In this document: piece after piece, positions 1 to 64,000 of the stretch
Numbering within the stretch: the stretch's first letter is position 1
How the letters are laid out: each line of letters begins with the position of its first letter
DNA from: Haladaptatus sp. QDMS2
GTDB lineage: Archaea; Halobacteriota; Halobacteria; Halobacteriales; Halococcaceae
Assembly: GCF_029338295.1 (NCBI RefSeq)
Contig: NZ_CP119793.1
Coordinates: 186,001-250,000, forward strand
Reading direction: 5' to 3'
Length of the DNA: 64,000 nt
Program-made: the position numbers and the translations under genes
Notes under the pieces: model-generated
Databases searched by the model: none
What the model saw: only the letters and a program-made list of their open reading frames with translations
Told to the model about the DNA's origin: nothing

Positions 1-995
1 TCCCACGCGTAGTATACCGTGTCCGGTGGGAGGTTGATTTCTGGGGTCGATGAAACCGCATGGAGAACTGCAGCAGTCTTCACGCCGAGGTCAAACGCAT
101 TGTGGTGCGACAGGGAGATACCTAGGTCACCTGCGGTGCCAGCGAGTCGTTTCATCCCGAGAATTCCGCCGGATGGGATGATGTCGACGACGCCTACGTC
201 GATTGCATCCTCTTTTCCAAGTTCGAGGAGGTTCCGCTGGAAGTACATATCCTCATTCGCACAGATGGGAGTTCGAAGACGGTTTCTGAGCCGTTTGAAC
301 GTCCCGAAGCTGTCAATTCGAATTGGTTGCTCCATGTACTGGAGGTAGATGCCCTTGTCTTCGAGCATCGCACCGACTCGAACGGCATTTTCAAACGTCC
401 ACCCTTGATTGGGGTCGAGGCGGAACTCAAGGTCGCCGTCGGCCTCGTCGTGCATTGCTTCGATACGCGCCACGTCCTGTTTCCAGTCACGACCAGCCTT
501 CGTTTTCAATACAGAATACCCTCTGTCGAGTGCTCGTTGGGCGTGCTCCCGAGATTCAGAGGGACTGAGGATACCAACACAGTACGCGAACTCAACCACA
601 TCGTCACATTTCCCCCCAATGAGCTCGTGGACGGGCGCTTCACGATACTTCCCCAGGGCATCCCACATCGCCATTTCGACGCCCCCAATGAACGTGTTGA
701 TGTCCATGTACTCGAAGAAGAAGCTGTCAGTGAAGTCTTCTATCTCCCACACCTTCCGTCCTTTCACATGGGGTGCGATGTCGTTCTCCAGAATCGTCTT
801 CGTCGCCTCAGGTGAGAGCGTGTTCCGCATTTCTCCCCAACCTGTGATTCCGCCCGACGTCTCGAGACGGATCAACATCCGTCCCATCGTCTCAACTGCG
901 CCGTGATTCGTTACGTAGGGTGCAAGTCCCTCTGGTTCGTCTTTTGATTTTACACCCATCTCAATCGGAATCGCCTCTAGCTGTGTAACTTCCAT
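1..995 (-). CDS. Mandelate racemase/muconate lactonizing enzyme family (enolase superfamily) dehydratase or isomerase, 3' end outside the window
   Basis: Read on the minus strand from ATG at 995; about 331 codons are visible and the C-terminus runs off the left edge. Enolase-superfamily enzymes use Mg2+ and an abstracted alpha-proton to dehydrate or isomerise sugar acids and related carboxylates. Visible signatures are a KxK base motif (LKTKAG), the metal ligands in FRLDPNQGW, YMEQP and CANED, and a later VDIIPSGG...SHH that matches the Asp-His dyad of the mandelate racemase subgroup. That subgroup contains sugar-acid dehydratases, and the neighbouring KDG-kinase scar also points to sugar-acid catabolism, but the substrate cannot be read from sequence. 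The gene is divergent from the acetamidase gene, with a shared 81-bp promoter region. Confidence 0.88.
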   Translation of the reverse strand, partial: MEVTQLEAIPIEMGVKSKDEPEGLAPYVTNHGAVETMGRMLIRLETSGGITGWGEMRNTLSPEATKTILENDIAPHVKGRKVWEIEDFTDSFFFEYMDINTFIGGVEMAMWDALGKYREAPVHELIGGKCDDVVEFAYCVGILSPSESREHAQRALDRGYSVLKTKAGRDWKQDVARIEAMHDEADGDLEFRLDPNQGWTFENAVRVGAMLEDKGIYLQYMEQPIRIDSFGTFKRLRNRLRTPICANEDMYFQRNLLELGKEDAIDVGVVDIIPSGGILGMKRLAGTAGDLGISLSHHNAFDLGVKTAAVLHAVSSTPEINLPPDTVYYAW

Positions 996-1019
996 CTTGT
1001 ATTTCACCGTGTGGGGGAC

Positions 1020-1031
1020 TATCATAAAACC
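1020..1031. promoter_or_regulatory. AT-rich TATA element serving divergent genes
   Basis: The only AT-rich box in the 81-bp gap is tatcataaaac. On minus it reads TTTTATGATA about 28 nt before the enolase-family ATG, the usual spacing for a leaderless haloarchaeal mRNA. On plus it lies about 50 nt before the acetamidase ATG, giving a short leader. Whether one box serves both directions is an inference. Confidence 0.45.
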
Positions 1032-1076
1032 CTACGCTGACAGAAGTTCTATGACTCTTCATCGAAATACCGTACT

Positions 1077-2003
1077 ATGCATCGGATTACTCGAGAGCAA
1101 CAAGCATCAGTTGGGTTTCGCTACGCGTTTACTGACGACGATGACCCGCTTATCGAAATTCAGCCCGGAGAGACTGTCGTTGTTGAGTCTGAGGACTCAT
1201 ACCATGGACAAGTCTTGAGAGAAGGGAGACGTAATCGGAGTACTGAGCCACGGTCAAATCCGCTCTCGGGTCCGATATACGTCGATGGAGCAACACCCGG
1301 GGATACTCTCGCAGTCCACATCGAATCTATCGAACCGCTCGACGGGCGTGCGTCGACATACGTTCCGAGTTGGTGGTGGTTTCTCGGTGGCGTTCCACTC
1401 CGTGAAGCGATGGACGAATTCCTCGAGAGTACCCATCCGGATGCTGGCGTCTCGTTCAGTATCGAAAATGGAACGGTGTCGGGTGGGGGGTTAGAAATGG
1501 AATACGACCCGATGCTCGGGACGATCGGAACTGCACCACGCGGCCCACCTGCACCGAACGGTCCTGCGGGACCGCATGGCGGAAATATGGATCTGCCGTG
1601 TATCAAACCTGGTTGTACGGTGTATCTCCCGGTGTCTGTCACTGGTGCAAATCTGTCCCTCGGTGATGCACATGCTGCTCAAGGCGAAGGAGAGATTACA
1701 GGTGTTGCAGCTGAGATGGCTGCTCGGACGAAACTGCAGATTGACGTTATCTCGGGTGGGAATCTTGCTGCACCCCGCGTGGAAACGGACGACGCGTTGT
1801 TCGCTGTCGCTCCTCGAAACCACTTCGCTTCATTCGAGGAGACGATTAGGCTGGCATACGTCCTTCTCGTCAACTGGCTCTGCGAACGTGGTGACGAAAA
1901 GTGGGATGCGATGCGTCGGTGCGCCCTCAGTGGAAGATTAGTCGTCGGGAACACGAACTGTGTCGCAGCAGGATTAGATAAGTCACGTCTCCCGTACCGT
2001 TAG
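1077..2003 (+). CDS. Acetamidase/formamidase family protein
   Basis: 308 aa, the normal length for FmdA/AmdA proteins, which hydrolyse formamide, acetamide or similar short amides to ammonia and the acid in the cytoplasm. The family signature is clear in the middle: PHGGNMDL followed by PVSVTGANLSLGDAHAAQGEGEI written in this order (residues about 175-210), plus the upstream GDTLAVHIE segment. The ATG at 1077 gives the typical short N-terminus before ITREQ. It is divergent from the enolase-family gene, and a KDG-kinase scar follows 36 bp after its stop. The exact amide is unknown. Confidence 0.88.
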   Translation: MHRITREQQASVGFRYAFTDDDDPLIEIQPGETVVVESEDSYHGQVLREGRRNRSTEPRSNPLSGPIYVDGATPGDTLAVHIESIEPLDGRASTYVPSWWWFLGGVPLREAMDEFLESTHPDAGVSFSIENGTVSGGGLEMEYDPMLGTIGTAPRGPPAPNGPAGPHGGNMDLPCIKPGCTVYLPVSVTGANLSLGDAHAAQGEGEITGVAAEMAARTKLQIDVISGGNLAAPRVETDDALFAVAPRNHFASFEETIRLAYVLLVNWLCERGDEKWDAMRRCALSGRLVVGNTNCVAAGLDKSRLPYR

Positions 2004-2039
2004 GAACCTTTTTCCCAACGAGTCGTGATAGCAAGCCAC

Positions 2040-2307
2040 ATGAGCTACGAGTCGCTGAAAGCGAGCCTTCGAGAGGGAGACATTCGACCCAATCGGAACT
2101 GGGGACGCGTTCGTCGGTGAGCATCTCGCAGCTCGGATTACCGGAGACGGTCAGTTTGAGGCACTCGAACAAGGAACCGCAGCTGCTGCGCTCAAGCGTA
2201 CTCATGAAGGTGACCTTGCCGTAATCACACAAGATGAAGTTGACTGGGTTCGAGAGTGCGTGAGATACGAAGTAGTTTTGAAGAATTATCAAAAGATAAT
2301 TTATTAG
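2040..2307 (+). pseudogene. Scar: short start of one gene fused out of frame to the C-terminal end of a PfkB-family (KDG) kinase
   Basis: An ATG at 2040 opens a 26-codon peptide (MSYESLKASLRE...) that stops at 2120. In another frame, from about 2077 to 2307, the DNA reads ETFDPIGTGDAFVGEHLA, which contains the PfkB signature 2 (D-x-x-G-T-G-D). It continues through the helix AAAALKR and HEGDLAVITQDEV, as at the C-terminus of haloarchaeal 2-keto-3-deoxygluconate kinase. The catalytic Asp is present but the N-terminal three quarters of the kinase are missing. The first 11 codons resemble the start of dihydrodipicolinate-synthase/KDG-aldolase genes, but that is weak. It is best read as a deletion junction in a former sugar-acid catabolic cluster. 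Confidence 0.7.
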
Positions 2308-2553
2308 CTATTATTTGTCATGAGTGCGTTGATGATACTCCCAATAAACCACATCTTCCGAAGTTGTTGGCTCGCCTGGATAAGAATACCCATATAGTGT
2401 TTTTCACACATATTACTTCCTACATTTAGTGGTATTGTTTGCTAATTTACGGTGCGTATCTCCCATTTCCCCATGGCAGATACATCAAATATTATCCTTG
2501 TAGAACGATGGCGTTCTCAAGTCCAGAATGGCCCTTCTCTCCGGAGAATCAGT

Positions 2554-2812
2554 CTTTGACATACTCCCACGACTGAACTCAAGGGAGTCCAATCACAGAC
2601 TTGGTTTCCACGACGACGTTCCCACCTCACCGATGGGTCGGTTGAGGGCCGAGTCAGTACGACCCCCGACCGAGATAGCGGACATCAAATATGGTCTCGA
2701 TGAGGGCATATCCCTCCCTCAGACTGGGTTGCACAACCAAACGCAAGGCAATGGTTGTTCCGGGAAATGTCCGATTTTCACGACTCAAGCCGTGGGTTTT
2801 TTCTCCTCGATT
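2554..2812 (-). mobile_element. Decayed 3' end of an IS200/IS605 (IS1341-type, tnpB) element
   Basis: Read on the minus strand, the stretch holds a hairpin-forming segment (CACGGCTTGAGTCGTG, near 2780). It ends at about 2555 with CCCTTGAGTTCAGTCGTGGGAGTATGTCA, shown here only as landmarks: the arms CCCACGACT and AGTCGTGGG type typical of haloarchaeal IS200/IS605 right ends. Before the end a short frame reads NVVVETKSVIGLP, like the last residues of haloarchaeal TnpB, but stops interrupt everything upstream. No transposase ORF survives. The assignment rests on resemblance only. Confidence 0.42.
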
Positions 2813-3509
2813 CTATGTAACCCGACTATTCATCTTGTACGGACTCGCTCAACCGATATTGATGTAAAAATTCTATTGTTTCATGCTTCCTCTCAAAATT
2901 AAATCTCTTTCGAGGTGCTTTACTGGAACTATCGGAGAGAGGGTGTTCCGTCGTTCTCCTCAATCGATCCCCTCCGCTAGCTACTGATTCGTGTTCTGAC
3001 CGAGTATACTGGAAACGCTGGGGTCTAGGTAGTAACTAATGGAGCCTTTACTGGAAATGCTGGAACCTCGTGGTCTCATCCTCTCGAATTGACCTCTTCC
3101 AGGACCTAAAGTCACGGGAATCCAACCATGGGGTTTCAGGCCGAGCGCAGCCCTAAGTTTTCAAGACACATTTGTTCCAAGCGTCTCTTGCTGGGTATCA
3201 TCGGCTTGACTGTCTTGTGAGACGGTCAAACGCCCCCCTTCCTCAGCCAAGTAATCGCCATTCGCAAGATGACCGAAGAACAATACGACAGTGAACGCAG
3301 CCTCCAGGAAAGTCTGACAGACTTTCCACGGTTACTGGCTGGCGACCAGATGACTGAGGGAAACGCTCGTCGGTGAGAGTTAGTCGCGAGATGGCTCCGA
3401 GTCGGAGGACAAATGAAACTCCGGAAATTCAACAAATAGTCCCAAATACGTGAGACTTCGATCCCTTCGTCGGAACACTCATTCCATGTCTATCCATCTT
3501 TGAGGAAGG
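2813..3509. other. Gene-poor decayed region
   Basis: About 700 bp with no convincing gene. It holds three imperfect copies of a tactggaa(a/c)(c/t)... motif near 2922, 3008 and 3051. A broken plus-strand frame from 3269 reads MTEEQYDSERSLQESLTDF, hits a TGA at 3374-3376 and continues in the same frame as ELVARWLRVGGQMKLRKFNK to a second stop. It looks like a small decayed gene, but no family was recognised. Confidence 0.4.
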
Positions 3510-3734
3510 ATGTCGAGCGAAAAAGAAGGAGCCGATACAGCGGAGGTAGGAGCAACGCTACAGAAACTCACAAAAGCGTTCGAGGAGATGGGATCTGAGG
3601 TAAGAGTCCCCTCAATTTTCAGAATTCGAACTCGTGAGCGGCGTCTCACGCGCTTTTACGCGAGGATCAACGCTCTCCATAATACCAGCGAGTCTTCCAT
3701 CGGTGTACTCGCCGAGGACTATGCCAAGAGCTGA
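3510..3734 (+). CDS. Small hypothetical protein, possibly decayed
   Basis: 74 aa. The first 31 residues are acidic and helical in character (MSSEKEGADTAEVGATLQKL), like a genuine haloarchaeal protein. The remainder is basic and compositionally different, which suggests a frameshift or a non-coding extension near residue 32. Its end overlaps the preferred start of the DUF429 gene by 14 nt. No motif was recognised, and it may be the remnant of a longer gene. Confidence 0.35.
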   Translation: MSSEKEGADTAEVGATLQKLTKAFEEMGSEVRVPSIFRIRTRERRLTRFYARINALHNTSESSIGVLAEDYAKS

Positions 3735-4443
3735 GAGCGCGGTCGGTGTCGATGCCTGCCCATATGGGTGGTTCGCGACTGTCCTTACCGGGGGCAGCAT
3801 CGAAACGGAGCTTTACGAGGACTTCTCCGCTGTTCATTCAGATTACCAAGAGGCTCGAGTGTTGGTGGATATTCCAGTCGGGCTCCCCACGGGAGGCAGG
3901 CGCCGCTGCGACATCCAGGCGCGTGACCTCCTCGGCTGCCGTGGGAACTCCGTGTTCTTTCCGCCGTGCGAATCTGCAGCCTCCCTTGCGAATTACGACG
4001 AGGCGAACGCGAAGCATCAAGAGGTTATGGAGCACGGTCTCTCCCAGCAAGCCCACGCTATACGTGAAAAAATCAACGAGGTAGGAGCGGTCGTGGGCGA
4101 GACCTACGACGGACCAATTTACGAGAGTCATCCAGAGCTCTGTTTCTTCGCGCTCAACGGGCAGCCGATTGCCTACTCGAAGTCTTCGGAGCGAGGCCTC
4201 GCGTTCCGTCGGCACCTCCTCGAACAGAAGTACCCTGGTATGAAAGACGAGTACGAGCAGGTACTTGACGACACTCTCCGGAAGGATGTTAGGCGAGACG
4301 ACATTCTCGATTCGATGGCTCTCGCACTCGCCGCACAGAGTGAGGAGTTACAGAGCGTCCCAGAAGATCCAGAGCCGGAAGTCCCGCGTATCTACTACCC
4401 GACCACACCCGCGCTTACAGATAGCCCGTGGAGTAAACCATGA
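3721..4443 (+). CDS. DUF429 domain protein (RNase H-fold predicted nuclease)
   Basis: 240 aa from ATG 3721. The frame is open upstream to 3634, but the family begins at the GVDACPYGW strand, so the later ATG is preferred. DUF429 proteins are predicted RNase H-like nucleases. The hallmarks seen are an N-terminal GVDACPYGWF strand carrying the first acidic residue, VLVDIPVGLP (second Asp), the RRCDIQAR segment, an ESHPEL motif, and a C-terminal RRDDILDSMALALAA helix with further acids. Its stop overlaps the next gene by 4 nt (ATGA), so the two are probably co-translated. The function is not established. Its pairing with a restriction-like nuclease suggests a defence or DNA-processing role, which is inference. 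Confidence 0.75.
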   Translation: MPRAESAVGVDACPYGWFATVLTGGSIETELYEDFSAVHSDYQEARVLVDIPVGLPTGGRRRCDIQARDLLGCRGNSVFFPPCESAASLANYDEANAKHQEVMEHGLSQQAHAIREKINEVGAVVGETYDGPIYESHPELCFFALNGQPIAYSKSSERGLAFRRHLLEQKYPGMKDEYEQVLDDTLRKDVRRDDILDSMALALAAQSEELQSVPEDPEPEVPRIYYPTTPALTDSPWSKP

Positions 4444-5126
4444 CGGTTCAGGAGGCAATCAATCAACTGGACGCTGAGTTTCAAGAGATTCCTCTGGGGT
4501 TCACAGTCGAGACCGCGCTTCAAGCCCGGCTCCTTGAACTCCTACGGGCCAAGGTGGGAACGACGATTCAGGTACGCGGTGGCTACAACACGGCCGATGC
4601 GACCGGGTACAAGCGAAAGTATCTTGATCGAATCGCAAAGCCACAGTCCATCAGTAGTGTCCAATCGGAGGTGAACTTCGGAATGTCCGGCGACGGGAAT
4701 CGGAGCCTCGATATTGCAATTCTAGAGCCGTGTCACGAGTCGGAATATGACGACCTCGACTATCTGCCAGAGGTAGAGGGTCCGAGGGTTACAGTTCGCC
4801 TCGTCAACGGAAGCAAGTACTTCTCTGCTGCATCGATCAAACACGCGATCGAGCTCAAGTACATCAAGAACGTAGACGTCGCCGGTGCAAGGTTCGAATG
4901 TGACAACATCGACGAGTGGTCGCATTTCTCAGCGGATTTAACCAAACTCGGCGACCTTCCGGGTGCTGAATCACGACACCTCATCGTCGTCTCGAATAAG
5001 AATCCATTCCAGCAAGGAGAGGCCGACAGTCGGAGCACGGCGAAGGCTCGGCGTCGCTACGAGCGAGTCGAAATGGCGTGTGCAAAGCGGGGCGTCGAAC
5101 TCACCGACATCCATCCACGGGACTAA
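4440..5126 (+). CDS. Predicted PD-(D/E)XK-like nuclease partner of the DUF429 gene
   Basis: 228 aa, starting in an ATGA overlap with the DUF429 gene. Near residue 90 the protein has NRSLDIAIL and near residue 136 AIELKYIKN. The spacing D-(about 45 residues)-E-x-K fits the PD-(D/E)XK restriction-endonuclease core: a beta strand ending in Asp, then a strand with Glu-x-Lys. No named family was recognised, so the nuclease call is an inference from the motif. The C-terminus (RRRYERVEMACAKRGVELTDI) looks like a final helix-strand pair. Tight coupling with the RNase H-like DUF429 protein suggests one complex or one pathway. Confidence 0.6.
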   Translation: MTVQEAINQLDAEFQEIPLGFTVETALQARLLELLRAKVGTTIQVRGGYNTADATGYKRKYLDRIAKPQSISSVQSEVNFGMSGDGNRSLDIAILEPCHESEYDDLDYLPEVEGPRVTVRLVNGSKYFSAASIKHAIELKYIKNVDVAGARFECDNIDEWSHFSADLTKLGDLPGAESRHLIVVSNKNPFQQGEADSRSTAKARRRYERVEMACAKRGVELTDIHPRD

Positions 5127-5570
5127 GCCAGTTAAACCAGTTGAAGAGGTGTGCTCTATTAGCGACCAAATTAATTTGGTCTGAGCCACAATTCAACTGA
5201 CCCGATGTCCGTACTAGATTGAGTTTATCGACTCTTGGTGGATGAGGGTACGCCGTACTGGCAAATGTCCAGAAACCCAGTATCAAAACAGGGCGATGAA
5301 ATATGTCTACGAAACGAGCACCGACGAGAATGTCCACCAACTGCCGCTCCTCACAATTCAGGCTGACCAGCTTGTGCACCTGTTCGTTCAACTCCTTCTG
5401 CAATTCCAAAATTTTATAAACGCCGCATTGGGAGCCTAGGAATACAACGCCTCAGCACTTGATTTTTAGCTTTGAAGGAAAATCGTTTCCCGATTAACCG
5501 CTGACCCCACCAGACTGAGTTTTATGTTCCCACCGGTACCTCTGAATAATATGATGAGAGCGGGTGCGAA
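5127..5570. other. Intergenic region with palindrome and TATA-like boxes
   Basis: 444 bp without a convincing gene. It contains the 18-bp palindrome at 5164-5181, an AT-rich box ttttataaa near 5408-5416, and gttttatgtt near 5518, which could serve the DUF262 gene with a short leader. A minus-strand frame (5409-5101) starts only with TTG and reads through the palindrome. It was not accepted as a gene. Confidence 0.4.
5164..5181. repeat. Perfect 18-bp palindrome
   Basis: GACCAAATTAATTTGGTC is identical to its own reverse complement. It lies 38 bp downstream of the PD-(D/E)XK-like gene stop and has no T-rich tail, so an operator is as likely as a termination hairpin. Confidence 0.6.
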
Positions 5571-7376
5571 ATGACTCAGGATAAGCGACCGACGGAGCGA
5601 ATGCTGGACGAAATCGACGACGGGAACTACGTCATCCCGCATTTCCAGCGTGGCTTCGAGTGGGATCCCGGGATGGTCTGTGACCTGTTCGCCTCCGTCC
5701 TCGACGAGTACTACACTGGGACACTGCTCCTCTGGGATTTGGAATACTACAATGGGAGCGGCGAGATGTGGGACGTCGTCGAGGGCGTCCCCGAGGACCG
5801 GCTTGCTGACAGTCCGAACTACGCCATTCTCGACGGCCAACAGCGGCTCTCGTCAATTTACTACGCTCTTCACTCACCAGCGATGACCTTCCCCAGCCGA
5901 AAGTCGTACTACTACTTCTTCCTCGATATGGACGCGTGCCTTCGAGAGGAGTACGACGGGGCCGTCGAGTACGAGTACCGCCTCAATCCCCGTGATACGG
6001 CAGATTTCAAGAAGCGGCTACCAGAGCTACTGCCCGAGCAGGGTCTGTTTCCACTCTGCCTACTCCGAGACGCCGAGTTTCGGAATTCGGAGACCTTTGA
6101 GGAATGTCTCACAGCGTACCACGACCGGCGGAGCGAACGGGGACACCCGGTCTACGAGATGAGTCAGATGAACCTCTACCGGGAGTTCAACGGTATTTTC
6201 GATCGTATTCTGAACTACCGCTTCTCCGTCGAAATCCTCGACACGGCAAAGCTGGAGGAGGTTTGTGAGATTTTTACCCGAATCAACAAGAAGGGCATGA
6301 CGCTGTCGACATTTGACCTGATGAACGCATTCCTTTACCCGGAGGGCATCGCCCTCCGCAAGGAGTGGGACGAGCTTACGGGTTATGATCAGCTGAAGGC
6401 CGTCGACAACTCGATGAGCACGAACGTGCTGAAGACCATTGCGCTGCGCCGGCGTGAGTATTGCTCCTCGAAGTACATTTATCAGCTCATCCCCGGCACT
6501 GAAGTCGAGCGTCGGGACACTCCAGGAGAAAGCCGGATGGAAGTGCCCGTAGCGACCGTCGACGAGTTCCGCGAGTTATGGGATACCGCAATCGAGTACA
6601 GCGAGGCCGCCCGCCAGCGCATCATCAACACCGGCACGCACGACTTCGGTGCCATCAAGAATGGGTTCATTCCAAACACCACCACCTTGTCCGTGCTGGC
6701 CGCGCTCCTCTGGGAGTACGACGAGCGGCTCACCACGGCACTCGAGGAGCCTGAGTTCAACGATCGTCTCGTCCGCTGGTACTGGTCGGCGGCCCTCTCA
6801 CGGGACTACAGTGGCTCCTCTGACACCATCATGTCGCAGGACTACCGCGAGATGCGCACCTGGTTCGCCGACGACAGCGAGGTGCCCGAACGAATCCGAA
6901 CGGTGGACGAGGACTTCGTCTCGAACGCCCTCGACCTCCAGAGCGTCACGCAGGGTGGCCGATATAAGGCCATTCTCGGACTGTTCGGCCTCAACAACCC
7001 CAAGGACTTCCACACAGGCCGGCGGCTGGGAACGTACAACGCGTCACAGATAGACGACCACCACATCTTCCCGAAGAACGCGGAGGGGCTGTCGCTCACG
7101 GGCGAGCGTAAGCACTCGATTCTCAATCGGGCGCTCATCCTTGATGAGACAAACCGTACGGCAATCAGTAACCGCAAACCGAGCGACTACCTCCGGGACA
7201 TTGAGGCGACAGCGGACGAATCGGTCGAAGAGCGGCTCGCCGAGCACCTCATCCCTGCGGATGGCGTGGATGCACTCTGGAACGACGATTTCGACAGCTT
7301 CATTGATGCGCGAGAGCGGGCAGTGCTGGACGAGGTCCGGAGGCGCCTCGGGATTTCGGAAATCTACGGCAGGTGA
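5571..7376 (+). CDS. DUF262-DUF1524 fused restriction protein (GmrSD/type IV-like)
   Basis: 601 aa. The N-terminal DUF262 domain carries the hallmark DGQQR (residues about 88-92) preceded by PHFQRGFEW. DUF262 has a ParB/sulfiredoxin-like NTPase fold. The C-terminal DUF1524 domain carries DDHHIFPKN (about 495-503) with RALILDETNR and the NRKPSDYL tail, an HNH-type nuclease core. The fused arrangement is that of single-chain GmrSD type IV restriction enzymes, which cut DNA bearing modified bases such as glucosylated hydroxymethylcytosine. Related DUF262 proteins act with phosphorothioation systems. No modification genes for such a system are adjacent, so a stand-alone type IV role is favoured. 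The target modification is unknown. Confidence 0.85.
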   Translation: MTQDKRPTERMLDEIDDGNYVIPHFQRGFEWDPGMVCDLFASVLDEYYTGTLLLWDLEYYNGSGEMWDVVEGVPEDRLADSPNYAILDGQQRLSSIYYALHSPAMTFPSRKSYYYFFLDMDACLREEYDGAVEYEYRLNPRDTADFKKRLPELLPEQGLFPLCLLRDAEFRNSETFEECLTAYHDRRSERGHPVYEMSQMNLYREFNGIFDRILNYRFSVEILDTAKLEEVCEIFTRINKKGMTLSTFDLMNAFLYPEGIALRKEWDELTGYDQLKAVDNSMSTNVLKTIALRRREYCSSKYIYQLIPGTEVERRDTPGESRMEVPVATVDEFRELWDTAIEYSEAARQRIINTGTHDFGAIKNGFIPNTTTLSVLAALLWEYDERLTTALEEPEFNDRLVRWYWSAALSRDYSGSSDTIMSQDYREMRTWFADDSEVPERIRTVDEDFVSNALDLQSVTQGGRYKAILGLFGLNNPKDFHTGRRLGTYNASQIDDHHIFPKNAEGLSLTGERKHSILNRALILDETNRTAISNRKPSDYLRDIEATADESVEERLAEHLIPADGVDALWNDDFDSFIDARERAVLDEVRRRLGISEIYGR

Positions 7377-7690
7377 GTAACTAATCAGCACTCACCATTG
7401 ATACGGTATTAATATCGGTGTCGACTGGGTGGGAAAGGGATGTTTTGCGGTGAGTGTTCGTTCGAGAATTATCTATTGCACACCCAATACGTTTTATTTT
7501 ATTGACCAAAATTTCCAGTCGGATGTGTACCGGCGCCGGATTTCGTAGCCCCCAGGTTATTGGCTCACACTACCAGTTTCGAATGTATTGGGGACATCGT
7601 ATTTACCCTGATACTGAGATTGGGAAACATTGGCTAATTGTTAAGTAATTTGGGAATGTATTGAGTAAATAAGAATATTTTCTGAATGCC
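7377..7690 (+). promoter_or_regulatory. Intergenic region with leaderless promoter for the 7691 gene
   Basis: No gene is seen in 314 bp. A TATA box gagTAAATAAgaa (7664-7670) is centred 24 nt before ATG 7691, the spacing expected for a leaderless transcript. A second AT-rich box (gttttatttta, about 7492-7502) has no ORF at the matching distance. Confidence 0.5.
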
Positions 7691-8332
7691 ATGGTTGACC
7701 AACCACCAATAAAATCGACTGAAAAGGATGAGTTCGACACTACTGATGAACAACTCGATTTCAGACCTTCAAAATCACAAGAGCTGGACCATTCTCCAGA
7801 CGCGTTTACCGTAGGCTATGATCCAACTGGCAGTACCCGCGTGGGAAGTGGTCGTTCGAAGGGACGGACGCTTCGACTAATTCGCCTAAACGAAGGCCGT
7901 CATCACGCAGATGGAAGGCATAGTATTCGTGAAGCAGCACGAGATAAAAAACGGATTATTCAGTCGTTTTGCTCAATTCTGGAAGTTACTCCGCACCAGC
8001 AACGTGAAGCGGTCGCAATCATTGGTCGACTCAATCTGGATAGATTCGGTCAACAAAAACGCCTCGAAAAAGTCGCCCTTGGAATTATTAGATTTGTCGT
8101 TGATAGTGACCGGGAACGTCACTTTTTCGAGGGGCAGGACCCCACAAAACTCAACTTCCGCAATGTAGACCTGTCTCGTTTCCCTCCTAAGTTCGCTGAG
8201 AATCCTCAGTACCGTGCACTCTGTAAGCAGTACAATCTCTCTGGAAAGGACCAGTATAGTATTTCCCAACTAATAAAACGAGAACTCAAACGTACTGGAT
8301 ATTTTTCTCGCGCCAGGTCAGGGCGACGTTGA
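7691..8332 (+). CDS. Hypothetical haloarchaeal protein, possible cyclin-box-like domain
   Basis: 213 aa. The first 75 residues are acidic and low complexity. Residues about 85-150 (IIQSFCSILEVTPHQQREAV, then IIGRLNLDRFGQQKRLEKVA) form a run of amphipathic helices that loosely recalls cyclin-like repeats of TFB-type factors, but no zinc ribbon is present. The C-terminus is basic (RELKRTGYFSRARSGRR), consistent with nucleic-acid binding. A leaderless TATA promoter precedes it. No family was recognised, so the function is left open. Confidence 0.6.
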   Translation: MVDQPPIKSTEKDEFDTTDEQLDFRPSKSQELDHSPDAFTVGYDPTGSTRVGSGRSKGRTLRLIRLNEGRHHADGRHSIREAARDKKRIIQSFCSILEVTPHQQREAVAIIGRLNLDRFGQQKRLEKVALGIIRFVVDSDRERHFFEGQDPTKLNFRNVDLSRFPPKFAENPQYRALCKQYNLSGKDQYSISQLIKRELKRTGYFSRARSGRR

Positions 8333-8459
8333 GGACAAGTGAGTCAAGATACTCACGAACATGCACACATATTCTCTAAACAGTATTCCAATATCCCCTA
8401 TCTATTACCCTCACGCATTTTCCTTTAAGCCTTTCCTGCAACAATAAATTGGTGAGGTC

Positions 8460-8526
8460 GGTCGGCCGGGGGGGTCGCCGAAGGCGAAACGGCTGACCGG
8501 AATCGGGGCCCGAAGCTCCGGCTTCG
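8460..8526 (+). ncRNA. Candidate structured RNA
   Basis: A GC-rich block stands out inside an AT-richer 550-bp gap. GGTCGGCC (8460-8467) pairs with GGCTGACC (8491-8498) through eight positions with one G-U. It encloses a small hairpin CGCC-GAA-GGCG (8476-8486). A second hairpin CGAAGC-TCCG-GCTTCG (8511-8526) carries a C(UNCG)G tetraloop, the most stable tetraloop class. A TATA-like ctttaag lies at about 8423-8429, near the right distance for a transcript starting at about 8450. It could also be a leader or terminator element. No known RNA family was recognised. Confidence 0.4.
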
Positions 8527-8605
8527 AGTATTAACCACCGAAGCCGAATGGCTTGAATAGCCCCTGGCCTAGAGTAGATGTCCCAGAACCCTCTGGCTAC
8601 TACTA

Positions 8606-8640
8606 AACCCTTAATTGGAATCGATTGTCGATTAGGGGTT
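8606..8640. repeat. Inverted repeat with alternative inner hairpin
   Basis: The arms AACCCTTAAT (8606-8615) and ATTAGGGGTT (8631-8640) pair with one G-T. A second hairpin AATCGA-TTG-TCGATT (8619-8633) overlaps the right arm, so the two foldings compete. The rest of the gap from 8333 to 8882 holds the structured block at 8460-8526 and no gene. Confidence 0.45.
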
Positions 8641-8882
8641 AAAGCCTTTTTACTAATCGCGCTATCGTATCCCGCGCGAAACTGAATAAAGTGACTGACT
8701 CATCCCTAGGGGTTGTCCTCAATACGCTACTCTCTTTGACGTAGCGAAGCCAATAGCGAGGACTCCATCCTTCTTGCTACTTCGACAATAAATCGACTCA
8801 ACATTCGATTAGTGGCAATACTGTAGCGAACCCCGATTCAGTGCCTCTCAGAGCAGTCAGCACAAGGATACTTCTTCGACAA

Positions 8883-9272
8883 ATGTCAATACATTATACA
8901 CACTTAGAGTCATACGTACCGCCAATAAACGAACCACACGCGACCGATAGATGGTGTGAACGCACACCCGCAGAAATCTCCATTGAACAAGCCTGGAAAT
9001 TAGCGATTCCAGTCGAAGCACCCACCATAGATGCCCAAGACGTTCGCCTCTATTCTCCCTATGGCGCAGTACTAATCCTTCGTGCAGGACTGGTCCGAAC
9101 AACTTACCTAAGTGATGAGAACATCGATATCTCCAGCTTGGCTCCGTGCAAATCGTGCGAGGATTTAATCGATCCGCTCAGAGGAGATACCTGCCCATGG
9201 TGTGGAATCGAGATTCGCGGCCAGTTCCGAATCAGACATGTCATAATCACACGGAAGGGTGACCGTCAATGA
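8883..9272 (+). CDS. Small zinc-ribbon protein
   Basis: 129 aa from ATG 8883; the frame is open to 8841 but the extra 14 residues are basic and not protein-like. The C-terminal third contains CKSCEDL...CPWCGIE, a four-cysteine zinc ribbon. The N-terminal part (ISIEQAWKLAIPVEAPTIDA and RLYSPYGAVLILRAGLV) looks like a small beta-rich domain. The stop overlaps the next ORF by 4 nt (ATGA). No family was recognised, and nucleic-acid binding is the likeliest role for the ribbon. Confidence 0.6.
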   Translation: MSIHYTHLESYVPPINEPHATDRWCERTPAEISIEQAWKLAIPVEAPTIDAQDVRLYSPYGAVLILRAGLVRTTYLSDENIDISSLAPCKSCEDLIDPLRGDTCPWCGIEIRGQFRIRHVIITRKGDRQ

Positions 9273-9574
9273 GTGGGTTGCCGTACGTCGAGCTCGGTGA
9301 TCTCGATGGCACCCACGGGTTGATTCGCACGAGCGGCTTCGTGAATTGGGAGACCGATATTTCTACGTACAAGCCGTTTCAGCGAGTTGGGATTGGAGAT
9401 AGTTCGATAAACCCTCGGTCTGTCGTTTGCACGGTCTGGACGCCAGATATTGACCTCGAAGTGGGTGTTGGGTACTATTTTGTTGGCGTCGACACGGTGT
9501 GGGAGAAGGGAAACGAGATTCAATTGAAGCTCTACGATAGGTGCCGAGCAACCGAGTTCTGGCGACGGGAATAG
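9269..9574 (+). CDS. Small hypothetical protein, possible OB fold
   Basis: 101 aa, translationally coupled to the zinc-ribbon gene by an ATGA overlap. The pattern VVCTVWTPDIDLEVGVGYYF followed by GNEIQLKLYD alternates hydrophobic residues as in the strands of OB-fold single-strand DNA-binding proteins (RPA-like), but this is only a resemblance. The protein is acidic, cytosolic in character and has no signal peptide or membrane segment. The pair zinc ribbon plus beta-barrel would suit a small nucleic-acid-binding complex. Confidence 0.55.
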   Translation: MSGLPYVELGDLDGTHGLIRTSGFVNWETDISTYKPFQRVGIGDSSINPRSVVCTVWTPDIDLEVGVGYYFVGVDTVWEKGNEIQLKLYDRCRATEFWRRE

Positions 9575-9780
9575 GCATGCAATCGCCAATATCTGTTTCG
9601 AGGCGGTCAAGGCGGTTCAAGAACCGCACCAATGACACATACGTATTGTACTAGCTCATGAATCTCACCCGGAGACAACTGAACAGCAAGATTTCTCACC
9701 TCTTCGAATTCCGGCTGTTCCGTAAATTTGAATCTGTAGCCGTACGACTGGCGGTATTGGGCGGTCCGTCAGTAATGCCG

Positions 9781-11784
9781 TCACCGGCCAACTTGACGTG
9801 TCAAGACGAAGACTACCAGCGCGAAGAAGAGCACACCCAGCCCTGTCTCGAGCGTCGCTATCACTTCACCAGCAGGACTCACGCTGAGTTGTCCGTATCC
9901 AAGCCCGGTGAACGTTGAGAGACTCAGAAGGAGGCCGAACAAAGGCGCGATATATCCAACCTCGAGGTACCCCACCGGCCCCAGATTAGTGTGTGTCAAC
10001 CCCATTGCAGGATAAACGAAGGGCATCACTCCAATGACGAGGACTGCCGTCCGCTTCACTAATCGTGAAAGCGACTCTCCGTAATCCGTCGTAATCTGGG
10101 AGAACCGGTTGATATAGAGTGGGACAGTCGCTCCCTGTTCGCGGTGGAAGCGTTGTTCGAGCTCTTTCCTGTTACGGAAGTAATGGGTAGCGAAATCGCC
10201 GAAGGCGTTGTCCCTCATGACTTGCTCGAGCGTGCCGTAGACGGACATCGCCTTCCGAATCGATGATGTTTGCGTAGTAGCAGTCTCGTGGACCTCGGCG
10301 TCGGAGCGCGGGTCATAATTGACGTACAAGTTCGAATTGATTTCAGCTAGGTTCTCTTCGGTGTTAATCTCATTGAACTCGGTTCCCCCTCCGATGCGTG
10401 CCGATTCGAGCATCGCCCCGTACATCGATGCGCCCTTGAAATCGGCGCGGAAGAGCTCGGTCTGATCGAACGCGACCCGTTCAACGTTCGCGTTGACGAA
10501 GCTAGCACCACTTGCCTTCGCGTCCGTGATTACCGCGTCGCTGATATCCGCACGGTCGAACCGAGTCTCGACGAGCCGAGCCCCGGAGAACCGCGCAGCG
10601 TCCAACCGGACGTCGCGTAAATTACCACCACTCAAATTAGCGTCGGTGAAGTCGAGCCCCTTGGCGTTCTGCGATTGTAAAACAATACTCTCGAGGTTTG
10701 CATCCTGGAACGATGCCTCGTCGAGGATTGCTTCCGTTAAATCGGAACCACTGAGATTGGCTTCGTCGAAGACGCTACCCTTGAGATTGCACATTCCGAA
10801 GGTCGTATCAGGGATGGAGGCATTCCTGAAGGAGACTTCCTGGAGGTTCGCGTCTATGAACCGTGCATTGGACAACGTCGCATGTTCGAAGGAAGCACCG
10901 GTCAGCGTCGCCCCATCTAACAAAGCGCCAGAGAGGTTCGCACGGTCGAAGCGAGCTCTCCTAAGAAACGTTCCGGTTAGGTCCGTACCCTCTAGTCGTG
11001 CGCCGCTCAAATCGACGCCCTCGAGCGTCGCCCGTCTGAGATTCGCATCGTCGAGGATGGCCCCGCTGAAGCGGCATTCCGCGAGATCCTCGGTCAGGGT
11101 CGCGTTCGTGAGGTTGGCGCCACGAAAGTCTGCCCCCTTGATTTTCGCGTAGGTGAAGTCCGCACCTTTCAGCTCTGCACCACGAAGATCCGCACCCTGG
11201 AGATTCGCGCCGCGGAAGTTCGTTCCGGCAAGCTCCGAGTAGGAAAGGTCAGCTCCACGAAGTTGTGCATCCTCGAGTTGCAAGGTTCCGAATGAGGATC
11301 CAGAGAAGTCCATTTTATCACCGATGATTTGCTCCCTGGATTTCGAAATTGCATGGAGCGTCAACGGCTCTTCATTGGAATTCTTCGTTTCCTCTGTCAC
11401 GCCATCGTCAGTCGAGGCGACGTCTGCGACCGTCTTGGAGTCATCAAGCATATCCAGGAGAATCTCGGCTTCGAACTCATCTTCCGGGGCACCACCTGCA
11501 GCGAGATCCTCCCTGCGCCAATCATTCTCGATTGGGGCAACCTTCAACGGGTAGTCGATATCGAATGGTATTTCGAACGATTCTTTGGAGTCGTCGGGTA
11601 TTGCGCCCGTCAACGCTGCAGAGATTGCAGCCACGAACGGGCCGACGATTTCTGCCGTATCAATACGGTAGACGATGAGTGGGTCGCCCGATTCGATATC
11701 CAGCGGCTCGGGATAGCGGAGCACCCCGTCTGCGATGGTCGTTTCGAGGAATGACTCGTCGCCAGGGAACACCCAGACGGTCAT
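9781..11784 (-). CDS. Pentapeptide-repeat protein with C-terminal two-TM pore domain, coupled to drmC
   Basis: 667 aa. Residues about 1-95 (VWVFPGDES..., GDPLIVYR, IVGPFVAA, DIDYPLKV) resemble a PUA-like EVE/DCD domain, a fold that reads modified bases. Residues about 158-470 are a long run of A(D/N)LxG pentapeptide repeats, forming a right-handed beta solenoid. The end holds a hydrophobic segment at about 576-596, a helix at about 608-628 followed by the filter-like TGLGYG, and a last membrane helix at about 640-664, as in two-TM ion channels (Ion_trans_2). It overlaps the drmC stop-start region by 4 nt (11781-11784), so it is part of the same minus-strand operon. A DISARM-linked membrane effector is inferred. 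The PUA-like call is the least certain part. Confidence 0.8.
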   Translation of the reverse strand: MTVWVFPGDESFLETTIADGVLRYPEPLDIESGDPLIVYRIDTAEIVGPFVAAISAALTGAIPDDSKESFEIPFDIDYPLKVAPIENDWRREDLAAGGAPEDEFEAEILLDMLDDSKTVADVASTDDGVTEETKNSNEEPLTLHAISKSREQIIGDKMDFSGSSFGTLQLEDAQLRGADLSYSELAGTNFRGANLQGADLRGAELKGADFTYAKIKGADFRGANLTNATLTEDLAECRFSGAILDDANLRRATLEGVDLSGARLEGTDLTGTFLRRARFDRANLSGALLDGATLTGASFEHATLSNARFIDANLQEVSFRNASIPDTTFGMCNLKGSVFDEANLSGSDLTEAILDEASFQDANLESIVLQSQNAKGLDFTDANLSGGNLRDVRLDAARFSGARLVETRFDRADISDAVITDAKASGASFVNANVERVAFDQTELFRADFKGASMYGAMLESARIGGGTEFNEINTEENLAEINSNLYVNYDPRSDAEVHETATTQTSSIRKAMSVYGTLEQVMRDNAFGDFATHYFRNRKELEQRFHREQGATVPLYINRFSQITTDYGESLSRLVKRTAVLVIGVMPFVYPAMGLTHTNLGPVGYLEVGYIAPLFGLLLSLSTFTGLGYGQLSVSPAGEVIATLETGLGVLFFALVVFVLTRQVGR

Positions 11785-12683
11785 CGCCCACCCACCGGGA
11801 GGTCGACCAATCGGGCGCTTGCGAACACCTCATCGAAAATCGTCGCGATATCGTCCACCGGTGGACCTTCGATAAGGACGCCCACCTCGAAGTTCGACCC
11901 CAAGCTCGTCGTCGTTAGGTTCGCGCTTCCGACGTAAGCGATGGAATCATCGACGACCATCACCTTCGCGTGGGTCGCCACCGCCTGTCTCCCTGATTCG
12001 TCGAGCTCGAACAGTTCACGGACGTCCAACAGCCGCCGGGCTTCCGCATCAAGTTCATTGTGCATCCGGTTGAATGTCGCCCTGTGGCTCGGCTCTGTCA
12101 CCTCGCGCGTCAAGATTTTCGTCACCGCCCCCTTCCGTGGGAGGCCGATGATGTCACCGATAATCCGTTGTTGTGGATCGAAGTACGGATTCGCGATACG
12201 GACCGATTCGCGAGCTTCAAGCAACAACCGACGGAGGCGCGATGGCAGCGGGCCCACGGTCTGACTCGCCAATCGGGTCACGGTCGTGCCGGGGGGGACC
12301 GTCGTCAACGTCTCGACCTGAGTCAGGTCGGACTCCAGGGGACCTTCGCTCTCGAGCGCTCTGACCGCGATTCGTTGCTGGGTCAGGACCTCGAGGACGC
12401 GATCCCGATTGAAGGCGTACTCCGAGTCGACGAGCGATCCACCCACGGCGACCCGGCTTGCAGCTTCGGTCTTCAACAGCCCGATTAAGACCGCTTCCTG
12501 TGCCCGTCTGCCGAGAGCCGAACCGCTCCGATTGAACACCGCTCGGCCGCTCGCAATCATTTCGTCCGCCGCCTCGAACCACTCTATGAGCGTCTGGATG
12601 GCCTCCTCGTCTCGAAGGGACCCTGCGATGGTGTAGTCATTACAGAGATTGTTGAACCGGTCCTGGGAGTGCTCAGCGACCAT
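11781..12683 (-). CDS. drmC: DISARM protein DrmC, phospholipase D-like
   Basis: 300 aa from the ATG at 12683, 4 nt after the drmB stop. An upstream in-frame ATG at 12731 would overlap drmB by 44 nt and is less likely. PLD-superfamily proteins use an HxK(x)4D motif. One copy is visible: HAKVMVVD in ATHAKVMVVDDSIAYVGSAN near residues 233-252, followed by NLTTTSLGSNFEVGVLI. The first half has only IANPYFDPQQR, without a full HKD, as expected for DrmC-type proteins, which carry a single PLD domain. DrmC belongs to the DISARM core but is dispensable in the characterised Bacillus system. Its place after drmA and drmB fixes the identification. Confidence 0.85.
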   Translation of the reverse strand: MVAEHSQDRFNNLCNDYTIAGSLRDEEAIQTLIEWFEAADEMIASGRAVFNRSGSALGRRAQEAVLIGLLKTEAASRVAVGGSLVDSEYAFNRDRVLEVLTQQRIAVRALESEGPLESDLTQVETLTTVPPGTTVTRLASQTVGPLPSRLRRLLLEARESVRIANPYFDPQQRIIGDIIGLPRKGAVTKILTREVTEPSHRATFNRMHNELDAEARRLLDVRELFELDESGRQAVATHAKVMVVDDSIAYVGSANLTTTSLGSNFEVGVLIEGPPVDDIATIFDEVFASARLVDLPVGGR

Positions 12684-12687
12684 GCGA

Positions 12688-14571
12688 TTAGATATCCCAG
12701 AAGGCCGGAACCTTTGCTCCATCCCCCACAAGAACGGTCCTGTCCAGTGTGTTGTTGAACGACTGGCAGGTGAACTCGCTCACGTGCATGCATGCGTGAC
12801 AGGCAGCTCCCGACTCGTCTTCGATGCATGCGGGATCGTAGATACACTGGACGGCGTGCTTCTTCGCCTCGTCGACCCAATCATGGAGGCGGGTCTTGAA
12901 CAGGGTGAACATCCCGCCGAGAGCGAAATGCTCCATGCTCTCGGCGTAGAGGATAATGGATGGTACCGTCGGGAGGATGAGCTCCGAGATGCTGTCGGAA
13001 TCCAACCCACACTGCTGGCTGGCGGTCGACATCAGTGCATGGCTCATCGTATGGAGCAGCTGGTACACTTGCTCGGTCATCTCGTCCTCAATCGGTGTGA
13101 ACGGGTTCTGCAGCTCCGTCGGGTCGATGTTCTCGAGGAACCAGGTCTTGAGTGCGACCTCGTCTTCGAGGTCGGGTGCGTTGGCTCCGTTCAGCACGCC
13201 AGCATCGAGCAGCCACTCGATGATAGCCTTCCTATCTATCTCGAGGACGATAGCCTCCGATGGCGATCGATCGCCGTACGCGGTCAGCGCATCGCTCGAG
13301 GCGGACTTCTCGAACGCCTTCAGGTCGACCTTGCTCGCCTGGATGTCGTCTCTGGTGTAGCCGAAAACCACTGAGAGCAGTGGGAAGCTGTCGACAATCC
13401 ATGCGTCAGACACGTTGATACTTCGCAGTCGTTTGCGGTAGAGTCCGGCCTGGCGGTACTTTCGCTCGAACTTTGGATCGTCGACGTAATCTGAGAGTGG
13501 ACGCGGGACCGGATGGCGGTTCACGTTCCTGACGTGCTGGCGCGGTCCTTCGTACCCCTCCGTCGAGCGGATGAAGGTGAAGAGCTCGTGGGCGATATGC
13601 GAAAACCGCGTCGAGTCGTTCGGCAAATCTACCCTCGTTTCGTTCTTTTTCGCTATCTCCACACGGCCAGGAAGCCCGGTCTGTGCGCTCCCGAGCGCGT
13701 CGAGGATGTCATCAGCAACGTCAGCAGGCACCTCTTTGAGGCGGTCTTCGATACCTGCCAACTGCTCGCCATCGATACCGCGTCGCGTCGCGACCGATTC
13801 GAGGGTGATGCCTTCCTGGTTCAGGTCGAGTAACCCAAGGTGCGCATGCATTAGCACCCGCGCCCACTCGTCGTTGAAGACGAGATCTCGAGCCTCCGGT
13901 CCCACGGGTGGAATCTCGACCATCACCTCCCGCTGTGGGTAGTAGACCGAACCGCTCTGAAGCGGGCTGGCCTCGCTGACGTACTCCGAACACCCGCTAC
14001 ATGGGCCGGTCAAGGATTTAATCTTCTGGCGGCACTTCCGACACCGGAACTCGAAGGTGTTGACGTTGTCTGGATCCCCACGCTTCAGAAAGACGTCTTC
14101 CCAACCGTGGCCAGGCTTATCACACGCTTTCGGCATAATGTTCGAGACCGCCCCACAGTCATGGGTCAAGACCCATTGCAGCTGGTGTAACTCGCCTTCA
14201 CTACACCGGGTACAGGTTCCCTTCGTCGACGCGAGGTGCTTGTGGTTCTTTGGGTTGAACACCGCGTTGCACTGTCGACACACCATCGTCATTGGGAAGA
14301 GGTCGCCCTGGACCTCCTTGGGTCGGTAGATATCGATGGCCGCGTTCTCGATGTCGTTCCACGGCTTCTCGTCGCTGTTGCGGAACTCCTTGACAGCGCC
14401 GGCGATGCGTTTCATCACCCGCTTCTCGTCGACGTTCTCCATGCGGTCGACCTTCCAGTCATCGACCTGCATTGAGAAGCCCTCGCGCCCGTAGCTGAAC
14501 AGTGCGCCAGGCGTGAACGAACTGAGTACTTGTGCGATTCCACGCCGCATCTCCGCATTACTATTATCCAT
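12688..14571 (-). CDS. drmB: DISARM protein DrmB (DUF1998)
   Basis: 627 aa. DrmB works with the DrmA helicase in DISARM. Two zinc-binding CxxC clusters lie in the N-terminal third (CRQCNAVF...CTRC near 97-120, CRKCRQ...CSGC near 175-195). The C-terminal DUF1998 signature is intact: CIYDPAC, then AACHACMHVSEFTCQSFNN and LDRTVLVGDG (residues about 577-620). The ATG shares one base with the drmA stop (TGATG), so drmA and drmB are translationally coupled. The gene sits between drmA and drmC in the usual DISARM order. Confidence 0.9.
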   Translation of the reverse strand: MDNSNAEMRRGIAQVLSSFTPGALFSYGREGFSMQVDDWKVDRMENVDEKRVMKRIAGAVKEFRNSDEKPWNDIENAAIDIYRPKEVQGDLFPMTMVCRQCNAVFNPKNHKHLASTKGTCTRCSEGELHQLQWVLTHDCGAVSNIMPKACDKPGHGWEDVFLKRGDPDNVNTFEFRCRKCRQKIKSLTGPCSGCSEYVSEASPLQSGSVYYPQREVMVEIPPVGPEARDLVFNDEWARVLMHAHLGLLDLNQEGITLESVATRRGIDGEQLAGIEDRLKEVPADVADDILDALGSAQTGLPGRVEIAKKNETRVDLPNDSTRFSHIAHELFTFIRSTEGYEGPRQHVRNVNRHPVPRPLSDYVDDPKFERKYRQAGLYRKRLRSINVSDAWIVDSFPLLSVVFGYTRDDIQASKVDLKAFEKSASSDALTAYGDRSPSEAIVLEIDRKAIIEWLLDAGVLNGANAPDLEDEVALKTWFLENIDPTELQNPFTPIEDEMTEQVYQLLHTMSHALMSTASQQCGLDSDSISELILPTVPSIILYAESMEHFALGGMFTLFKTRLHDWVDEAKKHAVQCIYDPACIEDESGAACHACMHVSEFTCQSFNNTLDRTVLVGDGAKVPAFWDI

Positions 14572-17500
14572 CAGTGGCCACCTTCTTTGAACGACTCCAC
14601 GACGACGGTGGAGTACCGGTTCGGAATGATGTCGATTTGTTGGTCGATATCCCGGAGGCTATTCATCGGCCCGTGCTCGTCCTCGGCGTCACCCGTCACC
14701 ACATTCGCGATGAACTCCTCGCGGGGATCCTTCCCCAGGGGATCTTCGACCAGCCGGTCCCACACTTTATCGAACTGATCTTTGATGCGCTCACGGTAGA
14801 GGTTTATCCCGTGAACGTCCGACCACTCTTGTTCCTGTTCCTCCGTAACCGAGTAGGCCCGCTTGATAAACTCGAGGGCGTCCTCGCTGGTGATAAGGTC
14901 ACGGTCTAGGGCTTCGTTGTACCCCTGGAATTGGTAGAGCGACTTCTCGGTCTGCCCTTCGAACTCGTGATGGTAGTACTGGAGGAACAGCCCGACTATG
15001 AGTCCGGGCATTGTCCGGTCGATAGCGAATTGGGCCCATCGCTCGAGCGGAGTCGCCTCGACGAGTAGGTCCTGGTAGCGGTGGTAATGTTCGAACTTTG
15101 TGTAATGCGAGCGATCTCGAGCGCGAATCGCGTCGAAGAGGACGAACACTGTCCCAGGATACCTTCGACCGACGCGTGAGTACGCCTGGATGTACTCGGC
15201 AGTGTTCCGAGGCATCCCGAAGAAGGAGATGAAGTTCAGCTTGTCGATGTCTACACCGTGTGAAATCATCGACGTCGCGATGACGATATCGATAGGCCGA
15301 TCGGGATTGTCAGATTCCAACCGCGCTAGCGCGTCGCGGACCACGTCCATGTCTGTCTCTCCCGTAAGGGGGACCGATTTGAGTTCGTGATAGGGCTCGC
15401 CGTACGCCTTCAGCTGCTCGTTGAGCATCTGGTTGACGTTACGCTGCAACATATCACTCTTCGTCTTCGCGATGTTGTAGTTGACCTGTACCTCATACAT
15501 TCCGAGCAATTTTTGGTAGATGTCCTTGCGCTCAGCCACGTCCGTGGGCAGGTCGAGTGGACCACCGAGTTGTGATTCCGGAATCTCCGCGAGCGCAGCA
15601 TCCAGTCCGTCAAGGTCATCAGATTCCAAATCTCCCTGGAGTTCCTGGACGAGCATTGCCCGTTCGCGGATGATGGAGTTGATGGCCAAGGTTCGCGAGA
15701 TGGTCCGAGGTATCGCCCCAACCATTCGACGCCCGAGTTGATATGGATCTTCGTACGCATAGAAGGACTGCCGCAGCCGCGGCCCCTGTGTCGGGAAGAC
15801 GTTCGTGTCCCGCCAATAGAGCGCGTTTACCTGTGACGAAGCTCCCTTGATGGTCGCGGTCGCCGCCACGATTTTCATCTGCCACCGGCCGTCAGTGTAG
15901 CGGTTCACCAACTCTTGGATGAACGTCTCGTAATGAGAATCGAACGCACCAAATTCCTCCCGGAGCAGGTGCAGCTCGTCTTGGATGAGTATGGATGGCG
16001 GATCTACAGGCTCTACCGGAGTCAAATCGGCGCTGTCGCATCGGAGCTTTTTCGGGTAGGAGTTGTCGGCCATGAAGCACTCCTCCTCGCTGGTGAGGCC
16101 GTGCTTCTGGCAGCGATGCTTGACGCGACCGAAGAGCGTCCGCATCCTGCGCTGCCAGCCGACGATGGCGATTTTGTCGATGGTGCTCACCACGAACGTG
16201 GGAGCGTGACGGTAGACCTCCTCGTCGGTGATGTAGATGGGTAGCTCTGCTGTCTTACCACCCTGGTGTTGCACCTCTGGGCACTCAGGGTTCTCGCACT
16301 GATGGATGATTCGCATTCGCTCCAAGTCGCCCGTGACCGAGACCGTCTCGTCAGCGTCGCAGTACGGACAGTCCTGGACCATCAGCCACTCCTGTTGCTT
16401 GTCAGGGTCGTCCCTTGCCTCCTTGACGTAGTTCGTGTCGCCTCCACGATCGCTCATCGAGTAGGTCTTGTTCGGCGTGTTGTTCCGACCGACAAAGTAG
16501 CCGACACTGAACGATTCACCTGCCATCGCCGAATCGTCCCGGCGGATAGTTTCGGCCATGCAGAGGACGTCGGCGATGCGCTGGAGTTGTTGCAACGAGA
16601 GCAGGCGCAGTGGGAACTTCGTGAGCGCGGTCATCCCGAACTCCTTCCCCCGGAGGCGGTCGTAAAACGCCGCGAAGACAACCAATCCAAGGTATGCTTC
16701 GGTCTTCCCACCACCAGTCGGGAAGTAGATGACGTCACCGACATTGAGCGCATCAACGATATCCCGCTCTGGGTCTGCTTGCGCGACGATATCCGGGAGC
16801 GTCATGACGATGAAGACGATTTGGAAGAGCCGCCATTGCACGTAATCTTCACCCATCTCGGTGAAAGTCTCGTTCAGCGCGCGGAACGCCTTCTCAACCT
16901 GTGGGTCGTTCGCGATGAGTTCACGCCCCTGATGGAACCGCTCTCGTTCGGCAGCAAAGTCCCTGAGCGTCTTCTGGTACTCCTTCTGTGCCGCCGACGT
17001 TTTGCCAACCAGTATGTCATCTTCGAGATTTTCGTACTGCTCGTAGGCCGAGTCCATTTCAGCTTCGATGTTCGCGAGGACGCCATCAATGTCCCCATGT
17101 GCCAATTCGCTGAAGGGCGCGTCAACGGTCTCTCGGGAGTGATACTTCGGCTGCTCATATACAGGGACAGTGGTCGTCTGAAGACCGGTGACCGGATTCT
17201 TGCTCATACGCTCGACCGCGCAGTTCTCACCGATGGCGTAAATGTTCCCGTCGTACTGGTAGTGATCTCGAATCTCCTCGGATGGGAAGGATTTGAACAA
17301 TGGCGACCCGGCCTCGACCCCGAGAGTGACATCGAAGAGGTAGGACTGCCAATCCTCGTCGGGTTCCTCTGAGTTTGGATAGTCTTCACCGAAGCCGTTG
17401 ACGAGCGAGACCGAGACGGCTATTCGTCCGTCGTCACGCTGGCTGGCGGTGATTCGGAGGTACGCCGTCCACTCGACGGGTTTGGGCGTCTCGGAGAACA

Positions 17501-18278
17501 CCTCCTCGAGATGTGCCTCGAACGATGGTTCGTCGGTAAGGCTCTCCGCTGGAACAGAGTCGGCCTCCCAGCGTTCGACACCATCTGTGGATTCGCAATA
17601 GACCCGCTCGGCTCCGTGGTACGCCTCTCGCGCCGCCTGTAACTGATTGGTTATATCGTAGTGTAGCCGTCGGTCGCGTTTGGCGGCGTCACGAATCTCC
17701 GCCCCAGGGACAGAGATTGGTTCAATGGACGGCGATAGCCGCTCGAACACCCTCAGGAGGTTTTGTTCATCGTAGGTGGCGGTCCCTCCATCTGCGTGGA
17801 CCTCCCGGTCCTCGTTCGTCACCGCGAGTTCGCCATAGGAAGCCTCCTCCAATTCCCCGTATCGGAGTTGCTCCTCGTATTTAGGATAACGACGGTAGAA
17901 GAGCTTTAGATTGGGTTGGAACTCGAACTCTGCGTCGTCGAGCTCGTCGGAATCGACCTGGAACGTCAGCCCAAGCGAGAACGGTGCGACATCTTGGCCG
18001 AAGTTCTGGAAGCTATCGTCCTCTGCTTGCGCCTTCCGGAAGCGATACTGACTCGCAACAACGCCGGCGAAACATCGACGACTCGGTGTGTTCCCGTAAA
18101 GCGTCTGTTGCTCTGGTCCTCGTCCCGTAATCCGGTCGATTAACCGTCCTGTAATGACATGGTCCATCGCCTGATGGCGACGGTACTTGGTATCCCCCTC
18201 TGTATCGAACGCCTCTTCGGGTGGTCGGGTGTACTCTGGATCGTTCCGAGGTGGAATTGAATCGAAACGTGGTTTCAT
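14571..18278 (-). CDS. drmA: DISARM helicase DrmA
   Basis: 1235 aa superfamily 2 helicase, the DNA-engaging core of DISARM. Motifs seen: Walker A FPTGGGKTEAYLG (about 518-530), motif II QDELHLL (about 763-769), motif III AATATIKG, and the C-terminal RecA lobe with IATSMISHGVDIDK and AYSRVGRRYPGTV (about 1010-1040). A CPYCDAD...CENPEC insert between lobes suggests a zinc site. The first 450 residues are a large family-specific region. The gene lies 82 bp downstream of the drmE-like gene and overlaps drmB by one base. Its length and motif set fit DrmA, and it is the most secure DISARM marker here. Confidence 0.92.
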   Translation of the reverse strand: MKPRFDSIPPRNDPEYTRPPEEAFDTEGDTKYRRHQAMDHVITGRLIDRITGRGPEQQTLYGNTPSRRCFAGVVASQYRFRKAQAEDDSFQNFGQDVAPFSLGLTFQVDSDELDDAEFEFQPNLKLFYRRYPKYEEQLRYGELEEASYGELAVTNEDREVHADGGTATYDEQNLLRVFERLSPSIEPISVPGAEIRDAAKRDRRLHYDITNQLQAAREAYHGAERVYCESTDGVERWEADSVPAESLTDEPSFEAHLEEVFSETPKPVEWTAYLRITASQRDDGRIAVSVSLVNGFGEDYPNSEEPDEDWQSYLFDVTLGVEAGSPLFKSFPSEEIRDHYQYDGNIYAIGENCAVERMSKNPVTGLQTTTVPVYEQPKYHSRETVDAPFSELAHGDIDGVLANIEAEMDSAYEQYENLEDDILVGKTSAAQKEYQKTLRDFAAERERFHQGRELIANDPQVEKAFRALNETFTEMGEDYVQWRLFQIVFIVMTLPDIVAQADPERDIVDALNVGDVIYFPTGGGKTEAYLGLVVFAAFYDRLRGKEFGMTALTKFPLRLLSLQQLQRIADVLCMAETIRRDDSAMAGESFSVGYFVGRNNTPNKTYSMSDRGGDTNYVKEARDDPDKQQEWLMVQDCPYCDADETVSVTGDLERMRIIHQCENPECPEVQHQGGKTAELPIYITDEEVYRHAPTFVVSTIDKIAIVGWQRRMRTLFGRVKHRCQKHGLTSEEECFMADNSYPKKLRCDSADLTPVEPVDPPSILIQDELHLLREEFGAFDSHYETFIQELVNRYTDGRWQMKIVAATATIKGASSQVNALYWRDTNVFPTQGPRLRQSFYAYEDPYQLGRRMVGAIPRTISRTLAINSIIRERAMLVQELQGDLESDDLDGLDAALAEIPESQLGGPLDLPTDVAERKDIYQKLLGMYEVQVNYNIAKTKSDMLQRNVNQMLNEQLKAYGEPYHELKSVPLTGETDMDVVRDALARLESDNPDRPIDIVIATSMISHGVDIDKLNFISFFGMPRNTAEYIQAYSRVGRRYPGTVFVLFDAIRARDRSHYTKFEHYHRYQDLLVEATPLERWAQFAIDRTMPGLIVGLFLQYYHHEFEGQTEKSLYQFQGYNEALDRDLITSEDALEFIKRAYSVTEEQEQEWSDVHGINLYRERIKDQFDKVWDRLVEDPLGKDPREEFIANVVTGDAEDEHGPMNSLRDIDQQIDIIPNRYSTVVVESFKEGGH

Positions 18279-18360
18279 ATAAGGAATTTGTCTGTTGCTG
18301 TAATAAGATTACCGTCGAATAACTTCATCCTCTACCGATTTCATCTCTGGAACATAATCG

Positions 18361-21300
18361 TCAGTTCTCGGTAACGTCGATGACCGCTTTGACGACATAG
18401 CTGGTCGAATGTTGGAGAATCATTTCACAGTCGTCACCTCCTTCGGTGAGCGTCTTCGCGACGTGCTCTCTGATTTCACTCCCTTGATGAATATGTGCAC
18501 CGCGAATCTTCCTAAGTCCAGCGTCGATGAGATTGCCGTTCGAGCCCTTCAATGCGGGCTTATCGAACGCCTTGCCGATGAGTTGGATATCCTCGACGGC
18601 CCGGGGCCCCATCGTCAAACTCGGGTCTCGAGCCAGCTCGAGAGCGTCGTTGGCGATGGCGACGCTCTCGAACCAATCGCGAACCCTGACCGAACTACGA
18701 TCGATACCGACACTTCTCGCTTCCCCGATTATGTAGTGGTAGACGACGGTCTCGGTGGGTTCATCGGCGCCGACCTCCTCCTGAATCTCCGTCAGTATCT
18801 CAGAGATTGTATCGTACCACGTCCGCAACTGGTCGGTCACCCTACCGCCTTCTATATCCGCGTAACGCTCATCGAGCCATTCGTCCCAGAGCTTGTTCCA
18901 ATACCATGAATCAATCTCGAGGATAGTCGTCCCTTTGGAGAGCTCGGCTGGCGAACGCCACCCGTACTCTGTCTCGACATCTTGCCAGTGAGCGATACGC
19001 TCCTCGACGAGCAACCTCGTCCCAGATTCCCGGTGGAGCGTCTCGCCATCCTCGGTCTCGATATCGAAGTCCTGGTGGACGTAATCGTCGTACCGACTGG
19101 TGTCGTGGTCGAACTCGCGACCGAAGCGAGAGTTATCAAGGTGCTCAGAGAGACGGTCCTCGAGCGAATCAGCTTCTTCCGCCACCCGTGAACCTGACTC
19201 TTCCTCTACCCGTCCTTCGAATCCATCCGTATCTGCATCTTCCGTGGCCTCCTCACCTTCGGACCGATTAGAGACGGAAATCTCCGGATATGGTAACAAC
19301 GCGGAATCGGTCACCTGGAAGGCAGCGTTGATTCGGTCGATGAACTGGTGGAGGCGGTTTTGGAGGTTCTTTTTATACCGACCTTCGTAGGTCAATATCG
19401 TCACATGCTCTGCGTTCGGATGCACGAGACACCCAATGTGCTGTTTACGCTGCGGCCCGGCGATGAGCAATTCATTGCACCGGTCGATGTCGCGAACTGA
19501 TTCGCGGTCGGTCACCTGGACCTTGTTTCCAAGAGTGTGTCGGAACAGTGCCTTGTCCTCGAGAAGGCGTTCCATGAGAGTATGACGCCACGCCGGTGTA
19601 GGCGTGAAAATCCCGAGCGAACGATGTTCGGTGACGGCAGCTTCGACACGGTCGCGGATTGCATCGTAGAGTTCGTTCCGTTCATCAAGTGCTAGGAGGA
19701 GGCGCTCCAATTGCTCGTGGACGTCCGATGCGCCGGCACGAGTCATCATATCTGCGTTCGAAACGAAGGAACCGAACTCGTCGACGAACTCACCCATCGT
19801 CCAGGATTGTCGACCTCGTTTCCCCCGTCGACGTTTGTCCAGGACCCACCTATCGTAGTAATCCGCGGGGACAGGCAAGCGCTCGAATCGCTTCAGGTAC
19901 GAATATGACTTCCACCCACCGAGCTCAGCGCCGTTCTCGACGAGGAACATCGCCGCTTCATTAGCATCTTCGAACATCGGTATCAGCCGTTTCGCATCGA
20001 TTGCGTCAATCCGAATTTCTTTTTCCGTCGCTAGGGCCTCGAGTTCAGCATCGCTCGACAACGGGACCGGTGATTCCGGACGATAGACACCGTCCCCATC
20101 GACTACAGACCGTACCGCTTGGGTTCGGGGAAGCACATCGACCTCCGACAAATCAGGTGGGAAGTACTCTGGAACGCGGTTCTCACCGTGTTCTTGCTTC
20201 GTGTAGATGCTGTAGATAGGACAGACGAGCTGGTCCCTATCGACCTCGTCGACGACTCCCTCTTCTTCTGCTGTGACCCGAGAATGAAAGTTGAAGAGTA
20301 TGGGGCCGCGGTCAGCGATTACCTCGAGTTCAGTGTCTCGCGACACGAGGACGAGGTTGGCGATACCCCCGTCTTCATTGCAGCGGTGTTCGCCGTCGTA
20401 GACGAAACTATGTGGGAATAGCTCCTCGAGCGGCTTGTGCCCCCCATTTGAATCCACACGGAACCGACCCGGAATATCGATGCCATATCGCCTATATTCT
20501 TCTCGAATCTGTTTTTTACCACCCCAATGGGAGGTCGTTCCTTTGGTATAGAGGATGGTATCTTGTCCCTGGAGTGAGCTTTCCAGAAGGACTTCGATGG
20601 CGAGGGGGAGCACGATTTGCGGTTGAAAGCCAGGCCAGAGAATGGGAACCGTCCGACCCTCTTTCGTCGCCTTCCGCAGACCGCTCATCATGGACGCTCC
20701 AAGTTCGCCGACCGAGACAGGCTTCCAGTCGCCTCTTTCTTCGTAGCGGAGCACCTCGAGCGATTCTGCCAACCAACTGTATGCTGGCTGGCCACCAGTT
20801 GACTCGAGTAACGCTTGGAGGTACGATTCCGCATCCTCGGCGATTGCAGCCGCGTAGCGGAGGATGACGACCACGGCCTTGCAGCCGACCTCGTCGGTCT
20901 CGACAGCGAGTTCGGCGACCGGGGCTAGGTTCCCGGACAACAGCGATGGTGCGTGTGTAGAGATGGGCGTGAGGAGCTCGAAAGATTTCTTCTGGACGGT
21001 AGTATCGTCGCTCTCGAGCCACTCCAGTGCCTCGGACATCGCGTTCTTCACAGCGTCGATTCGGGTGTCGGAGCGCAACATGGCGTCGAGGCCGTTGGCC
21101 GCTGCCTGAATTAACTCTGGGCTCGAGTCCGGGGACACGTCAATAGCCTCGACCAACGTGGTTTCTGACAGCTCGCTTCCAGCCTCCGTCGCCAGAATTT
21201 CTACGAACGCATCGACCGCGATATCACCGTTCGGAGATTCGAGTAAATCGAACAGTTCAGTTTCCCATTCAACGACTAACATCGGATGATGCTTGGCCAA

Positions 21301-21795
21301 CAATCGGAGCCCATCGCCAGTACTCGAATCTGATGGCACGTCTTCGGCCAGCAGGTTTTGAATCAGGGTTTCCGTGGCGATTTCGAGACCACGCTGTATC
21401 TCGGCCGCTGCAGCCCCGTATATCTCCTCGTGACGTTCATGAATCGCTTCGATAGCATCGAACCGGCCAGATGCTCCGAGTGCACATGCGACCGGCCCGG
21501 AGTCGCCACATGAATCTGAGTCGAAATAGCGAAGTATCGGATCGAACGCTGAATCCGGCAACGACCTGAACGCCGTAGGGTGATAGCTGGCGAGTTTCGA
21601 AATCGCCTCGATGCTCTTCAGCTTCCACATCGCATGGGTACCGCCCATGAACTCGAGTAGGTCCGGAAGAACCTCCTTTGCGGTCTCCTTCGAGATGGTC
21701 TCGTTCGCAAGGGTTTCTAGGGCATCGTATCGCGGCTGGTACTCATCGGAGCGAAGCGCCTCGATGAGTCGATCTTCCGAGTTGGTCGCACTCAT
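18361..21795 (-). CDS. Large DrmE-like protein with N-terminal HEAT-type repeats, DISARM operon leader
   Basis: 1144 aa. The first about 350 residues are short paired helices (ALETLANETI, VLPDLLEFMG, AVDAFVEILA) typical of HEAT/ARM solenoids. The middle (about 385-800, with TVPILWPGFQPQIVLPLAIE, DTILYTKGTTSHWGG and LVLVSRDTELEVI) has no Walker motif but looks like a folded alpha/beta region. An acidic linker at about 840-880 precedes a C-terminal region with RVRDWFESVAIANDA and LIGKAF. Class 2 DISARM carries drmE, a protein of unknown function, next to drmA. Position and size support that identity, but I could not confirm family membership from sequence alone. It is the first gene of the minus-strand operon drmE-A-B-C-channel. 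Confidence 0.65.
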   Translation of the reverse strand: MSATNSEDRLIEALRSDEYQPRYDALETLANETISKETAKEVLPDLLEFMGGTHAMWKLKSIEAISKLASYHPTAFRSLPDSAFDPILRYFDSDSCGDSGPVACALGASGRFDAIEAIHERHEEIYGAAAAEIQRGLEIATETLIQNLLAEDVPSDSSTGDGLRLLAKHHPMLVVEWETELFDLLESPNGDIAVDAFVEILATEAGSELSETTLVEAIDVSPDSSPELIQAAANGLDAMLRSDTRIDAVKNAMSEALEWLESDDTTVQKKSFELLTPISTHAPSLLSGNLAPVAELAVETDEVGCKAVVVILRYAAAIAEDAESYLQALLESTGGQPAYSWLAESLEVLRYEERGDWKPVSVGELGASMMSGLRKATKEGRTVPILWPGFQPQIVLPLAIEVLLESSLQGQDTILYTKGTTSHWGGKKQIREEYRRYGIDIPGRFRVDSNGGHKPLEELFPHSFVYDGEHRCNEDGGIANLVLVSRDTELEVIADRGPILFNFHSRVTAEEEGVVDEVDRDQLVCPIYSIYTKQEHGENRVPEYFPPDLSEVDVLPRTQAVRSVVDGDGVYRPESPVPLSSDAELEALATEKEIRIDAIDAKRLIPMFEDANEAAMFLVENGAELGGWKSYSYLKRFERLPVPADYYDRWVLDKRRRGKRGRQSWTMGEFVDEFGSFVSNADMMTRAGASDVHEQLERLLLALDERNELYDAIRDRVEAAVTEHRSLGIFTPTPAWRHTLMERLLEDKALFRHTLGNKVQVTDRESVRDIDRCNELLIAGPQRKQHIGCLVHPNAEHVTILTYEGRYKKNLQNRLHQFIDRINAAFQVTDSALLPYPEISVSNRSEGEEATEDADTDGFEGRVEEESGSRVAEEADSLEDRLSEHLDNSRFGREFDHDTSRYDDYVHQDFDIETEDGETLHRESGTRLLVEERIAHWQDVETEYGWRSPAELSKGTTILEIDSWYWNKLWDEWLDERYADIEGGRVTDQLRTWYDTISEILTEIQEEVGADEPTETVVYHYIIGEARSVGIDRSSVRVRDWFESVAIANDALELARDPSLTMGPRAVEDIQLIGKAFDKPALKGSNGNLIDAGLRKIRGAHIHQGSEIREHVAKTLTEGGDDCEMILQHSTSYVVKAVIDVTEN

Positions 21796-21902
21796 TCGAA
21801 AATCCCTACTTCAACTTGGTACTCGGTATCCCCCAACATCTTATCTGGTATTCAGTGGTCAAGTTAGTTAATTGTTAGGGGGCTGTCTATTTCTACCGGG
21901 CG

Positions 21903-21935
21903 GGTCCCCATCGAAATAATCGTCATACGGGGACC
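21903..21935. repeat. Inverted repeat upstream of the DISARM operon
   Basis: GGTCCCC (21903-21909) and GGGGACC (21929-21935) are perfect complements separated by 19 nt. They lie about 110-140 bp before the drmE-like start. This could be an operator or the hairpin terminator of the lost gene whose scar follows. Confidence 0.4.
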
Positions 21936-22024
21936 GGGTGGACTTCCTCGTAAGAGTGGTGGCCGTGGAAAAATGAAAATGAACGGTACACCATCAAGGA
22001 TACCGAATCGAGGTATTTGACCAA

Positions 22025-22153
22025 GGTCCAATTGGACGTGACGCTTCTGTCGAGGAAATCGATGCAGGTTCAGATGCACACCTCGGTCACACGTTCAGGA
22101 ATCTCGTATCGAATGAACTTGACAACGCCGTTGAAGGTGCAAGAGTGAAATAA
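22025..22153 (+). pseudogene. Fragment of the N-terminus of a MutH/Sau3AI-like endonuclease
   Basis: The plus-strand frame reads GPIGRDASVEEIDAGSDAHL and then a weaker stretch ending in ARVK before TAA. The start matches GPIGRDASYEEIVAASDALL of the intact nuclease at 51025-51876 almost residue for residue. No Met precedes it, and the catalytic D...ExK segment is missing. It is therefore a 42-codon relic of a third member of this nuclease family. Confidence 0.75.
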
Positions 22154-22177
22154 TCGTAATGAGCCCCTCGAGATTAT

Positions 22178-22243
22178 GCTACTCTCGACCTCCTCCTCAA
22201 CTCACAGCCAGGAGAGAACGTCGTGCCTGCGAATACGGACTAA
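22178..22243 (+). pseudogene. Fragment of the C-terminus of a C5-cytosine methylase
   Basis: The frame ending at the TAA at 22241-22243 reads DLLLNSQPGENVVPANTD. The intact C5 methylase at 53378-55243 ends RLLIDSQTGENAVSASTD, 11 of 18 residues identical without gaps. DNA similarity seems to continue past both stops (tgagtgcacctca versus tgagtacatctca). The rest of the methylase has been deleted. Together with the nuclease fragment just upstream it marks a lost restriction-modification or DISARM methylase locus. Confidence 0.75.
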
Positions 22244-22437
22244 TCGGAAACGAAAGCCACCGGTGAGTGCACCTCACCGCTCCGTTTTATTTACCTCCTC
22301 AGCAATGTGAACAGAATTCTATTACGGAGCAACCGAACTATACTATTGTGAAAGTCACCGACAACACTCAATGATTATCATATTCAATACTTGAGCAGAA
22401 AAACGATATTACCGCAAACTGAGGTCAATGAATCTGA

Positions 22438-23910
22438 TTAGTTTCGATTCGATAATGAATCGATACAGTCTCGTAGAAACTGATATTCCGAGAAGAGCTG
22501 GTTTGCCCCGCGAACAGGGTCAGTCAAGGTAGATCCATCACTCATCGTGTGAATAATCGGGTTGTAGTGTGCCACAGAATTTCGAAGATGAACCAAATCA
22601 CTGAGCTCAATTTCATACCCTCGAATATCACGCTTAATCTCGGTTTGCAAATCATTGCTCTCTACAAGTTGTACGAGCTGATCAAGCCGTCCACATGCAA
22701 GCTTATCAGGGTATAGAGACCTATCACCGCGATAGCGAATCGAAACATTTTGATCATCTTCCCAATTCGGGAGGTGCTCTCTGATTAAGCTGCGTAAACC
22801 GATTTCGAATTCTGAAAACAAGTCAAACAGATGGAGATAGACTGGTAAGCTGTTGAGATCGAATCGTGTGACGATACCTTCAATATCTTCATTCGAGCCA
22901 ACGAAGCGAAATCGTTCCTGACTTAATTCGTCGATAACTTCTCTTATCGATGCGGTCGGTTGTAGAAGATTGTGCGAAAAGAGTGGTTCAACGATATCAC
23001 CAATCGTTACGCCGTCGTCGATGCGGGTCCCTTCTCGTGAGATATACCCTTGAAGACCGGTTCGTGTAGCTGCGTTTTCGAAGACGAGAGCAGCATCGAA
23101 ATCATGACATATCATATCGAGGAAGACATCGGCAATCCGTTGGTCAACCTCGTACCCGTATGGATTCAGGGTCATCATCGATGTAATGTCCAGTTTGGGG
23201 TTCGACTCATCCAATCGCCCCATCAGATTTCGCTCTTGTTCTGATGGGTTGTAACGATGCAATCTATTTCCATCAGATGTAGTCAGTTCATTCGAGATGA
23301 CTGTTAGCAGTCTCGGAGATTCATGCAAATGGGCCTCAAGATTGATTTCTTCTATCGCTTCGGTCCGATAATAGAGGAGCTTTCGAAGAGGGGCAGCAGA
23401 TTCATTCGTTTTGAGTTCGTTTGAAGTCAACACTACCGCCCGACCAGACTCGCTTAATCGACGGAGTATTTGCTCGATGTACAGGAAATCTGAATCGACT
23501 GGTGAAGCATCCTCATCGGTTATCAGTGCGGAGTTTATCGCATAATCTCGCCGTGTTTCCTTATCTAGGTCGTCCCAAGGGATATGAGTTGGTGAACAGA
23601 TGATATAGTCAAAATCCAATTCAAGATTGACTCCTCCACGGAAAAAATCATCTTCAATTATCTCTATGTTGTTTTTATTCCGGTAACTGTCACATATTTC
23701 ACTTAGCTGACCTTCATCTTGCCCGAAAACGTATCCATTCGGCACACTCCATGACGCGTTCTCTTCACAGAGACGGTCTACTGTATCGATGAGTGTGCCA
23801 TCTGTACATCCGAGATAGAGAATATTATCGAATTTTGTTGGGTAGGTTCCTCTGAAGAGATATTGGACCATCGCCTCCGCAATGGAATCTGGAATCGGTT
23901 CGTCAATCAC
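22438..23910 (-). CDS. Predicted degenerate methylase - CBS pair - HEPN RNase fusion
   Basis: 490 aa with three parts. Residues 1-230 look like a Rossmann methylase: LYLGCTDGTL (31-40) in place of motif I, IIEDDFF, then IICSPTHIPW (103-112) where N6-methylases have NPPY, so catalysis is probably lost. Residues about 265-357 read as a tandem CBS module (ALVFENAATRTGLQGYIS, SIREVIDELS, EGIVTRFDL), a fold that binds adenine nucleotides. Residues about 358-487 are helical and contain LRNSVAHYN with R443-x4-H448, the HEPN RNase motif. An abortive-infection role, with CBS sensing a nucleotide and HEPN cutting RNA, is inferred. It stands alone on minus between the DISARM and AddAB blocks. Confidence 0.65.
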   Translation of the reverse strand: MIDEPIPDSIAEAMVQYLFRGTYPTKFDNILYLGCTDGTLIDTVDRLCEENASWSVPNGYVFGQDEGQLSEICDSYRNKNNIEIIEDDFFRGGVNLELDFDYIICSPTHIPWDDLDKETRRDYAINSALITDEDASPVDSDFLYIEQILRRLSESGRAVVLTSNELKTNESAAPLRKLLYYRTEAIEEINLEAHLHESPRLLTVISNELTTSDGNRLHRYNPSEQERNLMGRLDESNPKLDITSMMTLNPYGYEVDQRIADVFLDMICHDFDAALVFENAATRTGLQGYISREGTRIDDGVTIGDIVEPLFSHNLLQPTASIREVIDELSQERFRFVGSNEDIEGIVTRFDLNSLPVYLHLFDLFSEFEIGLRSLIREHLPNWEDDQNVSIRYRGDRSLYPDKLACGRLDQLVQLVESNDLQTEIKRDIRGYEIELSDLVHLRNSVAHYNPIIHTMSDGSTLTDPVRGANQLFSEYQFLRDCIDSLSNRN

Positions 23911-24205
23911 ATGAACAATTTCAACAATCTACCATATCAATACCCTCCCCATAGACTCAAGATATGCTGTCTATGACGTAGTCACTAAATTGACCGGGAC
24001 ACCCTATCCGAAGCGGACATCATCATTCAGAATGTCGGGTAAAGGTGAATCCCAGTAGAGCGAAGAATTGTATATACAAGGCTGTTTCAAGTCCTATTCG
24101 AAGTTCATTCCGAGCCATATCAATGACTGGTGAACGTGGATAAGCTAATCAAGGTTCCATGTCCGTACGATGTCAACTCCAATTCGAAATTCCATCTCAG
24201 AGGGT

Positions 24206-27200
24206 TTACCTTGCCCCAAAATAGTCCATGGACTCTGCAACACAATCCTCGATACGATTCTCAAGTTGGTTCGCGAGTTTATCGAGTTCTTTTGAATCAT
24301 ATTGTTGCGTCCAATAGTCCTCTACCGAAGTGAAGAACAGCGTCGTCCGAACTCCCCGTGTCAAATCCGCCTGGTGTAGGGCGACGGCGTACGCCTCCAA
24401 CTGATTCTGATATCTAGTCACTGCAGATTCGATATGATCTTGTGGGACGTCTCCCGTTTTGTAGTCGATGATGTGAAACTCATCATCCGTGACGAGCAAC
24501 TGGTCGATGAGTCCTCTTACTTCTCCATGTTTGAACTCTGCGGTCACGATTGTCTCTGCATGTGAGGAGGCTTCCGATTCGATTCGAGATTCGAGGAACC
24601 GCAATGCCCGTCTCGTGTGCATCTCGATGAGTTCCATATCCAACGCATCCACGGACACGTCTGGCTCGGCAGCGATGAATCCTTCCGCGATGGTCTTCCA
24701 CTGCTCCGCAGGGGCCCGAAGTTCACAGAGTTTGTGTACGATATCTCCGAGTAGGGTCGCGGGTAATTCAGACTCCGGTCTCTCCGAGCCGCCTTCAGCA
24801 GGCTCGTGGACCAATATCACCCGATTTTGAAGTTCATCGTAGACGAGTTCTCCCTTCCGTGCGAAGAGCGCCTTGAGACCTGAAGGAGTGAACCTATACC
24901 GTGAATTTGCAGACATCGGAATCGACCGTTCGATGGTGGTAGTTGGGTTCGATGATTGCAGCTTCGGTTGCCAATCGACCGCCTGTTCTGGTAACCGTAC
25001 GGTGTAGGTTCCGTTTCCGAGCGAGCCGGTCGCACTTCCGGTTGATTCGAGCTCATCGACGATTTCTGGGTCGAGCAGTGCATCCTGTACCCAATCGCGC
25101 CACGAGGTGGCCGCTTCTGGATTTGGTGCTCGGATGGCTGAAAGCCCGCTCGTAGACACGTCGGCTGACGATTCTATGGCATGGGTGCCAGAGAGGATGA
25201 GGTGGTCCCGGGCCCGTGTACAGGCGACGTAGAGGATACGTTTCTCTTCGGCGCGCTCTTCCAGTTCTCGCTGTCGTTTGATGCTGATTCGTGAGACTGT
25301 ATCCGTCTCGTGGAACGCATCATCAGATTTCGGGGCTTTCATCCCGACAGCAGGACCGCTAGGCAAGGTTTCGAATTCTAGTTTCCCATCGGCGATGGAA
25401 CCCCTGTTCATGAACTTTCGCGAAACTCCAGGGACGGCGACGACCGGGAATTCTTCGCCTTTCGCATCGTGTATGGTGAGGATGCGGACTCCCTCTGCAT
25501 CTTCGGGGATGGTTGCTTCACCCTCACGACGGGCATTTTCGACCCGTCGCTCGAGTCGCATAACCAACGTCGCAAGGCTGGTGATGTCGGTCGCGTTTCG
25601 AAGTTGATTTCGCAACTTCTCTACGTTGGCAACCGCTTGACGAGACCGTTCACCTGCACTAATGCTGACGAGGAAACTCGTTTCGTCGATAATACTGGTG
25701 AGGAGTTCACTCCAGGATTCGGTAGCGGGCGAGGTCGTTGTCACTCCTGCCGCAGCTCGCCATTCGTTGATTCGTCTCACGATTGCACCGATTTCTGGGT
25801 CGGATGCTCTTCGGAGTGAGTCCCAGAGGGGGGTTGAGCCGGTCGAGCGGTCGTCCCCGAGGAGTGCGGCTATCTTCTCATCTGGTAACCCGAACACAGG
25901 GGATCTGAGAGTCGCGTACAAGGCCCGTTCGTTCTCTGGAGAGACGAGCGTTCGGAAGAGATTGATGAGTGCTTCTATCTCAGGGGTTTCATAGAAGCCG
26001 ATTCCCGAAGCGACTGTGTACGGAATCCCAGCGACGGAGAGTGCTCGCTCGTACGTCTTCAGGTGCGTTCGACTCCGAATGAGAACCGCGACATCGGTCG
26101 GTTCGACCGGGCGTGTCTCGAGTTCGTTCGCTTCGCTTCCTTCACCTCGTACACGGTTCAACACTGCCTGCCGTCCATCTTGTTCCTCATCGACGGTCTC
26201 AGATTCGTATACCAACGTCTCCTCTGCGAACAGCCGAGTTAGCCGTGCTGCGAGTGCCTCTGCTTCGAGTTCTGCCCCATGTGAGACTTGCGTTGCATCG
26301 ATTGGTGCGTTCTCCTCGTAGAGGTTCTCGATGAGCTCTTCGTTCGTCGGGACGCAGAGGTACTCTACGGAGGCGTCGATGTCCTCAGGGTTATTTCGAG
26401 CTGGTTCGAGGGGTTGTGGACGCGCCTCGAAGGGAGCTGCCGTATCGGCCACGAAGATTCGATTGAACAGGGCGTTCAGGAAGTACAGGACGTTCGGAAG
26501 CGTCCGGAAATTCAAGGATAGCTGCTCACCGTTCTCGAGAGCATCCGAAAACTCCTCACCTTCGCCAGCATCCGTCGTCACTGCGCCCCGATGTTCGTTC
26601 GCCGCTTGGAGCTCCGCCTGTACAGCCCCGAACATCGTCACATCCGCGTTACGGAAGCGATAGATGCTCTGCTTGCTGTCACCCACGACGAAGACGTTGT
26701 CTCCCTCGTAGGACGTAGGATTCGAGGTGGTCAGGTGTTTGATGATATCCCACTGTCGTGGATTCGTATCCTGGAACTCATCGACCATCACGAAGGCGAA
26801 CTGCGACCGTAGCTCGTGCAATGTCTCTTCCGATGCATGGTCCTCGAGGAAGGTGTAGGCGAACTCGATTTGATCTGTGTAGTCGACGAGGTTCTGACGG
26901 CGTTTCTCAGCTGCGTACCGGTCACCGACCACGATGAGGACTTTAGCCAGTGCAGTTAGATACCGAAAGCTCCGCGCATCGGACTCAATGTTCACGTCCA
27001 CTAGGAGTGCCGGTGGGTTGAGCCACTCCCACAACGTTTCCATCGCCTCAGCGACCGATTGTTGTTCGGCTTCGTATCCGTCCCAATTCGAATCGATCCC
27101 GTGATAGTACGCATCTGAATAGCGCTCCCCCTTCGATGTGGTCAGGATATCACAGATTTCGTTCACGCATCTCTGTCGGGCTCGATTGTCAACATCGACA

Positions 27201-28033
27201 TCTTGGTCTCGGATGCCGTACGCTTGGAGTCGCTCGAGAATTGAGGTGAGTTGCTTCCACGCTTTATCCTTCTCACTAATCGGTGGTGATTCGTCGGCGA
27301 GCCGTTCGAACGTCTCAAACGCGTGCGATGGGGGACCCTGGAAGGTCTTGCGTGCGAAGGTGGGACTGATGGGATACAGGTTCTCCCATACGTACTCTGT
27401 GTACTCCTCACGTGTGGCATCCCGCCACCGTTCGGCCCACTCGAGGCTCTCAGGGCGCTTCGTTAACAACGATGAAAGTATCGACTTGAGGTCGCTTCGT
27501 GTGAAACGGCGGGCAAGTGTCCGAATCTCATCGGTACCTTCGAGCGCTTCGATGGACGACGCGACCGTCCGTTCGATGAGTGCGACGGTCTCGTCTTCAT
27601 CGAGCGTCGTGAATCCAGGGGCTATCTCCGGTACGTTGAGTGCGTGTTCGCGTAGTAATCGAGAGCAGAATCCATGGAGAGTGTGAATGTACCCGGATTC
27701 GATATCATCTGCGATTCGCTGCCACCGTGCGAACGATTCCTGGTCGTCGATGGTCTGTAACTCCTGGGATACCTCCGTCCGTATCTTCTCTTTCAGCTCG
27801 CTAGCAGCACGTTCGGTGAAGGTGGTGGTGAGGATGTTCTCGGGGCTGAGTCCTTGAGAGGTGTCATCGAGTCCACCACTATCTTCGAGAACGGTCTCTC
27901 GGAGTAATTCCATATACCGTGCGGTCAGGGTCGTTGTCTTCCCCGTCCCTGCACCGGCCGTCAGTGAGATGTTTCGGTCGTGTGTTCCGGCAGCAATCTG
28001 TTGTTCCTCAGTCAGTCGGTCCCAGTCGACCAT
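24206..28033 (-). CDS. AddA/RecB-like helicase-nuclease (UvrD family with PD-(D/E)XK domain)
   Basis: 1275 aa superfamily 1A helicase: Walker A AGAGTGKT (26-33), motif II VDEFQDT (about 414), GDSKQSIYRFR (motif III), TIHDAKGEEFP (motif V) and YVACTRARDHL (motif VI). The C-terminus holds an intact RecB-type nuclease: GLIDQLL, IIDYKTGD (about 1188) and QNQLEAYAVAL (Q-x3-Y). This is the plan of AddA, which unwinds and trims double-strand ends together with AddB. It starts 2 nt after the upstream addB-like stop, so both are co-translated. AddAB is uncommon in Archaea. Its place between DISARM and BREX suggests degradation of foreign DNA, which is inference. Confidence 0.88.
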   Translation of the reverse strand: MVDWDRLTEEQQIAAGTHDRNISLTAGAGTGKTTTLTARYMELLRETVLEDSGGLDDTSQGLSPENILTTTFTERAASELKEKIRTEVSQELQTIDDQESFARWQRIADDIESGYIHTLHGFCSRLLREHALNVPEIAPGFTTLDEDETVALIERTVASSIEALEGTDEIRTLARRFTRSDLKSILSSLLTKRPESLEWAERWRDATREEYTEYVWENLYPISPTFARKTFQGPPSHAFETFERLADESPPISEKDKAWKQLTSILERLQAYGIRDQDVDVDNRARQRCVNEICDILTTSKGERYSDAYYHGIDSNWDGYEAEQQSVAEAMETLWEWLNPPALLVDVNIESDARSFRYLTALAKVLIVVGDRYAAEKRRQNLVDYTDQIEFAYTFLEDHASEETLHELRSQFAFVMVDEFQDTNPRQWDIIKHLTTSNPTSYEGDNVFVVGDSKQSIYRFRNADVTMFGAVQAELQAANEHRGAVTTDAGEGEEFSDALENGEQLSLNFRTLPNVLYFLNALFNRIFVADTAAPFEARPQPLEPARNNPEDIDASVEYLCVPTNEELIENLYEENAPIDATQVSHGAELEAEALAARLTRLFAEETLVYESETVDEEQDGRQAVLNRVRGEGSEANELETRPVEPTDVAVLIRSRTHLKTYERALSVAGIPYTVASGIGFYETPEIEALINLFRTLVSPENERALYATLRSPVFGLPDEKIAALLGDDRSTGSTPLWDSLRRASDPEIGAIVRRINEWRAAAGVTTTSPATESWSELLTSIIDETSFLVSISAGERSRQAVANVEKLRNQLRNATDITSLATLVMRLERRVENARREGEATIPEDAEGVRILTIHDAKGEEFPVVAVPGVSRKFMNRGSIADGKLEFETLPSGPAVGMKAPKSDDAFHETDTVSRISIKRQRELEERAEEKRILYVACTRARDHLILSGTHAIESSADVSTSGLSAIRAPNPEAATSWRDWVQDALLDPEIVDELESTGSATGSLGNGTYTVRLPEQAVDWQPKLQSSNPTTTIERSIPMSANSRYRFTPSGLKALFARKGELVYDELQNRVILVHEPAEGGSERPESELPATLLGDIVHKLCELRAPAEQWKTIAEGFIAAEPDVSVDALDMELIEMHTRRALRFLESRIESEASSHAETIVTAEFKHGEVRGLIDQLLVTDDEFHIIDYKTGDVPQDHIESAVTRYQNQLEAYAVALHQADLTRGVRTTLFFTSVEDYWTQQYDSKELDKLANQLENRIEDCVAESMDYFGAR

Positions 28034-28035
28034 CT

Positions 28036-31000
28036 TCAGGCACCCCCTTCAGTATCACTTGCTTCATAATGGATTCCTCGGGCCATCTCTGGGATGTACG
28101 AGGGTGATTCGGACGTCTCCAGCTCTTCGATGGTTTCGTGGCGTTGATGCGGTCGAACATCGCAAACAGATTGGTAGGCACAGTACCGACACCCAGCATC
28201 GTTCGGGTCCAGTATCGTCGGGTGGAACGCTCCTTTCTCAATCGCAGCGGTAATTCGTCCGATACGGCTCACGATTTCTTCGTCGATGAACGTCCGGAAT
28301 TCTGCGTGCGTCTCGAACCGAGGATACTTCCAGGCAAGCATCGCTGCTCCGCCCCCTTTTCGCATATGGGCAGTGTGCTCTTTCGAGCCGATTTGACCTT
28401 TATAATGGTTGACCTCCAGTGGGGGTTTGAGTTGGTAATATGACCCTCCAACGGTTGAAATATCAGCGTCGTCTCCTTTCTCGAGGACCGACTCGGCCAT
28501 ATGCGCGTAGAGTGGAAGTTGGAAGCGCAATCCATCCAGGGTCGCGGCCTCGTTAGGCGTATTCCCTGTCTTGTAATCTCTGACGACGAGATGGAGTCCG
28601 TCCTCGTCGCGATAGGTGTCGATTCTGTCGACGGTTCCGGAAATCGGAATCCTTCCGTTCTGGGTCTCGAGTTGGACGGGCTCTTCTTGCAGGACGGTGG
28701 TATCGAACTCACGTCGGCGTCCGAAGCGAGCCTCGAACCAGGTGGGAGTCACGGTCGTATTGGAGAGTAGTTCTTCTTCACGGAGGAACCGACAGAGAAC
28801 GCCGATTTCCGGTTCGTCGGGTCGGCGATTCCCGTAATAGGGATTCGAGGCTTCGTCACCTAGTCCAGCGAAGACCGCTTCGAGCCAGGCTCGTTGGAAC
28901 GGCGTGGGCTCTCGGGTCAACGTCTCATCTAACTCTGCAAGTGCGATTTGGAGTAGTTGGTTCTGCCAGTACTTTGTGTCAGAGATGATTTCGTCGACGG
29001 GCTCTCCGAGGGAGTCCTGCTGTTCGAGGTAGAATCGTTCCACGACCGCGTGCACGAAGCTGCCCTTCTGGAGTGGACTCGCTTCTGCGGTCAGCGAATC
29101 GTCCTCTTCGATTCCAATCACCGTTTTCATGTAGAACTTGAATCCACAGGCCGCGTAGGTTTCGAGGGCGGTCGGACTGTAGGATTCAGAATCGGTCGGA
29201 TGGAACAAGGCTCGACGCGTTTCCTCAGACAAGCGGGCATCGTACCGGGTGAGGCTGGGTTCGCTTCTGGATGCCGCACATGCACCTCCGGCTTGAGCTC
29301 TTTCAGCACGCTCTGCATCGAACGTGCCGACATCGGCCGCGGCCTCGACCCACTCAATGACTTCTTCTGGTCCATTGATGGCGAGTGTGGAAGCAAGGGA
29401 CCGCTGCACGTCCTCTCGACAACCAGTCTCTTTTGGAATCTCGCGAGCGTCGAGTCCACTCACACGATGTATCTCTGCCAGGATGTCGGCTTCGACGAGA
29501 GGGGTCCCATCAAGTTCGTGTGTGGGTGCGGAGAGAGTTACTGAATCAGCCCCTGCCATCAGGGTCGCGACGTGGTACCGGGCACGGAGCTGTGTATCGG
29601 CACGGGCGAAATCCTCATGGGCCTCGTTAATCGGGTACGTAAACGCCAATCGGGTTCGATTCGCTGGGAAGCTTCCAGCGGTAAGCCCAACGATGTACAG
29701 CCGGGAGAATGTTTGAATCCCGACTTCGGACAAGGGTTGGAGGACCACTCGATTCGACGAACGGTCCACGGATAAATCGACGATTTCTGCTTGGAGCGCA
29801 CGATTAAATCGTTCTTCAGTACCGCCATCGATGTCGTCATCGACCATCGGAGCTGTTTCCGCGAGGGTTCGCGCTGCGTGCAAGATTTGAGAGTGCGCTC
29901 TCTCCTCAACGCTCGCCGAGTACGGTCCTCGTGTGTCTTCTAGTGCCGTCGAAATTCCGAGGTATTCGAGGAGTCGTTCAAGCTCCCCAGGAAGCTCGTG
30001 GAGTGATGTGTCACATCTCGCATTCAACTCTTTGAGGAGTGAATCGACGATTCCCTGATGTTCCTCGATTAGATGGTGGTATGCCCGTGCTAATCGGGGT
30101 GAATCGAGGCGTTGGTCAAGATTCGACAGCGCTGCCACCACTCGCTCGGATTCATCACCTGCGACGGACACAAGCGGGTTCGAAAGTAATCGAACGAGCG
30201 AGTCCGTATGTGCTGATGAATCGATGACTTGGAATGCTGTAGAGATGGCGTCTCCAACGCGCGTCTCGAAGACCGGATAGTCGAGCGAACTCGTATACGG
30301 TATCTCGTATTGCTCGAATACCTCCCTCGTGATATCACGATACGACTCAGCGTTCGTGACCACGACGCCGATATCCTTCGGTTCGATACCGTCCGCGATA
30401 TCGGCTTGTATCGACCGAGCGACGCCACGAACCTCTTCAGGTCTGTTCATCGAGGCCATCCGTTCGATATCCGGCACAACTTGTTCCGGTTCGTCGAGTG
30501 CGCTGGTTGTAGTGTAACACTGCCTGACCAGTTCCGCACGCGCATCACCACCCTCATCCAGAGGCGGAACCCACCGCGATTCGAAGCCCATCTCGAGATA
30601 GGCTTCTAAGACTCGGCCGACCGCTCGGTCGACGCCAGGTGCGTTTTCAGAAGAAGGGGAGAGAGATTCCTCATTCATGAGTGGCAGAATCGCTATCGTC
30701 GGCCACGTTTCGACCACACGTTCGATGACCATCCGTTCGAGGGGGGAATAGAGGGTGAATCCACCGATGACGACCACGTCGATTGACGGGCGGAGGGTGG
30801 TGAACGGTTCTTGAGTCTCGACGACACGCCCGTAGCGCTCGCCCCGAATCGATAACGGAGGACCGTCATGATGGGTCGCGTAGTCTGCGCGCATCTTCGA
30901 AAACGAACGTTCGAATTCGGCGGTGACCCTCGCTTGGTAGTCCAACCCGAGCTCGCACAGTCGAGCTTCGATTTCAGACGAGTCCAATAGGTTCGCGAAC

Positions 31001-31386
31001 TCCATGAGCGTCAGCAGCTCGTCGGCTCTATCAGCCAACCCTCGTGTCGGTAGCCCGTCTGGGGTGAGCGGGTTCGCTGGCTTGTCGAGATGTTCGAGCG
31101 CGAGCTCTACGAGCCGATTCCGTGTTGGACTCCGCATGTGCGTGTGGATGGTTTCACCGAAGGCACGTTCATGACAGCTGTGAACGAAGCCATCGATGGT
31201 TTCCACCGACAGTTGGAGTGGACGTCCAACGTCATCCCACCGCTCCTCGATGATGGGAATACGCTCTTGAGTTGGCGTGAGATACAAAACGCTATCGACC
31301 ATCCCCGTGGCTACATCGGTTGCCTCGGTGAGTGCGTGTCGGTCCAGGCGTTCGGCATCTGGACCGGTAAGAAGCAATCGAGACAT
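28036..31386 (-). CDS. AddB-like subunit with Fe-S nuclease domain
   Basis: 1116 aa. The N-terminal two thirds resemble an inactivated UvrD-type helicase: LYLTPTQERIPIIEERW near the start, no GKT Walker motif, and IGVVVTNAESY further on. The C-terminal domain is a RecB-type nuclease: VDRIDTY, VRDYKTGN (about 938), QLPLYAHM. It is wrapped by an Fe-S cluster of the AddB type: one Cys in YAACGFKFY (about 747) and three in CRYCAYQSVC (about 1062-1073). It precedes the addA-like gene with a 2-bp gap. In bacterial AddAB the B subunit supplies the second nuclease and the Chi-reading pseudo-helicase. Whether a Chi-like site is read here is unknown. Confidence 0.85.
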   Translation of the reverse strand: MSRLLLTGPDAERLDRHALTEATDVATGMVDSVLYLTPTQERIPIIEERWDDVGRPLQLSVETIDGFVHSCHERAFGETIHTHMRSPTRNRLVELALEHLDKPANPLTPDGLPTRGLADRADELLTLMEFANLLDSSEIEARLCELGLDYQARVTAEFERSFSKMRADYATHHDGPPLSIRGERYGRVVETQEPFTTLRPSIDVVVIGGFTLYSPLERMVIERVVETWPTIAILPLMNEESLSPSSENAPGVDRAVGRVLEAYLEMGFESRWVPPLDEGGDARAELVRQCYTTTSALDEPEQVVPDIERMASMNRPEEVRGVARSIQADIADGIEPKDIGVVVTNAESYRDITREVFEQYEIPYTSSLDYPVFETRVGDAISTAFQVIDSSAHTDSLVRLLSNPLVSVAGDESERVVAALSNLDQRLDSPRLARAYHHLIEEHQGIVDSLLKELNARCDTSLHELPGELERLLEYLGISTALEDTRGPYSASVEERAHSQILHAARTLAETAPMVDDDIDGGTEERFNRALQAEIVDLSVDRSSNRVVLQPLSEVGIQTFSRLYIVGLTAGSFPANRTRLAFTYPINEAHEDFARADTQLRARYHVATLMAGADSVTLSAPTHELDGTPLVEADILAEIHRVSGLDAREIPKETGCREDVQRSLASTLAINGPEEVIEWVEAAADVGTFDAERAERAQAGGACAASRSEPSLTRYDARLSEETRRALFHPTDSESYSPTALETYAACGFKFYMKTVIGIEEDDSLTAEASPLQKGSFVHAVVERFYLEQQDSLGEPVDEIISDTKYWQNQLLQIALAELDETLTREPTPFQRAWLEAVFAGLGDEASNPYYGNRRPDEPEIGVLCRFLREEELLSNTTVTPTWFEARFGRRREFDTTVLQEEPVQLETQNGRIPISGTVDRIDTYRDEDGLHLVVRDYKTGNTPNEAATLDGLRFQLPLYAHMAESVLEKGDDADISTVGGSYYQLKPPLEVNHYKGQIGSKEHTAHMRKGGGAAMLAWKYPRFETHAEFRTFIDEEIVSRIGRITAAIEKGAFHPTILDPNDAGCRYCAYQSVCDVRPHQRHETIEELETSESPSYIPEMARGIHYEASDTEGGA

Positions 31387-31648
31387 CTGGATTACTAGTC
31401 AATTTCGGAGACAATCTCCATGTAACTTTCCCTCACATGGATTAATTAGAGAAAGCGCTAGTCTTGTGCTTCCCGTCCTTTTTCGTCAGACCATACATTT
31501 CATTCAGAATACTACTTAAATACACGAAGGGATGCTGGTCGCGAACACCGGCCGTCCATTCGATATACTCGACCCAGAAGTCGAGGACGCAGTTTCAAAC
31601 TTTAGCAACTCGACAAAATCGCAAGGGCGATTACTTGATTTTCAACCG

Positions 31649-32497
31649 TCAAAAATCGTTAAATGTTTTCTGTCTATTGGTTCCTGTGAATTCTTTCGAG
31701 GATTGTAAGTTCGATATTTCCCATAGTTCGTCTAGTTGGATACCCGAGGCACCACCTCGCTTGCAAGGAGGGAGTCCGGTTGATTCATGTAACACCTCTA
31801 ACATCGCCCCAGACTTAATAGTCCAGCCACGTCTCTCTGCATATTCGTTGAATGGATGATTTCCCGGTGCAACGAGGGCACTCCGCGATGAATTCTCGGG
31901 GTTTTCCTTGTCGAATCCACCTCCATGTTTCGGACACGTACCCAGAAACTCGGTATGTCGCTCGCTGGGTGACTCTCTTTGCTGTACTTTCTCCTGGATT
32001 GTTTTGAAGTCTGCTTGAATTTGCTTTGAACGCTCTTCAGATGGTTCCCAGATATTGTGCCAAATGATAGGGAAGTTCGCGCGGTTCTCCCCTTGTAGGT
32101 GAAGATACCAGATGATGAGCAATCGCTGTAGTTTCTTCTCCAAGGCGGGGACCTCTGTCCAATGGTCGGCTTTCACGATGTCTCCATAGTCGACCATACT
32201 AAGGACCAGACGTTCCTTCGGGCGGACTAGTTTTCCCCCTCCAGTTGTCTTCAGTGGTGTGACCTTAAGTTCGATTCCTGCTTGTTCAAAATCGGGAGCT
32301 TGGTCACTGTTAATCTGGATTCCGAAGTAATCCTCCTCAATAAGATTCGCAACAGCCATTTTCGAGCGGTGTCGTTCTGAGTTGGCACGACCGTGGATTG
32401 ACTCGCTAATTTCCTGAAGGGTTTTTCCGAGCAGGGCATCTGACGCTGCTTTTATCTCGTCCTCATTTGCATTCCTTCCGAGAGCCGGGTTAACCAT
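31649..32497 (-). CDS. MutH/Sau3AI-family restriction endonuclease, copy 1
   Basis: 282 aa. The catalytic signature of the MutH/Sau3AI fold is intact: an upstream Glu (NLIEEDY, about 54-55), then D69 in APDF, E76 and K78 in GIELK, so D-x6-E-x-K. These enzymes cut GATC-type sites, nick or double strand, depending on modification. The sequence continues with LVLSMVDYGDIV and a TCPKH motif also found in copy 2. It lies 171 bp downstream of pglZ on the same strand but has its own upstream gap. It is a paralogue of 51025-51876 on the other side of BREX. The recognition site is inferred only from the family. Confidence 0.82.
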   Translation of the reverse strand: MVNPALGRNANEDEIKAASDALLGKTLQEISESIHGRANSERHRSKMAVANLIEEDYFGIQINSDQAPDFEQAGIELKVTPLKTTGGGKLVRPKERLVLSMVDYGDIVKADHWTEVPALEKKLQRLLIIWYLHLQGENRANFPIIWHNIWEPSEERSKQIQADFKTIQEKVQQRESPSERHTEFLGTCPKHGGGFDKENPENSSRSALVAPGNHPFNEYAERRGWTIKSGAMLEVLHESTGLPPCKRGGASGIQLDELWEISNLQSSKEFTGTNRQKTFNDF

Positions 32498-32667
32498 GTT
32501 TCCCCGCTGATGGACACAGGTTCATCGGTGAATCTTCTGAGCGAATATTGAACGCAGTTATCCTTAATGATTGTGCATTGGATTTTTATTCACCCAATCT
32601 TGTAGTCTAAAAACACTCAGGAAAATTCGAATTCTCCGATACCCATGGTCGAAATCGACCATCTTAG

Positions 32668-34785
32668 TCACTTTTGTTGGATTTCAAGAAACGACAACAT
32701 GCACTCTTGTGGAAGAAGACCTCCATGATAGTACCGGCTGTCAGTGTAGCCTTGCTTGCTAAAATGCTGTCGAGGGTCTACAAGGAGACGAATATCGTCC
32801 TCCAGATATTCCAATCCGGGTGTTGTAGACGGAAGATAAATTCCACCGGATGCCTCAGAAGCTCCTTTGCCGGCGACACGGCGAAATTTCACCTCGATGT
32901 CACTGGAATCAGGGTTTACTGACTCCATGGTCGTTCCCTTTGGAAGCAAGACGAACCCATGGTCTGTGACAACGTAAATATGCTTCCAGGTTTTCTTCTC
33001 GAGCATTTGTTTGATGAGTTCAAAGAGGTCGTCGACGTACGCCTGGAAGTGTGCCTCGATATCACCAACCTCTCCCTCACCAACGTCGTCCAACTCCTTG
33101 TCGTAGTAGGCAATACGGTGATGCTGCCAGCCCTTGTTAGGCATGGTTGGTACATCCCATCCTTTCTTAGTAAGGAAGTCCACACGGTTCTGCTTGGACG
33201 CAAGTGACTGCCCCCCCTGTTCGACCGTCAAGGACCCGTCCTTCATGCGAACCGTAAATCGGCGCGACTCACCCGGCGTGAGTGCGGCCATTCCGAACTT
33301 CGTCTCCGAGGGGAGGGTCGACATTCTCGTCTCTTGTCTCACCTCGAACTGCTCTGCGAGGCGGCTGGCAAGCTGCTGGGCTAGGTCGAAGCGAAGCGCG
33401 TCAATGAATAGTATAGCGACCGTCCCTGCACTCTTGAACTCCTCCTCGTGGTCATTCCACCACCGATGAACAGACTTGTGCTGAGCAAGGGATTTGTCGG
33501 TCTGCATCGATGCATCGACCGCCTTGGCAAGTGTCTCGAGATATGTTCGGTATCGGCTGGTCGCCAGTTCATTTCGCAGTTCCGCGAGTGAATCGGTCGC
33601 CGGGTGCGTCGCCGGGAGGGCCTCCTCTGGTGACCCCGTCAGTTGCAACTGCAGGACTTCATTGTCGATTTTCCAGGTTCCATGATTTCGGTCGGCGTAT
33701 AGTTTGAATGGATTTTCGTCTTGGTCTCGGTTCTCCCAAGCGCGGAAGTGTGCTTGCAGTTGTGCCAAGTTCGCTGCCTGTTGCCAGAGGGCAACCCAGG
33801 GTGAATTCTCCGAATAAATCGATAGCACCTTCGTACGCTGTCGTGCACGCTCGAGACAGGTCTCTGAGTCCTGCTTCTCGAACGCTGTCTGCCATGTCTC
33901 CCAAAGGGCGGCATCAAGTGCACCATCGACCGGACATTCAGCATAAATCCAAACATCATCGAGGTTGTCGATGACCTCGTCCCAAAAGTGATTACGGATG
34001 TACACCTGAGCCCCATCGGTCGATCCACGATACTGGAGGATACTAGGCAGCGGACTATGTTCCGACTCCCCGAATCCACTGGGGAAAAGATTGGAGTCGA
34101 TGCCAGCGTCGACAAGCCATCGAGCGACCGCCCATCGCCGGACTGTCTCGGTTATTTCCTCAGGGTCTTTATCACCCTCGAGTGGGACACTATGTTTCGT
34201 GTGGATTCGGTCGGCGACCTCCTCGACCGTCATCGTATCGCGGTCAATCTCGGGCCATCCCTCACGGAGAAGATGCTCCAAAAGCTGACCATCGCCTTTT
34301 GTAAGAATCTCCTCGCTAAGGGCGTCAAACCGTGGGATACCACCGGTCGCGAACCGCTGCTGGATGATTTCGGCAGCCTCTTCGCGAGCGGCCTTGTCAA
34401 AGCGTTCCACATCGAAGATGTCCCATGGGGAGACCTCATACAGTTCTGCGAGGAGTTCTTCGAGGCTGCATTCGATTTCGCCGCCGGTCTCTCTGATGTC
34501 GCGGAACCAGTCGCGTCTGTTCTTGCCTTCTGGAATATACCACACCTTCGGCCCATCGACGACGCGCTCCTCATCGACAGCCCCGACTCGAAGATCGAGC
34601 GGAAAACGGTCGGCAGCTCGAAAACCGATACCGAGCTGATCGGCGGCTGCTTCGACGACATCAGCGAGGAAGCCCCCGTCATCCCACCAGACGACACGGA
34701 CCGGGCCGGAGTGACTGTCTGGGAATACAGCCTCAATCATCGCTGCAGCCTGTTGTTCTCTTGTTTTAGTCGGCTGTGTCTTCAT
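32668..34785 (-). CDS. pglZ: BREX alkaline phosphatase-like protein PglZ
   Basis: 705 aa. The PglZ domain occupies about residues 445-660: VAILFIDALRFDLAQQLA carries the nucleophile-strand Asp pair, MSTLPSETKFGMAAL follows as in the family, and VVTDHGFVLLPKG (about 605-618) supplies metal ligands. The N-terminal 430 residues are helical and BREX-specific. PglZ is one of the two proteins common to all BREX types. Its start overlaps the brxC2 stop by 4 nt, and it is last in the minus-strand BREX operon. Confidence 0.9.
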   Translation of the reverse strand: MKTQPTKTREQQAAAMIEAVFPDSHSGPVRVVWWDDGGFLADVVEAAADQLGIGFRAADRFPLDLRVGAVDEERVVDGPKVWYIPEGKNRRDWFRDIRETGGEIECSLEELLAELYEVSPWDIFDVERFDKAAREEAAEIIQQRFATGGIPRFDALSEEILTKGDGQLLEHLLREGWPEIDRDTMTVEEVADRIHTKHSVPLEGDKDPEEITETVRRWAVARWLVDAGIDSNLFPSGFGESEHSPLPSILQYRGSTDGAQVYIRNHFWDEVIDNLDDVWIYAECPVDGALDAALWETWQTAFEKQDSETCLERARQRTKVLSIYSENSPWVALWQQAANLAQLQAHFRAWENRDQDENPFKLYADRNHGTWKIDNEVLQLQLTGSPEEALPATHPATDSLAELRNELATSRYRTYLETLAKAVDASMQTDKSLAQHKSVHRWWNDHEEEFKSAGTVAILFIDALRFDLAQQLASRLAEQFEVRQETRMSTLPSETKFGMAALTPGESRRFTVRMKDGSLTVEQGGQSLASKQNRVDFLTKKGWDVPTMPNKGWQHHRIAYYDKELDDVGEGEVGDIEAHFQAYVDDLFELIKQMLEKKTWKHIYVVTDHGFVLLPKGTTMESVNPDSSDIEVKFRRVAGKGASEASGGIYLPSTTPGLEYLEDDIRLLVDPRQHFSKQGYTDSRYYHGGLLPQECMLSFLEIQQK

Positions 34786-37700
34786 CGATTCCCCTCCGTG
34801 TCGATTACGACGATGGTTCCATCGTCGCGGCCTTCAATCTCGTTCCACAGTACCTCGAGTTCTGTCATCTTGTCTACGACGTCTTCACCGCCCAGAACGG
34901 TCTGGCCTTGTGAGAGCAGTCGTCGAGCTCTTTGGGGGGTTGGAATTTCCATGCCGGAGAGTACCCGTTCGATTTGCCCGGTGATGAACGCGTTCGGCTG
35001 TGATTCGGTGAGCGACTCGTGGAGGGCTGTGAGGCTCTCGTACAACGACCCGTCGTTCGTTTCGAGCAACGAGCGAGCCGCCTCCAGTTGTGCGGCCTCA
35101 GATGTCACATCCGACTGAGCAAACACCTCTTCCGCGAGTGATTCCGTCGTTGAAGCTGCTCGTTCGTTGAGCGAGTGAAGCGTGTCGAAATCGACCGCTG
35201 GTAATGTTTCCTTAATCGACTTCAACATCTCTTCGAATGTCTTGCTACCGACCAGTGTGGTTAGCTCTGTACAGAGTGCCCTGCGGTCGTCCGTCTGGGT
35301 CGGCGTTCCAGACAGCTTGTAAACCAGCTCTTGCAATCGTCTGGTTCTGAGCTCGTGTGCGTTCTTTATTTGGGTTTCGATGGTCTCGACATCGGGAATC
35401 GCCTTGCCTGTTGCGTAAGCTTGCATTTGTGTCACCTCTGGTGCGTCTTCGTAGAGCGCTGCGGCATTCGTGGAGGCTGCCTGGAACCGATCCCAGAGAG
35501 ACTTGGTATCTGACTCCGACGTGAAGAGCGGTGCGACCTGTTCATACAGCGTCGCCTGCTCTGCTACCGTTGGGTTCGTCAGGCGGTCAGCATCGAGCTC
35601 ATCTCCTGACATCGCCGGTTCAAGTGCTTTCTTCAAATCCTTGAGGTTGCCCCTGGACCCAAACGCCATGTTCGATTTGGTGACAACAGAGCGGATGGTC
35701 AAGGCGTTTTCATTGACCCACGAACTGAGACCGACAAGTAATTCAGCTGTATCGTCGGTCTCGGGGGTCGACCCGACAAGTGCCTCATAGACTTCAGTAA
35801 GTCCCTCGGTTGGTGGTTCTGGGTCGAAGTCGAAAACAGCTTTCTCGAGTTTCGTTCGGCGTATAATGGTTCTAGCAATCTCAGTCGTGTCCGTCAGACG
35901 TTCTCCGCTGACGCGCACCTCGACACGATTGGTTGCGACCAACACGAATAGAATAGCATGAAGTGCCTTCAGCGGTGATCCGAGGAAGGCCCCACGGCGA
36001 CCTTCGAATGTCTCGAGGATTCGCTCACCGCTGATACGATTATCGTCGGGGAACTGCTCCTCGAACTCCGTCACCCAGCCGTCATCAATCGTCCGTGGGA
36101 CGATGTTCACACCTAGGACCTTTGCATCTGCTTTCTCCCAGGTTGGTGGCCATTGGCCGCCATCATGGAAGAACTCTGTGAGTGCTTTGAGGTCCTCGAT
36201 TTGGATGGATGGCTCAATGCTTCGACGGTTCGGGAACTTGTCCATGACCGCTGCTGTGACGGCTGCATCGAGATGCTTGAGATACGACCCGAATGCGGCC
36301 TCGTGAGAGGGTGTGTAGACCGAGCCATCGTTGAGCCGAGTCTTGAGATTTTCCTGGAGCTTCTCTTCCTCGACTTGTTGCTGGATTTGAAGCTCTGGCT
36401 CGGGATTCGCCATTCCACCGAGTACAGACCGCATCGCGATGAGCTGACGGTATCGTTCTCGAATCGCATCGGTCAGTTCGACAGCAATCAGCACGTCTTC
36501 TGTTCCACCCGGACCGCTGTTCGCCTTCTGCCATACCTTGCGTTCCTTCGTGAGAGTGTCCTTATCAGTCGCAAGCAGTCGGATGACGATTGCATCGTAG
36601 CGGTCGTTCGGTGCCTCCGGTACCGACTGGGTGATGCTATATCGAACCGTGTACGAGACGTCCTTTAGTTCGCCGAAGGTACCAGAATTGACACCATCAG
36701 GCGCAGTCAATCGAGTCGATTCGACCTCCTGGAAATCCTGCTGGATGTTGCTTCGGAGTTGATGTGCGGGCAGGTCTGTCGCTTCCTTTTGGACCTCCTG
36801 CCAGAACCGGATGTCCGCTTCCGAGAGGATAGTGTAGGTCGTTGGCGACGCCTCGACATCCTCACGGATGAGGTTCGCCTCGGCGAGCACCTGTAATTGC
36901 GTTTCGACATCAGCCTGCAAGGCCGCGACGTCTACCCTCACATCGTCCACCATGAGCCTAGCGAGGTTCTCCGCAGTTCGTGGAACCTCCTCGACCTGGC
37001 TGAGGAGGAACAGTGCTTTGGCCGTTCGAACGGCGAGAGCGTCATCGAACGTGTTGTCGACCCTATCGATGAGGTTCTGGGCCCACTCCTCGATTAGCGT
37101 CGTGTCTGTTGCGATGACGTCATAGAGGACATCCCATGAGACGATTTTTCCCGGAGGCAGCTCTGCCCAGCCATGTTTGTCGAACAGCGAGCGAACACGC
37201 ACCAACAGTGCCCGACCTTGAATGTACTCGCGGTCGGTCTCCTTGTCACCCTCGATGAGGCCTTGCATCACCTTCCGGAGCAACCAGAGGTCGTGATCGC
37301 GGAAGGGGTATGACTCCACTGGGTCTTCGTGGATGGACACCTCCGCATCCTCGATGACCGTCGGTTCGATTTCAGGGGCTTCTGAGAGCACTTCGGTGTC
37401 AATCCACTCGTCGCCAGTCGTGGATTTTTGCAGCCATCGTTTTCGGACGATGGTCTCCGTGTCTGCTCCATTCAATTCGATTTCCTCGGTATACCACGCC
37501 TCCTCATCGACCTCTCCGATGAAGTTTCGTTGCATGTCACGCATACGCCACTGACCGGTCCCGATGATGGGTGGATTGAGTCCCTCTATCAACGCTGTAA
37601 TCGTCTCAACGACCTCCTCGTACCGATTTGGCTGTGTTCCTACGTAAATCGCAATCTCATCGAGACCAATGAGGAACTCGTAGGTGTCACCGTCTTGTTG

Positions 37701-38465
37701 GAGGAACTGCTTCGTTCTTGCCAGACGGTCGACGATGTCATTCGGGCCGAACACGTCGTCGGTGACGTTCTTGGTTGCCGCCTCGATTTCTTCCTTGACA
37801 GCAGCGGCTGTATCCAAACCAACATCGTTGGCTCCATCGAGCCGTGGGATGGCCGCTTTAAGCCACGGTCGGAGCGAGGATGGCCGGTCAACAACATCGG
37901 AGAGCGAAAGGTCGCCGTACGTATGCTCTGCGAGTTCGTCCCAAAGTCCATGGACTACCTCGAGGCGCCAACAGAACTCCAGAAGCCAAGTTCGGCTGGT
38001 CTCGTATCCACGCCGACGCCCGAGTTCCTCGAATAACAGCATCGGCAACTCGGCGTCGGCGCGATCTCTGTCGAGAAGGTTCATGAACAGCGGCAGTAGA
38101 TGGTCGATGTGCGAGTTCACGAGCGCATCTCGAATTGCCTTGAACCCGGACGTTTCGTTTGCCAGTTTGTCAGCATACTCCTCGAGACCTTCCATTTCGC
38201 CAGTTGCGACACCGGTGAGCTTCAGCAGATGTGATTTCCCTGATCCGAACGTAGCATGGACGTATCGGAACCGGTGGGGCTGTCCACTGTTCTCGATGAT
38301 ATCTGCGATGGCCATGAGCACGCGCTCGGCACTCGGCGTCTCATGGTACTCCTCGATGTCTTGCTCGATTTGGTCGGTCTGGTCGACCTTCTGAATCGGT
38401 TCGAGCGGACGGGTTGGATGCCGTCCTGGCGCGAAGAGGTCCGCGATGGTCTCGAATTCAGACAT
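34782..38465 (-). CDS. brxC: BREX large ATPase BrxC/PglY, second copy
   Basis: 1227 aa P-loop ATPase. Walker A is ATFGSGKSHLLK (about 71-82) and a Walker B-like strand is YEFLIGLDEIAIYVG (about 262-276). BrxC/PglY proteins are 1100-1300 aa ATPases of unknown mechanism required for BREX defence and methylation. Type 5 BREX, described from haloarchaea, has two copies. This one sits between brxB and pglZ, overlapping both by 4-8 nt, and is strongly diverged from the other copy outside the P-loop. The C-terminal third (about 850-1227) is helical and acidic. Confidence 0.87.
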   Translation of the reverse strand: MSEFETIADLFAPGRHPTRPLEPIQKVDQTDQIEQDIEEYHETPSAERVLMAIADIIENSGQPHRFRYVHATFGSGKSHLLKLTGVATGEMEGLEEYADKLANETSGFKAIRDALVNSHIDHLLPLFMNLLDRDRADAELPMLLFEELGRRRGYETSRTWLLEFCWRLEVVHGLWDELAEHTYGDLSLSDVVDRPSSLRPWLKAAIPRLDGANDVGLDTAAAVKEEIEAATKNVTDDVFGPNDIVDRLARTKQFLQQDGDTYEFLIGLDEIAIYVGTQPNRYEEVVETITALIEGLNPPIIGTGQWRMRDMQRNFIGEVDEEAWYTEEIELNGADTETIVRKRWLQKSTTGDEWIDTEVLSEAPEIEPTVIEDAEVSIHEDPVESYPFRDHDLWLLRKVMQGLIEGDKETDREYIQGRALLVRVRSLFDKHGWAELPPGKIVSWDVLYDVIATDTTLIEEWAQNLIDRVDNTFDDALAVRTAKALFLLSQVEEVPRTAENLARLMVDDVRVDVAALQADVETQLQVLAEANLIREDVEASPTTYTILSEADIRFWQEVQKEATDLPAHQLRSNIQQDFQEVESTRLTAPDGVNSGTFGELKDVSYTVRYSITQSVPEAPNDRYDAIVIRLLATDKDTLTKERKVWQKANSGPGGTEDVLIAVELTDAIRERYRQLIAMRSVLGGMANPEPELQIQQQVEEEKLQENLKTRLNDGSVYTPSHEAAFGSYLKHLDAAVTAAVMDKFPNRRSIEPSIQIEDLKALTEFFHDGGQWPPTWEKADAKVLGVNIVPRTIDDGWVTEFEEQFPDDNRISGERILETFEGRRGAFLGSPLKALHAILFVLVATNRVEVRVSGERLTDTTEIARTIIRRTKLEKAVFDFDPEPPTEGLTEVYEALVGSTPETDDTAELLVGLSSWVNENALTIRSVVTKSNMAFGSRGNLKDLKKALEPAMSGDELDADRLTNPTVAEQATLYEQVAPLFTSESDTKSLWDRFQAASTNAAALYEDAPEVTQMQAYATGKAIPDVETIETQIKNAHELRTRRLQELVYKLSGTPTQTDDRRALCTELTTLVGSKTFEEMLKSIKETLPAVDFDTLHSLNERAASTTESLAEEVFAQSDVTSEAAQLEAARSLLETNDGSLYESLTALHESLTESQPNAFITGQIERVLSGMEIPTPQRARRLLSQGQTVLGGEDVVDKMTELEVLWNEIEGRDDGTIVVIDTEGNR

Positions 38466-39096
38466 CTGTTAGGTACCCCTCCTCGATTTGCTGGTTGATT
38501 CGATGTGCTGGATAGTAATGTCTCGCATCTTCATTGTAGAAGCTCAATCGACCGCCGATGACGGAGCCAGGGAATGGGATGCCGACGGTCGTGGTCACGT
38601 TTCGCCGGTCAAGCTCATCGAGCAACTCCGAGGCCCGAGTAAACGGGTAGAGACTGCCCAAGTTGAGCAAGACCAGGACGGATGATTGGTCGTTCTCGAT
38701 GCCGCCTTCGTGGATGTATGTGTTGATGAGTAAATCGATGAGCTCTGTTGCAAGATTCCCCTCAAGGGTCTCCTCGACCGACCTCGTGGACACATTCGGT
38801 AAGGGGCCAAGATCCCGACAGGTCTGGAAAGCGGTTGTTTCAGGGAGTAGCTCATCGAGTCTGACACCAGTCACCGTAATCGGGTCACCACTACCACTGG
38901 TGACACCCTTCCAGTCTGCGAGGCGATGACCTTCCTCACCTACTGTCCACCGCTCCAGAATCTCAGTCACCCGCTTCTCTATCGGTGGGTCGACCGGAAC
39001 CATGACGAACGGGTTGCGGATACCTCGTCGTTCACCGCGTGCGAAGTCGACCAGTTCGGTGGTGAACTTAATCAACGGGTTGTTGACCCCACTCAT
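38458..39096 (-). CDS. brxB: BREX protein BrxB (DUF1788)
   Basis: 212 aa, the usual size. The DUF1788 core is visible: VLVLLNLGSLYPFTRASELL (about 144-163), a short loop, TVGIPFPGSVIGGRLSFYN and the basic HYYPAHRI near the end. BrxB is a small BREX protein of unknown biochemistry. It overlaps brxC1 by 4 nt upstream and brxC2 by 8 nt downstream, so the BREX operon is read without gaps. Confidence 0.87.
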   Translation of the reverse strand: MSGVNNPLIKFTTELVDFARGERRGIRNPFVMVPVDPPIEKRVTEILERWTVGEEGHRLADWKGVTSGSGDPITVTGVRLDELLPETTAFQTCRDLGPLPNVSTRSVEETLEGNLATELIDLLINTYIHEGGIENDQSSVLVLLNLGSLYPFTRASELLDELDRRNVTTTVGIPFPGSVIGGRLSFYNEDARHYYPAHRINQQIEEGYLTDV

Positions 39097-42000
39097 CGGA
39101 GCACCACCCCCCCGTCGATTTCGACAAGTTCAGGCGGGTCGTCCGTGACGAGCGCCTCGATTTGTGATTCGAGTACGGTTGCATCCACATGGAGAAGTCC
39201 GATACCGACCACTTCTGTCGGCCCTGCATCACCGACCATGCGGTCGAGTGTAGCCAGCTTCTCTCGCCGTTCTGTGACGGTCGCTTGTGTGATGGCCGAC
39301 CAGTCGACACCGCTCTCGAGGATGCCCAGCGCCTCCGTCAGCCCCCCTTCATCGTCCACTCCTGGCACCGATTCTGTCAGTGGTTTCATCACATCCCTGA
39401 TTCGGTCAACGGTCGTCCGGAACCCCCGGAGAGCATCCAAGTACTCGACGCGGAAGCCATCGTGGACACTGTGGTCCGGAAGATTCATCGGATTGATGAG
39501 CCACGGATGGTCCGCGAGGTCTTCACGGAGTGTCTGAAGATCGGTGGTGACCTGTTGTCTCTTCCAGGCTGTTGCTAGGGCATCGATGGTCGCTGCCCGA
39601 GTCTCGAGATTTCTGACGAAAGGCTTCCATCCGTTTTCAGCCCACCACTCGCTATCCGACGAGTTCCCGATTTCGGTACTGAGCGAGGTCACATGCTCAT
39701 CGAATGAGTTGCCAAGCCAGTCCACGTTGGCGGTCCCAAGACGAACAATACCCTCCAACTGCAGGAGGAACGAGCGGCGTTCGTTCCAGCGGGTCTCGGC
39801 CGTCTCGAGCCATCCTTCGGTGTCGACCATCGTACTCACGATTTCCTCGAGTCGGTCGGTATCATCGGTCAGCGCATCTTCCTTGTCGGCCGTTGCCTTG
39901 TCGGCTTTCGCCCCCGCCGCTATCGCTAGCTTTTCGACCAACGTCGAGACCTCAGATGTCTTGAAGCTCGTTTCCGCGTGGACACGTGTGTCATCCGCCA
40001 ACGAGCGAGCGCCTTGCTCGAGTTGTGTGAGCCGTTCATTCAAGACGATGTACCCGCTGTTCTCACTTGCTGTTGGTTCGATGAGGTCGTGGTTGACGAA
40101 CACCTCCTTCGGACGTTTGCCGGGAACCACAGTTCTGAGAGTCAATGTGGTGTGCTTGGTTGTTGTCAGTAGATGGTCGATTTCTGTCGGCTCTCCCGCT
40201 GTGGTCACGACTCGGAACACACTTGCTCGGCAGAGGCCCCAGAGCACTGCGAGGAGTGCGGGTGAAGGGTGGCGCTCGCCATCGCTAATCTTCCCGAAGA
40301 GAGGCTCGGAAACGATGACCCTGTCGAGGATAGTCGAGACATCGAGTCTGGACTCACTATTCTGAATCTCGGAGCCAACGAGCTTCCGTACCTCGAAGGC
40401 GAGATTGCTGAACGTCGCGAAGTCTGTCGTCAACTGTGACGGAACACCGATTTCTTTCGCCCACTCGGGGAGGTCATCTCCGTCGTCGAGCTTACGGAGT
40501 TCCTCGAGATGGCTGTCATCGATTTCGACCAGTTTCGGATGGAAGTAGGATGGGTACGCGTCGTCGATGCAGTCATCGAGTGCAGCAACGAAGGAGTTGA
40601 GTGGTGAAGCACCTACCTTGAATGATCCCCCCTCGAGCGTGGTGACGAGTTTGTTCACAACCCGACCGGCGGCGTCTTCCAAATCTCGAACGAGCGACTC
40701 CGGCGGGTTCGTCGCCTGCGTTGCTTTCCGGAGAGCCCACCATTCAATGAGCTGCGAACGAAGGTCTTCCAGCCCTTCCTCCTTCGGGAACCAGTAGACG
40801 ATGCCGTCCGCGATACGGTCATCTTCGTTGTTCGGGTCGAGTCCACGGATGACAACTTCGATGTCGAAAACGACATCTTCACCAATGCGGCTCTCGAGAC
40901 GCTGTCCATCGATAGTATATGTGTACCCTACAGGGTAGGATTCCGTGCCATCCTCATCGCCGTACTCGTGACTCGTCGGCAGTTCCACCTCAGCCAGCAC
41001 CTCATCCCAAAGCGCCTCATCGAGCATGGCGATGATATCGTCCCACACTGGGTCGGCTTCGAGGTCGTGTGCAGTGGTGATGAGCTGTTGTTCCTCCTGG
41101 TCGGTCAGTCGGAGTTTCGCACCGTCAGGGCTCGTATCTGGGCGGACGTACTTCTCGAGACTACCGTCTAGCGATTCTCGAACTCGTGATTGGATGTTTG
41201 AACGTGTGCTCCCCTCGAGGTCGTCCATCACCGCTGTGGCTAGGTTAGGGTCATGTTGTGGAACCAGGTCGGGTACGTACGAAAGGAGCAGAACCACCTT
41301 CGCGACGTCGACATCGAAGTCGCTTGTCCTCGAGTCATTTTCGATGGCCTGGATGACCGAGGTCTTCTCAGGAATAACATCCTCGAGCTCGTACTGGACG
41401 AGGTCATAGAAGTCAACCAGGCTGACAATCGGCTTGTCTCTGTTCTTCTGCGCCCATTCTTCGCGTAGCCCGGCCACGAGTGCCATGATTGCTCGCGCTG
41501 TCCCCGAGAAGATGGACTTGGTCACATCAGCCTGATTATTACGGAGATTCGAGAGAATTTCCAGGAAGAGCGCCGGCTGATAAGGGAGCAACGGATAGTA
41601 CTGGATGAATTCGTCCTCATCGATGGCATCCAGTGGTGGCTCAGTGTTCTGCCCCTCTCCGGTGTAGGTGAGCATCGATTGGGGGTCAATAGATGAGTTT
41701 AGCGCCTCTTCGCGAACCCATTGTTCTCCGGCCGGTGACTTCGTGAGCAGCCGTTGTTGGACGATATCTCCGACGTGCTTGCTCGGAAGAGCATACTGCT
41801 GGGGAAACCGGTCTTTCAGGATGCCGAGATCGAGTTGCTTCTTCGCTAGTCCTGGCCTCGCATCTTCGATGTTCGATTGGGCGGTGACGACCGACAGGAT
41901 GTTACCCCCACCCACTTTCTGGATGCTCTCAGCGAGGGCGTTCAACTCGCCGAGTCGTTGGTCGTCTCCGCCGATGAACAAGGTAACCTCGTCAATCAAG

Positions 42001-42836
42001 AGGACGATTTTCACCGGGCGATTGTGTTCTTCTTCAAGTTCCTGACGATACGATTCGATGGCCTCCATGGCGAGCCCTTGACCAATGTTCTGGTTCTGAA
42101 TGTCAGTCAGGTTCTCGGTCATCCCGGTCGCTTCTTCGGTCAACCCCTCGAGAACGAGATCAGAGAGTATGCGATATCTTCGAACGTCGTTCCAGGTATA
42201 TTCCGGGTTTGGAACACCCCTCTTCAGGAGGATGTCGTTTAGCAGTTCTTCCCGATTCCCCCAGACGGATTGCGTGTCGAACAGACCGCCTGATTGCTGG
42301 AACTCCTCCTCGAAGAACGCGACGTCCAAACGATTCGAGAAACCGCGTGCACTGTACACTTCCTGAAGGATGATTTCGCTGAAGCGCTGTTCGCGGACTC
42401 CCTGGTACCGCAGGAGGTTGATTGGCAGTGGAACGACGAGGACGTTTTCGTGTAGCGAACACCAAGCATCACGAAGCTCATCGTGTTTCCCCTTTCCGTC
42501 AAGCCGCTGCCAGAGTGCCATCCAATCGGAGCCTGAGAGCTGTTCGGAATCCAACAATAGGTTGAGAACCTTCAACAGGTGACTCTTCCCACTACCGTAG
42601 TAGCCATAGAGCCAGTGGTTGAGTTCCTCCGAGTCAGGGCTCGAATCTTGTATACGAGCGACGAGGTCTGTGAGGAAATCGACGGAGGCATCGGTCAGAT
42701 AGTAAGTTTCGATGTACCGCCGGTAGAGTCGTTCACATTGTTCCGCAGGGTCATCAGTGTCGAGCGCCCGGTCGATGCGGACGGATTCTTCGAAGGTCGG
42801 GTCGGCTTCGTTGAATAGCTCTCTCTCGTCCATCAT
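39093..42836 (-). CDS. brxC: BREX large ATPase BrxC, first copy (DUF6079-like)
   Basis: 1247 aa from ATG at 42836, which forms an ATGA overlap with the brxA stop. The frame is open to 42887 but those 17 residues lie inside brxA and are basic. Walker A is YGSGKSHLLK (about 80-89), and Walker B is IVLLIDEVTLFIGGDDQRL (about 272-290). The N-terminus LFNEADPTFEESVRIDRALD is like that of BrxC proteins. Coiled-coil stretches occur at about 970-1080. With copy 2 it gives the duplicated ATPase that marks type 5 BREX. Confidence 0.88.
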   Translation of the reverse strand: MMDERELFNEADPTFEESVRIDRALDTDDPAEQCERLYRRYIETYYLTDASVDFLTDLVARIQDSSPDSEELNHWLYGYYGSGKSHLLKVLNLLLDSEQLSGSDWMALWQRLDGKGKHDELRDAWCSLHENVLVVPLPINLLRYQGVREQRFSEIILQEVYSARGFSNRLDVAFFEEEFQQSGGLFDTQSVWGNREELLNDILLKRGVPNPEYTWNDVRRYRILSDLVLEGLTEEATGMTENLTDIQNQNIGQGLAMEAIESYRQELEEEHNRPVKIVLLIDEVTLFIGGDDQRLGELNALAESIQKVGGGNILSVVTAQSNIEDARPGLAKKQLDLGILKDRFPQQYALPSKHVGDIVQQRLLTKSPAGEQWVREEALNSSIDPQSMLTYTGEGQNTEPPLDAIDEDEFIQYYPLLPYQPALFLEILSNLRNNQADVTKSIFSGTARAIMALVAGLREEWAQKNRDKPIVSLVDFYDLVQYELEDVIPEKTSVIQAIENDSRTSDFDVDVAKVVLLLSYVPDLVPQHDPNLATAVMDDLEGSTRSNIQSRVRESLDGSLEKYVRPDTSPDGAKLRLTDQEEQQLITTAHDLEADPVWDDIIAMLDEALWDEVLAEVELPTSHEYGDEDGTESYPVGYTYTIDGQRLESRIGEDVVFDIEVVIRGLDPNNEDDRIADGIVYWFPKEEGLEDLRSQLIEWWALRKATQATNPPESLVRDLEDAAGRVVNKLVTTLEGGSFKVGASPLNSFVAALDDCIDDAYPSYFHPKLVEIDDSHLEELRKLDDGDDLPEWAKEIGVPSQLTTDFATFSNLAFEVRKLVGSEIQNSESRLDVSTILDRVIVSEPLFGKISDGERHPSPALLAVLWGLCRASVFRVVTTAGEPTEIDHLLTTTKHTTLTLRTVVPGKRPKEVFVNHDLIEPTASENSGYIVLNERLTQLEQGARSLADDTRVHAETSFKTSEVSTLVEKLAIAAGAKADKATADKEDALTDDTDRLEEIVSTMVDTEGWLETAETRWNERRSFLLQLEGIVRLGTANVDWLGNSFDEHVTSLSTEIGNSSDSEWWAENGWKPFVRNLETRAATIDALATAWKRQQVTTDLQTLREDLADHPWLINPMNLPDHSVHDGFRVEYLDALRGFRTTVDRIRDVMKPLTESVPGVDDEGGLTEALGILESGVDWSAITQATVTERREKLATLDRMVGDAGPTEVVGIGLLHVDATVLESQIEALVTDDPPELVEIDGGVVLR

Positions 42837-43672
42837 CGCGTCCCCTCTCCAAATGCGGCGTAGAAGTCTGCTACAGGTTCGTACCAAAGTCTGCCGTGTG
42901 CCTCATGTGAACTCCAGCGGGTCGACCTCGCCAGCCGTTGGCTCTGAGGACTCCAGAACGATTCAGGCTGGAAGAGGTAGCGCCATCCAGTGGGATTGGT
43001 CAGCCACTCATCTCCGCGCTCATGCCATGACCAGTAGGCGGCAATCTCCAGCGGGACGTCACCGATAGTAGGCACTTGGGCATCCGCCCCTTGCTTCGAG
43101 GTGATGACGCCAATTTGTCGAAGAACAGAACGACAACCCTTCGCCCACCGTTTCCGTGTCGAGTCGGCGATACCGAGTGGCTCACCGTCGGCGAATCGGA
43201 AGTTATCGAGTAACCTGTAGAGATATTCGTCGGAAAAGTCGAGTCGGTCGATGCTCTGGGAGGTGAGTTGTCGCAGGTACTCGTGAAGGACGTAGCGGAG
43301 CAGTCCGTCGTCGGCGACAACGTAGCAGTAAAGTACCTGCCGTCGGTCAAGGTCATTCCGACAAGCATCGAGAATCGCCGGGAGGTGCTGAACCGATGGC
43401 AGATTGCCACCGGCCTGCTTCAGGCGAGATTTGATGACGACGAAAGTGCGGCGGGCACTCCCTCGAGAGGAGCGCTCCGAAAGACGTTCGTCGAGCCAAA
43501 CGTCCTCGACGGTTGTCCAGTCGCCATGTTCGAGATAGAGATTCAAGATGTCGCGAGTCTGGTCGACCAAAATGCCGGCAGCATTGAGGTCGAGTGACGC
43601 CTCCCCATCCCTGAGCGTCCCATTCAAGGAGGGAAGGGTCGAATCCAGACCGCCTTTCCGACCTGTAGACAT
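42833..43672 (-). CDS. brxA: BREX protein BrxA (DUF1819)
   Basis: 279 aa, longer than the about 200 aa of many BrxA proteins. The DUF1819 features seen are VEDVWLDERLSERSSRGSAR, a helical core with VLYCYVVADDGLLRYVLHEY, and the C-terminal VPLEIAAYWSWHERGDEW. BrxA from type 1 BREX is a small DNA-binding, winged-helix-like protein. It is the first gene of the minus-strand BREX operon and is divergent from pglX, 118 bp away. Confidence 0.82.
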   Translation of the reverse strand: MSTGRKGGLDSTLPSLNGTLRDGEASLDLNAAGILVDQTRDILNLYLEHGDWTTVEDVWLDERLSERSSRGSARRTFVVIKSRLKQAGGNLPSVQHLPAILDACRNDLDRRQVLYCYVVADDGLLRYVLHEYLRQLTSQSIDRLDFSDEYLYRLLDNFRFADGEPLGIADSTRKRWAKGCRSVLRQIGVITSKQGADAQVPTIGDVPLEIAAYWSWHERGDEWLTNPTGWRYLFQPESFWSPQSQRLARSTRWSSHEAHGRLWYEPVADFYAAFGEGTR

Positions 43673-43790
43673 GACTAGAGATGGGAATCCATGGTCACTT
43701 AGATGTTCCCGTTGGTCTAGTTATGGAGTCGTTCGATAGCAACGTGACAAGGTTGATGTGGGTTGCCAAGCAGGTATAAGGTAACCATCC
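43673..43790. promoter_or_regulatory. Divergent brxA/pglX promoter region
   Basis: 118 bp. On minus, atctaagtg lies about 24-30 nt before the brxA ATG, a weak TATA candidate. On plus, ggtataagg (43774-43782) is only about 14 nt from the pglX ATG, so initiation may be inside the gene start or use another box. No strong palindrome was seen. One region must set the balance between the modification and restriction arms. Confidence 0.4.
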
Positions 43791-46700
43791 ATGTCTAACG
43801 GATACTCTTCTAAACGGAAGGCCCAGCTCGACAAGGCCGAACGTGAACATCTTGAGAAGGTGGTAATCCAGTTGCGCGAATTGGTCGAGAAAGAAATCGA
43901 CTACGAACTCGACCACAAGTACGACCTAAAAAAAAAGAGGGAGGGGAGTAAGAACCTTTCTGATGAGATGCAAAAGACCAGGGAACGTCTCGTTGAGGCG
44001 ATTGAACACGAGAATAGTGGTGAGAAGTCCTGGAAGTGGTGCTACAACCAGTATGTTTCTGGGGTTGGATACACTATTATCAATCGGCTTGCGGCTTTCC
44101 GTTGTATGGAGGTTCGAGGATTTTTGGACCTTCCCGTGACTCAAATTGGCGAATCTGGACTTACCCCTGCAGCAGAGAAAGTTCTATCTGAGAGTTTCAC
44201 CGTCGGTCGCGAAGAGTCCCTCGTCGTTGCCTATCACGATGCCTGCGAAAAAATGCAAGACGAAATTGAGATTCTCTTCAATCTTCGCTCTACACACAGC
44301 GTAATCGATCCGAAGCCAGCCCACTTTCGAAAACTTGTGGAGATGATTGATGATATTAGCGACGAAATCTGGCTTGCTGACGACGTTCTTGGGTGGGTTT
44401 ATGAATATTACAATCGACCTGTGGTTGAAGCTCTTGACTCAAAGGATACGCTGAAGGCTGAAGATGTAGGTCCAGCCAATCAATTCTACACACCCCATTG
44501 GGTTGTACGTTTACTCGCTGATAATAGTCTCGGGAAGTTATATATCGAATCGACTGGGCAGCAGTCTATCATTCCCAGTCCGGAATCACTATCCAGAGAT
44601 GAACGTAAAAATCGAATTGTCTCGCCCGAGGATGCACCTGGGGTACCTGAACTCTGTACGTATATGATTCCAGATGAGGGTAATCTTGAGGCCCCATCAT
44701 TTGATGACCCTTCAGAAATTCGCGTATTAGATCCTGCGTGTGGTAGTGGACATTTCCTTCTTTACGCATTTGACGTCCTTGAACGAATCTGGTGGGCTGA
44801 ACGACCCAATCTCAGTCGTAGCGAAATCCCTTCAAAAATCCTCGAACATAACCTCTATGGGGTAGACATTGATCTTCGATCTTGTCAACTATCTGCATTC
44901 AACCTCTACTTGAAAGCCCGTACTCGCGCCGAAGAGGAAAATGTCGAAAACTTTGAGATGCCGAATACGAATATTGTCTGTGCCGATGCTCGAGTTGCAG
45001 ATGTGGAGGAAGCTATTGATATCCTTAATCAAATCACTGGGGAAGGAACTCGAGCAAGAGAAGCGATAGATGAAATAATTGCTGAGTTCCAGTCTACTGA
45101 GGCACTTGGGAGCCTGCTAGACGTCCAGGGGATGCTTTCTGAGGAATTAATGCAAGAGCAGACCGACCTCCTCAGATGGAATGACGACGGTCCACACACG
45201 CTGAATGCATTCCTGAAGAAATTGCGAGAAGCAGTCGGAGATCGAACTTCAGATTCCTTTAGTGAACAAAATCTCAAGAGCTTCCTAAATCTCCTTGTGG
45301 TACTAACCCAAGATTACGATGTTGCATTGATGAATCCGCCTTATGGAATGCGGGGAAGGATGCCTGATGATGTGAAAAAGTACGTAGAGGAACATTACCA
45401 GTACTATCCTGAATACTATATCAACTTTTTCGAAGTATGTGAGAACCTCACAAAAACCCATGGTCGAGTCGGCATGTTGATTCCGTGGTCGTTCATGTTC
45501 CGAAAGGTCTTCGAGAGTTTCCGGACGGATTTTGTTAGTAAAGACCGTCGTTTTGACTTCCTCGCCGAGTTCGGCTATGATATCTTGGATAACGCGACAG
45601 TTGGGACAGTTGGGACAGTCGTTCGAACCGGTACAGTTGGAGATGGTGAGGGGACTTTCATCCGTCTTCACGACGTTCCAAAAGCCGAAAAAGAGTTCAA
45701 ATTCATCAACGCAGCATTTGATGATGAGTATGATGGAATGGTGCAACGACGATACACACGAGACACATCTGAATTTTCCTTAATTCCTGGTGCGCCTATA
45801 TCCTATTGGGTCCCCAAGAATCTTCGAGATATTTATGCTTCTAACACGGTCCTAGATGCAGATAATGCTGACCTGCCCGAAAGAGATAGCATAGGTGTTG
45901 TAAAGCAGGGTCTAGCGACTGGAAACGATAGTCGATTCTTCCGATATTTTTGGGAGGTTGCCGACGAGGAAAGCAAATTCCCTCCTATTTCGAAAGGAGG
46001 TAGTGATGCTTGGTTACTCCCTAGAATTAGCAGGACCGTATTTTGGGAAGACGATGGAAAAGAAATCAAACGATACGACGGGTCTAGGCCACAAAATACT
46101 CAATATTATTTCAATGAAGGTGTAACCTTCAATAGCCGAAAAAGAAGCGGGCGGAATTTTGGATATATGCATCAAAAGTCCGTCTTCTCTCACGTTGGAA
46201 CTGCGCTTTTCCCAGACGAGATGGACTCTTGGCCACTGATTGCGTACCTCAACAGTCAACTAATTACTTATCTAAAACTCGCACAAGCATTTGAGAGAAA
46301 GTGGGAGGTGAGCACAGTAGCAAGATTACCAGTGATTGACGCCGTCTTCGAGTATGAAGATAAACTCGCAGAAGCGGCGAAAGAACAGGTTGCCAATGTC
46401 GTTTCAAAACGAAGCTTAGAGTTCACTTCACCTCATTTCTCTGGCTGTTTAGTCTCTCAAATGATTGGATACGAATCGCCCCATCTTCCGAACCATCCCC
46501 ACCGAACAATTTTAGATGAGGTCCCATGGAAAGCACCTCCTCGAGTAACCGCAGATATGAGCTTTGAAGAGATGGCTGAACTCGCTGAGGAACACCTTTC
46601 CAAAACTGATGAGAATATTGAAAAGGTCGCCCAGCAAACGGACGACTTACTCTTTGATTACATTGGAGTTTCAGGGAAGCAAAAAGAGGAAATTCTTCGA

Positions 46701-48029
46701 GAAGTTAGCTTGAGAACTATTGACAATCCGGTTGAAGATAATAGTGAGACCGAACCCCAAACAGAACAAGATGCCATACCCACGATTTCAGCTGATAGAA
46801 TCGTTACAGATTTCCTGCTCCAACTAAGCATGGACCTTCTCAACGAAGATAGAGATGGAATAATTCCATTAGTAGATATTCCAGGTGAGGACCATCTACT
46901 CAGCCGTATAGAAACCAAGTTCGAAGAAATATTTGGAGAATATGCATCGGAACGACTTGCTGAAGTTGATCAGCTGTTAGGCAACAAGCAACCAGGTGAA
47001 GAAGCATATCCAAATATTTCACGCTGGCTCCATCACAAACTCTTCGCATATCATATTTCGAAGTTCGAAAGAACGCCCATTATGTGGCAACTTACTAGCG
47101 AGAGGCTTGTCTCAGACCCTAAGACGGAAGGATTTGCCTGTTTGGTCGACTATCATCAACTAAGTGATGGAATTTTCGACCAAATTGAAACACGTTATCT
47201 AAAACCACTCAAAGCTGAATATCGTGAACGTAGGAATGCATTTGACCAGCAGCGGTCAGATAGTGCGCTCCCAACCCCTAAAAGGGAAAAAGCTGCAGAA
47301 AAGTACCAACGATACGAGGACACTCTCTCTCAAATCACAGAATTTCAAGAAGCTACTCTTGCACTAAGTTCACCTCACTCACCAAACAGAGACGAAGCCG
47401 TCTCATCGATAGCTGGGAACCTCAAACCAAAAGTCACAGAGTTCCGTGAACGTACTGAAACACGTCTCAGTACGCTCGACACGCTAGTTGAAGAGATGGG
47501 TGAAGACAAGGTTAAAAAATACTTTAGTCCTACATTCCTAGATAAAGTAAACAAACATCGAGACGAATGGATAAGCGCACTTGAGGACCTCGAATTCGCA
47601 TGTGATGCTTACAGTCATGATTTAGAGTCTCCTGTCGAAGCTCATCTCTATGATTTATTCAGATACATTGATGACAATGTTGGATCAATACATCACGGCA
47701 GCAATGATATCACTTTCCTGAACCATTACTTTAAAAAAGGCGAGAATTACTTGGAGAAAGGGGTACCAAAGCAGGGTCTTGTAGGAGAGGAGCGCCTTAA
47801 GGCGGAACTTGCTGCTGAGACTAATGATGATGTTGAAATCGGCAAAGAAGTCAAAAAAGGCTGTAATAAGTTATCAAAAGCTCTTCCAAAAGATTGGGAA
47901 ATACGAGCTCTAGAAGAAGTGATGACAGCCGGATACTCACCAGTAAAGAAACACGGCGTCGCAATCAACATCACGCCCTTTGCCGAGAAGAATATCGTTC
48001 CGAAAATCGTAGAGGACAAGGTAATCTAA
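43791..48029 (+). CDS. pglX: BREX N6-adenine methylase PglX
   Basis: 1412 aa. PglX methylates adenine on one strand of a non-palindromic site to mark host DNA in BREX. Motif I LDPACGSGHFLL (about 313-324) and motif IV NPPYG (about 513-517) are intact, so it should be active. The N-terminal 300 residues and the long C-terminal part (about 900-1412, target recognition and helical regions) follow the usual plan. Third positions use much more A/T than in neighbouring genes, which suggests a different origin from the rest of the locus. It is divergent from brxA, and brxHII follows after 6 bp. Confidence 0.92.
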   Translation: MSNGYSSKRKAQLDKAEREHLEKVVIQLRELVEKEIDYELDHKYDLKKKREGSKNLSDEMQKTRERLVEAIEHENSGEKSWKWCYNQYVSGVGYTIINRLAAFRCMEVRGFLDLPVTQIGESGLTPAAEKVLSESFTVGREESLVVAYHDACEKMQDEIEILFNLRSTHSVIDPKPAHFRKLVEMIDDISDEIWLADDVLGWVYEYYNRPVVEALDSKDTLKAEDVGPANQFYTPHWVVRLLADNSLGKLYIESTGQQSIIPSPESLSRDERKNRIVSPEDAPGVPELCTYMIPDEGNLEAPSFDDPSEIRVLDPACGSGHFLLYAFDVLERIWWAERPNLSRSEIPSKILEHNLYGVDIDLRSCQLSAFNLYLKARTRAEEENVENFEMPNTNIVCADARVADVEEAIDILNQITGEGTRAREAIDEIIAEFQSTEALGSLLDVQGMLSEELMQEQTDLLRWNDDGPHTLNAFLKKLREAVGDRTSDSFSEQNLKSFLNLLVVLTQDYDVALMNPPYGMRGRMPDDVKKYVEEHYQYYPEYYINFFEVCENLTKTHGRVGMLIPWSFMFRKVFESFRTDFVSKDRRFDFLAEFGYDILDNATVGTVGTVVRTGTVGDGEGTFIRLHDVPKAEKEFKFINAAFDDEYDGMVQRRYTRDTSEFSLIPGAPISYWVPKNLRDIYASNTVLDADNADLPERDSIGVVKQGLATGNDSRFFRYFWEVADEESKFPPISKGGSDAWLLPRISRTVFWEDDGKEIKRYDGSRPQNTQYYFNEGVTFNSRKRSGRNFGYMHQKSVFSHVGTALFPDEMDSWPLIAYLNSQLITYLKLAQAFERKWEVSTVARLPVIDAVFEYEDKLAEAAKEQVANVVSKRSLEFTSPHFSGCLVSQMIGYESPHLPNHPHRTILDEVPWKAPPRVTADMSFEEMAELAEEHLSKTDENIEKVAQQTDDLLFDYIGVSGKQKEEILREVSLRTIDNPVEDNSETEPQTEQDAIPTISADRIVTDFLLQLSMDLLNEDRDGIIPLVDIPGEDHLLSRIETKFEEIFGEYASERLAEVDQLLGNKQPGEEAYPNISRWLHHKLFAYHISKFERTPIMWQLTSERLVSDPKTEGFACLVDYHQLSDGIFDQIETRYLKPLKAEYRERRNAFDQQRSDSALPTPKREKAAEKYQRYEDTLSQITEFQEATLALSSPHSPNRDEAVSSIAGNLKPKVTEFRERTETRLSTLDTLVEEMGEDKVKKYFSPTFLDKVNKHRDEWISALEDLEFACDAYSHDLESPVEAHLYDLFRYIDDNVGSIHHGSNDITFLNHYFKKGENYLEKGVPKQGLVGEERLKAELAAETNDDVEIGKEVKKGCNKLSKALPKDWEIRALEEVMTAGYSPVKKHGVAINITPFAEKNIVPKIVEDKVI

Positions 48030-48035
48030 CCCTTC

Positions 48036-50939
48036 ATGTACGATTCCGGCCAGCACGTTCATATTGACGGCCACCCGGCGGAGGTCATCTGCACATACAG
48101 CGTCGGCGACTTACAATATCTACGCGCGTACATCAAGGATGTCGGTGTCAAGACTGTCGCACTAAGAGATGTTGAAGTCGAAGAAGCCGATGATTCCATC
48201 GCCACGCTCACCGAGAAGGCGGCGGAGCTACACCCCCGCCACGAGGCTGTCTCAGCGGACCGATTCGACCTGCGTATCGAGGCGCTAAACCTTACCATCG
48301 CCCACGAGCAGGGAAAACTGCTCTCAATTTCGAACTCACTAGTTCGTCTCGAACCCTACCAACTTGCCTGTGTAAACGAGGTTATGCAGTCACTCAGACA
48401 ACGCGCACTCATCGCCGACGACGTCGGGCTCGGAAAAACTATCGAAGCGGGACTCATCCTCAAGGAACTGCAAGCACGTAATCGGTCCGATAGGGTTCTG
48501 TTCGTCGTCCCTGCACACCTCCAAAAAAAGTGGGTCCGCGACATGGACCGCTTCTTCGACCTCGACCTCACGGTCGCAGACCGCACTTGGGTCGATGGAG
48601 AGCGTCGCCGGCTTGGTGATGAAGCTAACATTTGGAATCAAGACAACTTACAGCTTGTCACGAGTATGGCGTTCCTCCGTCAAGATGGGTTCCAGTCCGC
48701 CCTCGAAGAGGCATTCTGGGATGTCGTTGTTATCGATGAAGCCCACAAGGCCGGCAAACGGGGTGAAACTCCTTCGAAAACCTCTCAGATGGCCGAACGA
48801 GTCGCCCACAATTCCGAATCATTGCTCCTGTTGAGCGCGACGCCCCACGATGGGAAAGGGGAGGGGTTCCGCTCGCTTATCAGTTACATCGACCCGTTCC
48901 TTGTTGCCGAGGATAGAGACCTCACCCGTGAAATGGTCCAACGGGTGATGATTCGTCGTGGAAAGACGACCATCTTTGATGAGAACGGTGAACGCCTATT
49001 CCCGAACAGGGATGTCCAGACCCTCGAGGTGTCGATGTCCCCTGCTGAGAAACAGCTGTACGTCGGTGTCACCGAGTACGTTCGCGACGTGTACAACCAA
49101 TCGGACCAGCTGAACCAACCTGCAATCGGCTTCGCGATGGCACTGATGCAAAAGCGCCTCGTCTCCAGTGTCGGAGCCATTCGTGCGACACTCCGTCGTC
49201 GGTTGCAAGGGCTTCTCACCGAGGGTGGCACGGACCAAGAACTCTCACGTGATGCTCGAGTGTATCTTGAGGGCGATGATCTCGAAGAGGAGGCCCGTGA
49301 AGCTGCAGAGCGTGAACTTGAACGGCTCACTATTCCGTCGGGTGACGCAGCCCTGCAAGCTGAAATCGACACTCTGCAAGAGCTCGTCGCTTTGGCAGAG
49401 AAGATTCCGGTGGATACGAAGACACAAAAGGTAAAACGCTACATCCAGCAGCTATTCGAGAAACATCTCGAAGAGAAGGTACTGTTGTTCACCGAGTATC
49501 GCGATACCCTCGAGTACCTTCTTGATGAGTTCGCAGACCAGCCATGGGCTGAAGAAATCCTCGTCATCCACGGCGACGTTTCGAAGGACGAACGTCAAGA
49601 AATAGAAGACGAGTTCAATTTTGGTGAACCACGGTTACTCCTCGCAACCGACGCCGCAAGTGAGGGTATCGATCTTCAGCACCGATGCCACATAATGGTA
49701 AACTACGAGTTGCCGTGGAATCCGAATCGGCTCGAGCAGCGCATTGGCCGAATTCATCGGTATGGGCAGGAAAAGGAGGTGAAAGTATGGAACTTCCAGT
49801 TCGACGGTACCCGCGAGAGCGAAATCTTCGAGTTACTACAAGAGAAGGTCGAACGAATCCGCTCGCAGGTCGGCTCTACCGCAGACGTCCTCGGGATGCT
49901 AGATGATGTTAACCTGGATAAACTCATCATGCGATCTGTCCAGAACAACGAGCCTGCTTCGGCGACGGCAAAAGAACTGGCCGAGCTCATCGAAGAGCGT
50001 GAAACAACACTCATGCAGTGGTACGACCGCAGCCTCATCGACCCGACCACGTTCGATGAGGAGAGTCGTGAGCGTATCCAGGCGGTGATGGATGATTCGG
50101 AAGATATCTTCGGCACCGAAGCCGACATCAGAGAGTTCGTCGAGCACGGCCTCGAGCTCTTCGGCGGCCATCTCGAGAAGTCGGGCAACCAGCTGTACAC
50201 GCTTCATATTCCCTCGCCCATCTCTGAGACTGGGGTCAGTGAAGAACGGGGGCCGATTACCTTCTCTCGGGAGTTCGCTCGCAATCACAAAGAAATCGAC
50301 TACCTCTCGCCCGATGACCCGATGATTACCAAGCTACGCGAACGGATACTGACTGATGATGGTGGGACGGTTGGGCTGAAGCTCCTGACTGCTGTTGAAG
50401 ACCCTGGAATCACTTTCGTTTATCGGGTAGCCTTCGAGGATGGGACTGGAAAGACACTTCGTGAAGAGTTGGTTCCTGTCTATGTCGATTTACCAAATGG
50501 GAACCCACGGCAACCACTTGGTGAGCAGGTTCTCACTACAGACACTATCCAGGCGAAACCAAATGGTGATACAATTCGTCAGTTGTTATTGGAACGAGAC
50601 CGCCTCGAGACAGAAGCTGAACGCTATATTGCGAAGATTATCGGGTCGTTGCAAGCTGAAATCGAATCTGTACGTACAGCTGATGTCACACAGGAACGAG
50701 AAGATTTAGAGGATTATGCAGCCGCAGAACGCGAACGTATTGAATCGTTCATCGAACAGTACGAAGTCCAAGCAGAAGCTGGTAAGGACATGACCATCTC
50801 TATTCGGAACCAACGCAACCGACTTGCACAACTCGAAGCGCGTATCAAGAAACGACAGGAAGAGCTGAACCGTCGCGAGCAAGTTGTCTCGATAGCTCCA
50901 GAAATAGAAGCGTACTGTCTTACACTTCCTGTGGGTTAG
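48036..50939 (+). CDS. brxHII: BREX SNF2-like helicase BrxHII
   Basis: 967 aa. SNF2/superfamily 2 motifs: DDVGLGKTIEAG (about 128-139), VVIDEAHK (about 230-237), LLSATPHDG (about 265), ATDAASEGIDLQ, and LEQRIGRIHRYGQ (about 564-576). The C-terminal 350 residues include a coiled coil (about 860-950). BrxHII is found in BREX types 3 and 5. The related DISARM protein DrmD has the same motifs. Location directly after pglX and divergent from brxA favours BREX membership, but sharing with the nearby DISARM genes cannot be excluded. Confidence 0.88.
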   Translation: MYDSGQHVHIDGHPAEVICTYSVGDLQYLRAYIKDVGVKTVALRDVEVEEADDSIATLTEKAAELHPRHEAVSADRFDLRIEALNLTIAHEQGKLLSISNSLVRLEPYQLACVNEVMQSLRQRALIADDVGLGKTIEAGLILKELQARNRSDRVLFVVPAHLQKKWVRDMDRFFDLDLTVADRTWVDGERRRLGDEANIWNQDNLQLVTSMAFLRQDGFQSALEEAFWDVVVIDEAHKAGKRGETPSKTSQMAERVAHNSESLLLLSATPHDGKGEGFRSLISYIDPFLVAEDRDLTREMVQRVMIRRGKTTIFDENGERLFPNRDVQTLEVSMSPAEKQLYVGVTEYVRDVYNQSDQLNQPAIGFAMALMQKRLVSSVGAIRATLRRRLQGLLTEGGTDQELSRDARVYLEGDDLEEEAREAAERELERLTIPSGDAALQAEIDTLQELVALAEKIPVDTKTQKVKRYIQQLFEKHLEEKVLLFTEYRDTLEYLLDEFADQPWAEEILVIHGDVSKDERQEIEDEFNFGEPRLLLATDAASEGIDLQHRCHIMVNYELPWNPNRLEQRIGRIHRYGQEKEVKVWNFQFDGTRESEIFELLQEKVERIRSQVGSTADVLGMLDDVNLDKLIMRSVQNNEPASATAKELAELIEERETTLMQWYDRSLIDPTTFDEESRERIQAVMDDSEDIFGTEADIREFVEHGLELFGGHLEKSGNQLYTLHIPSPISETGVSEERGPITFSREFARNHKEIDYLSPDDPMITKLRERILTDDGGTVGLKLLTAVEDPGITFVYRVAFEDGTGKTLREELVPVYVDLPNGNPRQPLGEQVLTTDTIQAKPNGDTIRQLLLERDRLETEAERYIAKIIGSLQAEIESVRTADVTQEREDLEDYAAAERERIESFIEQYEVQAEAGKDMTISIRNQRNRLAQLEARIKKRQEELNRREQVVSIAPEIEAYCLTLPVG

Positions 50940-51024
50940 GAAGATGACGAAACCAGAATTTCTCTCGTCCTGCTATTCCTCCAGCCTAACCTGAACTCTC
51001 GTAGGTAAACGTCCTGCAGTTGGG

Positions 51025-51876
51025 TTATTGAGAGAAGTCGGAGAGACCGGATTGTCCTTGACTATCCCCAGTCAAGAACGTCTCAACCTCGGATGCATCG
51101 GTCGCACGTTCTTTCGACCTGGCCCATAGAGCCTCCTTCTTCACGTACTCAGACCGTCCCTTGGGAACGATTTCGAGGTTCGCATCATCAGCAAGCATGC
51201 GAAGAAGGAATCGAGATGGGATACGCCAGCTACGGCGTTCCGGCTTCTCCAGATGCGGGTGTCCACTGTTCACGACGTACGAACCTGGCTCTCGGTTCGG
51301 GAAGTCGTAGTTGTGCTTTGGACAGGTCTGGAGGATGTCGTTCCCGGCCTTCGTTTCACTCAGGTGTTCGCCCTCGAGAATCTGCTGGCGAATCGTTTCG
51401 TACTCAGCCTGAATCTGCTCGTCGAGGTCTTCAGATGGAGACCAGTGTTGCCACCAGACAAAGGGGAATTCACTCCGGTCGCCACCGTCATGATGGAACC
51501 AGACGACGAGCAGGTTCAGAAACTTCCTGTCGAGTTTCTTGATATCTCGCCAGTACTCGGTTTCAACGACTTCCGCATAGTCAATCATCCCAACACTCAG
51601 CGGTTCCTTCGGGTAAAAATAATCGCCGTACGACGTCTTCAGTGGCTTACACTTGAGCTCGATTCCCTCCTTCCGGAAATCAGGTGCAGGATCATTGTCG
51701 TTGGCCATCCCGTAGTAGATTTCTAACAGCTCCCCAAGTTCGCCTTTTACCTTAGTGGCCTCAGCGTCGATGAACCCTTTCTCAACGATGTCACCGAAGT
51801 TTTGCCCCAAGAGAGCGTCTGATGCGGCTACTATCTCTTCGTAAGAAGCGTCGCGGCCGATAGGTCCCATTTCCAT
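51025..51876 (-). CDS. MutH/Sau3AI-family restriction endonuclease, copy 2
   Basis: 283 aa from ATG 51876, chosen because GGAG lies 8 nt upstream and copy 1 has the same N-terminal length; the frame stays open to 51942. The catalytic triad is D66 (PAPDF), E73 and K75 (GIELK). Shared marks with copy 1 are the ASDALLG N-terminus, KPLKT, and TCPKH. The gene is convergent with brxHII and divergent from the C5 methylase at 52074, forming a nuclease-methylase arrangement like Sau3AI with its cytosine methylase. Site specificity is unknown; GATC is the family precedent. Confidence 0.84.
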   Translation of the reverse strand: MEMGPIGRDASYEEIVAASDALLGQNFGDIVEKGFIDAEATKVKGELGELLEIYYGMANDNDPAPDFRKEGIELKCKPLKTSYGDYFYPKEPLSVGMIDYAEVVETEYWRDIKKLDRKFLNLLVVWFHHDGGDRSEFPFVWWQHWSPSEDLDEQIQAEYETIRQQILEGEHLSETKAGNDILQTCPKHNYDFPNREPGSYVVNSGHPHLEKPERRSWRIPSRFLLRMLADDANLEIVPKGRSEYVKKEALWARSKERATDASEVETFLTGDSQGQSGLSDFSQ

Positions 51877-52020
51877 GATTACTTCTCCAATTTTCAAGGG
51901 GAAATAACTTATCAATATACAGTCATTTAATTCCACTATCAATCAGATTGGAATTATCACCTTCCAGTCATTTCCACTCGATAAAAATTACACCAATCAT
52001 ACATTCTTGAGCGATGCATT

Positions 52021-52043
52021 CAACGTTGCAAAACTAAACGTTG
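52021..52043. promoter_or_regulatory. Repeated CAACGTTG/AACGTTG boxes before a methylase gene
   Basis: CAACGTTG (52021-52028) is a perfect 8-bp palindrome. AACGTTG recurs at 52037-52043, 16 nt on, just before the methylase start at 52074. The spacing is compatible with an operator used for autoregulation between the nuclease and methylase genes. No controller protein gene was found next to it. Confidence 0.35.
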
Positions 52044-52073
52044 AAACCCGATGACGTCGCACTTTCAATAAGA

Positions 52074-53285
52074 ATGGGTTTGGAGACCGTCGAGTTATTC
52101 GCAGGAGTCGGTGGATTCAGAATCGGACTCGAAAGAGCCGGTCACGAAGTCATCTGGAGCAACCAGTGGGAGCCAAGCATCCAAGCCCAGCACGCATCGG
52201 AGTGCTACGTCGCACATTTCGGCGAAGAGAACCATACCAACGTAGACATCAAGCAAATAGACGAATCGAGCGTTCCTGACCACGACTTGCTTGTTGGAGG
52301 ATTCCCGTGCCAGGATTATTCGGTCGCAACGACAGGTGCCGAAGGTATTAAAGGGGAGAAGGGAGCTCTCTGGTGGGACATCGAACGCATCGCACGTGAG
52401 AAACGCCCAAATTACCTGCTCTTAGAGAACGTCAACCGGTTACTTCGCTCGTCTACGGACCAACGAGGACGTGATTTCGGTGTACTCCTCCATTGCCTTC
52501 ATGACCTCGGGTACACCGTCGAGTGGCGCGTCATCAACGCGGCTGATTACGGCTACGCGACGAAACGCCGCCGTGTGTTCATCTTCGCCGCCCAGGCGAA
52601 TACCGAGTGGGGGCAGTGGATGACCTCGAAGGTTGAAAAGCCTGATTACCTCACCCAACGAGGCTTCTTTGTCGACGAATTCCCCGTCGAAGATGTTCAG
52701 ACCCAACTGCCCATCGCTCATCCCCCGAACACGACGCTCGAAGGCGACCCGAAGGAGACGAGCGATGAGTTCGAATTCGATTTCGAGGAAGCTGGTGCGA
52801 TGGTCGATGGTGGCATCTGGACTCGAGAGGTTACACCTGTTTATCAGGGGGGGACAGTCCTCCGAGACGTACTGGAAACGGATGGTGTTCCTGAGAAGTA
52901 CTATCTCGATGAAGAGGAGGTTGAACAGTGGGAGTACGAGAAAGGTGCGAAGGAAATCGAACGGGAAACCGACGATGGGTACACCTACACCTTCAAAGAA
53001 GGAGCGATACCGTTCCCAGACCCGCTCAATGAGCCTGCACGGACGCTCCTCACGAGTGAAGGTACCACCGCTCCTGGCCGCGTGAAACACGTCGTCGAAG
53101 ATCCTGCCATCGGCCAACTTCGTATCCTCACGCCTCGTGAGGTCGAACGTATCATGGATTTCCCAGATGACTGGACCGATACCGGGATGCCCGAATCGTG
53201 GCGCTACACGTGTATGGGGAACGCACTGGTCGTCGGTCTCGTGGAACAGATGGCCGAACAGCTCACTCGAGATCCGGATAACTGA
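52074..53285 (+). CDS. DNA C5-cytosine methyltransferase, copy 1
   Basis: 403 aa from ATG 52074; the frame opens at 52041 with TTG, but family proteins start just before the motif I strand. Motifs: I VELFAGVGGFRIGLERAG; IV GGFPCQDYSVA with the catalytic Cys at about 79; VI LLLENVNRL; VIII YGYATKRRRVFIF; X MGNALVVGLVEQM. It transfers methyl from SAM to cytosine C5. Divergence from the MutH/Sau3AI-like gene suggests that it protects that enzyme's site. A TRD of about 130 residues lies between VIII and IX. Confidence 0.92.
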   Translation: MGLETVELFAGVGGFRIGLERAGHEVIWSNQWEPSIQAQHASECYVAHFGEENHTNVDIKQIDESSVPDHDLLVGGFPCQDYSVATTGAEGIKGEKGALWWDIERIAREKRPNYLLLENVNRLLRSSTDQRGRDFGVLLHCLHDLGYTVEWRVINAADYGYATKRRRVFIFAAQANTEWGQWMTSKVEKPDYLTQRGFFVDEFPVEDVQTQLPIAHPPNTTLEGDPKETSDEFEFDFEEAGAMVDGGIWTREVTPVYQGGTVLRDVLETDGVPEKYYLDEEEVEQWEYEKGAKEIERETDDGYTYTFKEGAIPFPDPLNEPARTLLTSEGTTAPGRVKHVVEDPAIGQLRILTPREVERIMDFPDDWTDTGMPESWRYTCMGNALVVGLVEQMAEQLTRDPDN

Positions 53286-53377
53286 ACGTCAACGAAAGTG
53301 TAATTTCTCGCACCTCGGACGGGTGAAATCGGTATCGGATCGAAAGTTCTTAATGCGAAGACGAACGAGAATGGTGT

Positions 53378-55243
53378 ATGAGCGAGAAGCCGAGGGCAAT
53401 CGATTTGTTCTGTGGTGGCGGCGGGTTCAGTGAAGGCCTTCGCCAAGCAGGATTCGAAATCACACACGCCGTCGACATCGATAGCGGTGCGGTCGAGACG
53501 CATGAACTGAATCATCCGGACACCGAGACCATCAAGAAAGACATCATGGACCTCGACCCAGAGGACCTACCCGACGACGTCGATGTCCTCTTCGGTTCGC
53601 CGCCATGTACCGAATTCTCCTGGGCAAAGAACGGCGGGGGCGGCGATATCGAAGCAGGGATGAAGCTCGTGAAGCGGTTCCTCTACTTCGTCGACGAACT
53701 CGACCCTGATTACTGGGTGATGGAGAACGTCCCTCGGCTGAACAACTACCTCCCAGAGACCATCGACTTCGCAGACGTTCCATGGGGTGAGGGAACCCAT
53801 AGCGTCGATATCACGAAGGTCATCCTCGAGGGTGATGACTATGGAACCCCTCAGCGCCGCAGCCGTCTCTTCTCGGGTGAGTTCCCCGTCCCGGAACCAT
53901 CGGAAGATTCGGTTCCGTCCTTCGGTGACATCAACCATCACTTCCCGACGCCCGCCACGGGTATCCCCGAAGGAGCGACGGCCACCGACCCGAACTACGA
54001 TATCGAACTCCCCGCAAAAGAGCTCACAGACCACTTCTACATCAGTCACGTCACGAACCGCGAGGCTGAGGAGATTCGCGTTCGCAAGGAAGACCACTCC
54101 TATTACGGCCGGATGAGCTTCCCCGACGACCCCGAGGTTCCATCGAGAACAGTACTCGCGACGAACCGCCGTGTGGCTCGTGAAACCCTCGTGATGGAAG
54201 AGGCAGATGAAGATACGCCAGATGGAATCAGTCGATTCCGGAAGCCAACGATTCGTGAAATCGCGAGTATCCAAGGATTCCCTATCACCTATCAGTTCAC
54301 GGGGAGCTCACAGGCGAAGAAATGGCGACGGGTGGGAGACGCGGTTCCTCCGACCATGGCGTTTCGCGTTGGCTGTGCGATTCGCGAAGCGATGGGACTC
54401 GACGTTCCAGAAAAACCAACCATCAATCGCGACACGCCACATCCGGAAACGAATCTGAATGAGAAAAATCCATCCTGGCGTGGCCGTCGTCGACTCTCGA
54501 TTTCACGCAACTTCCGGCATCACGTCCCGGTCGACAGCAAGCAAAAGTTCCGCGTGGACCTCGAGACAGACAAGGACAGCTCGCCACCGCACCCGTTCGC
54601 CGCGCAAATCGACCAGGATTTCACCCATCCGGTCGAGTTCGGTGCCAAGCTCTATCGTGGTTACTCGACGGACGTCGTCTCGACCCAGGTCGACTTTGAG
54701 ACGGCAGCTGAACTGGTAGAACAGCTCATCGAGACGCAGCCTGAACAGGCGGACACGGTCCATCAGGTGGTCTCTGGATTCCTAACCCGCCTCGGTCCTG
54801 TGACCCCAGACGCGACGACGTTACAGGCGATTCGCTCCCGGAGAGCGGACCGTGACGAGCCTCTCGAGTTCACGCTGCTCTCGACCATCTCCTCGTACGA
54901 CGGCGACGGCATCGTCGACGAAGCGCTCCCGAAGGATGTAGCCGAAGGCATCGACCCACTCACGGTCCCGGACCTGTTCGACGATGCGACGGAACTCCCT
55001 GTTAGGGTTCTGCTCAAACTAGTCGGCGCCACCTATCTGGCTGAGAAACTGAATCGGTGTTCGAAGTGGCTGCTCGCGAATCCCGAGGAGGCGTTCATCC
55101 CAGAGGATTTCTCGGTAGACCGTTCGGAAATCGAGTTCACAGGCTTGGAATGCCAACGCACATACTGTATCGATTCAGAAATGGAGAGGCTTCTCATCGA
55201 CTCACAAACAGGCGAGAACGCTGTGTCTGCGAGTACGGACTGA
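53378..55243 (+). CDS. DNA C5-cytosine methyltransferase with C-terminal extension, copy 2 (possible DISARM methylase)
   Basis: 621 aa. Motifs: I DLFCGGGGFSEGLRQAG; IV GSPPCTEFSWA (catalytic Cys about 77); VI WVMENVPRL; VIII DYGTPQRRSRLF; X GDAVPPTMAFRVG at about residue 320. About 280 residues follow motif X, beginning SRNFRHHVPVDSKQKFRVDL and ending GENAVSASTD, with no recognised domain. Class 2 DISARM uses a C5 methylase (DrmMII). This is the copy whose C-terminal end is duplicated as a scar beside the DISARM operon at 22178-22243, so it is the better DISARM candidate. It has its own promoter gap of 92 bp. Confidence 0.88.
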   Translation: MSEKPRAIDLFCGGGGFSEGLRQAGFEITHAVDIDSGAVETHELNHPDTETIKKDIMDLDPEDLPDDVDVLFGSPPCTEFSWAKNGGGGDIEAGMKLVKRFLYFVDELDPDYWVMENVPRLNNYLPETIDFADVPWGEGTHSVDITKVILEGDDYGTPQRRSRLFSGEFPVPEPSEDSVPSFGDINHHFPTPATGIPEGATATDPNYDIELPAKELTDHFYISHVTNREAEEIRVRKEDHSYYGRMSFPDDPEVPSRTVLATNRRVARETLVMEEADEDTPDGISRFRKPTIREIASIQGFPITYQFTGSSQAKKWRRVGDAVPPTMAFRVGCAIREAMGLDVPEKPTINRDTPHPETNLNEKNPSWRGRRRLSISRNFRHHVPVDSKQKFRVDLETDKDSSPPHPFAAQIDQDFTHPVEFGAKLYRGYSTDVVSTQVDFETAAELVEQLIETQPEQADTVHQVVSGFLTRLGPVTPDATTLQAIRSRRADRDEPLEFTLLSTISSYDGDGIVDEALPKDVAEGIDPLTVPDLFDDATELPVRVLLKLVGATYLAEKLNRCSKWLLANPEEAFIPEDFSVDRSEIEFTGLECQRTYCIDSEMERLLIDSQTGENAVSASTD

Positions 55244-55557
55244 TTGATTTCCGGATTATCTAGTGAGTACATCTCATAGTTCTGTTCATTCCTTCAGTTC
55301 CTTTGGGTGTCATTTTTCCACATTCTACCAGCGCACGGCTTCACTCAGCTCACTCCACGTTCATCAAAGTCTCGTCGGTATTCTTTAGAGTCGGTACACT
55401 AGATAGAGCTGAAACCTACATCTGAACTAACAAATGCCAAAACCACAGGGTTTATATTGCCCTGCGGGAAGGCTCTCACGAATAGTTCACCCATCTCCAA
55501 TATGATTATTCACTACTCTGGCACCACCTGAATTCGATTTTCCTCTCAGATTGTACC
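55244..55557 (+). promoter_or_regulatory. Intergenic region with a TATA box inside an inverted repeat
   Basis: No gene in 314 bp. At 55446-55464, CAGGG and CCCTG frame the AT-rich box tttatattg, so a dimeric repressor could cover the TATA box. Transcription from it would start near 55480 and give a leader of about 75 nt to the gene at 55558. The rest is AT-rich without recognised structure. Confidence 0.45.
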
Positions 55558-56061
55558 ATGAAAAGGTACCTAGCACCGCTTATAATCGGTAAGCGGCTCG
55601 CAAACAGCAGTGGTGAACTGTCTGAAAAAGACATCGTACTCCTCCGGAGACTCTACGATGGGATGTCAGATGAGGAACTCCTTGGCGAGGCCGCCATCGA
55701 GTTCTCTGATGACATCTCAATGAAGGGAATAAGAGACGTGAAGCAATTGTTCGAGAAGGTACTCGGTATATCGTACTGGGAATCGATGCGGCGGACCGAC
55801 CTGGAGACTGAGCCGAAGCGTTTCGGGGAGAAGAATTGTGATGTGGCGCTTGCTACGTTCACTGACACGTCGACGTTCGCAGACGTCAAGCGACTGATGT
55901 GGTTCCTCGCAAACCAGTACGCAGTACACGACTCGATTGACTCGGGATTGATACAACAGTTCGACGACCTCGAAGCGGCTGTCAGCCAAACTGCAGACCT
56001 CGCGCCACTGAGCCGAGGTAAAGCTGAAAAACGCATCTGGGCGGTGTTGATGGATGAGTAA
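55558..56061 (+). CDS. Hypothetical protein coupled to a predicted nuclease
   Basis: 167 aa, largely helical and acidic, with DIVLLRRLYDGMSDEELLGE and VKRLMWFLANQYAVHDSID. No catalytic motif was seen. It overlaps the next gene by 8 nt. The pair looks like a small two-gene defence module or restriction system. The first gene could be a regulator, specificity or immunity partner. A palindromic TATA region precedes it, consistent with tight control. Confidence 0.6.
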   Translation: MKRYLAPLIIGKRLANSSGELSEKDIVLLRRLYDGMSDEELLGEAAIEFSDDISMKGIRDVKQLFEKVLGISYWESMRRTDLETEPKRFGEKNCDVALATFTDTSTFADVKRLMWFLANQYAVHDSIDSGLIQQFDDLEAAVSQTADLAPLSRGKAEKRIWAVLMDE

Positions 56062-56668
56062 GTTACAGGGGCCACCGACCGTGAACTGGAGGGGACTCAA
56101 CGGCGGCGAGAAGGATGTCCTCGCGAAGTTCATGTTCGAGGGGCCACTCGACATCACTGCTCTCGAGTTCGTTCACTGTCAGGTCCCACTCGGCATCCAG
56201 CGTGTCGACGACGCCTACCGCGTCCAAGACGGGAAACCGACCGGGTACAATGAGAAGTTCGCGCGGTCGTACGCGGAGTTGTTCAGCGAGAATGGCGCTC
56301 CGTGCGGGTTCTGGAAGTCAGGAAAAATCTCTGACATAGGGGGGTTCCTCTTGCAGTCCTACACGCGGTCTATCGACGCCATTGCGGTCGGTCCAGCTGA
56401 GGTACACCTACTCGAGATAAAAACATCTGGTGAGAAAATCGAGAGTTCGAGCGATGTCGATAAACCACTGGGCCAGATTGTGTCCTACACCAACCTCTTC
56501 AAGGAGGATTATCCGGATGTTTTCCGGAATCGGGCGCTCAAGCGTTGGATAATCACGATGGAGTCAAAGGTCGATATGACGCTCGTTCGCCCAATTCTCG
56601 CCGAGTTCGACGTTGGCTTCTTCGACTGCACTCGACCTGACTGCACCATCATTCCAGAGCGAGTATAA
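56054..56668 (+). CDS. Predicted PD-(D/E)XK nuclease
   Basis: 204 aa. SIDAIAVGPAEVHLLEIKTS (about 108-127) gives the core: Asp ending one strand, then Glu-x-Lys in the next, the PD-(D/E)XK restriction-endonuclease signature. Further on, QIVSYTNLF places a Gln and a Tyr where RecB-like members have Q-x3-Y. Its start overlaps the 55558 gene by 8 nt. Family and target are unknown. The motif is better formed than in the 4440-5126 protein. Confidence 0.65.
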   Translation: MSKLQGPPTVNWRGLNGGEKDVLAKFMFEGPLDITALEFVHCQVPLGIQRVDDAYRVQDGKPTGYNEKFARSYAELFSENGAPCGFWKSGKISDIGGFLLQSYTRSIDAIAVGPAEVHLLEIKTSGEKIESSSDVDKPLGQIVSYTNLFKEDYPDVFRNRALKRWIITMESKVDMTLVRPILAEFDVGFFDCTRPDCTIIPERV

Positions 56669-57237
56669 GCCGGTCCGTGGGATAGACGGTGATTCGAATT
56701 CCGGAATCCCACCTTCCAAGGTCTGTTAATCGGAGATTGCCAGCACGATTTGGAGTGGTGTTGATACGAATAATCCAGGCCTACTGGTCAGCCTCCTTTC
56801 AGGTCAGAGCATTCACAAATCCGGTGATGGCGCCGTGTGCCAGGCCATCTTCCCCACCCAACACAGTGGTGCCCGTGAGCTGAGTCGGAACACGTGTGCG
56901 GCGTTGAACCACGAATATGGGCTCGATGGCGACTGACAGTACCTGTGTGGGAATACACTGAGCGAGCAGCATCCCAAGCTCATGCAATGCGCAGGTACTC
57001 ACTTGAACATGAGTGAGGCTATCGCGGAAACGACCGAGAAGTGGGGACTCGCTGGAGGACCAAATCGAGTGGCAGAAATTCACAGTGAAGCATCTCATGG
57101 ACTAGATGGGCCACGAACTCGGGAACTTCCCCGTGTGAAACATGGTCAGGTTTACCCCAGCGATTTCCGTTCGTATAAGAACCGCCCATTGCTCATCCAG
57201 ATTCAATCTACTGACTCCCTGAATCTACTTCCCTGAC
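56669..57237. other. Decayed region without a recognised gene
   Basis: About 570 bp. Several short frames (for example plus 56982-57236 and minus 57098-56799) lack acidic haloarchaeal composition and family motifs, and stops break the rest. It looks like eroded coding DNA marking the right edge of the defence island. No repeats or insertion ends were identified. Confidence 0.4.
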
Positions 57238-57270
57238 CGCCAGTTTATGCGCCCCTGAGGGGCGAGGGGC
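57238..57270 (+). promoter_or_regulatory. TATA-plus-hairpin leader of the TFB gene
   Basis: CGCCAGTTTATG is followed at once by the hairpin GCCCCTGAGGGGC (57251-57263) and a second GGGGC. An almost identical block stands before the SWIM gene at 59348-59382. TTTATG would be the TATA box, which puts the hairpin just downstream of it, near the expected start of the transcript. Confidence 0.6.
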
Positions 57271-57292
57271 TTGCTGTCCCTCGTGAGTTCGA

Positions 57293-58228
57293 ATGGCGAC
57301 GAGAGACATCTACAAAACGGCGTTCGACGAAGACGTACAGACATCCCAAAATTCCTGCCCCGAATGCGACGGCAGAGTGACCACGAACACCCACGAAACC
57401 GTTTGCGACGATTGCGGCCTCATTCTCTCTGACCAAGCCATCGACCCTGGCCCAGAATGGCGGTCGTTCCCCGAAGACCAATCTAACCCGGAACGGACGG
57501 GGGCACCGCTCACACCCTCGCTGCACGACCAGGGGCTGTCGACGACCATTGGCAAGCACCACGACGGAAAAGGGCGTGCCCTTTCACCGAAAAAACACCG
57601 CCAACTCAGACGATTGCGCCGTGAACAAGGGCGTGCACAGCGCTCGACGACGCGAGAACACAATCAGATGCGTGGGTTTTACGAAATTCGACGCCTCGTG
57701 AGCGCGCTCGGCCTTGGCCAGAGCATCCGTGACCAGACCTGTGCCCTCTTCACCACGGCTCAGAACGAAGACCTGCTCCAAGGACGCTCACTGGAAGCCA
57801 TCGCAGCTGGATGCGTGTACGCGGTGTGTCGCTGCAATTCCCTCCCCCGGTCCGTCGCAGAAATCGCTCGGTTCGCCCAGTGTAACGAGGATTCGGTTCG
57901 CAACGCATTCGCGGTACTGAACACGGAACTGAGCTTGCCAACACCTCCTCCCACACCGCAGCAGTTCATCCCGCAACTCGCCTCGGCGCTTGACCTCTCT
58001 CCAGAGGTGAGACATCGCGCAGTCGAGTTCACAGAACAGGCACGAGAGCTGGGTATCGACAACGGCTGTAATCCGGCTGGCGTGGCCGCGGCGTGTCTCG
58101 AACTGGCGAGCAAAGCGGTCGACGAACGGGTCCTCCAATGCGAGTTAGCTGCAGAGGCTGACGTCTCCACGGCAACGCTCAGAAAGCATCGCGAAGCGCT
58201 CGCGGAAAAATTGGTGGAGGGACAGTGA
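57293..58228 (+). CDS. tfb: Transcription initiation factor IIB (TFB)
   Basis: 311 aa. TFB bridges TBP on the promoter and RNA polymerase. The N-terminal zinc ribbon is complete (C22PEC25...C38DDC41), followed by the B-finger/linker region WRSFPEDQSNPERTGAPLTP with the usual acidic-to-basic switch. Two cyclin-like repeats follow (about 115-210 and 212-305), the first with EAIAAGCVYAVCR and the second with GVAAACLELASKA. Haloarchaea carry several TFBs, and this one sits beside a defence island with a TBP gene 3.5 kb away. Its TATA-hairpin leader is shared with the SWIM gene. Confidence 0.93.
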   Translation: MATRDIYKTAFDEDVQTSQNSCPECDGRVTTNTHETVCDDCGLILSDQAIDPGPEWRSFPEDQSNPERTGAPLTPSLHDQGLSTTIGKHHDGKGRALSPKKHRQLRRLRREQGRAQRSTTREHNQMRGFYEIRRLVSALGLGQSIRDQTCALFTTAQNEDLLQGRSLEAIAAGCVYAVCRCNSLPRSVAEIARFAQCNEDSVRNAFAVLNTELSLPTPPPTPQQFIPQLASALDLSPEVRHRAVEFTEQARELGIDNGCNPAGVAAACLELASKAVDERVLQCELAAEADVSTATLRKHREALAEKLVEGQ

Positions 58229-58259
58229 AATGTTCCGCCCACTACAGTGGATTTTCAGA

Positions 58260-58379
58260 ATGGAGAACCTACCTAAAGTCGTCTATGAGTGTCGGCGGTG
58301 TGGGATGTCGGTCGAAGACCGTACTGCTGTGTGTCCATACTGTGAGCAGAGTTCGATCGCGACATACGAACTCGTGTAA
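58260..58379 (+). CDS. Mini zinc-ribbon protein (DUF7129/rubrerythrin-like)
   Basis: 39 aa starting at ATG 58260, 31 bp after the tfb stop. Two CxxC pairs (CRRC and CPYC, residues 11-14 and 25-28) form a compact zinc ribbon, and the ending IATYELV matches the short haloarchaeal proteins of this class (VYECRxCG...CPxCG plus a short tail). Function is unknown; many are probably regulators or protein partners. It may be transcribed with tfb. Confidence 0.75.
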   Translation: MENLPKVVYECRRCGMSVEDRTAVCPYCEQSSIATYELV

Positions 58380-58411
58380 CGTTCCGTTGTTCGATTGTGA
58401 CAGATACAACG

Positions 58412-59245
58412 TTAGATTTCGAATTCTGCGACGATTGGCGCGTGGTCGCTGTAGTCGTATCCTGCGGACAGATACCGACAGTCGTTGAGCCCGAATTCCT
58501 CAGACATAAACAGATGGTCGAACCGCTTCGTTCGATCCCAGCTCAGGTCCACATGGTCGATGTCTCCATATCCATGCACGGCGCGAAACGCGTCGATGAG
58601 TCCGATGTGACCAATGCCCTTGAGCAGATTGAGCTCTGCACTCACCCACCGATTCCGTATCTCTGCTTCTTTCTCGTACCCAAAGGGGATGGCTTGCCCA
58701 TCTGCGAGTTCTGTGTTTGGGGCGTTGAAATCCCCGGCCAGAATTCGTGGCTTTTCGCCCGTCGTGGTCATCCACTCGTAGACTTGTTCGAGAATGATGA
58801 TCTTCTCGACACCCCAACTACTCCCGGGGACGGCCCTGATGTTCAAAACTTCAATCGTCGCCTGTGGGAGTTCGATATCGGTGATGAGGATTTTCTCAGG
58901 GAACGCTGTGTCAAGCGTGTCCAGCTCAACGGGTGTGCCAGTCGAATCACGGCCGAATCTGTTCTCGGAGAGACGCCAGTCCTCGCGAACAGCCGTGATG
59001 TGGCCATTGCTATTGTCGAGGTCACGAGCCCACTCGATGGTGTCAGTGAGCGCAGTGTATCCCAACGTTTCGAGTAATAACTCGTGCCAGAGGTCTCGCT
59101 GGTTCGGATTCACTTCTTGGAGGAGGAGGATGTCTGGGAGACGATTGAGTGAGTCGAGCCACTCGACTTTTGCGTTGACAGCGGCGGATGACCCGGCAGG
59201 AGGGAATGTCCCGTCAACATTCCAGGACATGACACGAATTGACAT
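58412..59245 (-). CDS. Endonuclease/exonuclease/phosphatase (EEP) family protein
   Basis: 277 aa from ATG 59245; the frame is open to 59326 but the family begins at IRVMSWNVDG. Metal-dependent EEP enzymes cleave phosphodiesters or phosphate esters. Key residues seen: N9 in SWNVDG, E44 in LLQEVNPN, GDFNAPN (about 164-170), FDHLFM and the final SDHAP with the catalytic His. No signal peptide. It could be an AP-endonuclease-like repair enzyme or a phosphatase. The motif set is intact, but it does not distinguish them. Convergent with the mini zinc-ribbon gene. Confidence 0.85.
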   Translation of the reverse strand: MSIRVMSWNVDGTFPPAGSSAAVNAKVEWLDSLNRLPDILLLQEVNPNQRDLWHELLLETLGYTALTDTIEWARDLDNSNGHITAVREDWRLSENRFGRDSTGTPVELDTLDTAFPEKILITDIELPQATIEVLNIRAVPGSSWGVEKIIILEQVYEWMTTTGEKPRILAGDFNAPNTELADGQAIPFGYEKEAEIRNRWVSAELNLLKGIGHIGLIDAFRAVHGYGDIDHVDLSWDRTKRFDHLFMSEEFGLNDCRYLSAGYDYSDHAPIVAEFEI

Positions 59246-59347
59246 GCGAATTGTACAGGGTGAGCTACTATACAACTTTGGCAACCGGGAGGGATTGGTG
59301 TGGATGGTTGGTAGAACTTTGAACATCGTGTTTTCGGGGGTTTCGCA

Positions 59348-59382
59348 CGCCAGTTTATTGGCCCCCGAAGGGGCGCGGGGCC
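59348..59382 (+). promoter_or_regulatory. TATA-plus-hairpin leader of the SWIM gene
   Basis: CGCCAGTTTATTG is followed by the hairpin GCCCCCGAAGGGGC and then GCGGGGCC. It matches the TFB leader at 57238-57270 in order and spacing, about 28 bp before the ATG at 59410. Confidence 0.6.
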
Positions 59383-59409
59383 ACTCACAACTGGCCTCGC
59401 TATATCCCC

Positions 59410-59817
59410 ATGTCAGAACACATTTTGCAGCGACTGGAGTACACGAATCGTTCCCTGAAACGCGCCCAGTACGAAGCCTTCGAGTTCTCCCTCACCGAGA
59501 GAGGCGTGCTCGTCAGAAACGGCAGTTATGTCGACCCGGAGAATCACGAGTATCTCGTGACGGTCAAAAACGGCATCCCAACGAACTGTGAATGCCCTGC
59601 TAATATCCACTTCGAAGGTGCGTGTAAACACCGGCTCGCCGTGGCAATTCGCGCACCAATCTTGCAGGCCGCACAGAAGGTCGAACGCGTCGTGACCGAT
59701 GGTGGCGTCGCATCCGCGAAGCCCCCAGAGGCGGACGAGCCCGCCTGTGAAGAATGCTTTCCGGGGTTCACCTGCTGGGAGTGTTACCTCGCGGAGAAAT
59801 CGACGTTAGTCGAATGA
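59410..59817 (+). CDS. SWIM zinc-finger protein
   Basis: 135 aa. The SWIM motif CxCx(n)CxH is complete: C60-E-C62 ... C72-K-H74, inside PTNCECPANIHFEGACKHRL. SWIM domains bind DNA or proteins. A second cysteine group CEECFPGFTCWECY lies at the C-terminus. The TGA at 59815 is followed in the same frame by a further 36 protein-like codons, so the gene may once have been longer, or the next gene has lost its start. Short SWIM proteins like this are common in haloarchaea. Their role is unknown. Confidence 0.82.
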   Translation: MSEHILQRLEYTNRSLKRAQYEAFEFSLTERGVLVRNGSYVDPENHEYLVTVKNGIPTNCECPANIHFEGACKHRLAVAIRAPILQAAQKVERVVTDGGVASAKPPEADEPACEECFPGFTCWECYLAEKSTLVE

Positions 59818-60077
59818 CTGGAACACACAGAAGACCAGCTTGCCACGAAAGCGGTGGACCTGCAAGAGGAACTTGCGGAGTTTACTTCCACGGACGAGGT
59901 TGAATCACCGACCGCGCTTCGCACATCTATTGCAAGTGGTTGCTTCACGCCGCAGAGGCGCACGAGCGGCTCGAAGCTGTCTCGGAGTGGGAGTACGCCC
60001 GGTATCGGCTGTCGATCGTTTGTGATGCGCTCGAGCATTACGATACGTATAGTTCGTCGCGTCCCGCGTCGGCATGA
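59818..60077 (+). pseudogene. Frameshifted remnant after the SWIM gene
   Basis: Directly after the SWIM stop the same frame reads LEHTEDQLATKAVDLQEELA to about 59930. After a two-base shift another frame reads HIYCKWLLHAAEAHERLEAV and continues YARYRLSIVCDALEHYD to a stop at 60075-60077. Both halves have haloarchaeal composition and look like two ends of one helical protein with an internal deletion. No start codon precedes it. Confidence 0.6.
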
Positions 60078-60131
60078 CCGGCGGTCGTTCAGGCAGTGGG
60101 TCTGGGGCGGACCGTTCCTGAAAAAGACTCA

Positions 60132-60716
60132 TTACAGCCGCCGCTTGTTGTTCTCGTCGTATGCTCGGAGGTCCTGCGCCGCAAGTTGGACCGTTCGTTC
60201 GATGCGCTTTTGCCTGGTTTCGTCCGTCTTAGCCTCCTCGACGGCCGCGATGAACGCGTGCTGGTCAGTGTTCGAGAAGTTCTGGAAATTCTCCCAGGCG
60301 GTCTCGTTCTCACGCAGCGCCGCCTCCAGTTCGGATGGGATTTCGTGGTCGTCGGCGAGCCGATAAGCAGCCGCCCACTCGCCCGACTCCTTGGCCGCTT
60401 TGACGAGTTCCATTCCGGCCGAGGTCATCTTCTCCGCCTCGATCATCGCTTCGACCCGCTCCGTGTTCGCCTTCGACCACTTGCTGTCGGGATTCCTGGG
60501 TGTGAATCGACGGGTGTACGTCTCGTCGTCGATGCCCTTGACCAAACCGTCGATCCACCCGAAGCAGAGCGCTTCCTCGACCGATTCGCCGTACTCGATA
60601 CCGGATCGCTCTGCGTCGACCTTGTAGTAGCCGACCCACAGCTCCGTGGCTGTGTCGTGGTGCGCTTCGAGCCAGGCGCGGAACTCGTTGCGAGAGGCGA
60701 AGAAAATTGGGTCCAT
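60132..60716 (-). CDS. YdeI/OmpD-associated family protein
   Basis: 194 aa, normal for the family. Hallmarks are FRAWLEAHH near the start, ELWVGYYK, EALCFGWIDG, the YTRRFTPRNPDSKWSK stretch and NTERVEAMI. A C-terminal four-residue basic end follows a helical second domain (AWENFQNFS). The family is widespread, cytosolic and annotated as bacteriocin-protection or unknown, and the molecular role is not established. No link to the neighbouring genes is evident. It is divergent from the HTH gene at 61102. Confidence 0.85.
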   Translation of the reverse strand: MDPIFFASRNEFRAWLEAHHDTATELWVGYYKVDAERSGIEYGESVEEALCFGWIDGLVKGIDDETYTRRFTPRNPDSKWSKANTERVEAMIEAEKMTSAGMELVKAAKESGEWAAAYRLADDHEIPSELEAALRENETAWENFQNFSNTDQHAFIAAVEEAKTDETRQKRIERTVQLAAQDLRAYDENNKRRL

Positions 60717-61101
60717 CGTTCAAGATGGACATCGCCCGTCTACAATCATAGACTGTTCGCCTGAGCGAATTCATCTCCCAGCTCGCGTCAGGTTTCGATG
60801 TTTCAGACGCTATTCGACAGCGAGCTTGAAGGTTGGCTGAACAGTCAGAATCGACAGGAGTAACGTCCAGTGTCCGGACATCCGGCTTCGCAGCGGCTTG
60901 CATATACAAGGCGGGTCGCGAAGAGGGAGATGGTTGACGCAGACGGAGAACGCGAGGGTGACGGGTCACTGCAACGACCATCCAGTCGCATCGAGATACC
61001 TTAGAGGAGCAGGGAGCCTGACAACGCTTCTGGACAAGCGTCTCTGAGAAAGGAATAGTTTTCTCAAGAAAGTATATTTTCTGGAGCGCGTAGCACCCAG
61101 T
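60717..61101 (+). promoter_or_regulatory. Intergenic region with operator repeats over the HTH promoter
   Basis: 385 bp without a gene. The last 60 bp are structured: GAGAAA (61048-61053) pairs with TTTCTC (61062-61067), and AGAAA (61069-61073) pairs with TTTCT (61080-61084) around the TATA box gtatat (61074-61079). The box is about 25 nt before ATG 61102, so the mRNA should be leaderless and the repeats would cover the pre-initiation complex. Autoregulation by the HTH protein is the natural inference. Confidence 0.6.
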
Positions 61102-61614
61102 ATGACTGAACCGTGGGATGACGTCAACGAGCAGGTCAAAGCCGACTGGAAAGCCGACACCACACCATTCGAGCGGGTGTACGAAATCATCGAACAGACC
61201 CACGACGGGCAGTCCGCAGCCAACATTGCTGACCGAGCGCTCGTGAGCGAGCCAACGGCACGCCGACACTGCAAGGCGCTCGTGAACACCGGGTTCGCCG
61301 AGACAGCGCAGGACGGGCAAACGACGCTGTACAAACGAAACAGCGACCGGATTTTGATGTCTCGGATCCACGAGCTTCGTAACGAAACGACGCGGACAGA
61401 GCTGCTTGACAGCATCAGAGAAATGAAGGCCAAGATTCGGCGCTATGAGGACCGCTACGACGTAGTCTCACCCGAGGAACTCGCCCAGCACCTCGACGCC
61501 GACGAGTCGAAGGGTTGGGACGACCTGACCGCGTGGCGCACGACGCGGCAGAATCTCGCCGTCGCCCACGCAACACTCGCCTACGATGAAGCCAGCCATC
61601 AGCTCGCGGCATGA
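61102..61614 (+). CDS. HTH transcriptional regulator (ArsR-like, DUF7342-type)
   Basis: 170 aa. A winged helix-turn-helix covers about residues 20-75: ERVYEIIEQT, ANIADRALVSEPTARRHCKA as the HTH, then the wing AQDGQTTLYKRNSDRI. A coiled-coil follows (RIHELRNETTRTELLDSIRE, about 90-120), likely for dimerisation. Such short haloarchaeal regulators often precede a partner gene. Here the partner start (ATGA overlap) is cut short. The inverted repeats at 61048-61084 overlap its TATA box. Confidence 0.8.
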   Translation: MTEPWDDVNEQVKADWKADTTPFERVYEIIEQTHDGQSAANIADRALVSEPTARRHCKALVNTGFAETAQDGQTTLYKRNSDRILMSRIHELRNETTRTELLDSIREMKAKIRRYEDRYDVVSPEELAQHLDADESKGWDDLTAWRTTRQNLAVAHATLAYDEASHQLAA

Positions 61615-61722
61615 GCGACCACAACTGGTCGGGGAAACCACACCCGCAGGAAAGTCTCAACGAAGTGTGCACGGACCCTCACGGTGGCTCCGTGGACCGG
61701 TCGGCGAATCCCCAACAGAGGA
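61611..61722 (+). pseudogene. Truncated partner gene after the HTH regulator
   Basis: An ATG in ATGA overlap with the HTH stop opens MSDHNWSGKPHPQESL. The frame then loses haloarchaeal character, crosses the terminator hairpin at 61723-61746 and runs antisense into the TBP gene. The overlap is typical of a real coupled gene, so this is probably the start of a partner truncated by the rearrangement that joined it to tbp. Confidence 0.35.
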
Positions 61723-61746
61723 CTCCTCGCGCTGTAGCGCGGGGAG
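61723..61746. terminator. Strong hairpin after the TBP stop
   Basis: CTCCTCGCGC (61723-61732), loop TGTA, GCGCGGGGAG (61737-61746): ten pairs with one G-T. It begins 4 nt after the tbp stop on the minus strand, so it is well placed to end tbp transcripts and, on plus, those of the HTH gene. It also resembles hairpins of IS200/IS605 ends, so a relic is possible. Confidence 0.5.
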
Positions 61747-61750
61747 GCTG

Positions 61751-62320
61751 TCACGCCGGGGCGGGAGCCATACCGATCTCGGTGAGTCGCTCGACAATCT
61801 CCGTCACCGCTCGTTTCGCGTCGTCCGGTGTCTTCCCGCCCGTGATGACGAGTTTGCCGCTGCCGAAGAGCAACGCGACGACCTTGGGGTCGTCGATGCG
61901 GTAGACGAGGCCGGGGAACTGCTCGGGTTCGTATTCGATGTGTTCGAGCCCGAATCCGATGGCGATGGCATTCAGATTAAGGTTGACACCGAGATCCGCA
62001 GAGGCAACGATGTTTTGGACGATGACCTCGGGGTCGTCGTCGACGGCGACGCCGAGCGTGCGGAGTTCGTCGAAGACCCGCTGGCAGGCGGCGTGGACGC
62101 CGTCGACCGATTTCGCGCCTGTACACACGATTTTACCGGAGCGGAAGATGAGCGTCGCGGCTTTGGGGTTTTGGAGGCGGTAGACGACACCGGGGAAGTT
62201 TTCGGGGTTGTAATCGGCTCCCTGGAGATCCTTCGCGAGTTGTTCGAGTTCGAGTTCGGTCCCGATGCCGGTCGATGCGACGACGTTCTCAATCTTGATG
62301 GTCTCGGTGGGGTCTCCCAT
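61751..62320 (-). CDS. tbp: TATA-box-binding protein (TBP)
   Basis: 189 aa from ATG 62320; the frame stays open to 62515, but TBPs begin a few residues before IKIENVVAS. The saddle consists of two direct repeats of about 90 residues: IENVVASTGIG...FPGVVYRLQNPKAATLIFRSGKIVCTGAK, then VQNIVASADLG...FPGLVYRIDDPKVVALLFGSGKLVITGGK, listed in parts. It recruits TFB and RNA polymerase to promoters. Haloarchaea have several copies. Length and both repeats are normal, so the protein should be functional. The hairpin at 61723-61746 follows its stop. Confidence 0.95.
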   Translation of the reverse strand: MGDPTETIKIENVVASTGIGTELELEQLAKDLQGADYNPENFPGVVYRLQNPKAATLIFRSGKIVCTGAKSVDGVHAACQRVFDELRTLGVAVDDDPEVIVQNIVASADLGVNLNLNAIAIGFGLEHIEYEPEQFPGLVYRIDDPKVVALLFGSGKLVITGGKTPDDAKRAVTEIVERLTEIGMAPAPA

Positions 62321-62779
62321 TACGTCAGTAGCTTGTGCTATGAAGACGCACATACCTGTGGGTAGGGGAGAATCCGGTGGTGAAAGAGCGTATGACTCCC
62401 TCGGGAGAGCTACCGACACGTGACGTGTTGGTCCGGGGAGCGTGCTGAAATGAGAGCGCGAGTCGGTCACCGACCACACCGGGATCGGGAGAGCGAACGG
62501 CCCTTTCAATGTCATCTACCACTTGAGTGCGGAGGCGGAAAAGGGCCCCCAATAGCGGACACAGACGGTATGATCCGGTTCCGCTCGTCTGACCGCTTGA
62601 ACAGGGTATCCCTCCCGGAAGCAGAGAAAGCGTCTAATGGCACCGAGATCTCCAGAGCGGATGGTCACGGAGATGGATGACGTATTCTACAGAAGGAACA
62701 AGGCGAGTGCCTCGGGGCTTGTCCCCGAGGTACTTCACCGGCTTCCACACATTCGGTGGAGCGAGTGGACGAAGGTGAC
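62321..62779. other. Intergenic region with a strong hairpin
   Basis: 459 bp between two minus-strand genes. It holds a perfect hairpin CCTCGGGG-CTTGT-CCCCGAGG (62710-62730), about 50 bp beyond the stop of the HTH gene at 62780. It could terminate that gene or be the relic of an IS200/IS605-type end. No gene was recognised. Short frames in both directions have non-haloarchaeal composition. Confidence 0.45.
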
Positions 62780-63580
62780 CTACTCTGGAAGGGCTGCCGG
62801 AGTTATCAGGGTGGCCTGTTCCTGGTAGCCATCCATCTGCGCTTCGACCCACGAACGGATGGTCTCGTTCTCAGTTTCAATGAGTGCATACTCGCGCATC
62901 TGTTCGTCGTACGGGAAGATGACGGCGATCTCGTCGAACAGTGCAAACCCGATTGGAACCTCGCCATCGTAGCGATAAATGGTCATCTTCCCTGATTCAA
63001 GCAGCTCGCGGGCTATCTCAGCGGCCCCGGGCTGTGAAATGATCGCGTCGAAGGCAGCCGCCGATACAATCGCCTCTTGGGTCTGTCCGCCTTCGATGAC
63101 GAGCTCGTGCGTTTTCGGGAGCAGGTCGGGATAGAAATTTGCTGTTAGAGAGCGGGCGTGCGACGCCTCCATCGCGAGCGTTTCCGCACGTCGGGCGTGG
63201 GCGAAAATGTCGGGCGGTTGTGGAGCCGTAATTCGCGCATCGCCGAACATTCGAACGTCGAAGTCCATCTCGTCAAGCGGAAGGATCGTTTCGAGTTCTG
63301 CTAACATCTGAATCGTTTCAACGGTATCCAATAACACGCCGAATTCGTCTGCCAACAGTGACCCGAGCCGAGTGAGATGATAGCGTCTTTCTCTTTTTTT
63401 GATCCAACGACGATCCTCGAAGTCCTCAAGAATTCGTCCGAGGGTCGGTTGGGAGACACCGGTCAAATCGTGCAACTCTCCCCGTGTGTAGGGTTCGACA
63501 GTCAATGCTTCCAGTACCGTCACTCGGTTCTCCGAGCTGGCTAAAAATTCGACATCGTCAAGTGGTGTGTTCGAAACCAT
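62780..63580 (-). CDS. HTH regulator with FilR1/DUF1724-type sensor domain
   Basis: 266 aa. Winged HTH at about 8-75: NRVTVLEALT, RGELHDLTGVSQPTLGRILE, then the wing KKRERRYHLTRLG. The rest (about 100-250: ETLAMEASHARSLTANFYPD, LVIEGGQTQEAIVSAAAFDA, YRYDGEVPIGFALFDEIAVI) is the haloarchaeal ligand-sensing domain annotated FilR1/DUF1724. The ligand is unknown. It is divergent from a related HTH gene at 63666, so the two may regulate each other. Confidence 0.85.
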   Translation of the reverse strand: MVSNTPLDDVEFLASSENRVTVLEALTVEPYTRGELHDLTGVSQPTLGRILEDFEDRRWIKKRERRYHLTRLGSLLADEFGVLLDTVETIQMLAELETILPLDEMDFDVRMFGDARITAPQPPDIFAHARRAETLAMEASHARSLTANFYPDLLPKTHELVIEGGQTQEAIVSAAAFDAIISQPGAAEIARELLESGKMTIYRYDGEVPIGFALFDEIAVIFPYDEQMREYALIETENETIRSWVEAQMDGYQEQATLITPAALPE

Positions 63581-63665
63581 GAATTCCTCGGCGAACAGTT
63601 ACTGCGTCGCTCTCCTCTACATACACCGGCCACACCTATTAGGCTTCAGCCAGGTTCTATCGCTC

Positions 63666-64000
63666 ATGCGGATAGTACTCGACGACGTGGGCTTCCGCTC
63701 GCCGACAAATCGTCGGGGACGAGTGCTTGCTCTCCTGGCGGACGGTGACCTAACCCGGAGCGAGATTCGGGCGACGACCGACATCCCGCAGCCGACGCTG
63801 GGCCGAATCCTCGATGCCGGTATCAAGCGGAACTGGGCGACGACGGAGGGACAAACGTACCGGTTGTTGCCGTTCAGCAAAGTTCGCGCCAAGAAGGTCT
63901 GTGACCGCTTGACCATCGTTGAATCGATGCAGAATCTCGACGTTCAGGGTCGCAAATTTCGGACGCCGACGCCGAGAATTTCATTACGTGACGAGTACTC
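63666..64000 (+). CDS. HTH regulator related to 62780-63580, cut by the window end
   Basis: 111 codons visible, open to the window end. SPTNRRGRVLALLADGDLTR and SEIRATTDIPQPTLGRILDA align with the HTH of the neighbouring divergent gene (VSQPTLGRIL there), then the wing TTEGQTYRLLPFSK. It is therefore a paralogue by duplication and inversion, or both came in together. The sensor domain is not in the window, so integrity is unknown. The start is the first ATG and leaves about 85 bp of shared upstream region. Confidence 0.7.
   Translation, partial: MRIVLDDVGFRSPTNRRGRVLALLADGDLTRSEIRATTDIPQPTLGRILDAGIKRNWATTEGQTYRLLPFSKVRAKKVCDRLTIVESMQNLDVQGRKFRTPTPRISLRDEY

Follow-up and report, generated by a model that had tools for sequence, protein, structure and literature searches.

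A pentapeptide-repeat protein with a potassium-channel-type pore module, a candidate gated pore, is encoded in the DISARM operon of one haloarchaeal branch

The sequence analyzed here, a window of 64,000 nucleotides from Haladaptatus sp. QDMS2 (NZ_CP119793.1, positions 186,001 to 250,000), contains on its reverse strand a DISARM operon with the gene order drmE-like, drmA, drmB, drmC, PRP-channel. The components shared with other DISARM systems are the YprA-type helicase DrmA (14571 to 18278; PADLOC DrmA, E 0), the DUF1998/MZB protein DrmB (12688 to 14571; PADLOC DrmB, E 1e-171), and the PLD nuclease DrmC (11781 to 12683; PADLOC DrmC, E 7e-54; Pfam PLDc). The PADLOC matches span most of each of these proteins, drmA and drmB are adjacent, and the DrmC motif HxK(x)4D(x)6GSxN, read in the sequence, is intact (HAKVMVVDDSIAYVGSAN). 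The operon resembles class 2 in having a DrmE-like gene encoding 1144 amino acids (18361 to 21795, reverse strand), which matches NCBIfam DrmE_fam (E 3e-11) and PADLOC DrmE (E 8e-4), although the DrmE_fam score of 42 bits falls under the 80-bit cutoff; orthologs of this gene adjoin drmA in L033/L102 and L034/L103. No clear methylase gene was recognized within the operon. What sets the operon apart from DISARM as it is known is an extra membrane gene at its end, which is referred to here as PRP-channel (9781 to 11784, reverse strand) and is an open reading frame that begins with ATG and encodes an EVE-like/pentapeptide/pore protein of 667 amino acids. Its start overlaps the drmC stop in the sequence ATGA, as a first-pass annotation of this DNA had described for a 4-nucleotide overlap, and because of that overlap the interval given there (9781 to 12683), while covering the PRP-channel gene, also takes in drmC. 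The overlap is confined to the window; the orthologous genes are separated from drmC by about 70 to 100 nucleotides.

Several genes near the operon are candidates for association with it. A 490-amino-acid protein (22438 to 23910, reverse strand) with weak methyltransferase and CBS matches, the former in its N-terminal part, is a possible additional operon member, and a homolog with 37% identity adjoins drmE in Halomarina (L102:830-2284). By eye, this protein has SPTHIPW where NPPY is expected, and its C-terminal end is HEPN-like. Two C5-cytosine methyltransferases of 414 and 621 amino acids (52041 to 55243, forward strand), about 30 kb from the operon, are candidate DISARM methylases acting in trans, and their homologs (73% and 53% identity) lie directly 3' of the PRP-channel gene of Halorubellus (L032). 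The 414-amino-acid enzyme was considered as DrmMII and rejected, as its best PADLOC class is MTase_II (type II methylase), so the tie of these methylases to DISARM is an inferred one. The interval between the DISARM operon and the methylases (24206 to 50939) encodes an AddAB-like helicase-nuclease pair, a Sau3AI/MutH-like nuclease, and a BREX type 5 system with PglZ_5 (E 1e-243), BrxA, and, judged by eye, two BrxC-like ATPase genes. Two nucleases of the Sau3AI/MutH family (31649 to 32497 and 51025 to 51942) stand on either side of the BREX genes, the second adjoining the two cytosine methylases. On the opposite strand, 2.4 kb past the 3' end of the PRP-channel gene, is a gene for a 601-amino-acid protein (5571 to 7376) that resembles the phage defense candidates PDC-M55C and HEC-05 in PADLOC.

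The central part of PRP-channel, residues ~158 to 470 (10375 to 11313, reverse strand), is a pentapeptide-repeat solenoid (Pfam PF00805, E 1.3e-63), of about the length of 300 residues that had been proposed for it. Hydrophobic residues occupy 45 of the 62 central repeat positions, compared with 20 (maximum, 29) in 2,000 shuffles, and the structural model of the solenoid, with pLDDT values mostly above 90, matches HetL with a Z score of 29.1. The Pfam match, the HetL score, and the shuffles all agree with A(N/D)LXX repeats that form a right-handed solenoid. The best fold matches are HetL and solenoids of the Qnr/MfpA type, and the net charge is -17 across 313 residues. Following the solenoid, residues ~505 to 565 form helices with a conserved KAxSVYxTLE motif.

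The N-terminal domain, residues 1 to ~125 (11410 to 11784, reverse strand), is acidic and is predicted to adopt the EVE/YTH fold of the PUA superfamily, a prediction supported by structural modeling and fold searches. The AlphaFold2 model, built from an alignment of three sequences, has a pLDDT of 76 and a pTM of 0.69. Foldseek matched it to VcaM4I (EVE-HNH), PH1033 (probability 1.00, E 0.026), Atu2648, and many YTH domains. In VIA the 50 matches listed comprise YTH domains along with PH1033 and MJECL36, which are of the EVE type, and have Z scores of 9.5 to 10.9, compared with a stated background for models without a match of 7 to 8 at the top and 4 to 5 at rank 50. The first-pass annotation was therefore right about a PUA/EVE-like fold at the N terminus but too short in its estimate of 95 residues. 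The domain has a predicted fold in common with the EVE/YTH readers (PH1033, the VcaM4I EVE domain, and the YTH m6A readers) but no sequence match to them: Pfam gave nothing up to E 10, EVE and YTH included, a PDB profile search returned chance hits only, and a PF01878 search of the genome from which the window derives had no match. Besides M1-T2, the only residues invariant in the ortholog alignment are W4, D34, G48, F50, and L113. No conserved aromatic pocket is visible in that alignment, and the pocket residues of the VcaM4I EVE domain, P24, W82, and Y130 (PMC7897488), have no clear conserved counterpart in it.

The C-terminal part, residues ~571 to 667 (9784 to 10074, reverse strand), is assigned by homology to a two-helix pore module (M1, pore loop, M2), in which the loop FTGLGYGQ at residues ~625 to 632 is flanked by two hydrophobic helices. 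Pfam Ion_trans_2 matches this C terminus by itself at E 0.003, under the cutoff, and matches a related family member at E 4e-16. A profile of the four orthologs found beside DISARM returned weak PDB matches (best E 0.03), nearly all of them K+ or NaK channels. The best of these are the KcsA entries 5ebl and 5ebm, which are T75G structures. The module thus has the helix, P-loop, helix ancestry of Ion_trans_2, and the two membrane helices and TGLGYG loop noted in the first-pass annotation belong to a pore homologous to canonical K+-channel-type proteins. Structure prediction of both ends of the protein, which that annotation had recommended, yielded the PUA-like N-terminal domain and a pore region of low confidence (pLDDT 31 to 56), so the pore assignment rests on homology. 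Basic residues lie ahead of M1 and past M2, which by the positive-inside rule would place both termini inside the cell.

The selectivity filter departs from that of K+ channels. In all four DISARM-linked orthologs it reads TGLGYG, and the next residue is Q in two of them, P in one, and R in one. Most relatives outside DISARM have TTLGYGD or minor variants of it, and in a few (L013, L016, and L020) the loop is degenerate. The K+-channel signature TxGYG(D) is accordingly replaced by GLGYGQ/P/R, with loss of both the S4 threonine and the aspartate; aligned with TTVGYGD of KcsA, T75 is a glycine and D80 is lost. In KcsA, either T75C or T75G eliminates the S4 site, and T75A lowers conduction, while alanine mutants at the equivalent position are nonselective in NaK2K and MthK and remain selective in Kv1.5 and Shaker (PMC11251424). 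With neither the S4 threonine nor the aspartate behind GYG, the DISARM-linked pore is likely to be poorly K+ selective. The change is equally compatible with a weak or a dead pore. One alternative explanation is that the module does not conduct and serves as a membrane anchor or scaffold, tethering the solenoid, and through it DrmAB, to the membrane, the point of entry of viral DNA. The absence of the two signature residues fits this explanation, as do the solenoid, a typical docking surface, and the degenerate loops in the three relatives, from which it follows that loss of the filter need not abolish the fold. FTGLGYG is invariant, however, in four proteins of which the others are only ~33 to 41% identical overall to that of the window, and invariance at such low identity suggests a working loop. 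We regard an anchor as unlikely, though it is the most serious of the alternatives.

The distribution of the gene was examined in a set of 391 haloarchaeal genomes, 112 of which have a match to the C terminus of PRP-channel at a threshold of E 1e-5. Up to 20 kb was retrieved around 20 of the best matches. The top three non-self matches, in Halorubellus salinus (G239), Halomarina rubra (G156), and a third genome (G101), lie directly 3' of drmC, and the domain order next to drmABC that the first-pass annotation suggested looking for is therefore present in three other archaeal genomes. At the other 17 loci no drm genes were matched within the stretch retrieved. A comparison of coordinates by eye found no further C-terminal matches close to DrmB in the 391 genomes; DrmB itself has a match in 51 of them, and PRP-channel is beside it in 4. 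Among 392 genomes of the order, an overlapping draw, the four DISARM-linked proteins scored between E 1e-78 and 1e-88 and all others 1e-30 or weaker, a gap that is somewhat inflated because the profile was built from the linked proteins. One further, weaker relative, with no match to the N-terminal domain, came from 393 genomes across the phylum. When the C-terminal alignment was used to scan contigs of 84,980 species, just two loci came back, both already known; this pattern scan missed the G101 locus, meaning either that its recall is limited or that the G101 genome is outside the set. No relatives were found in viral contigs, and in plasmid records the matches fell mostly in the repeat region, none reaching 80% coverage of the query.

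In phylogenetic trees, the DISARM-linked channel proteins form one clade (99/99) and the DrmB proteins of the same four loci form one clade (92/90), each with one label change, and the G101 locus is outermost in both. The channels are more diverged from the protein of the window (33 to 41% identity) than are the DrmB proteins (51 to 69%). Since the channel and its DrmB partner each form one clade, the simplest reading looks like a single gain followed by coinheritance with DISARM; the gene is missing from G037 and G216, whose DrmB proteins branch next in the tree. On this comparative evidence the association with DISARM is not a matter of chance, in keeping with the operon membership first proposed from the overlap. 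Because it occurs in only 4 of 51 DrmB-bearing genomes, PRP-channel is an accessory of one haloarchaeal DISARM branch and not part of DISARM generally. The first-pass annotation had counted a location mainly away from DISARM against its proposal; this is true of the wider pentapeptide-channel family, which was away from DISARM at every other locus checked, but not of the orthologous clade. The abundance of that parent family (112 of 391 genomes) and its lack of DISARM elsewhere would also suit a housekeeping or stress K+ channel that sits in the operon by chance and has no role in defense. Such a passenger is improbable in view of the four-genome linkage, the single clades of channel and DrmB, the ATGA overlap, and the confinement of the filter and N-terminal changes to the DISARM-linked clade. 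Least probable is that the solenoid, like MfpA and Qnr among its best fold matches together with HetL, mimics DNA or binds a partner to restrain DrmAB while the membrane part only sequesters it, since its charge seems, in our judgment, low for a haloarchaeal DNA mimic and the conserved filter loop would be left unexplained.

Other haloarchaeal DISARM loci carry variable genes of their own. The slot 3' of drmC holds an HNH nuclease, DUF262-like proteins (judged by eye), or the channel (variable-slot loci L083:12271-12927, L085:12450-14747, and L088:11265-13478). In G172 (L107:6654-8813) the place of drmC, 2 nucleotides past drmB, is taken by a gene for a 719-amino-acid membrane protein that weakly matches DUF2254. 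This is a second case of a membrane gene in a DISARM-like operon of haloarchaea, and the gene is unrelated to PRP-channel. Beside DISARM in several haloarchaea is a trio of genes encoding ~630 to 680, 340, and 230 to 270 amino acids, of which the first is PDC-M33A-like and the third is DUF6339/PDC-M33C-like (L033:1905-5700, L103:1715-5600, and L083:15156-18791); gene sizes suggest many more.

Haloarchaeal pentapeptide-repeat ion channels (Ion_trans_2 plus Pentapeptide) share the order solenoid, linker, and pore with PRP-channel and are ~25 to 34% identical to it over the aligned part. Many of the unlinked relatives have a Cys/His N terminus (C..C..C-x-[FW]-H), although several loci were too short to include the N terminus. 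The DISARM-linked clade has neither this motif, which is absent from all four proteins and replaced by the EVE-like domain, nor the usual filter of the family. The nearest known effector is HalA of the Hailong system, which is described as a defense ion channel that poly-dA adducts of HalB block (PMC13275509). In both HalA and PRP-channel, a pentapeptide stretch precedes the C-terminal pore; PRP-channel differs in its extra EVE-like N-terminal domain and its DISARM operon context. The NCBIfam HalA model NF051894 aligns to the solenoid and pore (pore alone, E 1e-4), with a score of 44.8 bits compared with an equivalog cutoff of 250. HalA is absent among the PDB fold matches listed for the PRP-channel model, and no HalB nucleotidyltransferase was recognized among the immediate neighbors (drmC, drmB, drmA, and drmE on one flank and the genes that were tested on the opposite flank). 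Orthology to HalA was rejected on the score and the partner gene, and because unlinked pentapeptide channels also match the HalA model, the likeness is one of kind.

At a probability of roughly 0.55, our main reading is that PRP-channel is a lineage-specific DISARM accessory that acts as a gated membrane pore with an architecture like that of HalA. The cytosolic N-terminal domain and solenoid would recognize the activated DrmAB(E)-nucleic acid complex or its DNA products, or dock onto them, and the helical linker would relay the signal to a tetramer of two-helix subunits, opening the pore. Given the probable low K+ selectivity of the pore, its opening may depolarize a cell in which K+ is abundant inside and Na+ outside, and so arrest growth and stop virus production while DrmAB and DrmC attack DNA. 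Unmethylated DNA stimulates the ATPase activity of DrmAB, with 5' overhangs preferred (PMC9142583), and class 1 DrmA has an EVE-like domain of its own (PMC12458937); on these grounds it is plausible that this class 2-like operon would carry an EVE-fold sensor separately, on a pore. Several points count against a gated-pore effector. The published DISARM work consulted reports no membrane arm, and ARMADA, which is related to DISARM, acts without abortive infection (PMC12458937). To these are added the restriction to 4 of 51 genomes, the absence from G037 and G216, the low confidence of the pore model, and the losses in the filter.

The more specific proposal, of a DISARM branch with a second, membrane arm in which an EVE-fold nucleic acid sensor drives a pentapeptide-coupled K+-channel pore that has lost its selectivity, is put forward tentatively, as a possibility short of even odds. 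If it is true, recognition of foreign DNA leads both to its destruction and to depolarization of the cell, and the haloarchaeal family of pentapeptide K+ channels has given rise, independently of Hailong, to a channel gated by DNA or by a complex. DISARM and HalA-like channels are two known kinds of system, and it is their joining in the PRP-channel operon that is new; a literature search for DISARM with pentapeptide repeats or channels found nothing relevant. The uniform filter change also provides a set of naturally altered K+-channel filters for selectivity tests. DISARM is described as a DNA-targeting system in which DrmC is dispensable (PMC9142583) and the effector step is unsettled. A conserved, coinherited pore gene would link one DISARM branch to membrane effectors like HalA, and its presence 3' of drmC suggests that this site serves as an interchangeable slot for effectors.

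Follow-up and report, generated by a model that had tools for sequence, protein, structure and literature searches.

An AddAB-like helicase-nuclease pair lies beside a type 5 BREX system (BREX-5) in a defence island of Haladaptatus sp. QDMS2, and the same pairing recurs across the class Halobacteria. The island is contained in a 64,000-nucleotide stretch (the window), part of a 331-kb replicon. It forms a slot for exchange on a megaplasmid of the Haladaptatus type, where entire defence cassettes replace one another. On balance, we favour the reading that, within this slot, the AddAB-like pair belongs functionally with BREX-5. The broader proposal, that haloarchaeal BREX-5 has a dedicated, interchangeable helicase-nuclease arm in which distant AddAB lineages are swapped at the same position, giving a two-stage machine that would mark or nick and then processively shred, appears to us evenly balanced.

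The island begins with a 33.9-kb run of 14 consecutive genes (9781-43672), all on the minus strand, which encode, from low to high coordinates, a pentapeptide protein, DrmC, DrmB, DrmA, a DrmE-like protein, a HEPN fusion, AddA, AddB, a MutH/Sau3AI-like nuclease, PglZ, BrxC, BrxB, BrxC and BrxA. Beyond 43672, PglX, BrxHII and two m5C methylases are encoded on the plus strand, and a second MutH-like nuclease on the minus strand (Table 1). The initial annotation had described such a one-directional stack of about 34 kb followed by divergent modification genes; what follows the stack is the pglX-brxHII pair and the block of MutH-like nuclease and two methylases. Its tally of at least seven anti-virus modules also holds, counted in its own way as DISARM, HEPN fusion, AddAB, MutH-like nuclease 1, BREX, MutH-like nuclease 2 with methylase 1, and methylase 2. 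Just outside this seven-module island lies the GmrSD/DUF262-type gene, which is the first gene within the variable segment.

Table 1. Features of the island and its boundaries (window coordinates).
Feature	Position	Strand	Evidence or remark
DUF429 protein and 228-aa protein (left hotspot boundary)	3634..5126	+	Also in DYSN1
GmrSD/DUF262-type restriction protein	5571..7376	+	Pfam GmrSD_N 107.8 bits; DGQQR and HNH-like motifs
Pentapeptide-repeat protein, hydrophobic C-terminus	9781..11784	-	Pfam; last gene of DISARM operon
drmC	11781-12731	-	PADLOC DrmC 181 bits
drmB	12688-14571	-	PADLOC DrmB 570 bits
drmA	14571-18278	-	PADLOC DrmA 1225 bits
DrmE-like protein, 1144 aa, HEAT-like N-terminus	18361..21795	-	NCBIfam DrmE_fam E 3.2e-11, below cut-off
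Relic of MutH-like nuclease gene	22013..22150	+	tblastn 50% over 46 aa of MutH 2, E 7e-7
Fusion: m6A-methylase-like domain, CBS-like region, HEPN-type RNSVAHY motif	22438..23910	-	DS11_antiphage E 6e-7
AddA-like UvrD helicase with PD-(D/E)XK nuclease	24206..28033	-	Best PDB match AddA 3u44_A, E 1.4e-41
AddB-like pseudo-helicase with PD-(D/E)XK nuclease and Cys cluster	28036..31386	-	Profile matches, motifs
MutH/Sau3AI-like nuclease 1	31649..32497	-	Pfam MutH 88 bits; Sau3AI 148 bits, cut-off 300
BREX-5 operon brxA, brxC1, brxB, brxC2, pglZ	32668..43672	-	PglZ_5 (NF033444) 810 bits, cut-off 250
BREX-5 divergent pair pglX, brxHII	43791..50939	+	PglX 1839 bits, BrxHII 1552 bits
MutH/Sau3AI-like nuclease 2	51025..51942	-	Divergent from m5C methylase 1; 98% identical in DYSN1
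m5C methylase 1	52041-53285	+	Pfam DNA_methylase; 100% identical protein in DYSN1
m5C methylase 2	53378-55243	+	Pfam DNA_methylase; 100% identical protein in DYSN1
TFB, EEP phosphatase, SWIM, OmdA and TBP genes (right boundary block)	57243..62730		Common to all three plasmids

Plasmids of two Haladaptatus strains, DYSN1 (NZ_CP120471) and YSMS36 (NZ_CP119784), are close relatives of the 331-kb replicon. Against DYSN1, the window is 98% collinear up to position 4684 and 85% to 5122, then 98.5% collinear from 50963 on, and the intervening 5123-50962 is replaced by 33.4 kb carrying other genes. Against YSMS36, similarity returns at 57243 on the right and at -12567 on the left; two small ORFs at 55558-56668, both intact, fall inside the DYSN1-shared block and outside the YSMS36-shared one. 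Because sequence identity is about 90-99% in both flanks yet the defence contents differ at the same place, the hotspot is real. The earlier suggestion of repeated exchange at one hotspot is thus supported by three alleles (our own replicon, DYSN1 and YSMS36), among which modules at unrelated places without a hotspot were not observed. No direct repeats of at least 24 bases were found as cassette borders in 4900-57400, no clear border signature in a base-level view of four junctions, and no tRNA or Rfam RNA as an attachment site within the window. Such a slot amounts to a natural experiment, since the backbone stays nearly the same while entire sets of defence genes change. Relics of both nuclease and methylase had been proposed on both sides: one nuclease relic does lie in the island, whereas the relic scan, for which Haladaptatus plasmids, DISARM loci and the window supplied the query proteins, detected no methylase relic in the window. 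The DYSN1 sister plasmid carries two relics, one of a methylase (52% to residues 425-561 of methylase 2) and one of AddB, the latter with no BREX beside it.

BREX type 5 comprises brxA, brxB, two brxC, pglX, brxHII and a family-specific PglZ. All of these, including the BREX-5 PglZ, are present in the cluster (PADLOC), and the NPPY motif of PglX and the Walker A motifs of both BrxC proteins are intact. What sets this locus apart is that AddAB and a MutH-like nuclease accompany the operon. The MutH-like nuclease was rejected as a standing part of BREX-5, since no MutH homologue occurs in 20 mapped BREX-5 loci; in one genome (G369), a single MutH homologue (53%) was seen near AddAB.

The AddA-AddB pair of the island combines a UvrD helicase bearing a C-terminal nuclease with an AddB carrying a nuclease and Fe-S-type cysteines. 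As in the AddAB structure 3u44, the helicase and nuclease motifs of AddA (Walker A, DEFQD, IIDYKTG) and the nuclease motif (DYKTG) and C-terminal Cys cluster of AddB are intact. It differs in being archaeal and accessory and in the absence of an N-terminal Walker A from AddB; in this AddB family, the nuclease and Cys cluster are found in 52/52 members and the N-terminal Walker A in 0/52. Given that AddB scores only 79 bits against the bacterial equivalog TIGR02773 (cut-off 904), we call the pair AddAB-like. A scan of genome contigs with AddB gave 19 stretches that matched a pattern, none of which was confirmed as a relative. The genome encodes NurA elsewhere, which is thus a candidate resection enzyme besides AddAB.

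Across 391 genomes of the class, AddB was detected in 86 (97 loci, counted after joining split fragments) and BREX-5 PglZ in 62 (65 loci), with both in 28 (Fisher p 6.6e-6). Defining linkage as AddB within 25 kb of a BREX-5 pglZ, we found 15 linked loci, or 14 without that of the window, where about 0.4 would be expected; these 14 represent 13 of the 27 other genomes having both. One more locus (G188) is cut by a contig end. Direct adjacency, with no ORF of at least 120 aa in between, was seen in 11 of the 14, in three layouts: brxH>addB>addA (5), brxH> <addA<addB (2) and <addA<addB brxA> (4). Two gene families served as controls: HSDR_N (type I HsdR) was within 25 kb in 0/17 BREX-5 genomes, against 13/27 for AddB (p 4e-4; for HSDR_N the comparison was confined to genomes with listed places), and the fusion-protein family was near BREX-5 in 1/15 (p 0.006 versus AddB). 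Of 19 PLSDB records with BREX-5 PglZ, eight had AddB no more than 20 kb away, including Natrinema J7-2 pJ7-1 and Halobacterium salinarum R1 pHS3. This recurrent association had escaped the initial annotation.

The partners have been exchanged independently of each other. Two genomes (G388 and G319) share BREX-5 proteins that are 95-97% identical, with AddAB in the same position beside them but AddB at only 31% and AddA at 39%, so that AddAB was replaced in place. Conversely, G078 and G128 share AddB at 94% and AddA at 89%, with BREX-5 proteins at 50-75% and AddAB at opposite ends. Because AddAB and BREX-5 identities are mismatched in both pairs, AddAB is, judged from these comparisons, a module that can be interchanged and that BREX-5 has acquired repeatedly. 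Repeated independent pairing is also seen in the AddB tree (52 rows), where the BREX-5-linkage label requires at least eight changes and the AddB of the window sits on a long isolated branch, apart from the main linked clade. In the PglZ tree, unlinked rows came from the 30 best PglZ loci only and AddAB-less members of one clade are missing, and clade proportions were therefore not used.

No partner was found within 25 kb for 82 of 97 AddAB loci and 50 of 65 BREX-5 loci; AddAB is therefore not obligatory for BREX-5, nor the reverse. Unlinked AddAB loci lie near other defence genes, including a DrmD/BrxH-like helicase, a Lamassu-like SMC protein and IetA, a pattern consistent with an accessory to defence in general or with simple clustering in islands. 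Together with the three different contents of the hotspot and the separation, elsewhere, of this type of DISARM from BREX-5, such neighbours are what would be expected if AddAB, DISARM, BREX-5 and the MutH/methylase units had each been selected alone and gathered by plasmid slots. We consider such independent stacking less likely than a functional tie, although a serious contender, given that AddAB lies beside BREX-5 far oftener than either control family, mostly in direct adjacency, and is replaced there by distant AddAB. Several BREX-5/AddAB clusters adjoin plasmid ParA or Orc1/Cdc6 genes, and shared plasmid geography may contribute to the linkage. These neighbours, and the abundance of AddAB on plasmids (42 PLSDB records), could also be explained if the pair were a plasmid-borne repair or recombination enzyme aiding cassette exchange, which would mark recombining plasmids rather than defence. 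This seems improbable, since AddAB has no tie here to the shared backbone (in PLSDB, DYSN1 has only the AddB relic and YSMS36 gave no match) and accompanies BREX-5, on either side.

The way in which BREX halts virus DNA remains a matter of debate. If AddAB and BREX-5 do act together, the likeliest role for AddAB is to degrade DNA, as a helicase-nuclease, after BREX has marked or nicked it. BREX (PglX, BrxA, BrxB, the two BrxC and BrxHII) would detect DNA without its methyl mark, and PglZ would nick this DNA, or BREX would stall its replication. Breaks or collapsed forks would then yield free double-stranded ends, onto which AddAB, with its ATP-driven helicase and two nucleases, could load to degrade the DNA. 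Methylated host DNA, left un-nicked, would offer few ends; in the island of the window, further ends could come from the MutH-like nuclease encoded between pglZ and addB. A 2026 survey of nucleases auxiliary to BREX (PMC12839542) describes, in the parts consulted, nicking by PglZ and proposes that auxiliary nucleases act afterwards, extending the damage; it lists PD-(D/E)XK, HNH, OLD, HEPN and others, and the words AddAB, RecB, UvrD and exonuclease are absent from its main text. Linkage of BREX with AddAB was not seen described in the literature searched, which left most subscription papers outside its scope and covered parts of PMC12839542, PMC12458937, PMC10544981, PMC10609329, PMC12707154, PMC7911831, PMC12904381, PMC8565338 and PMC11078007. 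An AddAB-like partner of BREX-5 would, if real, be a concrete second step, testable in cultured strains such as Natrinema J7-2, through a processive helicase-nuclease that the consulted account in PMC12839542 does not name. It would also represent a repair-type enzyme turned defence module in archaea.

The DISARM-like operon contains the core genes drmA, drmB and drmC (PADLOC), with the HKD motif of DrmC intact, and a DrmE-like gene that scores below the family cut-off. Its closest known counterpart is DISARM of the class with DrmE, from which it differs in the HEAT-like N-terminus of the DrmE-like protein, in the pentapeptide protein within the operon (at the same position in the G186 and G138 loci), in the MTase-CBS-HEPN fusion next door in three of four loci (the neighbourhoods covered, among nine genomes with the DrmE-like protein) and in having no methylase of its own. 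The DrmE-like protein scored 42 bits against DrmE_fam (cut-off 80), its structure model (mean pLDDT 72) yielded no more than weak Foldseek matches of HEAT and SF2-helicase-like type, which were set aside, and a search among plasmids returned no match. Since no DrmM was found, we refer to a DISARM-like operon and not to complete DISARM.

A functional link between DISARM and BREX through a shared helicase or methylases had been suggested; in one form of it, this DISARM, having no methylase of its own, would borrow one from the island. Related DISARM loci carry m5C methylases (48-89% alike within the stretches read in G138, G186 and G037; 31-33% in G054), the only relatives of these in our genome are the two island m5C methylases, and BrxHII scores as DrmD-like (450 bits, cut-off 610). 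However, the island methylases are only 26-34% identical to the DISARM ones, and none of eight other genomes with the same type of DISARM has BREX-5 nearby; the only one with both (G265) holds them about 0.6 Mb apart. The comparison thus gives the link no support, and we rejected it as the main story for want of recurrence among relatives, regarding it as unlikely.

Among the remaining genes, only MutH-like nuclease 2 is paired with a methylase, its divergent orientation from m5C methylase 1 resembling Sau3AI/MutH restriction-modification; nuclease 1 departs from that model in falling below the Sau3AI cut-off with no methylase adjoining, and the third copy is the relic. In the HEPN fusion protein, motif IV of the m6A-methylase-like domain is degenerate (SPTH).

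Family searches place a GmrSD-type gene first from the left, then a DISARM operon (pentapeptide protein, drmC, drmB, drmA and a 1144-aa DrmE-like protein) and, to the right of it, a fusion protein, addA, addB, a MutH-like nuclease gene and the genes of a type-5 BREX (BREX-5). Beyond BREX-5 lie a second MutH-like nuclease gene divergent from an m5C methylase gene, a second m5C methylase gene and two small genes, followed on the right by TFB, phosphatase, SWIM and TBP genes in one block. Gaps between genes suggest that the minus-strand run is not a single operon and that brxA to pglZ, pglX-brxHII, addB-addA (separated by 2 bases) and drmE-like to pentapeptide are separate ones. Three module junctions hold MutH-like genes or a relic. 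The pglX region has a G+C of 0.43–0.46 against ~0.55 in its surroundings, hinting at a recent or foreign origin of pglX.

The window covers positions 186001-250000 of contig C3, a replicon that has 330,897 bases, in a genome of 3.88 Mb on three contigs, and that is taken as a Haladaptatus-type megaplasmid because its best plasmid matches are those of Haladaptatus sp. DYSN1 and YSMS36. Between the flanks shared with the DYSN1 plasmid NZ_CP120471, 45.8 kb of the window are replaced by 33.4 kb, with a sole match inside the replaced segment. The DYSN1 slot encodes a different DISARM, whose DrmA, DrmB and DrmC match other PADLOC models and which is accompanied by a PbeA/DrmD-like helicase and a GHKL ATPase, together with an IetA-like gene and a truncated addB. 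In place of the window's BREX stands a protein of 495 aa that matches nothing in Pfam or PADLOC. The two small genes and TFB have a copy on another DYSN1 plasmid, adjoining a transposase. In the YSMS36 plasmid NZ_CP119784, the common flanks lie on either side of 62 kb that encode tRNA-guanine transglycosylases, helicases of the DpdJ-like and Druantia-like kinds, a DUF262 protein, two integrases and a SacI-family restriction protein; its Dpd-like genes with these helicases may form a BRIGADE-type system of the kind reported in PMC12458937. Since one backbone carries three contents, comparison of the three plasmids identifies the site as an exchange slot. Loss has left its mark in the MutH relic of the window and the addB relic of DYSN1. 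The hotspot and the stacking of defence modules proposed in the initial annotation are real, the latter seen in the minus-strand run. Such stacking is already known from other islands.

Coordinates of the features discussed (window positions unless a plasmid or an L-numbered DNA stretch is named)
Feature	Replicon or stretch	Position
Left flank, 98% identical to DYSN1	window	up to 4684
Left flank, 85% identical to DYSN1	window	up to 5122
Right flank, 98.5% identical to DYSN1	window	from 50963
Flanks common to YSMS36	window	up to -12567; from 57243
Minus-strand run, 14 genes	window	9781-43672
MutH gene relic	window	22013-22150
Fusion protein	window	22438-23910 (-)
addA	window	24206-28033 (-)
addB	window	28036-31386 (-)
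DYSN1 match at addB start, 466 bases, 90%	window	30967-31432
MutH-like genes	window	31649-32497; 51025-51942
pglX region	window	44000-48000
Dpd-like genes with helicases	YSMS36 NZ_CP119784 (L018, L019)	46983-109170
495-aa protein	DYSN1 L016	34190-35677
Two small genes and TFB, copied	DYSN1 NZ_CP120472 (L017)	68286-73477
Neighbour genes of unlinked AddAB	L142	16963-18777; 15807-17057
Neighbour genes of unlinked AddAB	L144, L219	

AddB, of the AddAB-like helicase-nuclease pair, was detected in 86 of the 391 class genomes and BREX-5 PglZ in 62, both being present in 28. With split fragments of one gene joined, the resulting 97 AddB and 65 PglZ loci were paired by contig: 18 PglZ loci had an AddB on the same contig, and 15 had one within 25 kb (linked); with the window left out, these are 14 loci spread over 13 of 27 genomes. 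Gene maps of 20 BREX-5 loci other than the window's (15 selected for an AddB within ~40 kb, five without) show AddAB directly adjacent to BREX-5 in 11 of the 14 linked loci, in three layouts. In G361, AddB lies 39 kb away, and in G188, AddAB lies at the end of a contig, three ORFs away from brxA, with PglZ on another contig. HSDR_N, found in 129 of 332 genomes, co-occurred with BREX-5 PglZ in 21; none of the 17 with listed places had it within 25 kb, the nearest being ~45 kb away (G020). The fusion-protein family shared 15 genomes with PglZ besides the window's and was within 25 kb in one (G338). The AddB proportion (13/27) differed from both (Fisher P=4e-4 and P=0.006, respectively), in comparisons made by eye from position lists and confined to two gene families rather than all kinds of defence genes. 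Among PLSDB plasmids, AddB occurred in 42 records and BREX-5 PglZ in 19, eight of which had AddB within 20 kb; at least two of these eight (NC_019963 and NZ_CP096023) match genome-set loci in length and coordinates, so that the plasmid and genome sets overlap. Plasmid pJ7-1 of Natrinema J7-2 carries all BREX-5 genes, with addB-addA adjoining brxA. In pHS3 of Halobacterium salinarum R1 (L239), an ISH1-type element lies between addB and pglZ, the expected place of brxH, which is not listed at this locus; BREX may be broken in this strain.

Inheritance of one cluster would not by itself account for this linkage, as the identities of the two partners are mismatched. G388 and G319 share BREX-5 proteins at 95–97% identity, whereas their AddB and AddA, both pairs divergent from brxA, are only 31% and 39% identical. 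Conversely, AddB and AddA of G078 and G128 are 94% and 89% identical, but BREX-5 just 50–75%, and AddAB lies at opposite ends of BREX-5; in G162 and G163, AddB is 87% identical against 51–76% for BREX-5. On an AddB tree of 52 rows (the window, 48 other of the 97 genome loci and three named plasmids), the linked label requires at least eight changes. AddAB and BREX-5 have thus come together several times, and their proposed partnership, supported by these comparisons, is the new part of the finding.

Gene content, intactness of the motifs, linkage and swapping are all observed. AddAB is known to enter DNA at double-strand ends and to degrade it during unwinding. All 52 AddB proteins lack the N-terminal Walker A, and both nuclease motifs of the pair are present, which together suggest an enzyme with one motor and two blades. 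NurA, the member of the archaeal resection set that was searched for, is encoded on contig C1 of the same genome, and AddAB is therefore additional to the resident set. According to PMC12839542, type 1 PglZ nicks DNA and auxiliary nucleases may act next. BREX-5 could make entry points in DNA, from which AddAB would complete its destruction.

A DrmE-like protein is present in nine of the 391 genomes. Among four neighbourhoods compared, the window, G186 and G138 share the gene order pentapeptide-drmC-drmB-drmA-drmE-like, and in G264 drmE-like-drmA reaches the contig end; the fusion protein adjoins DrmE-like in all but G138. The fusion protein combines an m6A-methylase fold (Foldseek matches to M.BseCI, CamA and M.TaqI), a CBS-like region and, at the C-terminus, a HEPN-type motif that the alignment shows to be conserved; the rear half is similar to the DS11 antiphage family. 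Since methylase motif IV reads SPTH, with PP in most relatives, the window's protein probably lacks methylase activity. It is plausible that the dead methylase domain senses and the HEPN domain kills or brings dormancy. The fusion protein directly adjoins AddAB in G111, and its methylase half lies near AddAB in G279; it is therefore not bound to DISARM alone.

Four genomes (G036, G198, G319 and G041) have two pglX-like genes within a single BREX-5 cluster. On G241:C7 (L211, L212), a BREX-5 that lacks AddAB precedes an AddA-like helicase of a different sort, 1166 aa long, together with DISARM-like drmB and drmA. The unlinked AddAB of G137, G147 and G167 adjoins a 585–604-aa DrmD/BrxH-like helicase and a ~400–440-aa protein, perhaps another AddAB-using system.

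Follow-up and report, generated by a model that had tools for sequence, protein, structure and literature searches.

The window analysed here, a 64,000-nt part of a 331-kb contig, comes from a haloarchaeal genome. At 22438–23910 on the minus strand it carries a gene for a protein of 490 aa, with a GTG start at 23910 and the stop codon included at 22438, at exactly the coordinates given in the initial annotation. The protein joins a degenerate N6-adenine methylase-like domain, a CBS pair and a HEPN domain in a single chain. The gene stands alone, 295 bp from the upstream AddA-like gene and 642 bp from the downstream DrmE-like gene, and GC content dips to 0.45 at this point versus ~0.56. Small open reading frames in the downstream gap (21796–22437) looked non-coding, an Rfam search of 18000–25000 returned no match and a search for a second copy of the fused gene in the same genome found none.

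The fused gene is located in a defence island, beside DISARM. On its downstream side, the minus strand encodes the DrmE-like protein (18361–21795; NCBIfam DrmE_fam, 3.2e-11), the DISARM helicase DrmA (14571–18278; PADLOC DrmA, 1,225 bits), DrmB (12688–14571; PADLOC DrmB, 1.4e-171) and the PLD nuclease DrmC (11781–12722; PADLOC DrmC, 8.5e-54). On its other side lies an AddA-like UvrD/PD-(D/E)XK gene paired with an AddB-like gene (24206–28033 and 28036–31386, minus strand). The island also holds MutH-like nucleases, cytosine methylases and a BREX-like set (32668–50939) of PglZ, BrxC, BrxB, a second BrxC and BrxA, followed by PglX and BrxHII encoded on the opposite strand. Two MutH-family endonuclease genes (31649–32497 and 51025–51936) flank the BREX set, the latter adjoining two cytosine methylases. 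Directly downstream of drmC, the gene at 9781–11784 (minus strand) encodes a pentapeptide-repeat protein whose C-terminal part weakly resembles an ion channel; the protein matches the Hailong effector HalA, its relatives also adjoin DISARM in G156 and G101, and it is possibly a DISARM-linked membrane effector.

Residues 1–215 of the fused protein (23266–23910, minus strand) are homologous to Rossmann methylases of the TaqI/BseCI/Eco57I type. The N-terminal parts of the fused family matched free haloarchaeal TaqI/BseCI-type methylases at E = 8e-46 (hhalign, profile–profile), and a joint profile of this clade matched the structures of M.BseCI (7e-33) and M.TaqI (1e-11). A match of the fused protein to Mad2/MADS (8.6e-6) was set aside as a generic methylase match. 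The free relatives are 450–460-aa proteins of haloarchaeal restriction–modification systems with Pfam Eco57I, N6_Mtase and TaqI_C domains, and share ~30–33% identity with the fused protein over residues 5–190. They contain NPPY, the motif X ‘TP’, the GRFDLY stretch and a target-recognition domain, whereas the fused domain is devoid of all four, its methylase core running directly into the CBS pair. Motif IV had been read as changed to SPTH, which we located at residues 106–109 and which departs from the catalytic (N/D/S)PP(Y/F/W) pattern. Across the seven fused proteins this motif is SPTH (the window protein), HPPQ, DPPK, NPPS, YPPT, NPPT or DPPV; the aromatic residue is thus gone in 7/7, but kept in 15/15 free methylases, all of which have NPPY.

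The S-adenosylmethionine (SAM) motifs have decayed less evenly. Motif I (LGCTDG in the window protein) has been lost in three members, with GCTDG in the window protein, GYNPQ in Halorubellus salinus and VCPDG in G276, and in the same three the acidic motif-II residue is replaced by G, A and T, respectively. A glycine-rich motif I is present in G156 (GCGDGE), the Natrinema plasmid and G049 (both GCGKGE) and G074 (GVGHGE), and these four members keep the acidic residue. Because the motif-IV aromatic, the motif X ‘TP’, GRFDLY and the target-recognition domain have all been lost, the methylase domain looks dead across the whole fused family, and SAM binding is plausible for only some members. The initial annotation took the inactive methylase for a modification or DNA sensor, which would be a tentative role; with its SAM motifs eroded and no target-recognition domain, the window protein is unlikely to recognise specific DNA in the way that methylases usually do.

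The tandem CBS module, initially placed at residues 265–357, proved somewhat wider, at about 240–357 (22840–23193, minus strand). The window protein alone gave a weak Pfam CBS match (residues 316–352; 17.9 bits, below the Pfam cut-off). CBS repeats were clear in relatives (14/16 members, best Pfam match 8.5e-12), and a profile of the segment retrieved CBS proteins from the PDB at 3.6e-10, identifying it as a tandem CBS pair. The second repeat carries G345-x-x-T348-x-x-D351, a signature through which nucleotide-binding CBS pairs usually contact the ribose-phosphate; the fused family alignment shows no change at G345, T348 or R349.

The HEPN domain occupies residues 355–490 (22438–22848, minus strand), with E369 and R373 in its first helix and the R-x4-H motif R443-N-S-V-A-H448. 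All four of these residues are invariant in the fused family, and R-x4-H, which fits the HEPN pattern R-x4-6-H, is invariant in all fused and all free-standing CBS–HEPN relatives. Pfam HEPN matches among 16 members were weak (RiboL-PSP in 12, Swt1 in 4 and Abi_2 in 3), and a HEPN-only profile recovered no HEPN structure from PDB sequences. AlphaFold models were poor because only two sequences were usable in the alignment: the full-length model (pLDDT 40, two sequences in the alignment) was discarded, and that of residues 240–490 has low confidence (pLDDT 49, pTM 0.53, shallow alignment). Foldseek against the PDB gave no match under 0.001 for this weak model. In VIA, its 13 best matches all belonged to the HEPN superfamily (Z 4.0–5.7; first unrelated row, Z 3.6) and included AF_0298, Csm6, HepT and MtlR, the last of which is counted as HEPN (PMC3710099). 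These VIA matches to a weak model support a HEPN fold, short of proof, and the domain can be described as an intact-looking, putative RNA-cutting domain. Profile comparisons segment by segment (8e-46, 6e-23 and 5e-21) had null cross-controls. The part-by-part HMM searches proposed in the initial annotation, together with conservation, back its parsing into an inactive methylase, a CBS gauge and a HEPN effector.

Next, we compared the fused protein with known systems. Fusions of HEPN and CBS domains were reported in 2013 (PMC3710099), and DS-11, a one-protein CBS–HEPN anti-phage system, was validated in E. coli in 2026 (Science; PMC13092281); mutants of its CBS Tyr157 and of its HEPN site each lose defence (PMC13092281). 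The initial statement that no described system has this make-up is therefore correct for the three-part combination only. Literature searches found no description of a methylase–CBS–HEPN protein and no methylase domain is described for DS-11, and the methylase head appears to be a new feature. Like DS-11, the window protein combines in a single chain a CBS pair and, after it, HEPN with the catalytic motif. Its residues 244–463 align to positions 79–299 of the NCBIfam profile NF053863 (DS11_antiphage; E 6.3e-7), with a score of 28.8 bits against a curated cut-off of 260 bits, and the profile is matched by 14/16 relatives. The CBS pair contributes the larger share of this DS-11 signal, because HEPN domains alone gave no DS-11 match in NCBIfam and aligned only weakly with DS-11-like HEPN as profiles (41% hhalign probability, E 2.9e-4). 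Only DS11 profile matches reaching past position 280 were considered, and a class-wide count of the DS11 family was discarded because ordinary CBS proteins swamp it (13/14 control genomes match). By sequence, the fused protein is like DS-11 in design and is not a DS-11 equivalog. Csm6-type CARF–HEPN proteins, VIA neighbours of the weak model at Z 4.6–5.3, likewise place a nucleotide-sensing domain upstream of HEPN, but have CARF in place of CBS and belong to CRISPR type III signalling.

The three-part order was found in G000, H. salinus (G239), G156, G276, G049, G074 and a plasmid of Natrinema thermotolerans; with a further copy in G111 that is divided between two contigs, the family has seven full-length members and one split member. 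Among 391 halobacterial genomes, 7 carry the fused form (one of them the split copy), ~40 a free CBS–HEPN and ~20 a free methylase; the Natrinema plasmid is one more member beyond this set. Family-wide searches in two of the families yielded no further fused form, and a scan of viral contigs revealed no relative of CBS–HEPN or the fused protein and one weak methylase-like match. Mean identity among the fused proteins is 38% for HEPN, 36% for CBS and 30% for the methylase domain, which is decayed family-wide, and the HEPN site shows no variation. As the fused proteins lie on one side of a well supported branch in the trees of either half, the phylogeny is compatible with a single fusion event.

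Free haloarchaeal CBS–HEPN proteins, annotated ‘CBS domain-containing protein’ (for example, Halar_0124), have ~25–30% identity to the fused protein over residues 244–488 and the same motifs, but no N-terminal methylase. They differ also in their surroundings. A divergent gene of ~110–127 aa lies beside 13/13 free CBS–HEPN loci examined (HMM E ≤ 2e-20) and is absent at 8/8 fused loci. It was found at L012:1003–1332, L033:7416–7772 and L034:7374–7745 (all minus strand), at L044:8558–8917 (plus strand) and at nine further free loci, and a Pfam search with it returned no known family. This conserved partner is a candidate antitoxin or regulator. Its presence at every free locus and absence from every fused one suggest that the partner may regulate free CBS–HEPN and that the methylase-derived head may have taken over this role in the fused form. 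Separately, a DS-11-like CBS–HEPN of 194 aa with a shortened CBS (L064:3827–4411, plus strand) lies ~3 kb upstream of the G216 DISARM genes.

The neighbourhoods of the fused gene vary. In G000, G156 and H. salinus it directly adjoins the DrmE-like gene, and these are the only three genomes with a DrmE-like protein of ≥37% identity (co-occurrence by chance, p = 2.8e-4). It is missing from the DISARM loci with a more distant DrmE-like protein (G101, G037 and G216), and the DrmA neighbourhood of G141 also has no adjoining copy. Elsewhere its neighbours are AddAB-like and pAgo genes in G074, a helicase in G049 and, in G276, ordinary genes for transport and metabolism, and no DISARM genes were detected within ~10 kb of the fused loci with long flanks (G276, G049, G074 and Natrinema/G111). 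Given its absence from distant DISARM loci and these other locations, the fused gene is not a conserved member of the core DISARM set. In G074, the AddAB-like pair again adjoins the fused gene, and a prokaryotic Argonaute (L040:99–2111, plus strand) stands beside them.

On balance, we consider that the fused protein is probably a single-polypeptide abortive-infection effector, a nucleotide-gated RNase of the DS-11-like CBS–HEPN kind in which a non-catalytic methylase fold serves as restraint or trigger. The C-terminal HEPN domain, as a dimer, would act as a metal-independent RNase whose RNA cutting stops the cell or the virus. The CBS pair would hold HEPN off, or release it, in response to an adenine nucleotide that infection alters in amount or in kind. 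The N-domain, formerly a TaqI-type adenine methylase, would no longer methylate and would instead provide input or restraint without catalysis, standing in for the small partner that is encoded divergently beside free haloarchaeal CBS–HEPN. On infection, the CBS-gated RNase would then arrest growth. This reading is suggested by the invariance of R443 and H448 alongside the loss of methylase motif IV and retention of the CBS G-T-x-x-D signature, and by the alignment of the DS-11 profile over both CBS and HEPN, the two parts in which DS-11 needs Tyr157 and its active site. It is also consistent with the HEPN proteins neighbouring the model, among them the nucleotide-gated Csm6, with the partner swap, with trees compatible with one fusion, and with the co-occurrence with DrmE-like genes in an island of DISARM and BREX. 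The weak HEPN-only match to DS-11, the poor models and at least one fused copy among ordinary genes (G276) argue against it.

A possible but rather doubtful alternative is that the protein guards DISARM in the manner of PrrC, a HEPN RNase kept in check by the restriction–modification complex PrrI and released from it by T4 Stp (PMC3710099), the best-known pair of this kind. The dead methylase would dock where an active one would otherwise sit on the DNA-restriction complex, and a virus that disables this complex would set HEPN free. Consistent with this, the fused gene adjoins drmE-like/drmA in 3/3 genomes with a close DrmE-like protein, and none of the DISARM genes at 9781–21795 was recognised as a drmM-type methylase. 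However, the more distant DISARM loci and the four long-flanked fused loci named above separate the two, and the orientation of the fused gene towards DISARM is codirectional in the window but divergent in G156 and G239. The anticodon nucleases PrrC and RloC likewise have a HEPN RNase held by another part, in the same protein or a complex, that monitors DNA restriction or damage; unlike the fused protein, they use an ABC-ATPase head and have neither CBS nor methylase.

Three further explanations fit less well. It is improbable that the N-domain is a non-catalytic gauge that binds SAM or S-adenosylhomocysteine and signals to CBS–HEPN when a virus depletes SAM: the glycine-rich motif I and motif-II acid of G156, the Natrinema plasmid, G049 and G074 would allow it, but both motifs are gone from the window protein, H. 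salinus and G276, which excludes it as a function shared by the whole family. We regard as very improbable a regulatory RNA-binding protein or housekeeping nuclease that only travels in the island; the G276 copy would suit it, whereas the invariant putative catalytic R-x4-H, the patchy distribution (7/391 genomes) and the several copies beside DISARM, pAgo/AddAB or helicase genes speak for a role in defence. That the protein is a working methylase of an unusual kind, carrying its own RNase, is scarcely credible, as the prolines retained in DPPK, NPPS, NPPT and DPPV are outweighed by the aromatic missing in 7/7, the loss of the target-recognition domain and motif X ‘TP’, and a window copy without motifs I and II.

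The reading of the fused protein as a DS-11-like effector bears on how CBS–HEPN RNases are controlled. DS-11 established phage defence by CBS–HEPN and left its trigger and ligand open; the free and fused haloarchaeal forms offer a natural comparison set, and swapping heads between them, partner gene for dead methylase, would be a direct way to probe this control. A more specific scenario, which we think unlikely, is that a methylase became, by one fusion and loss of catalysis, the non-catalytic switch of a nucleotide-gated RNase, replacing the partner protein and guarding DISARM. If true, it would be a restriction-system guard built from a dead restriction-system subunit. The 2013 survey stated that HEPN domains of restriction–modification systems fuse to nucleases and helicases, not methylases, while a table therein mentions occasional DUF86–methylase fusions (PMC3710099); the fused protein is an exception to that statement, with a methylase that looks dead.

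Last, several genes recur around these loci. In G156 (L036:10441–11085, plus strand) and H. salinus (L035:9928–10572, minus strand), the fused gene is followed directly by a HhH-GPD glycosylase/nicking-enzyme gene, which is also found close to other DISARM loci that have cytosine methylases. Relatives of three window genes (3634–4443, the DUF262/GmrSD-like 5571–7376 and 7691–8332) also surround the fused gene in G049 (L038:529–15740). Finally, of the 15 free TaqI-like methylases, at least 5 have as neighbour a ~280-aa gene that is not assigned to a family (L046:6301–7125 and L047:7446–8321) and possibly encodes their cognate restriction enzyme.
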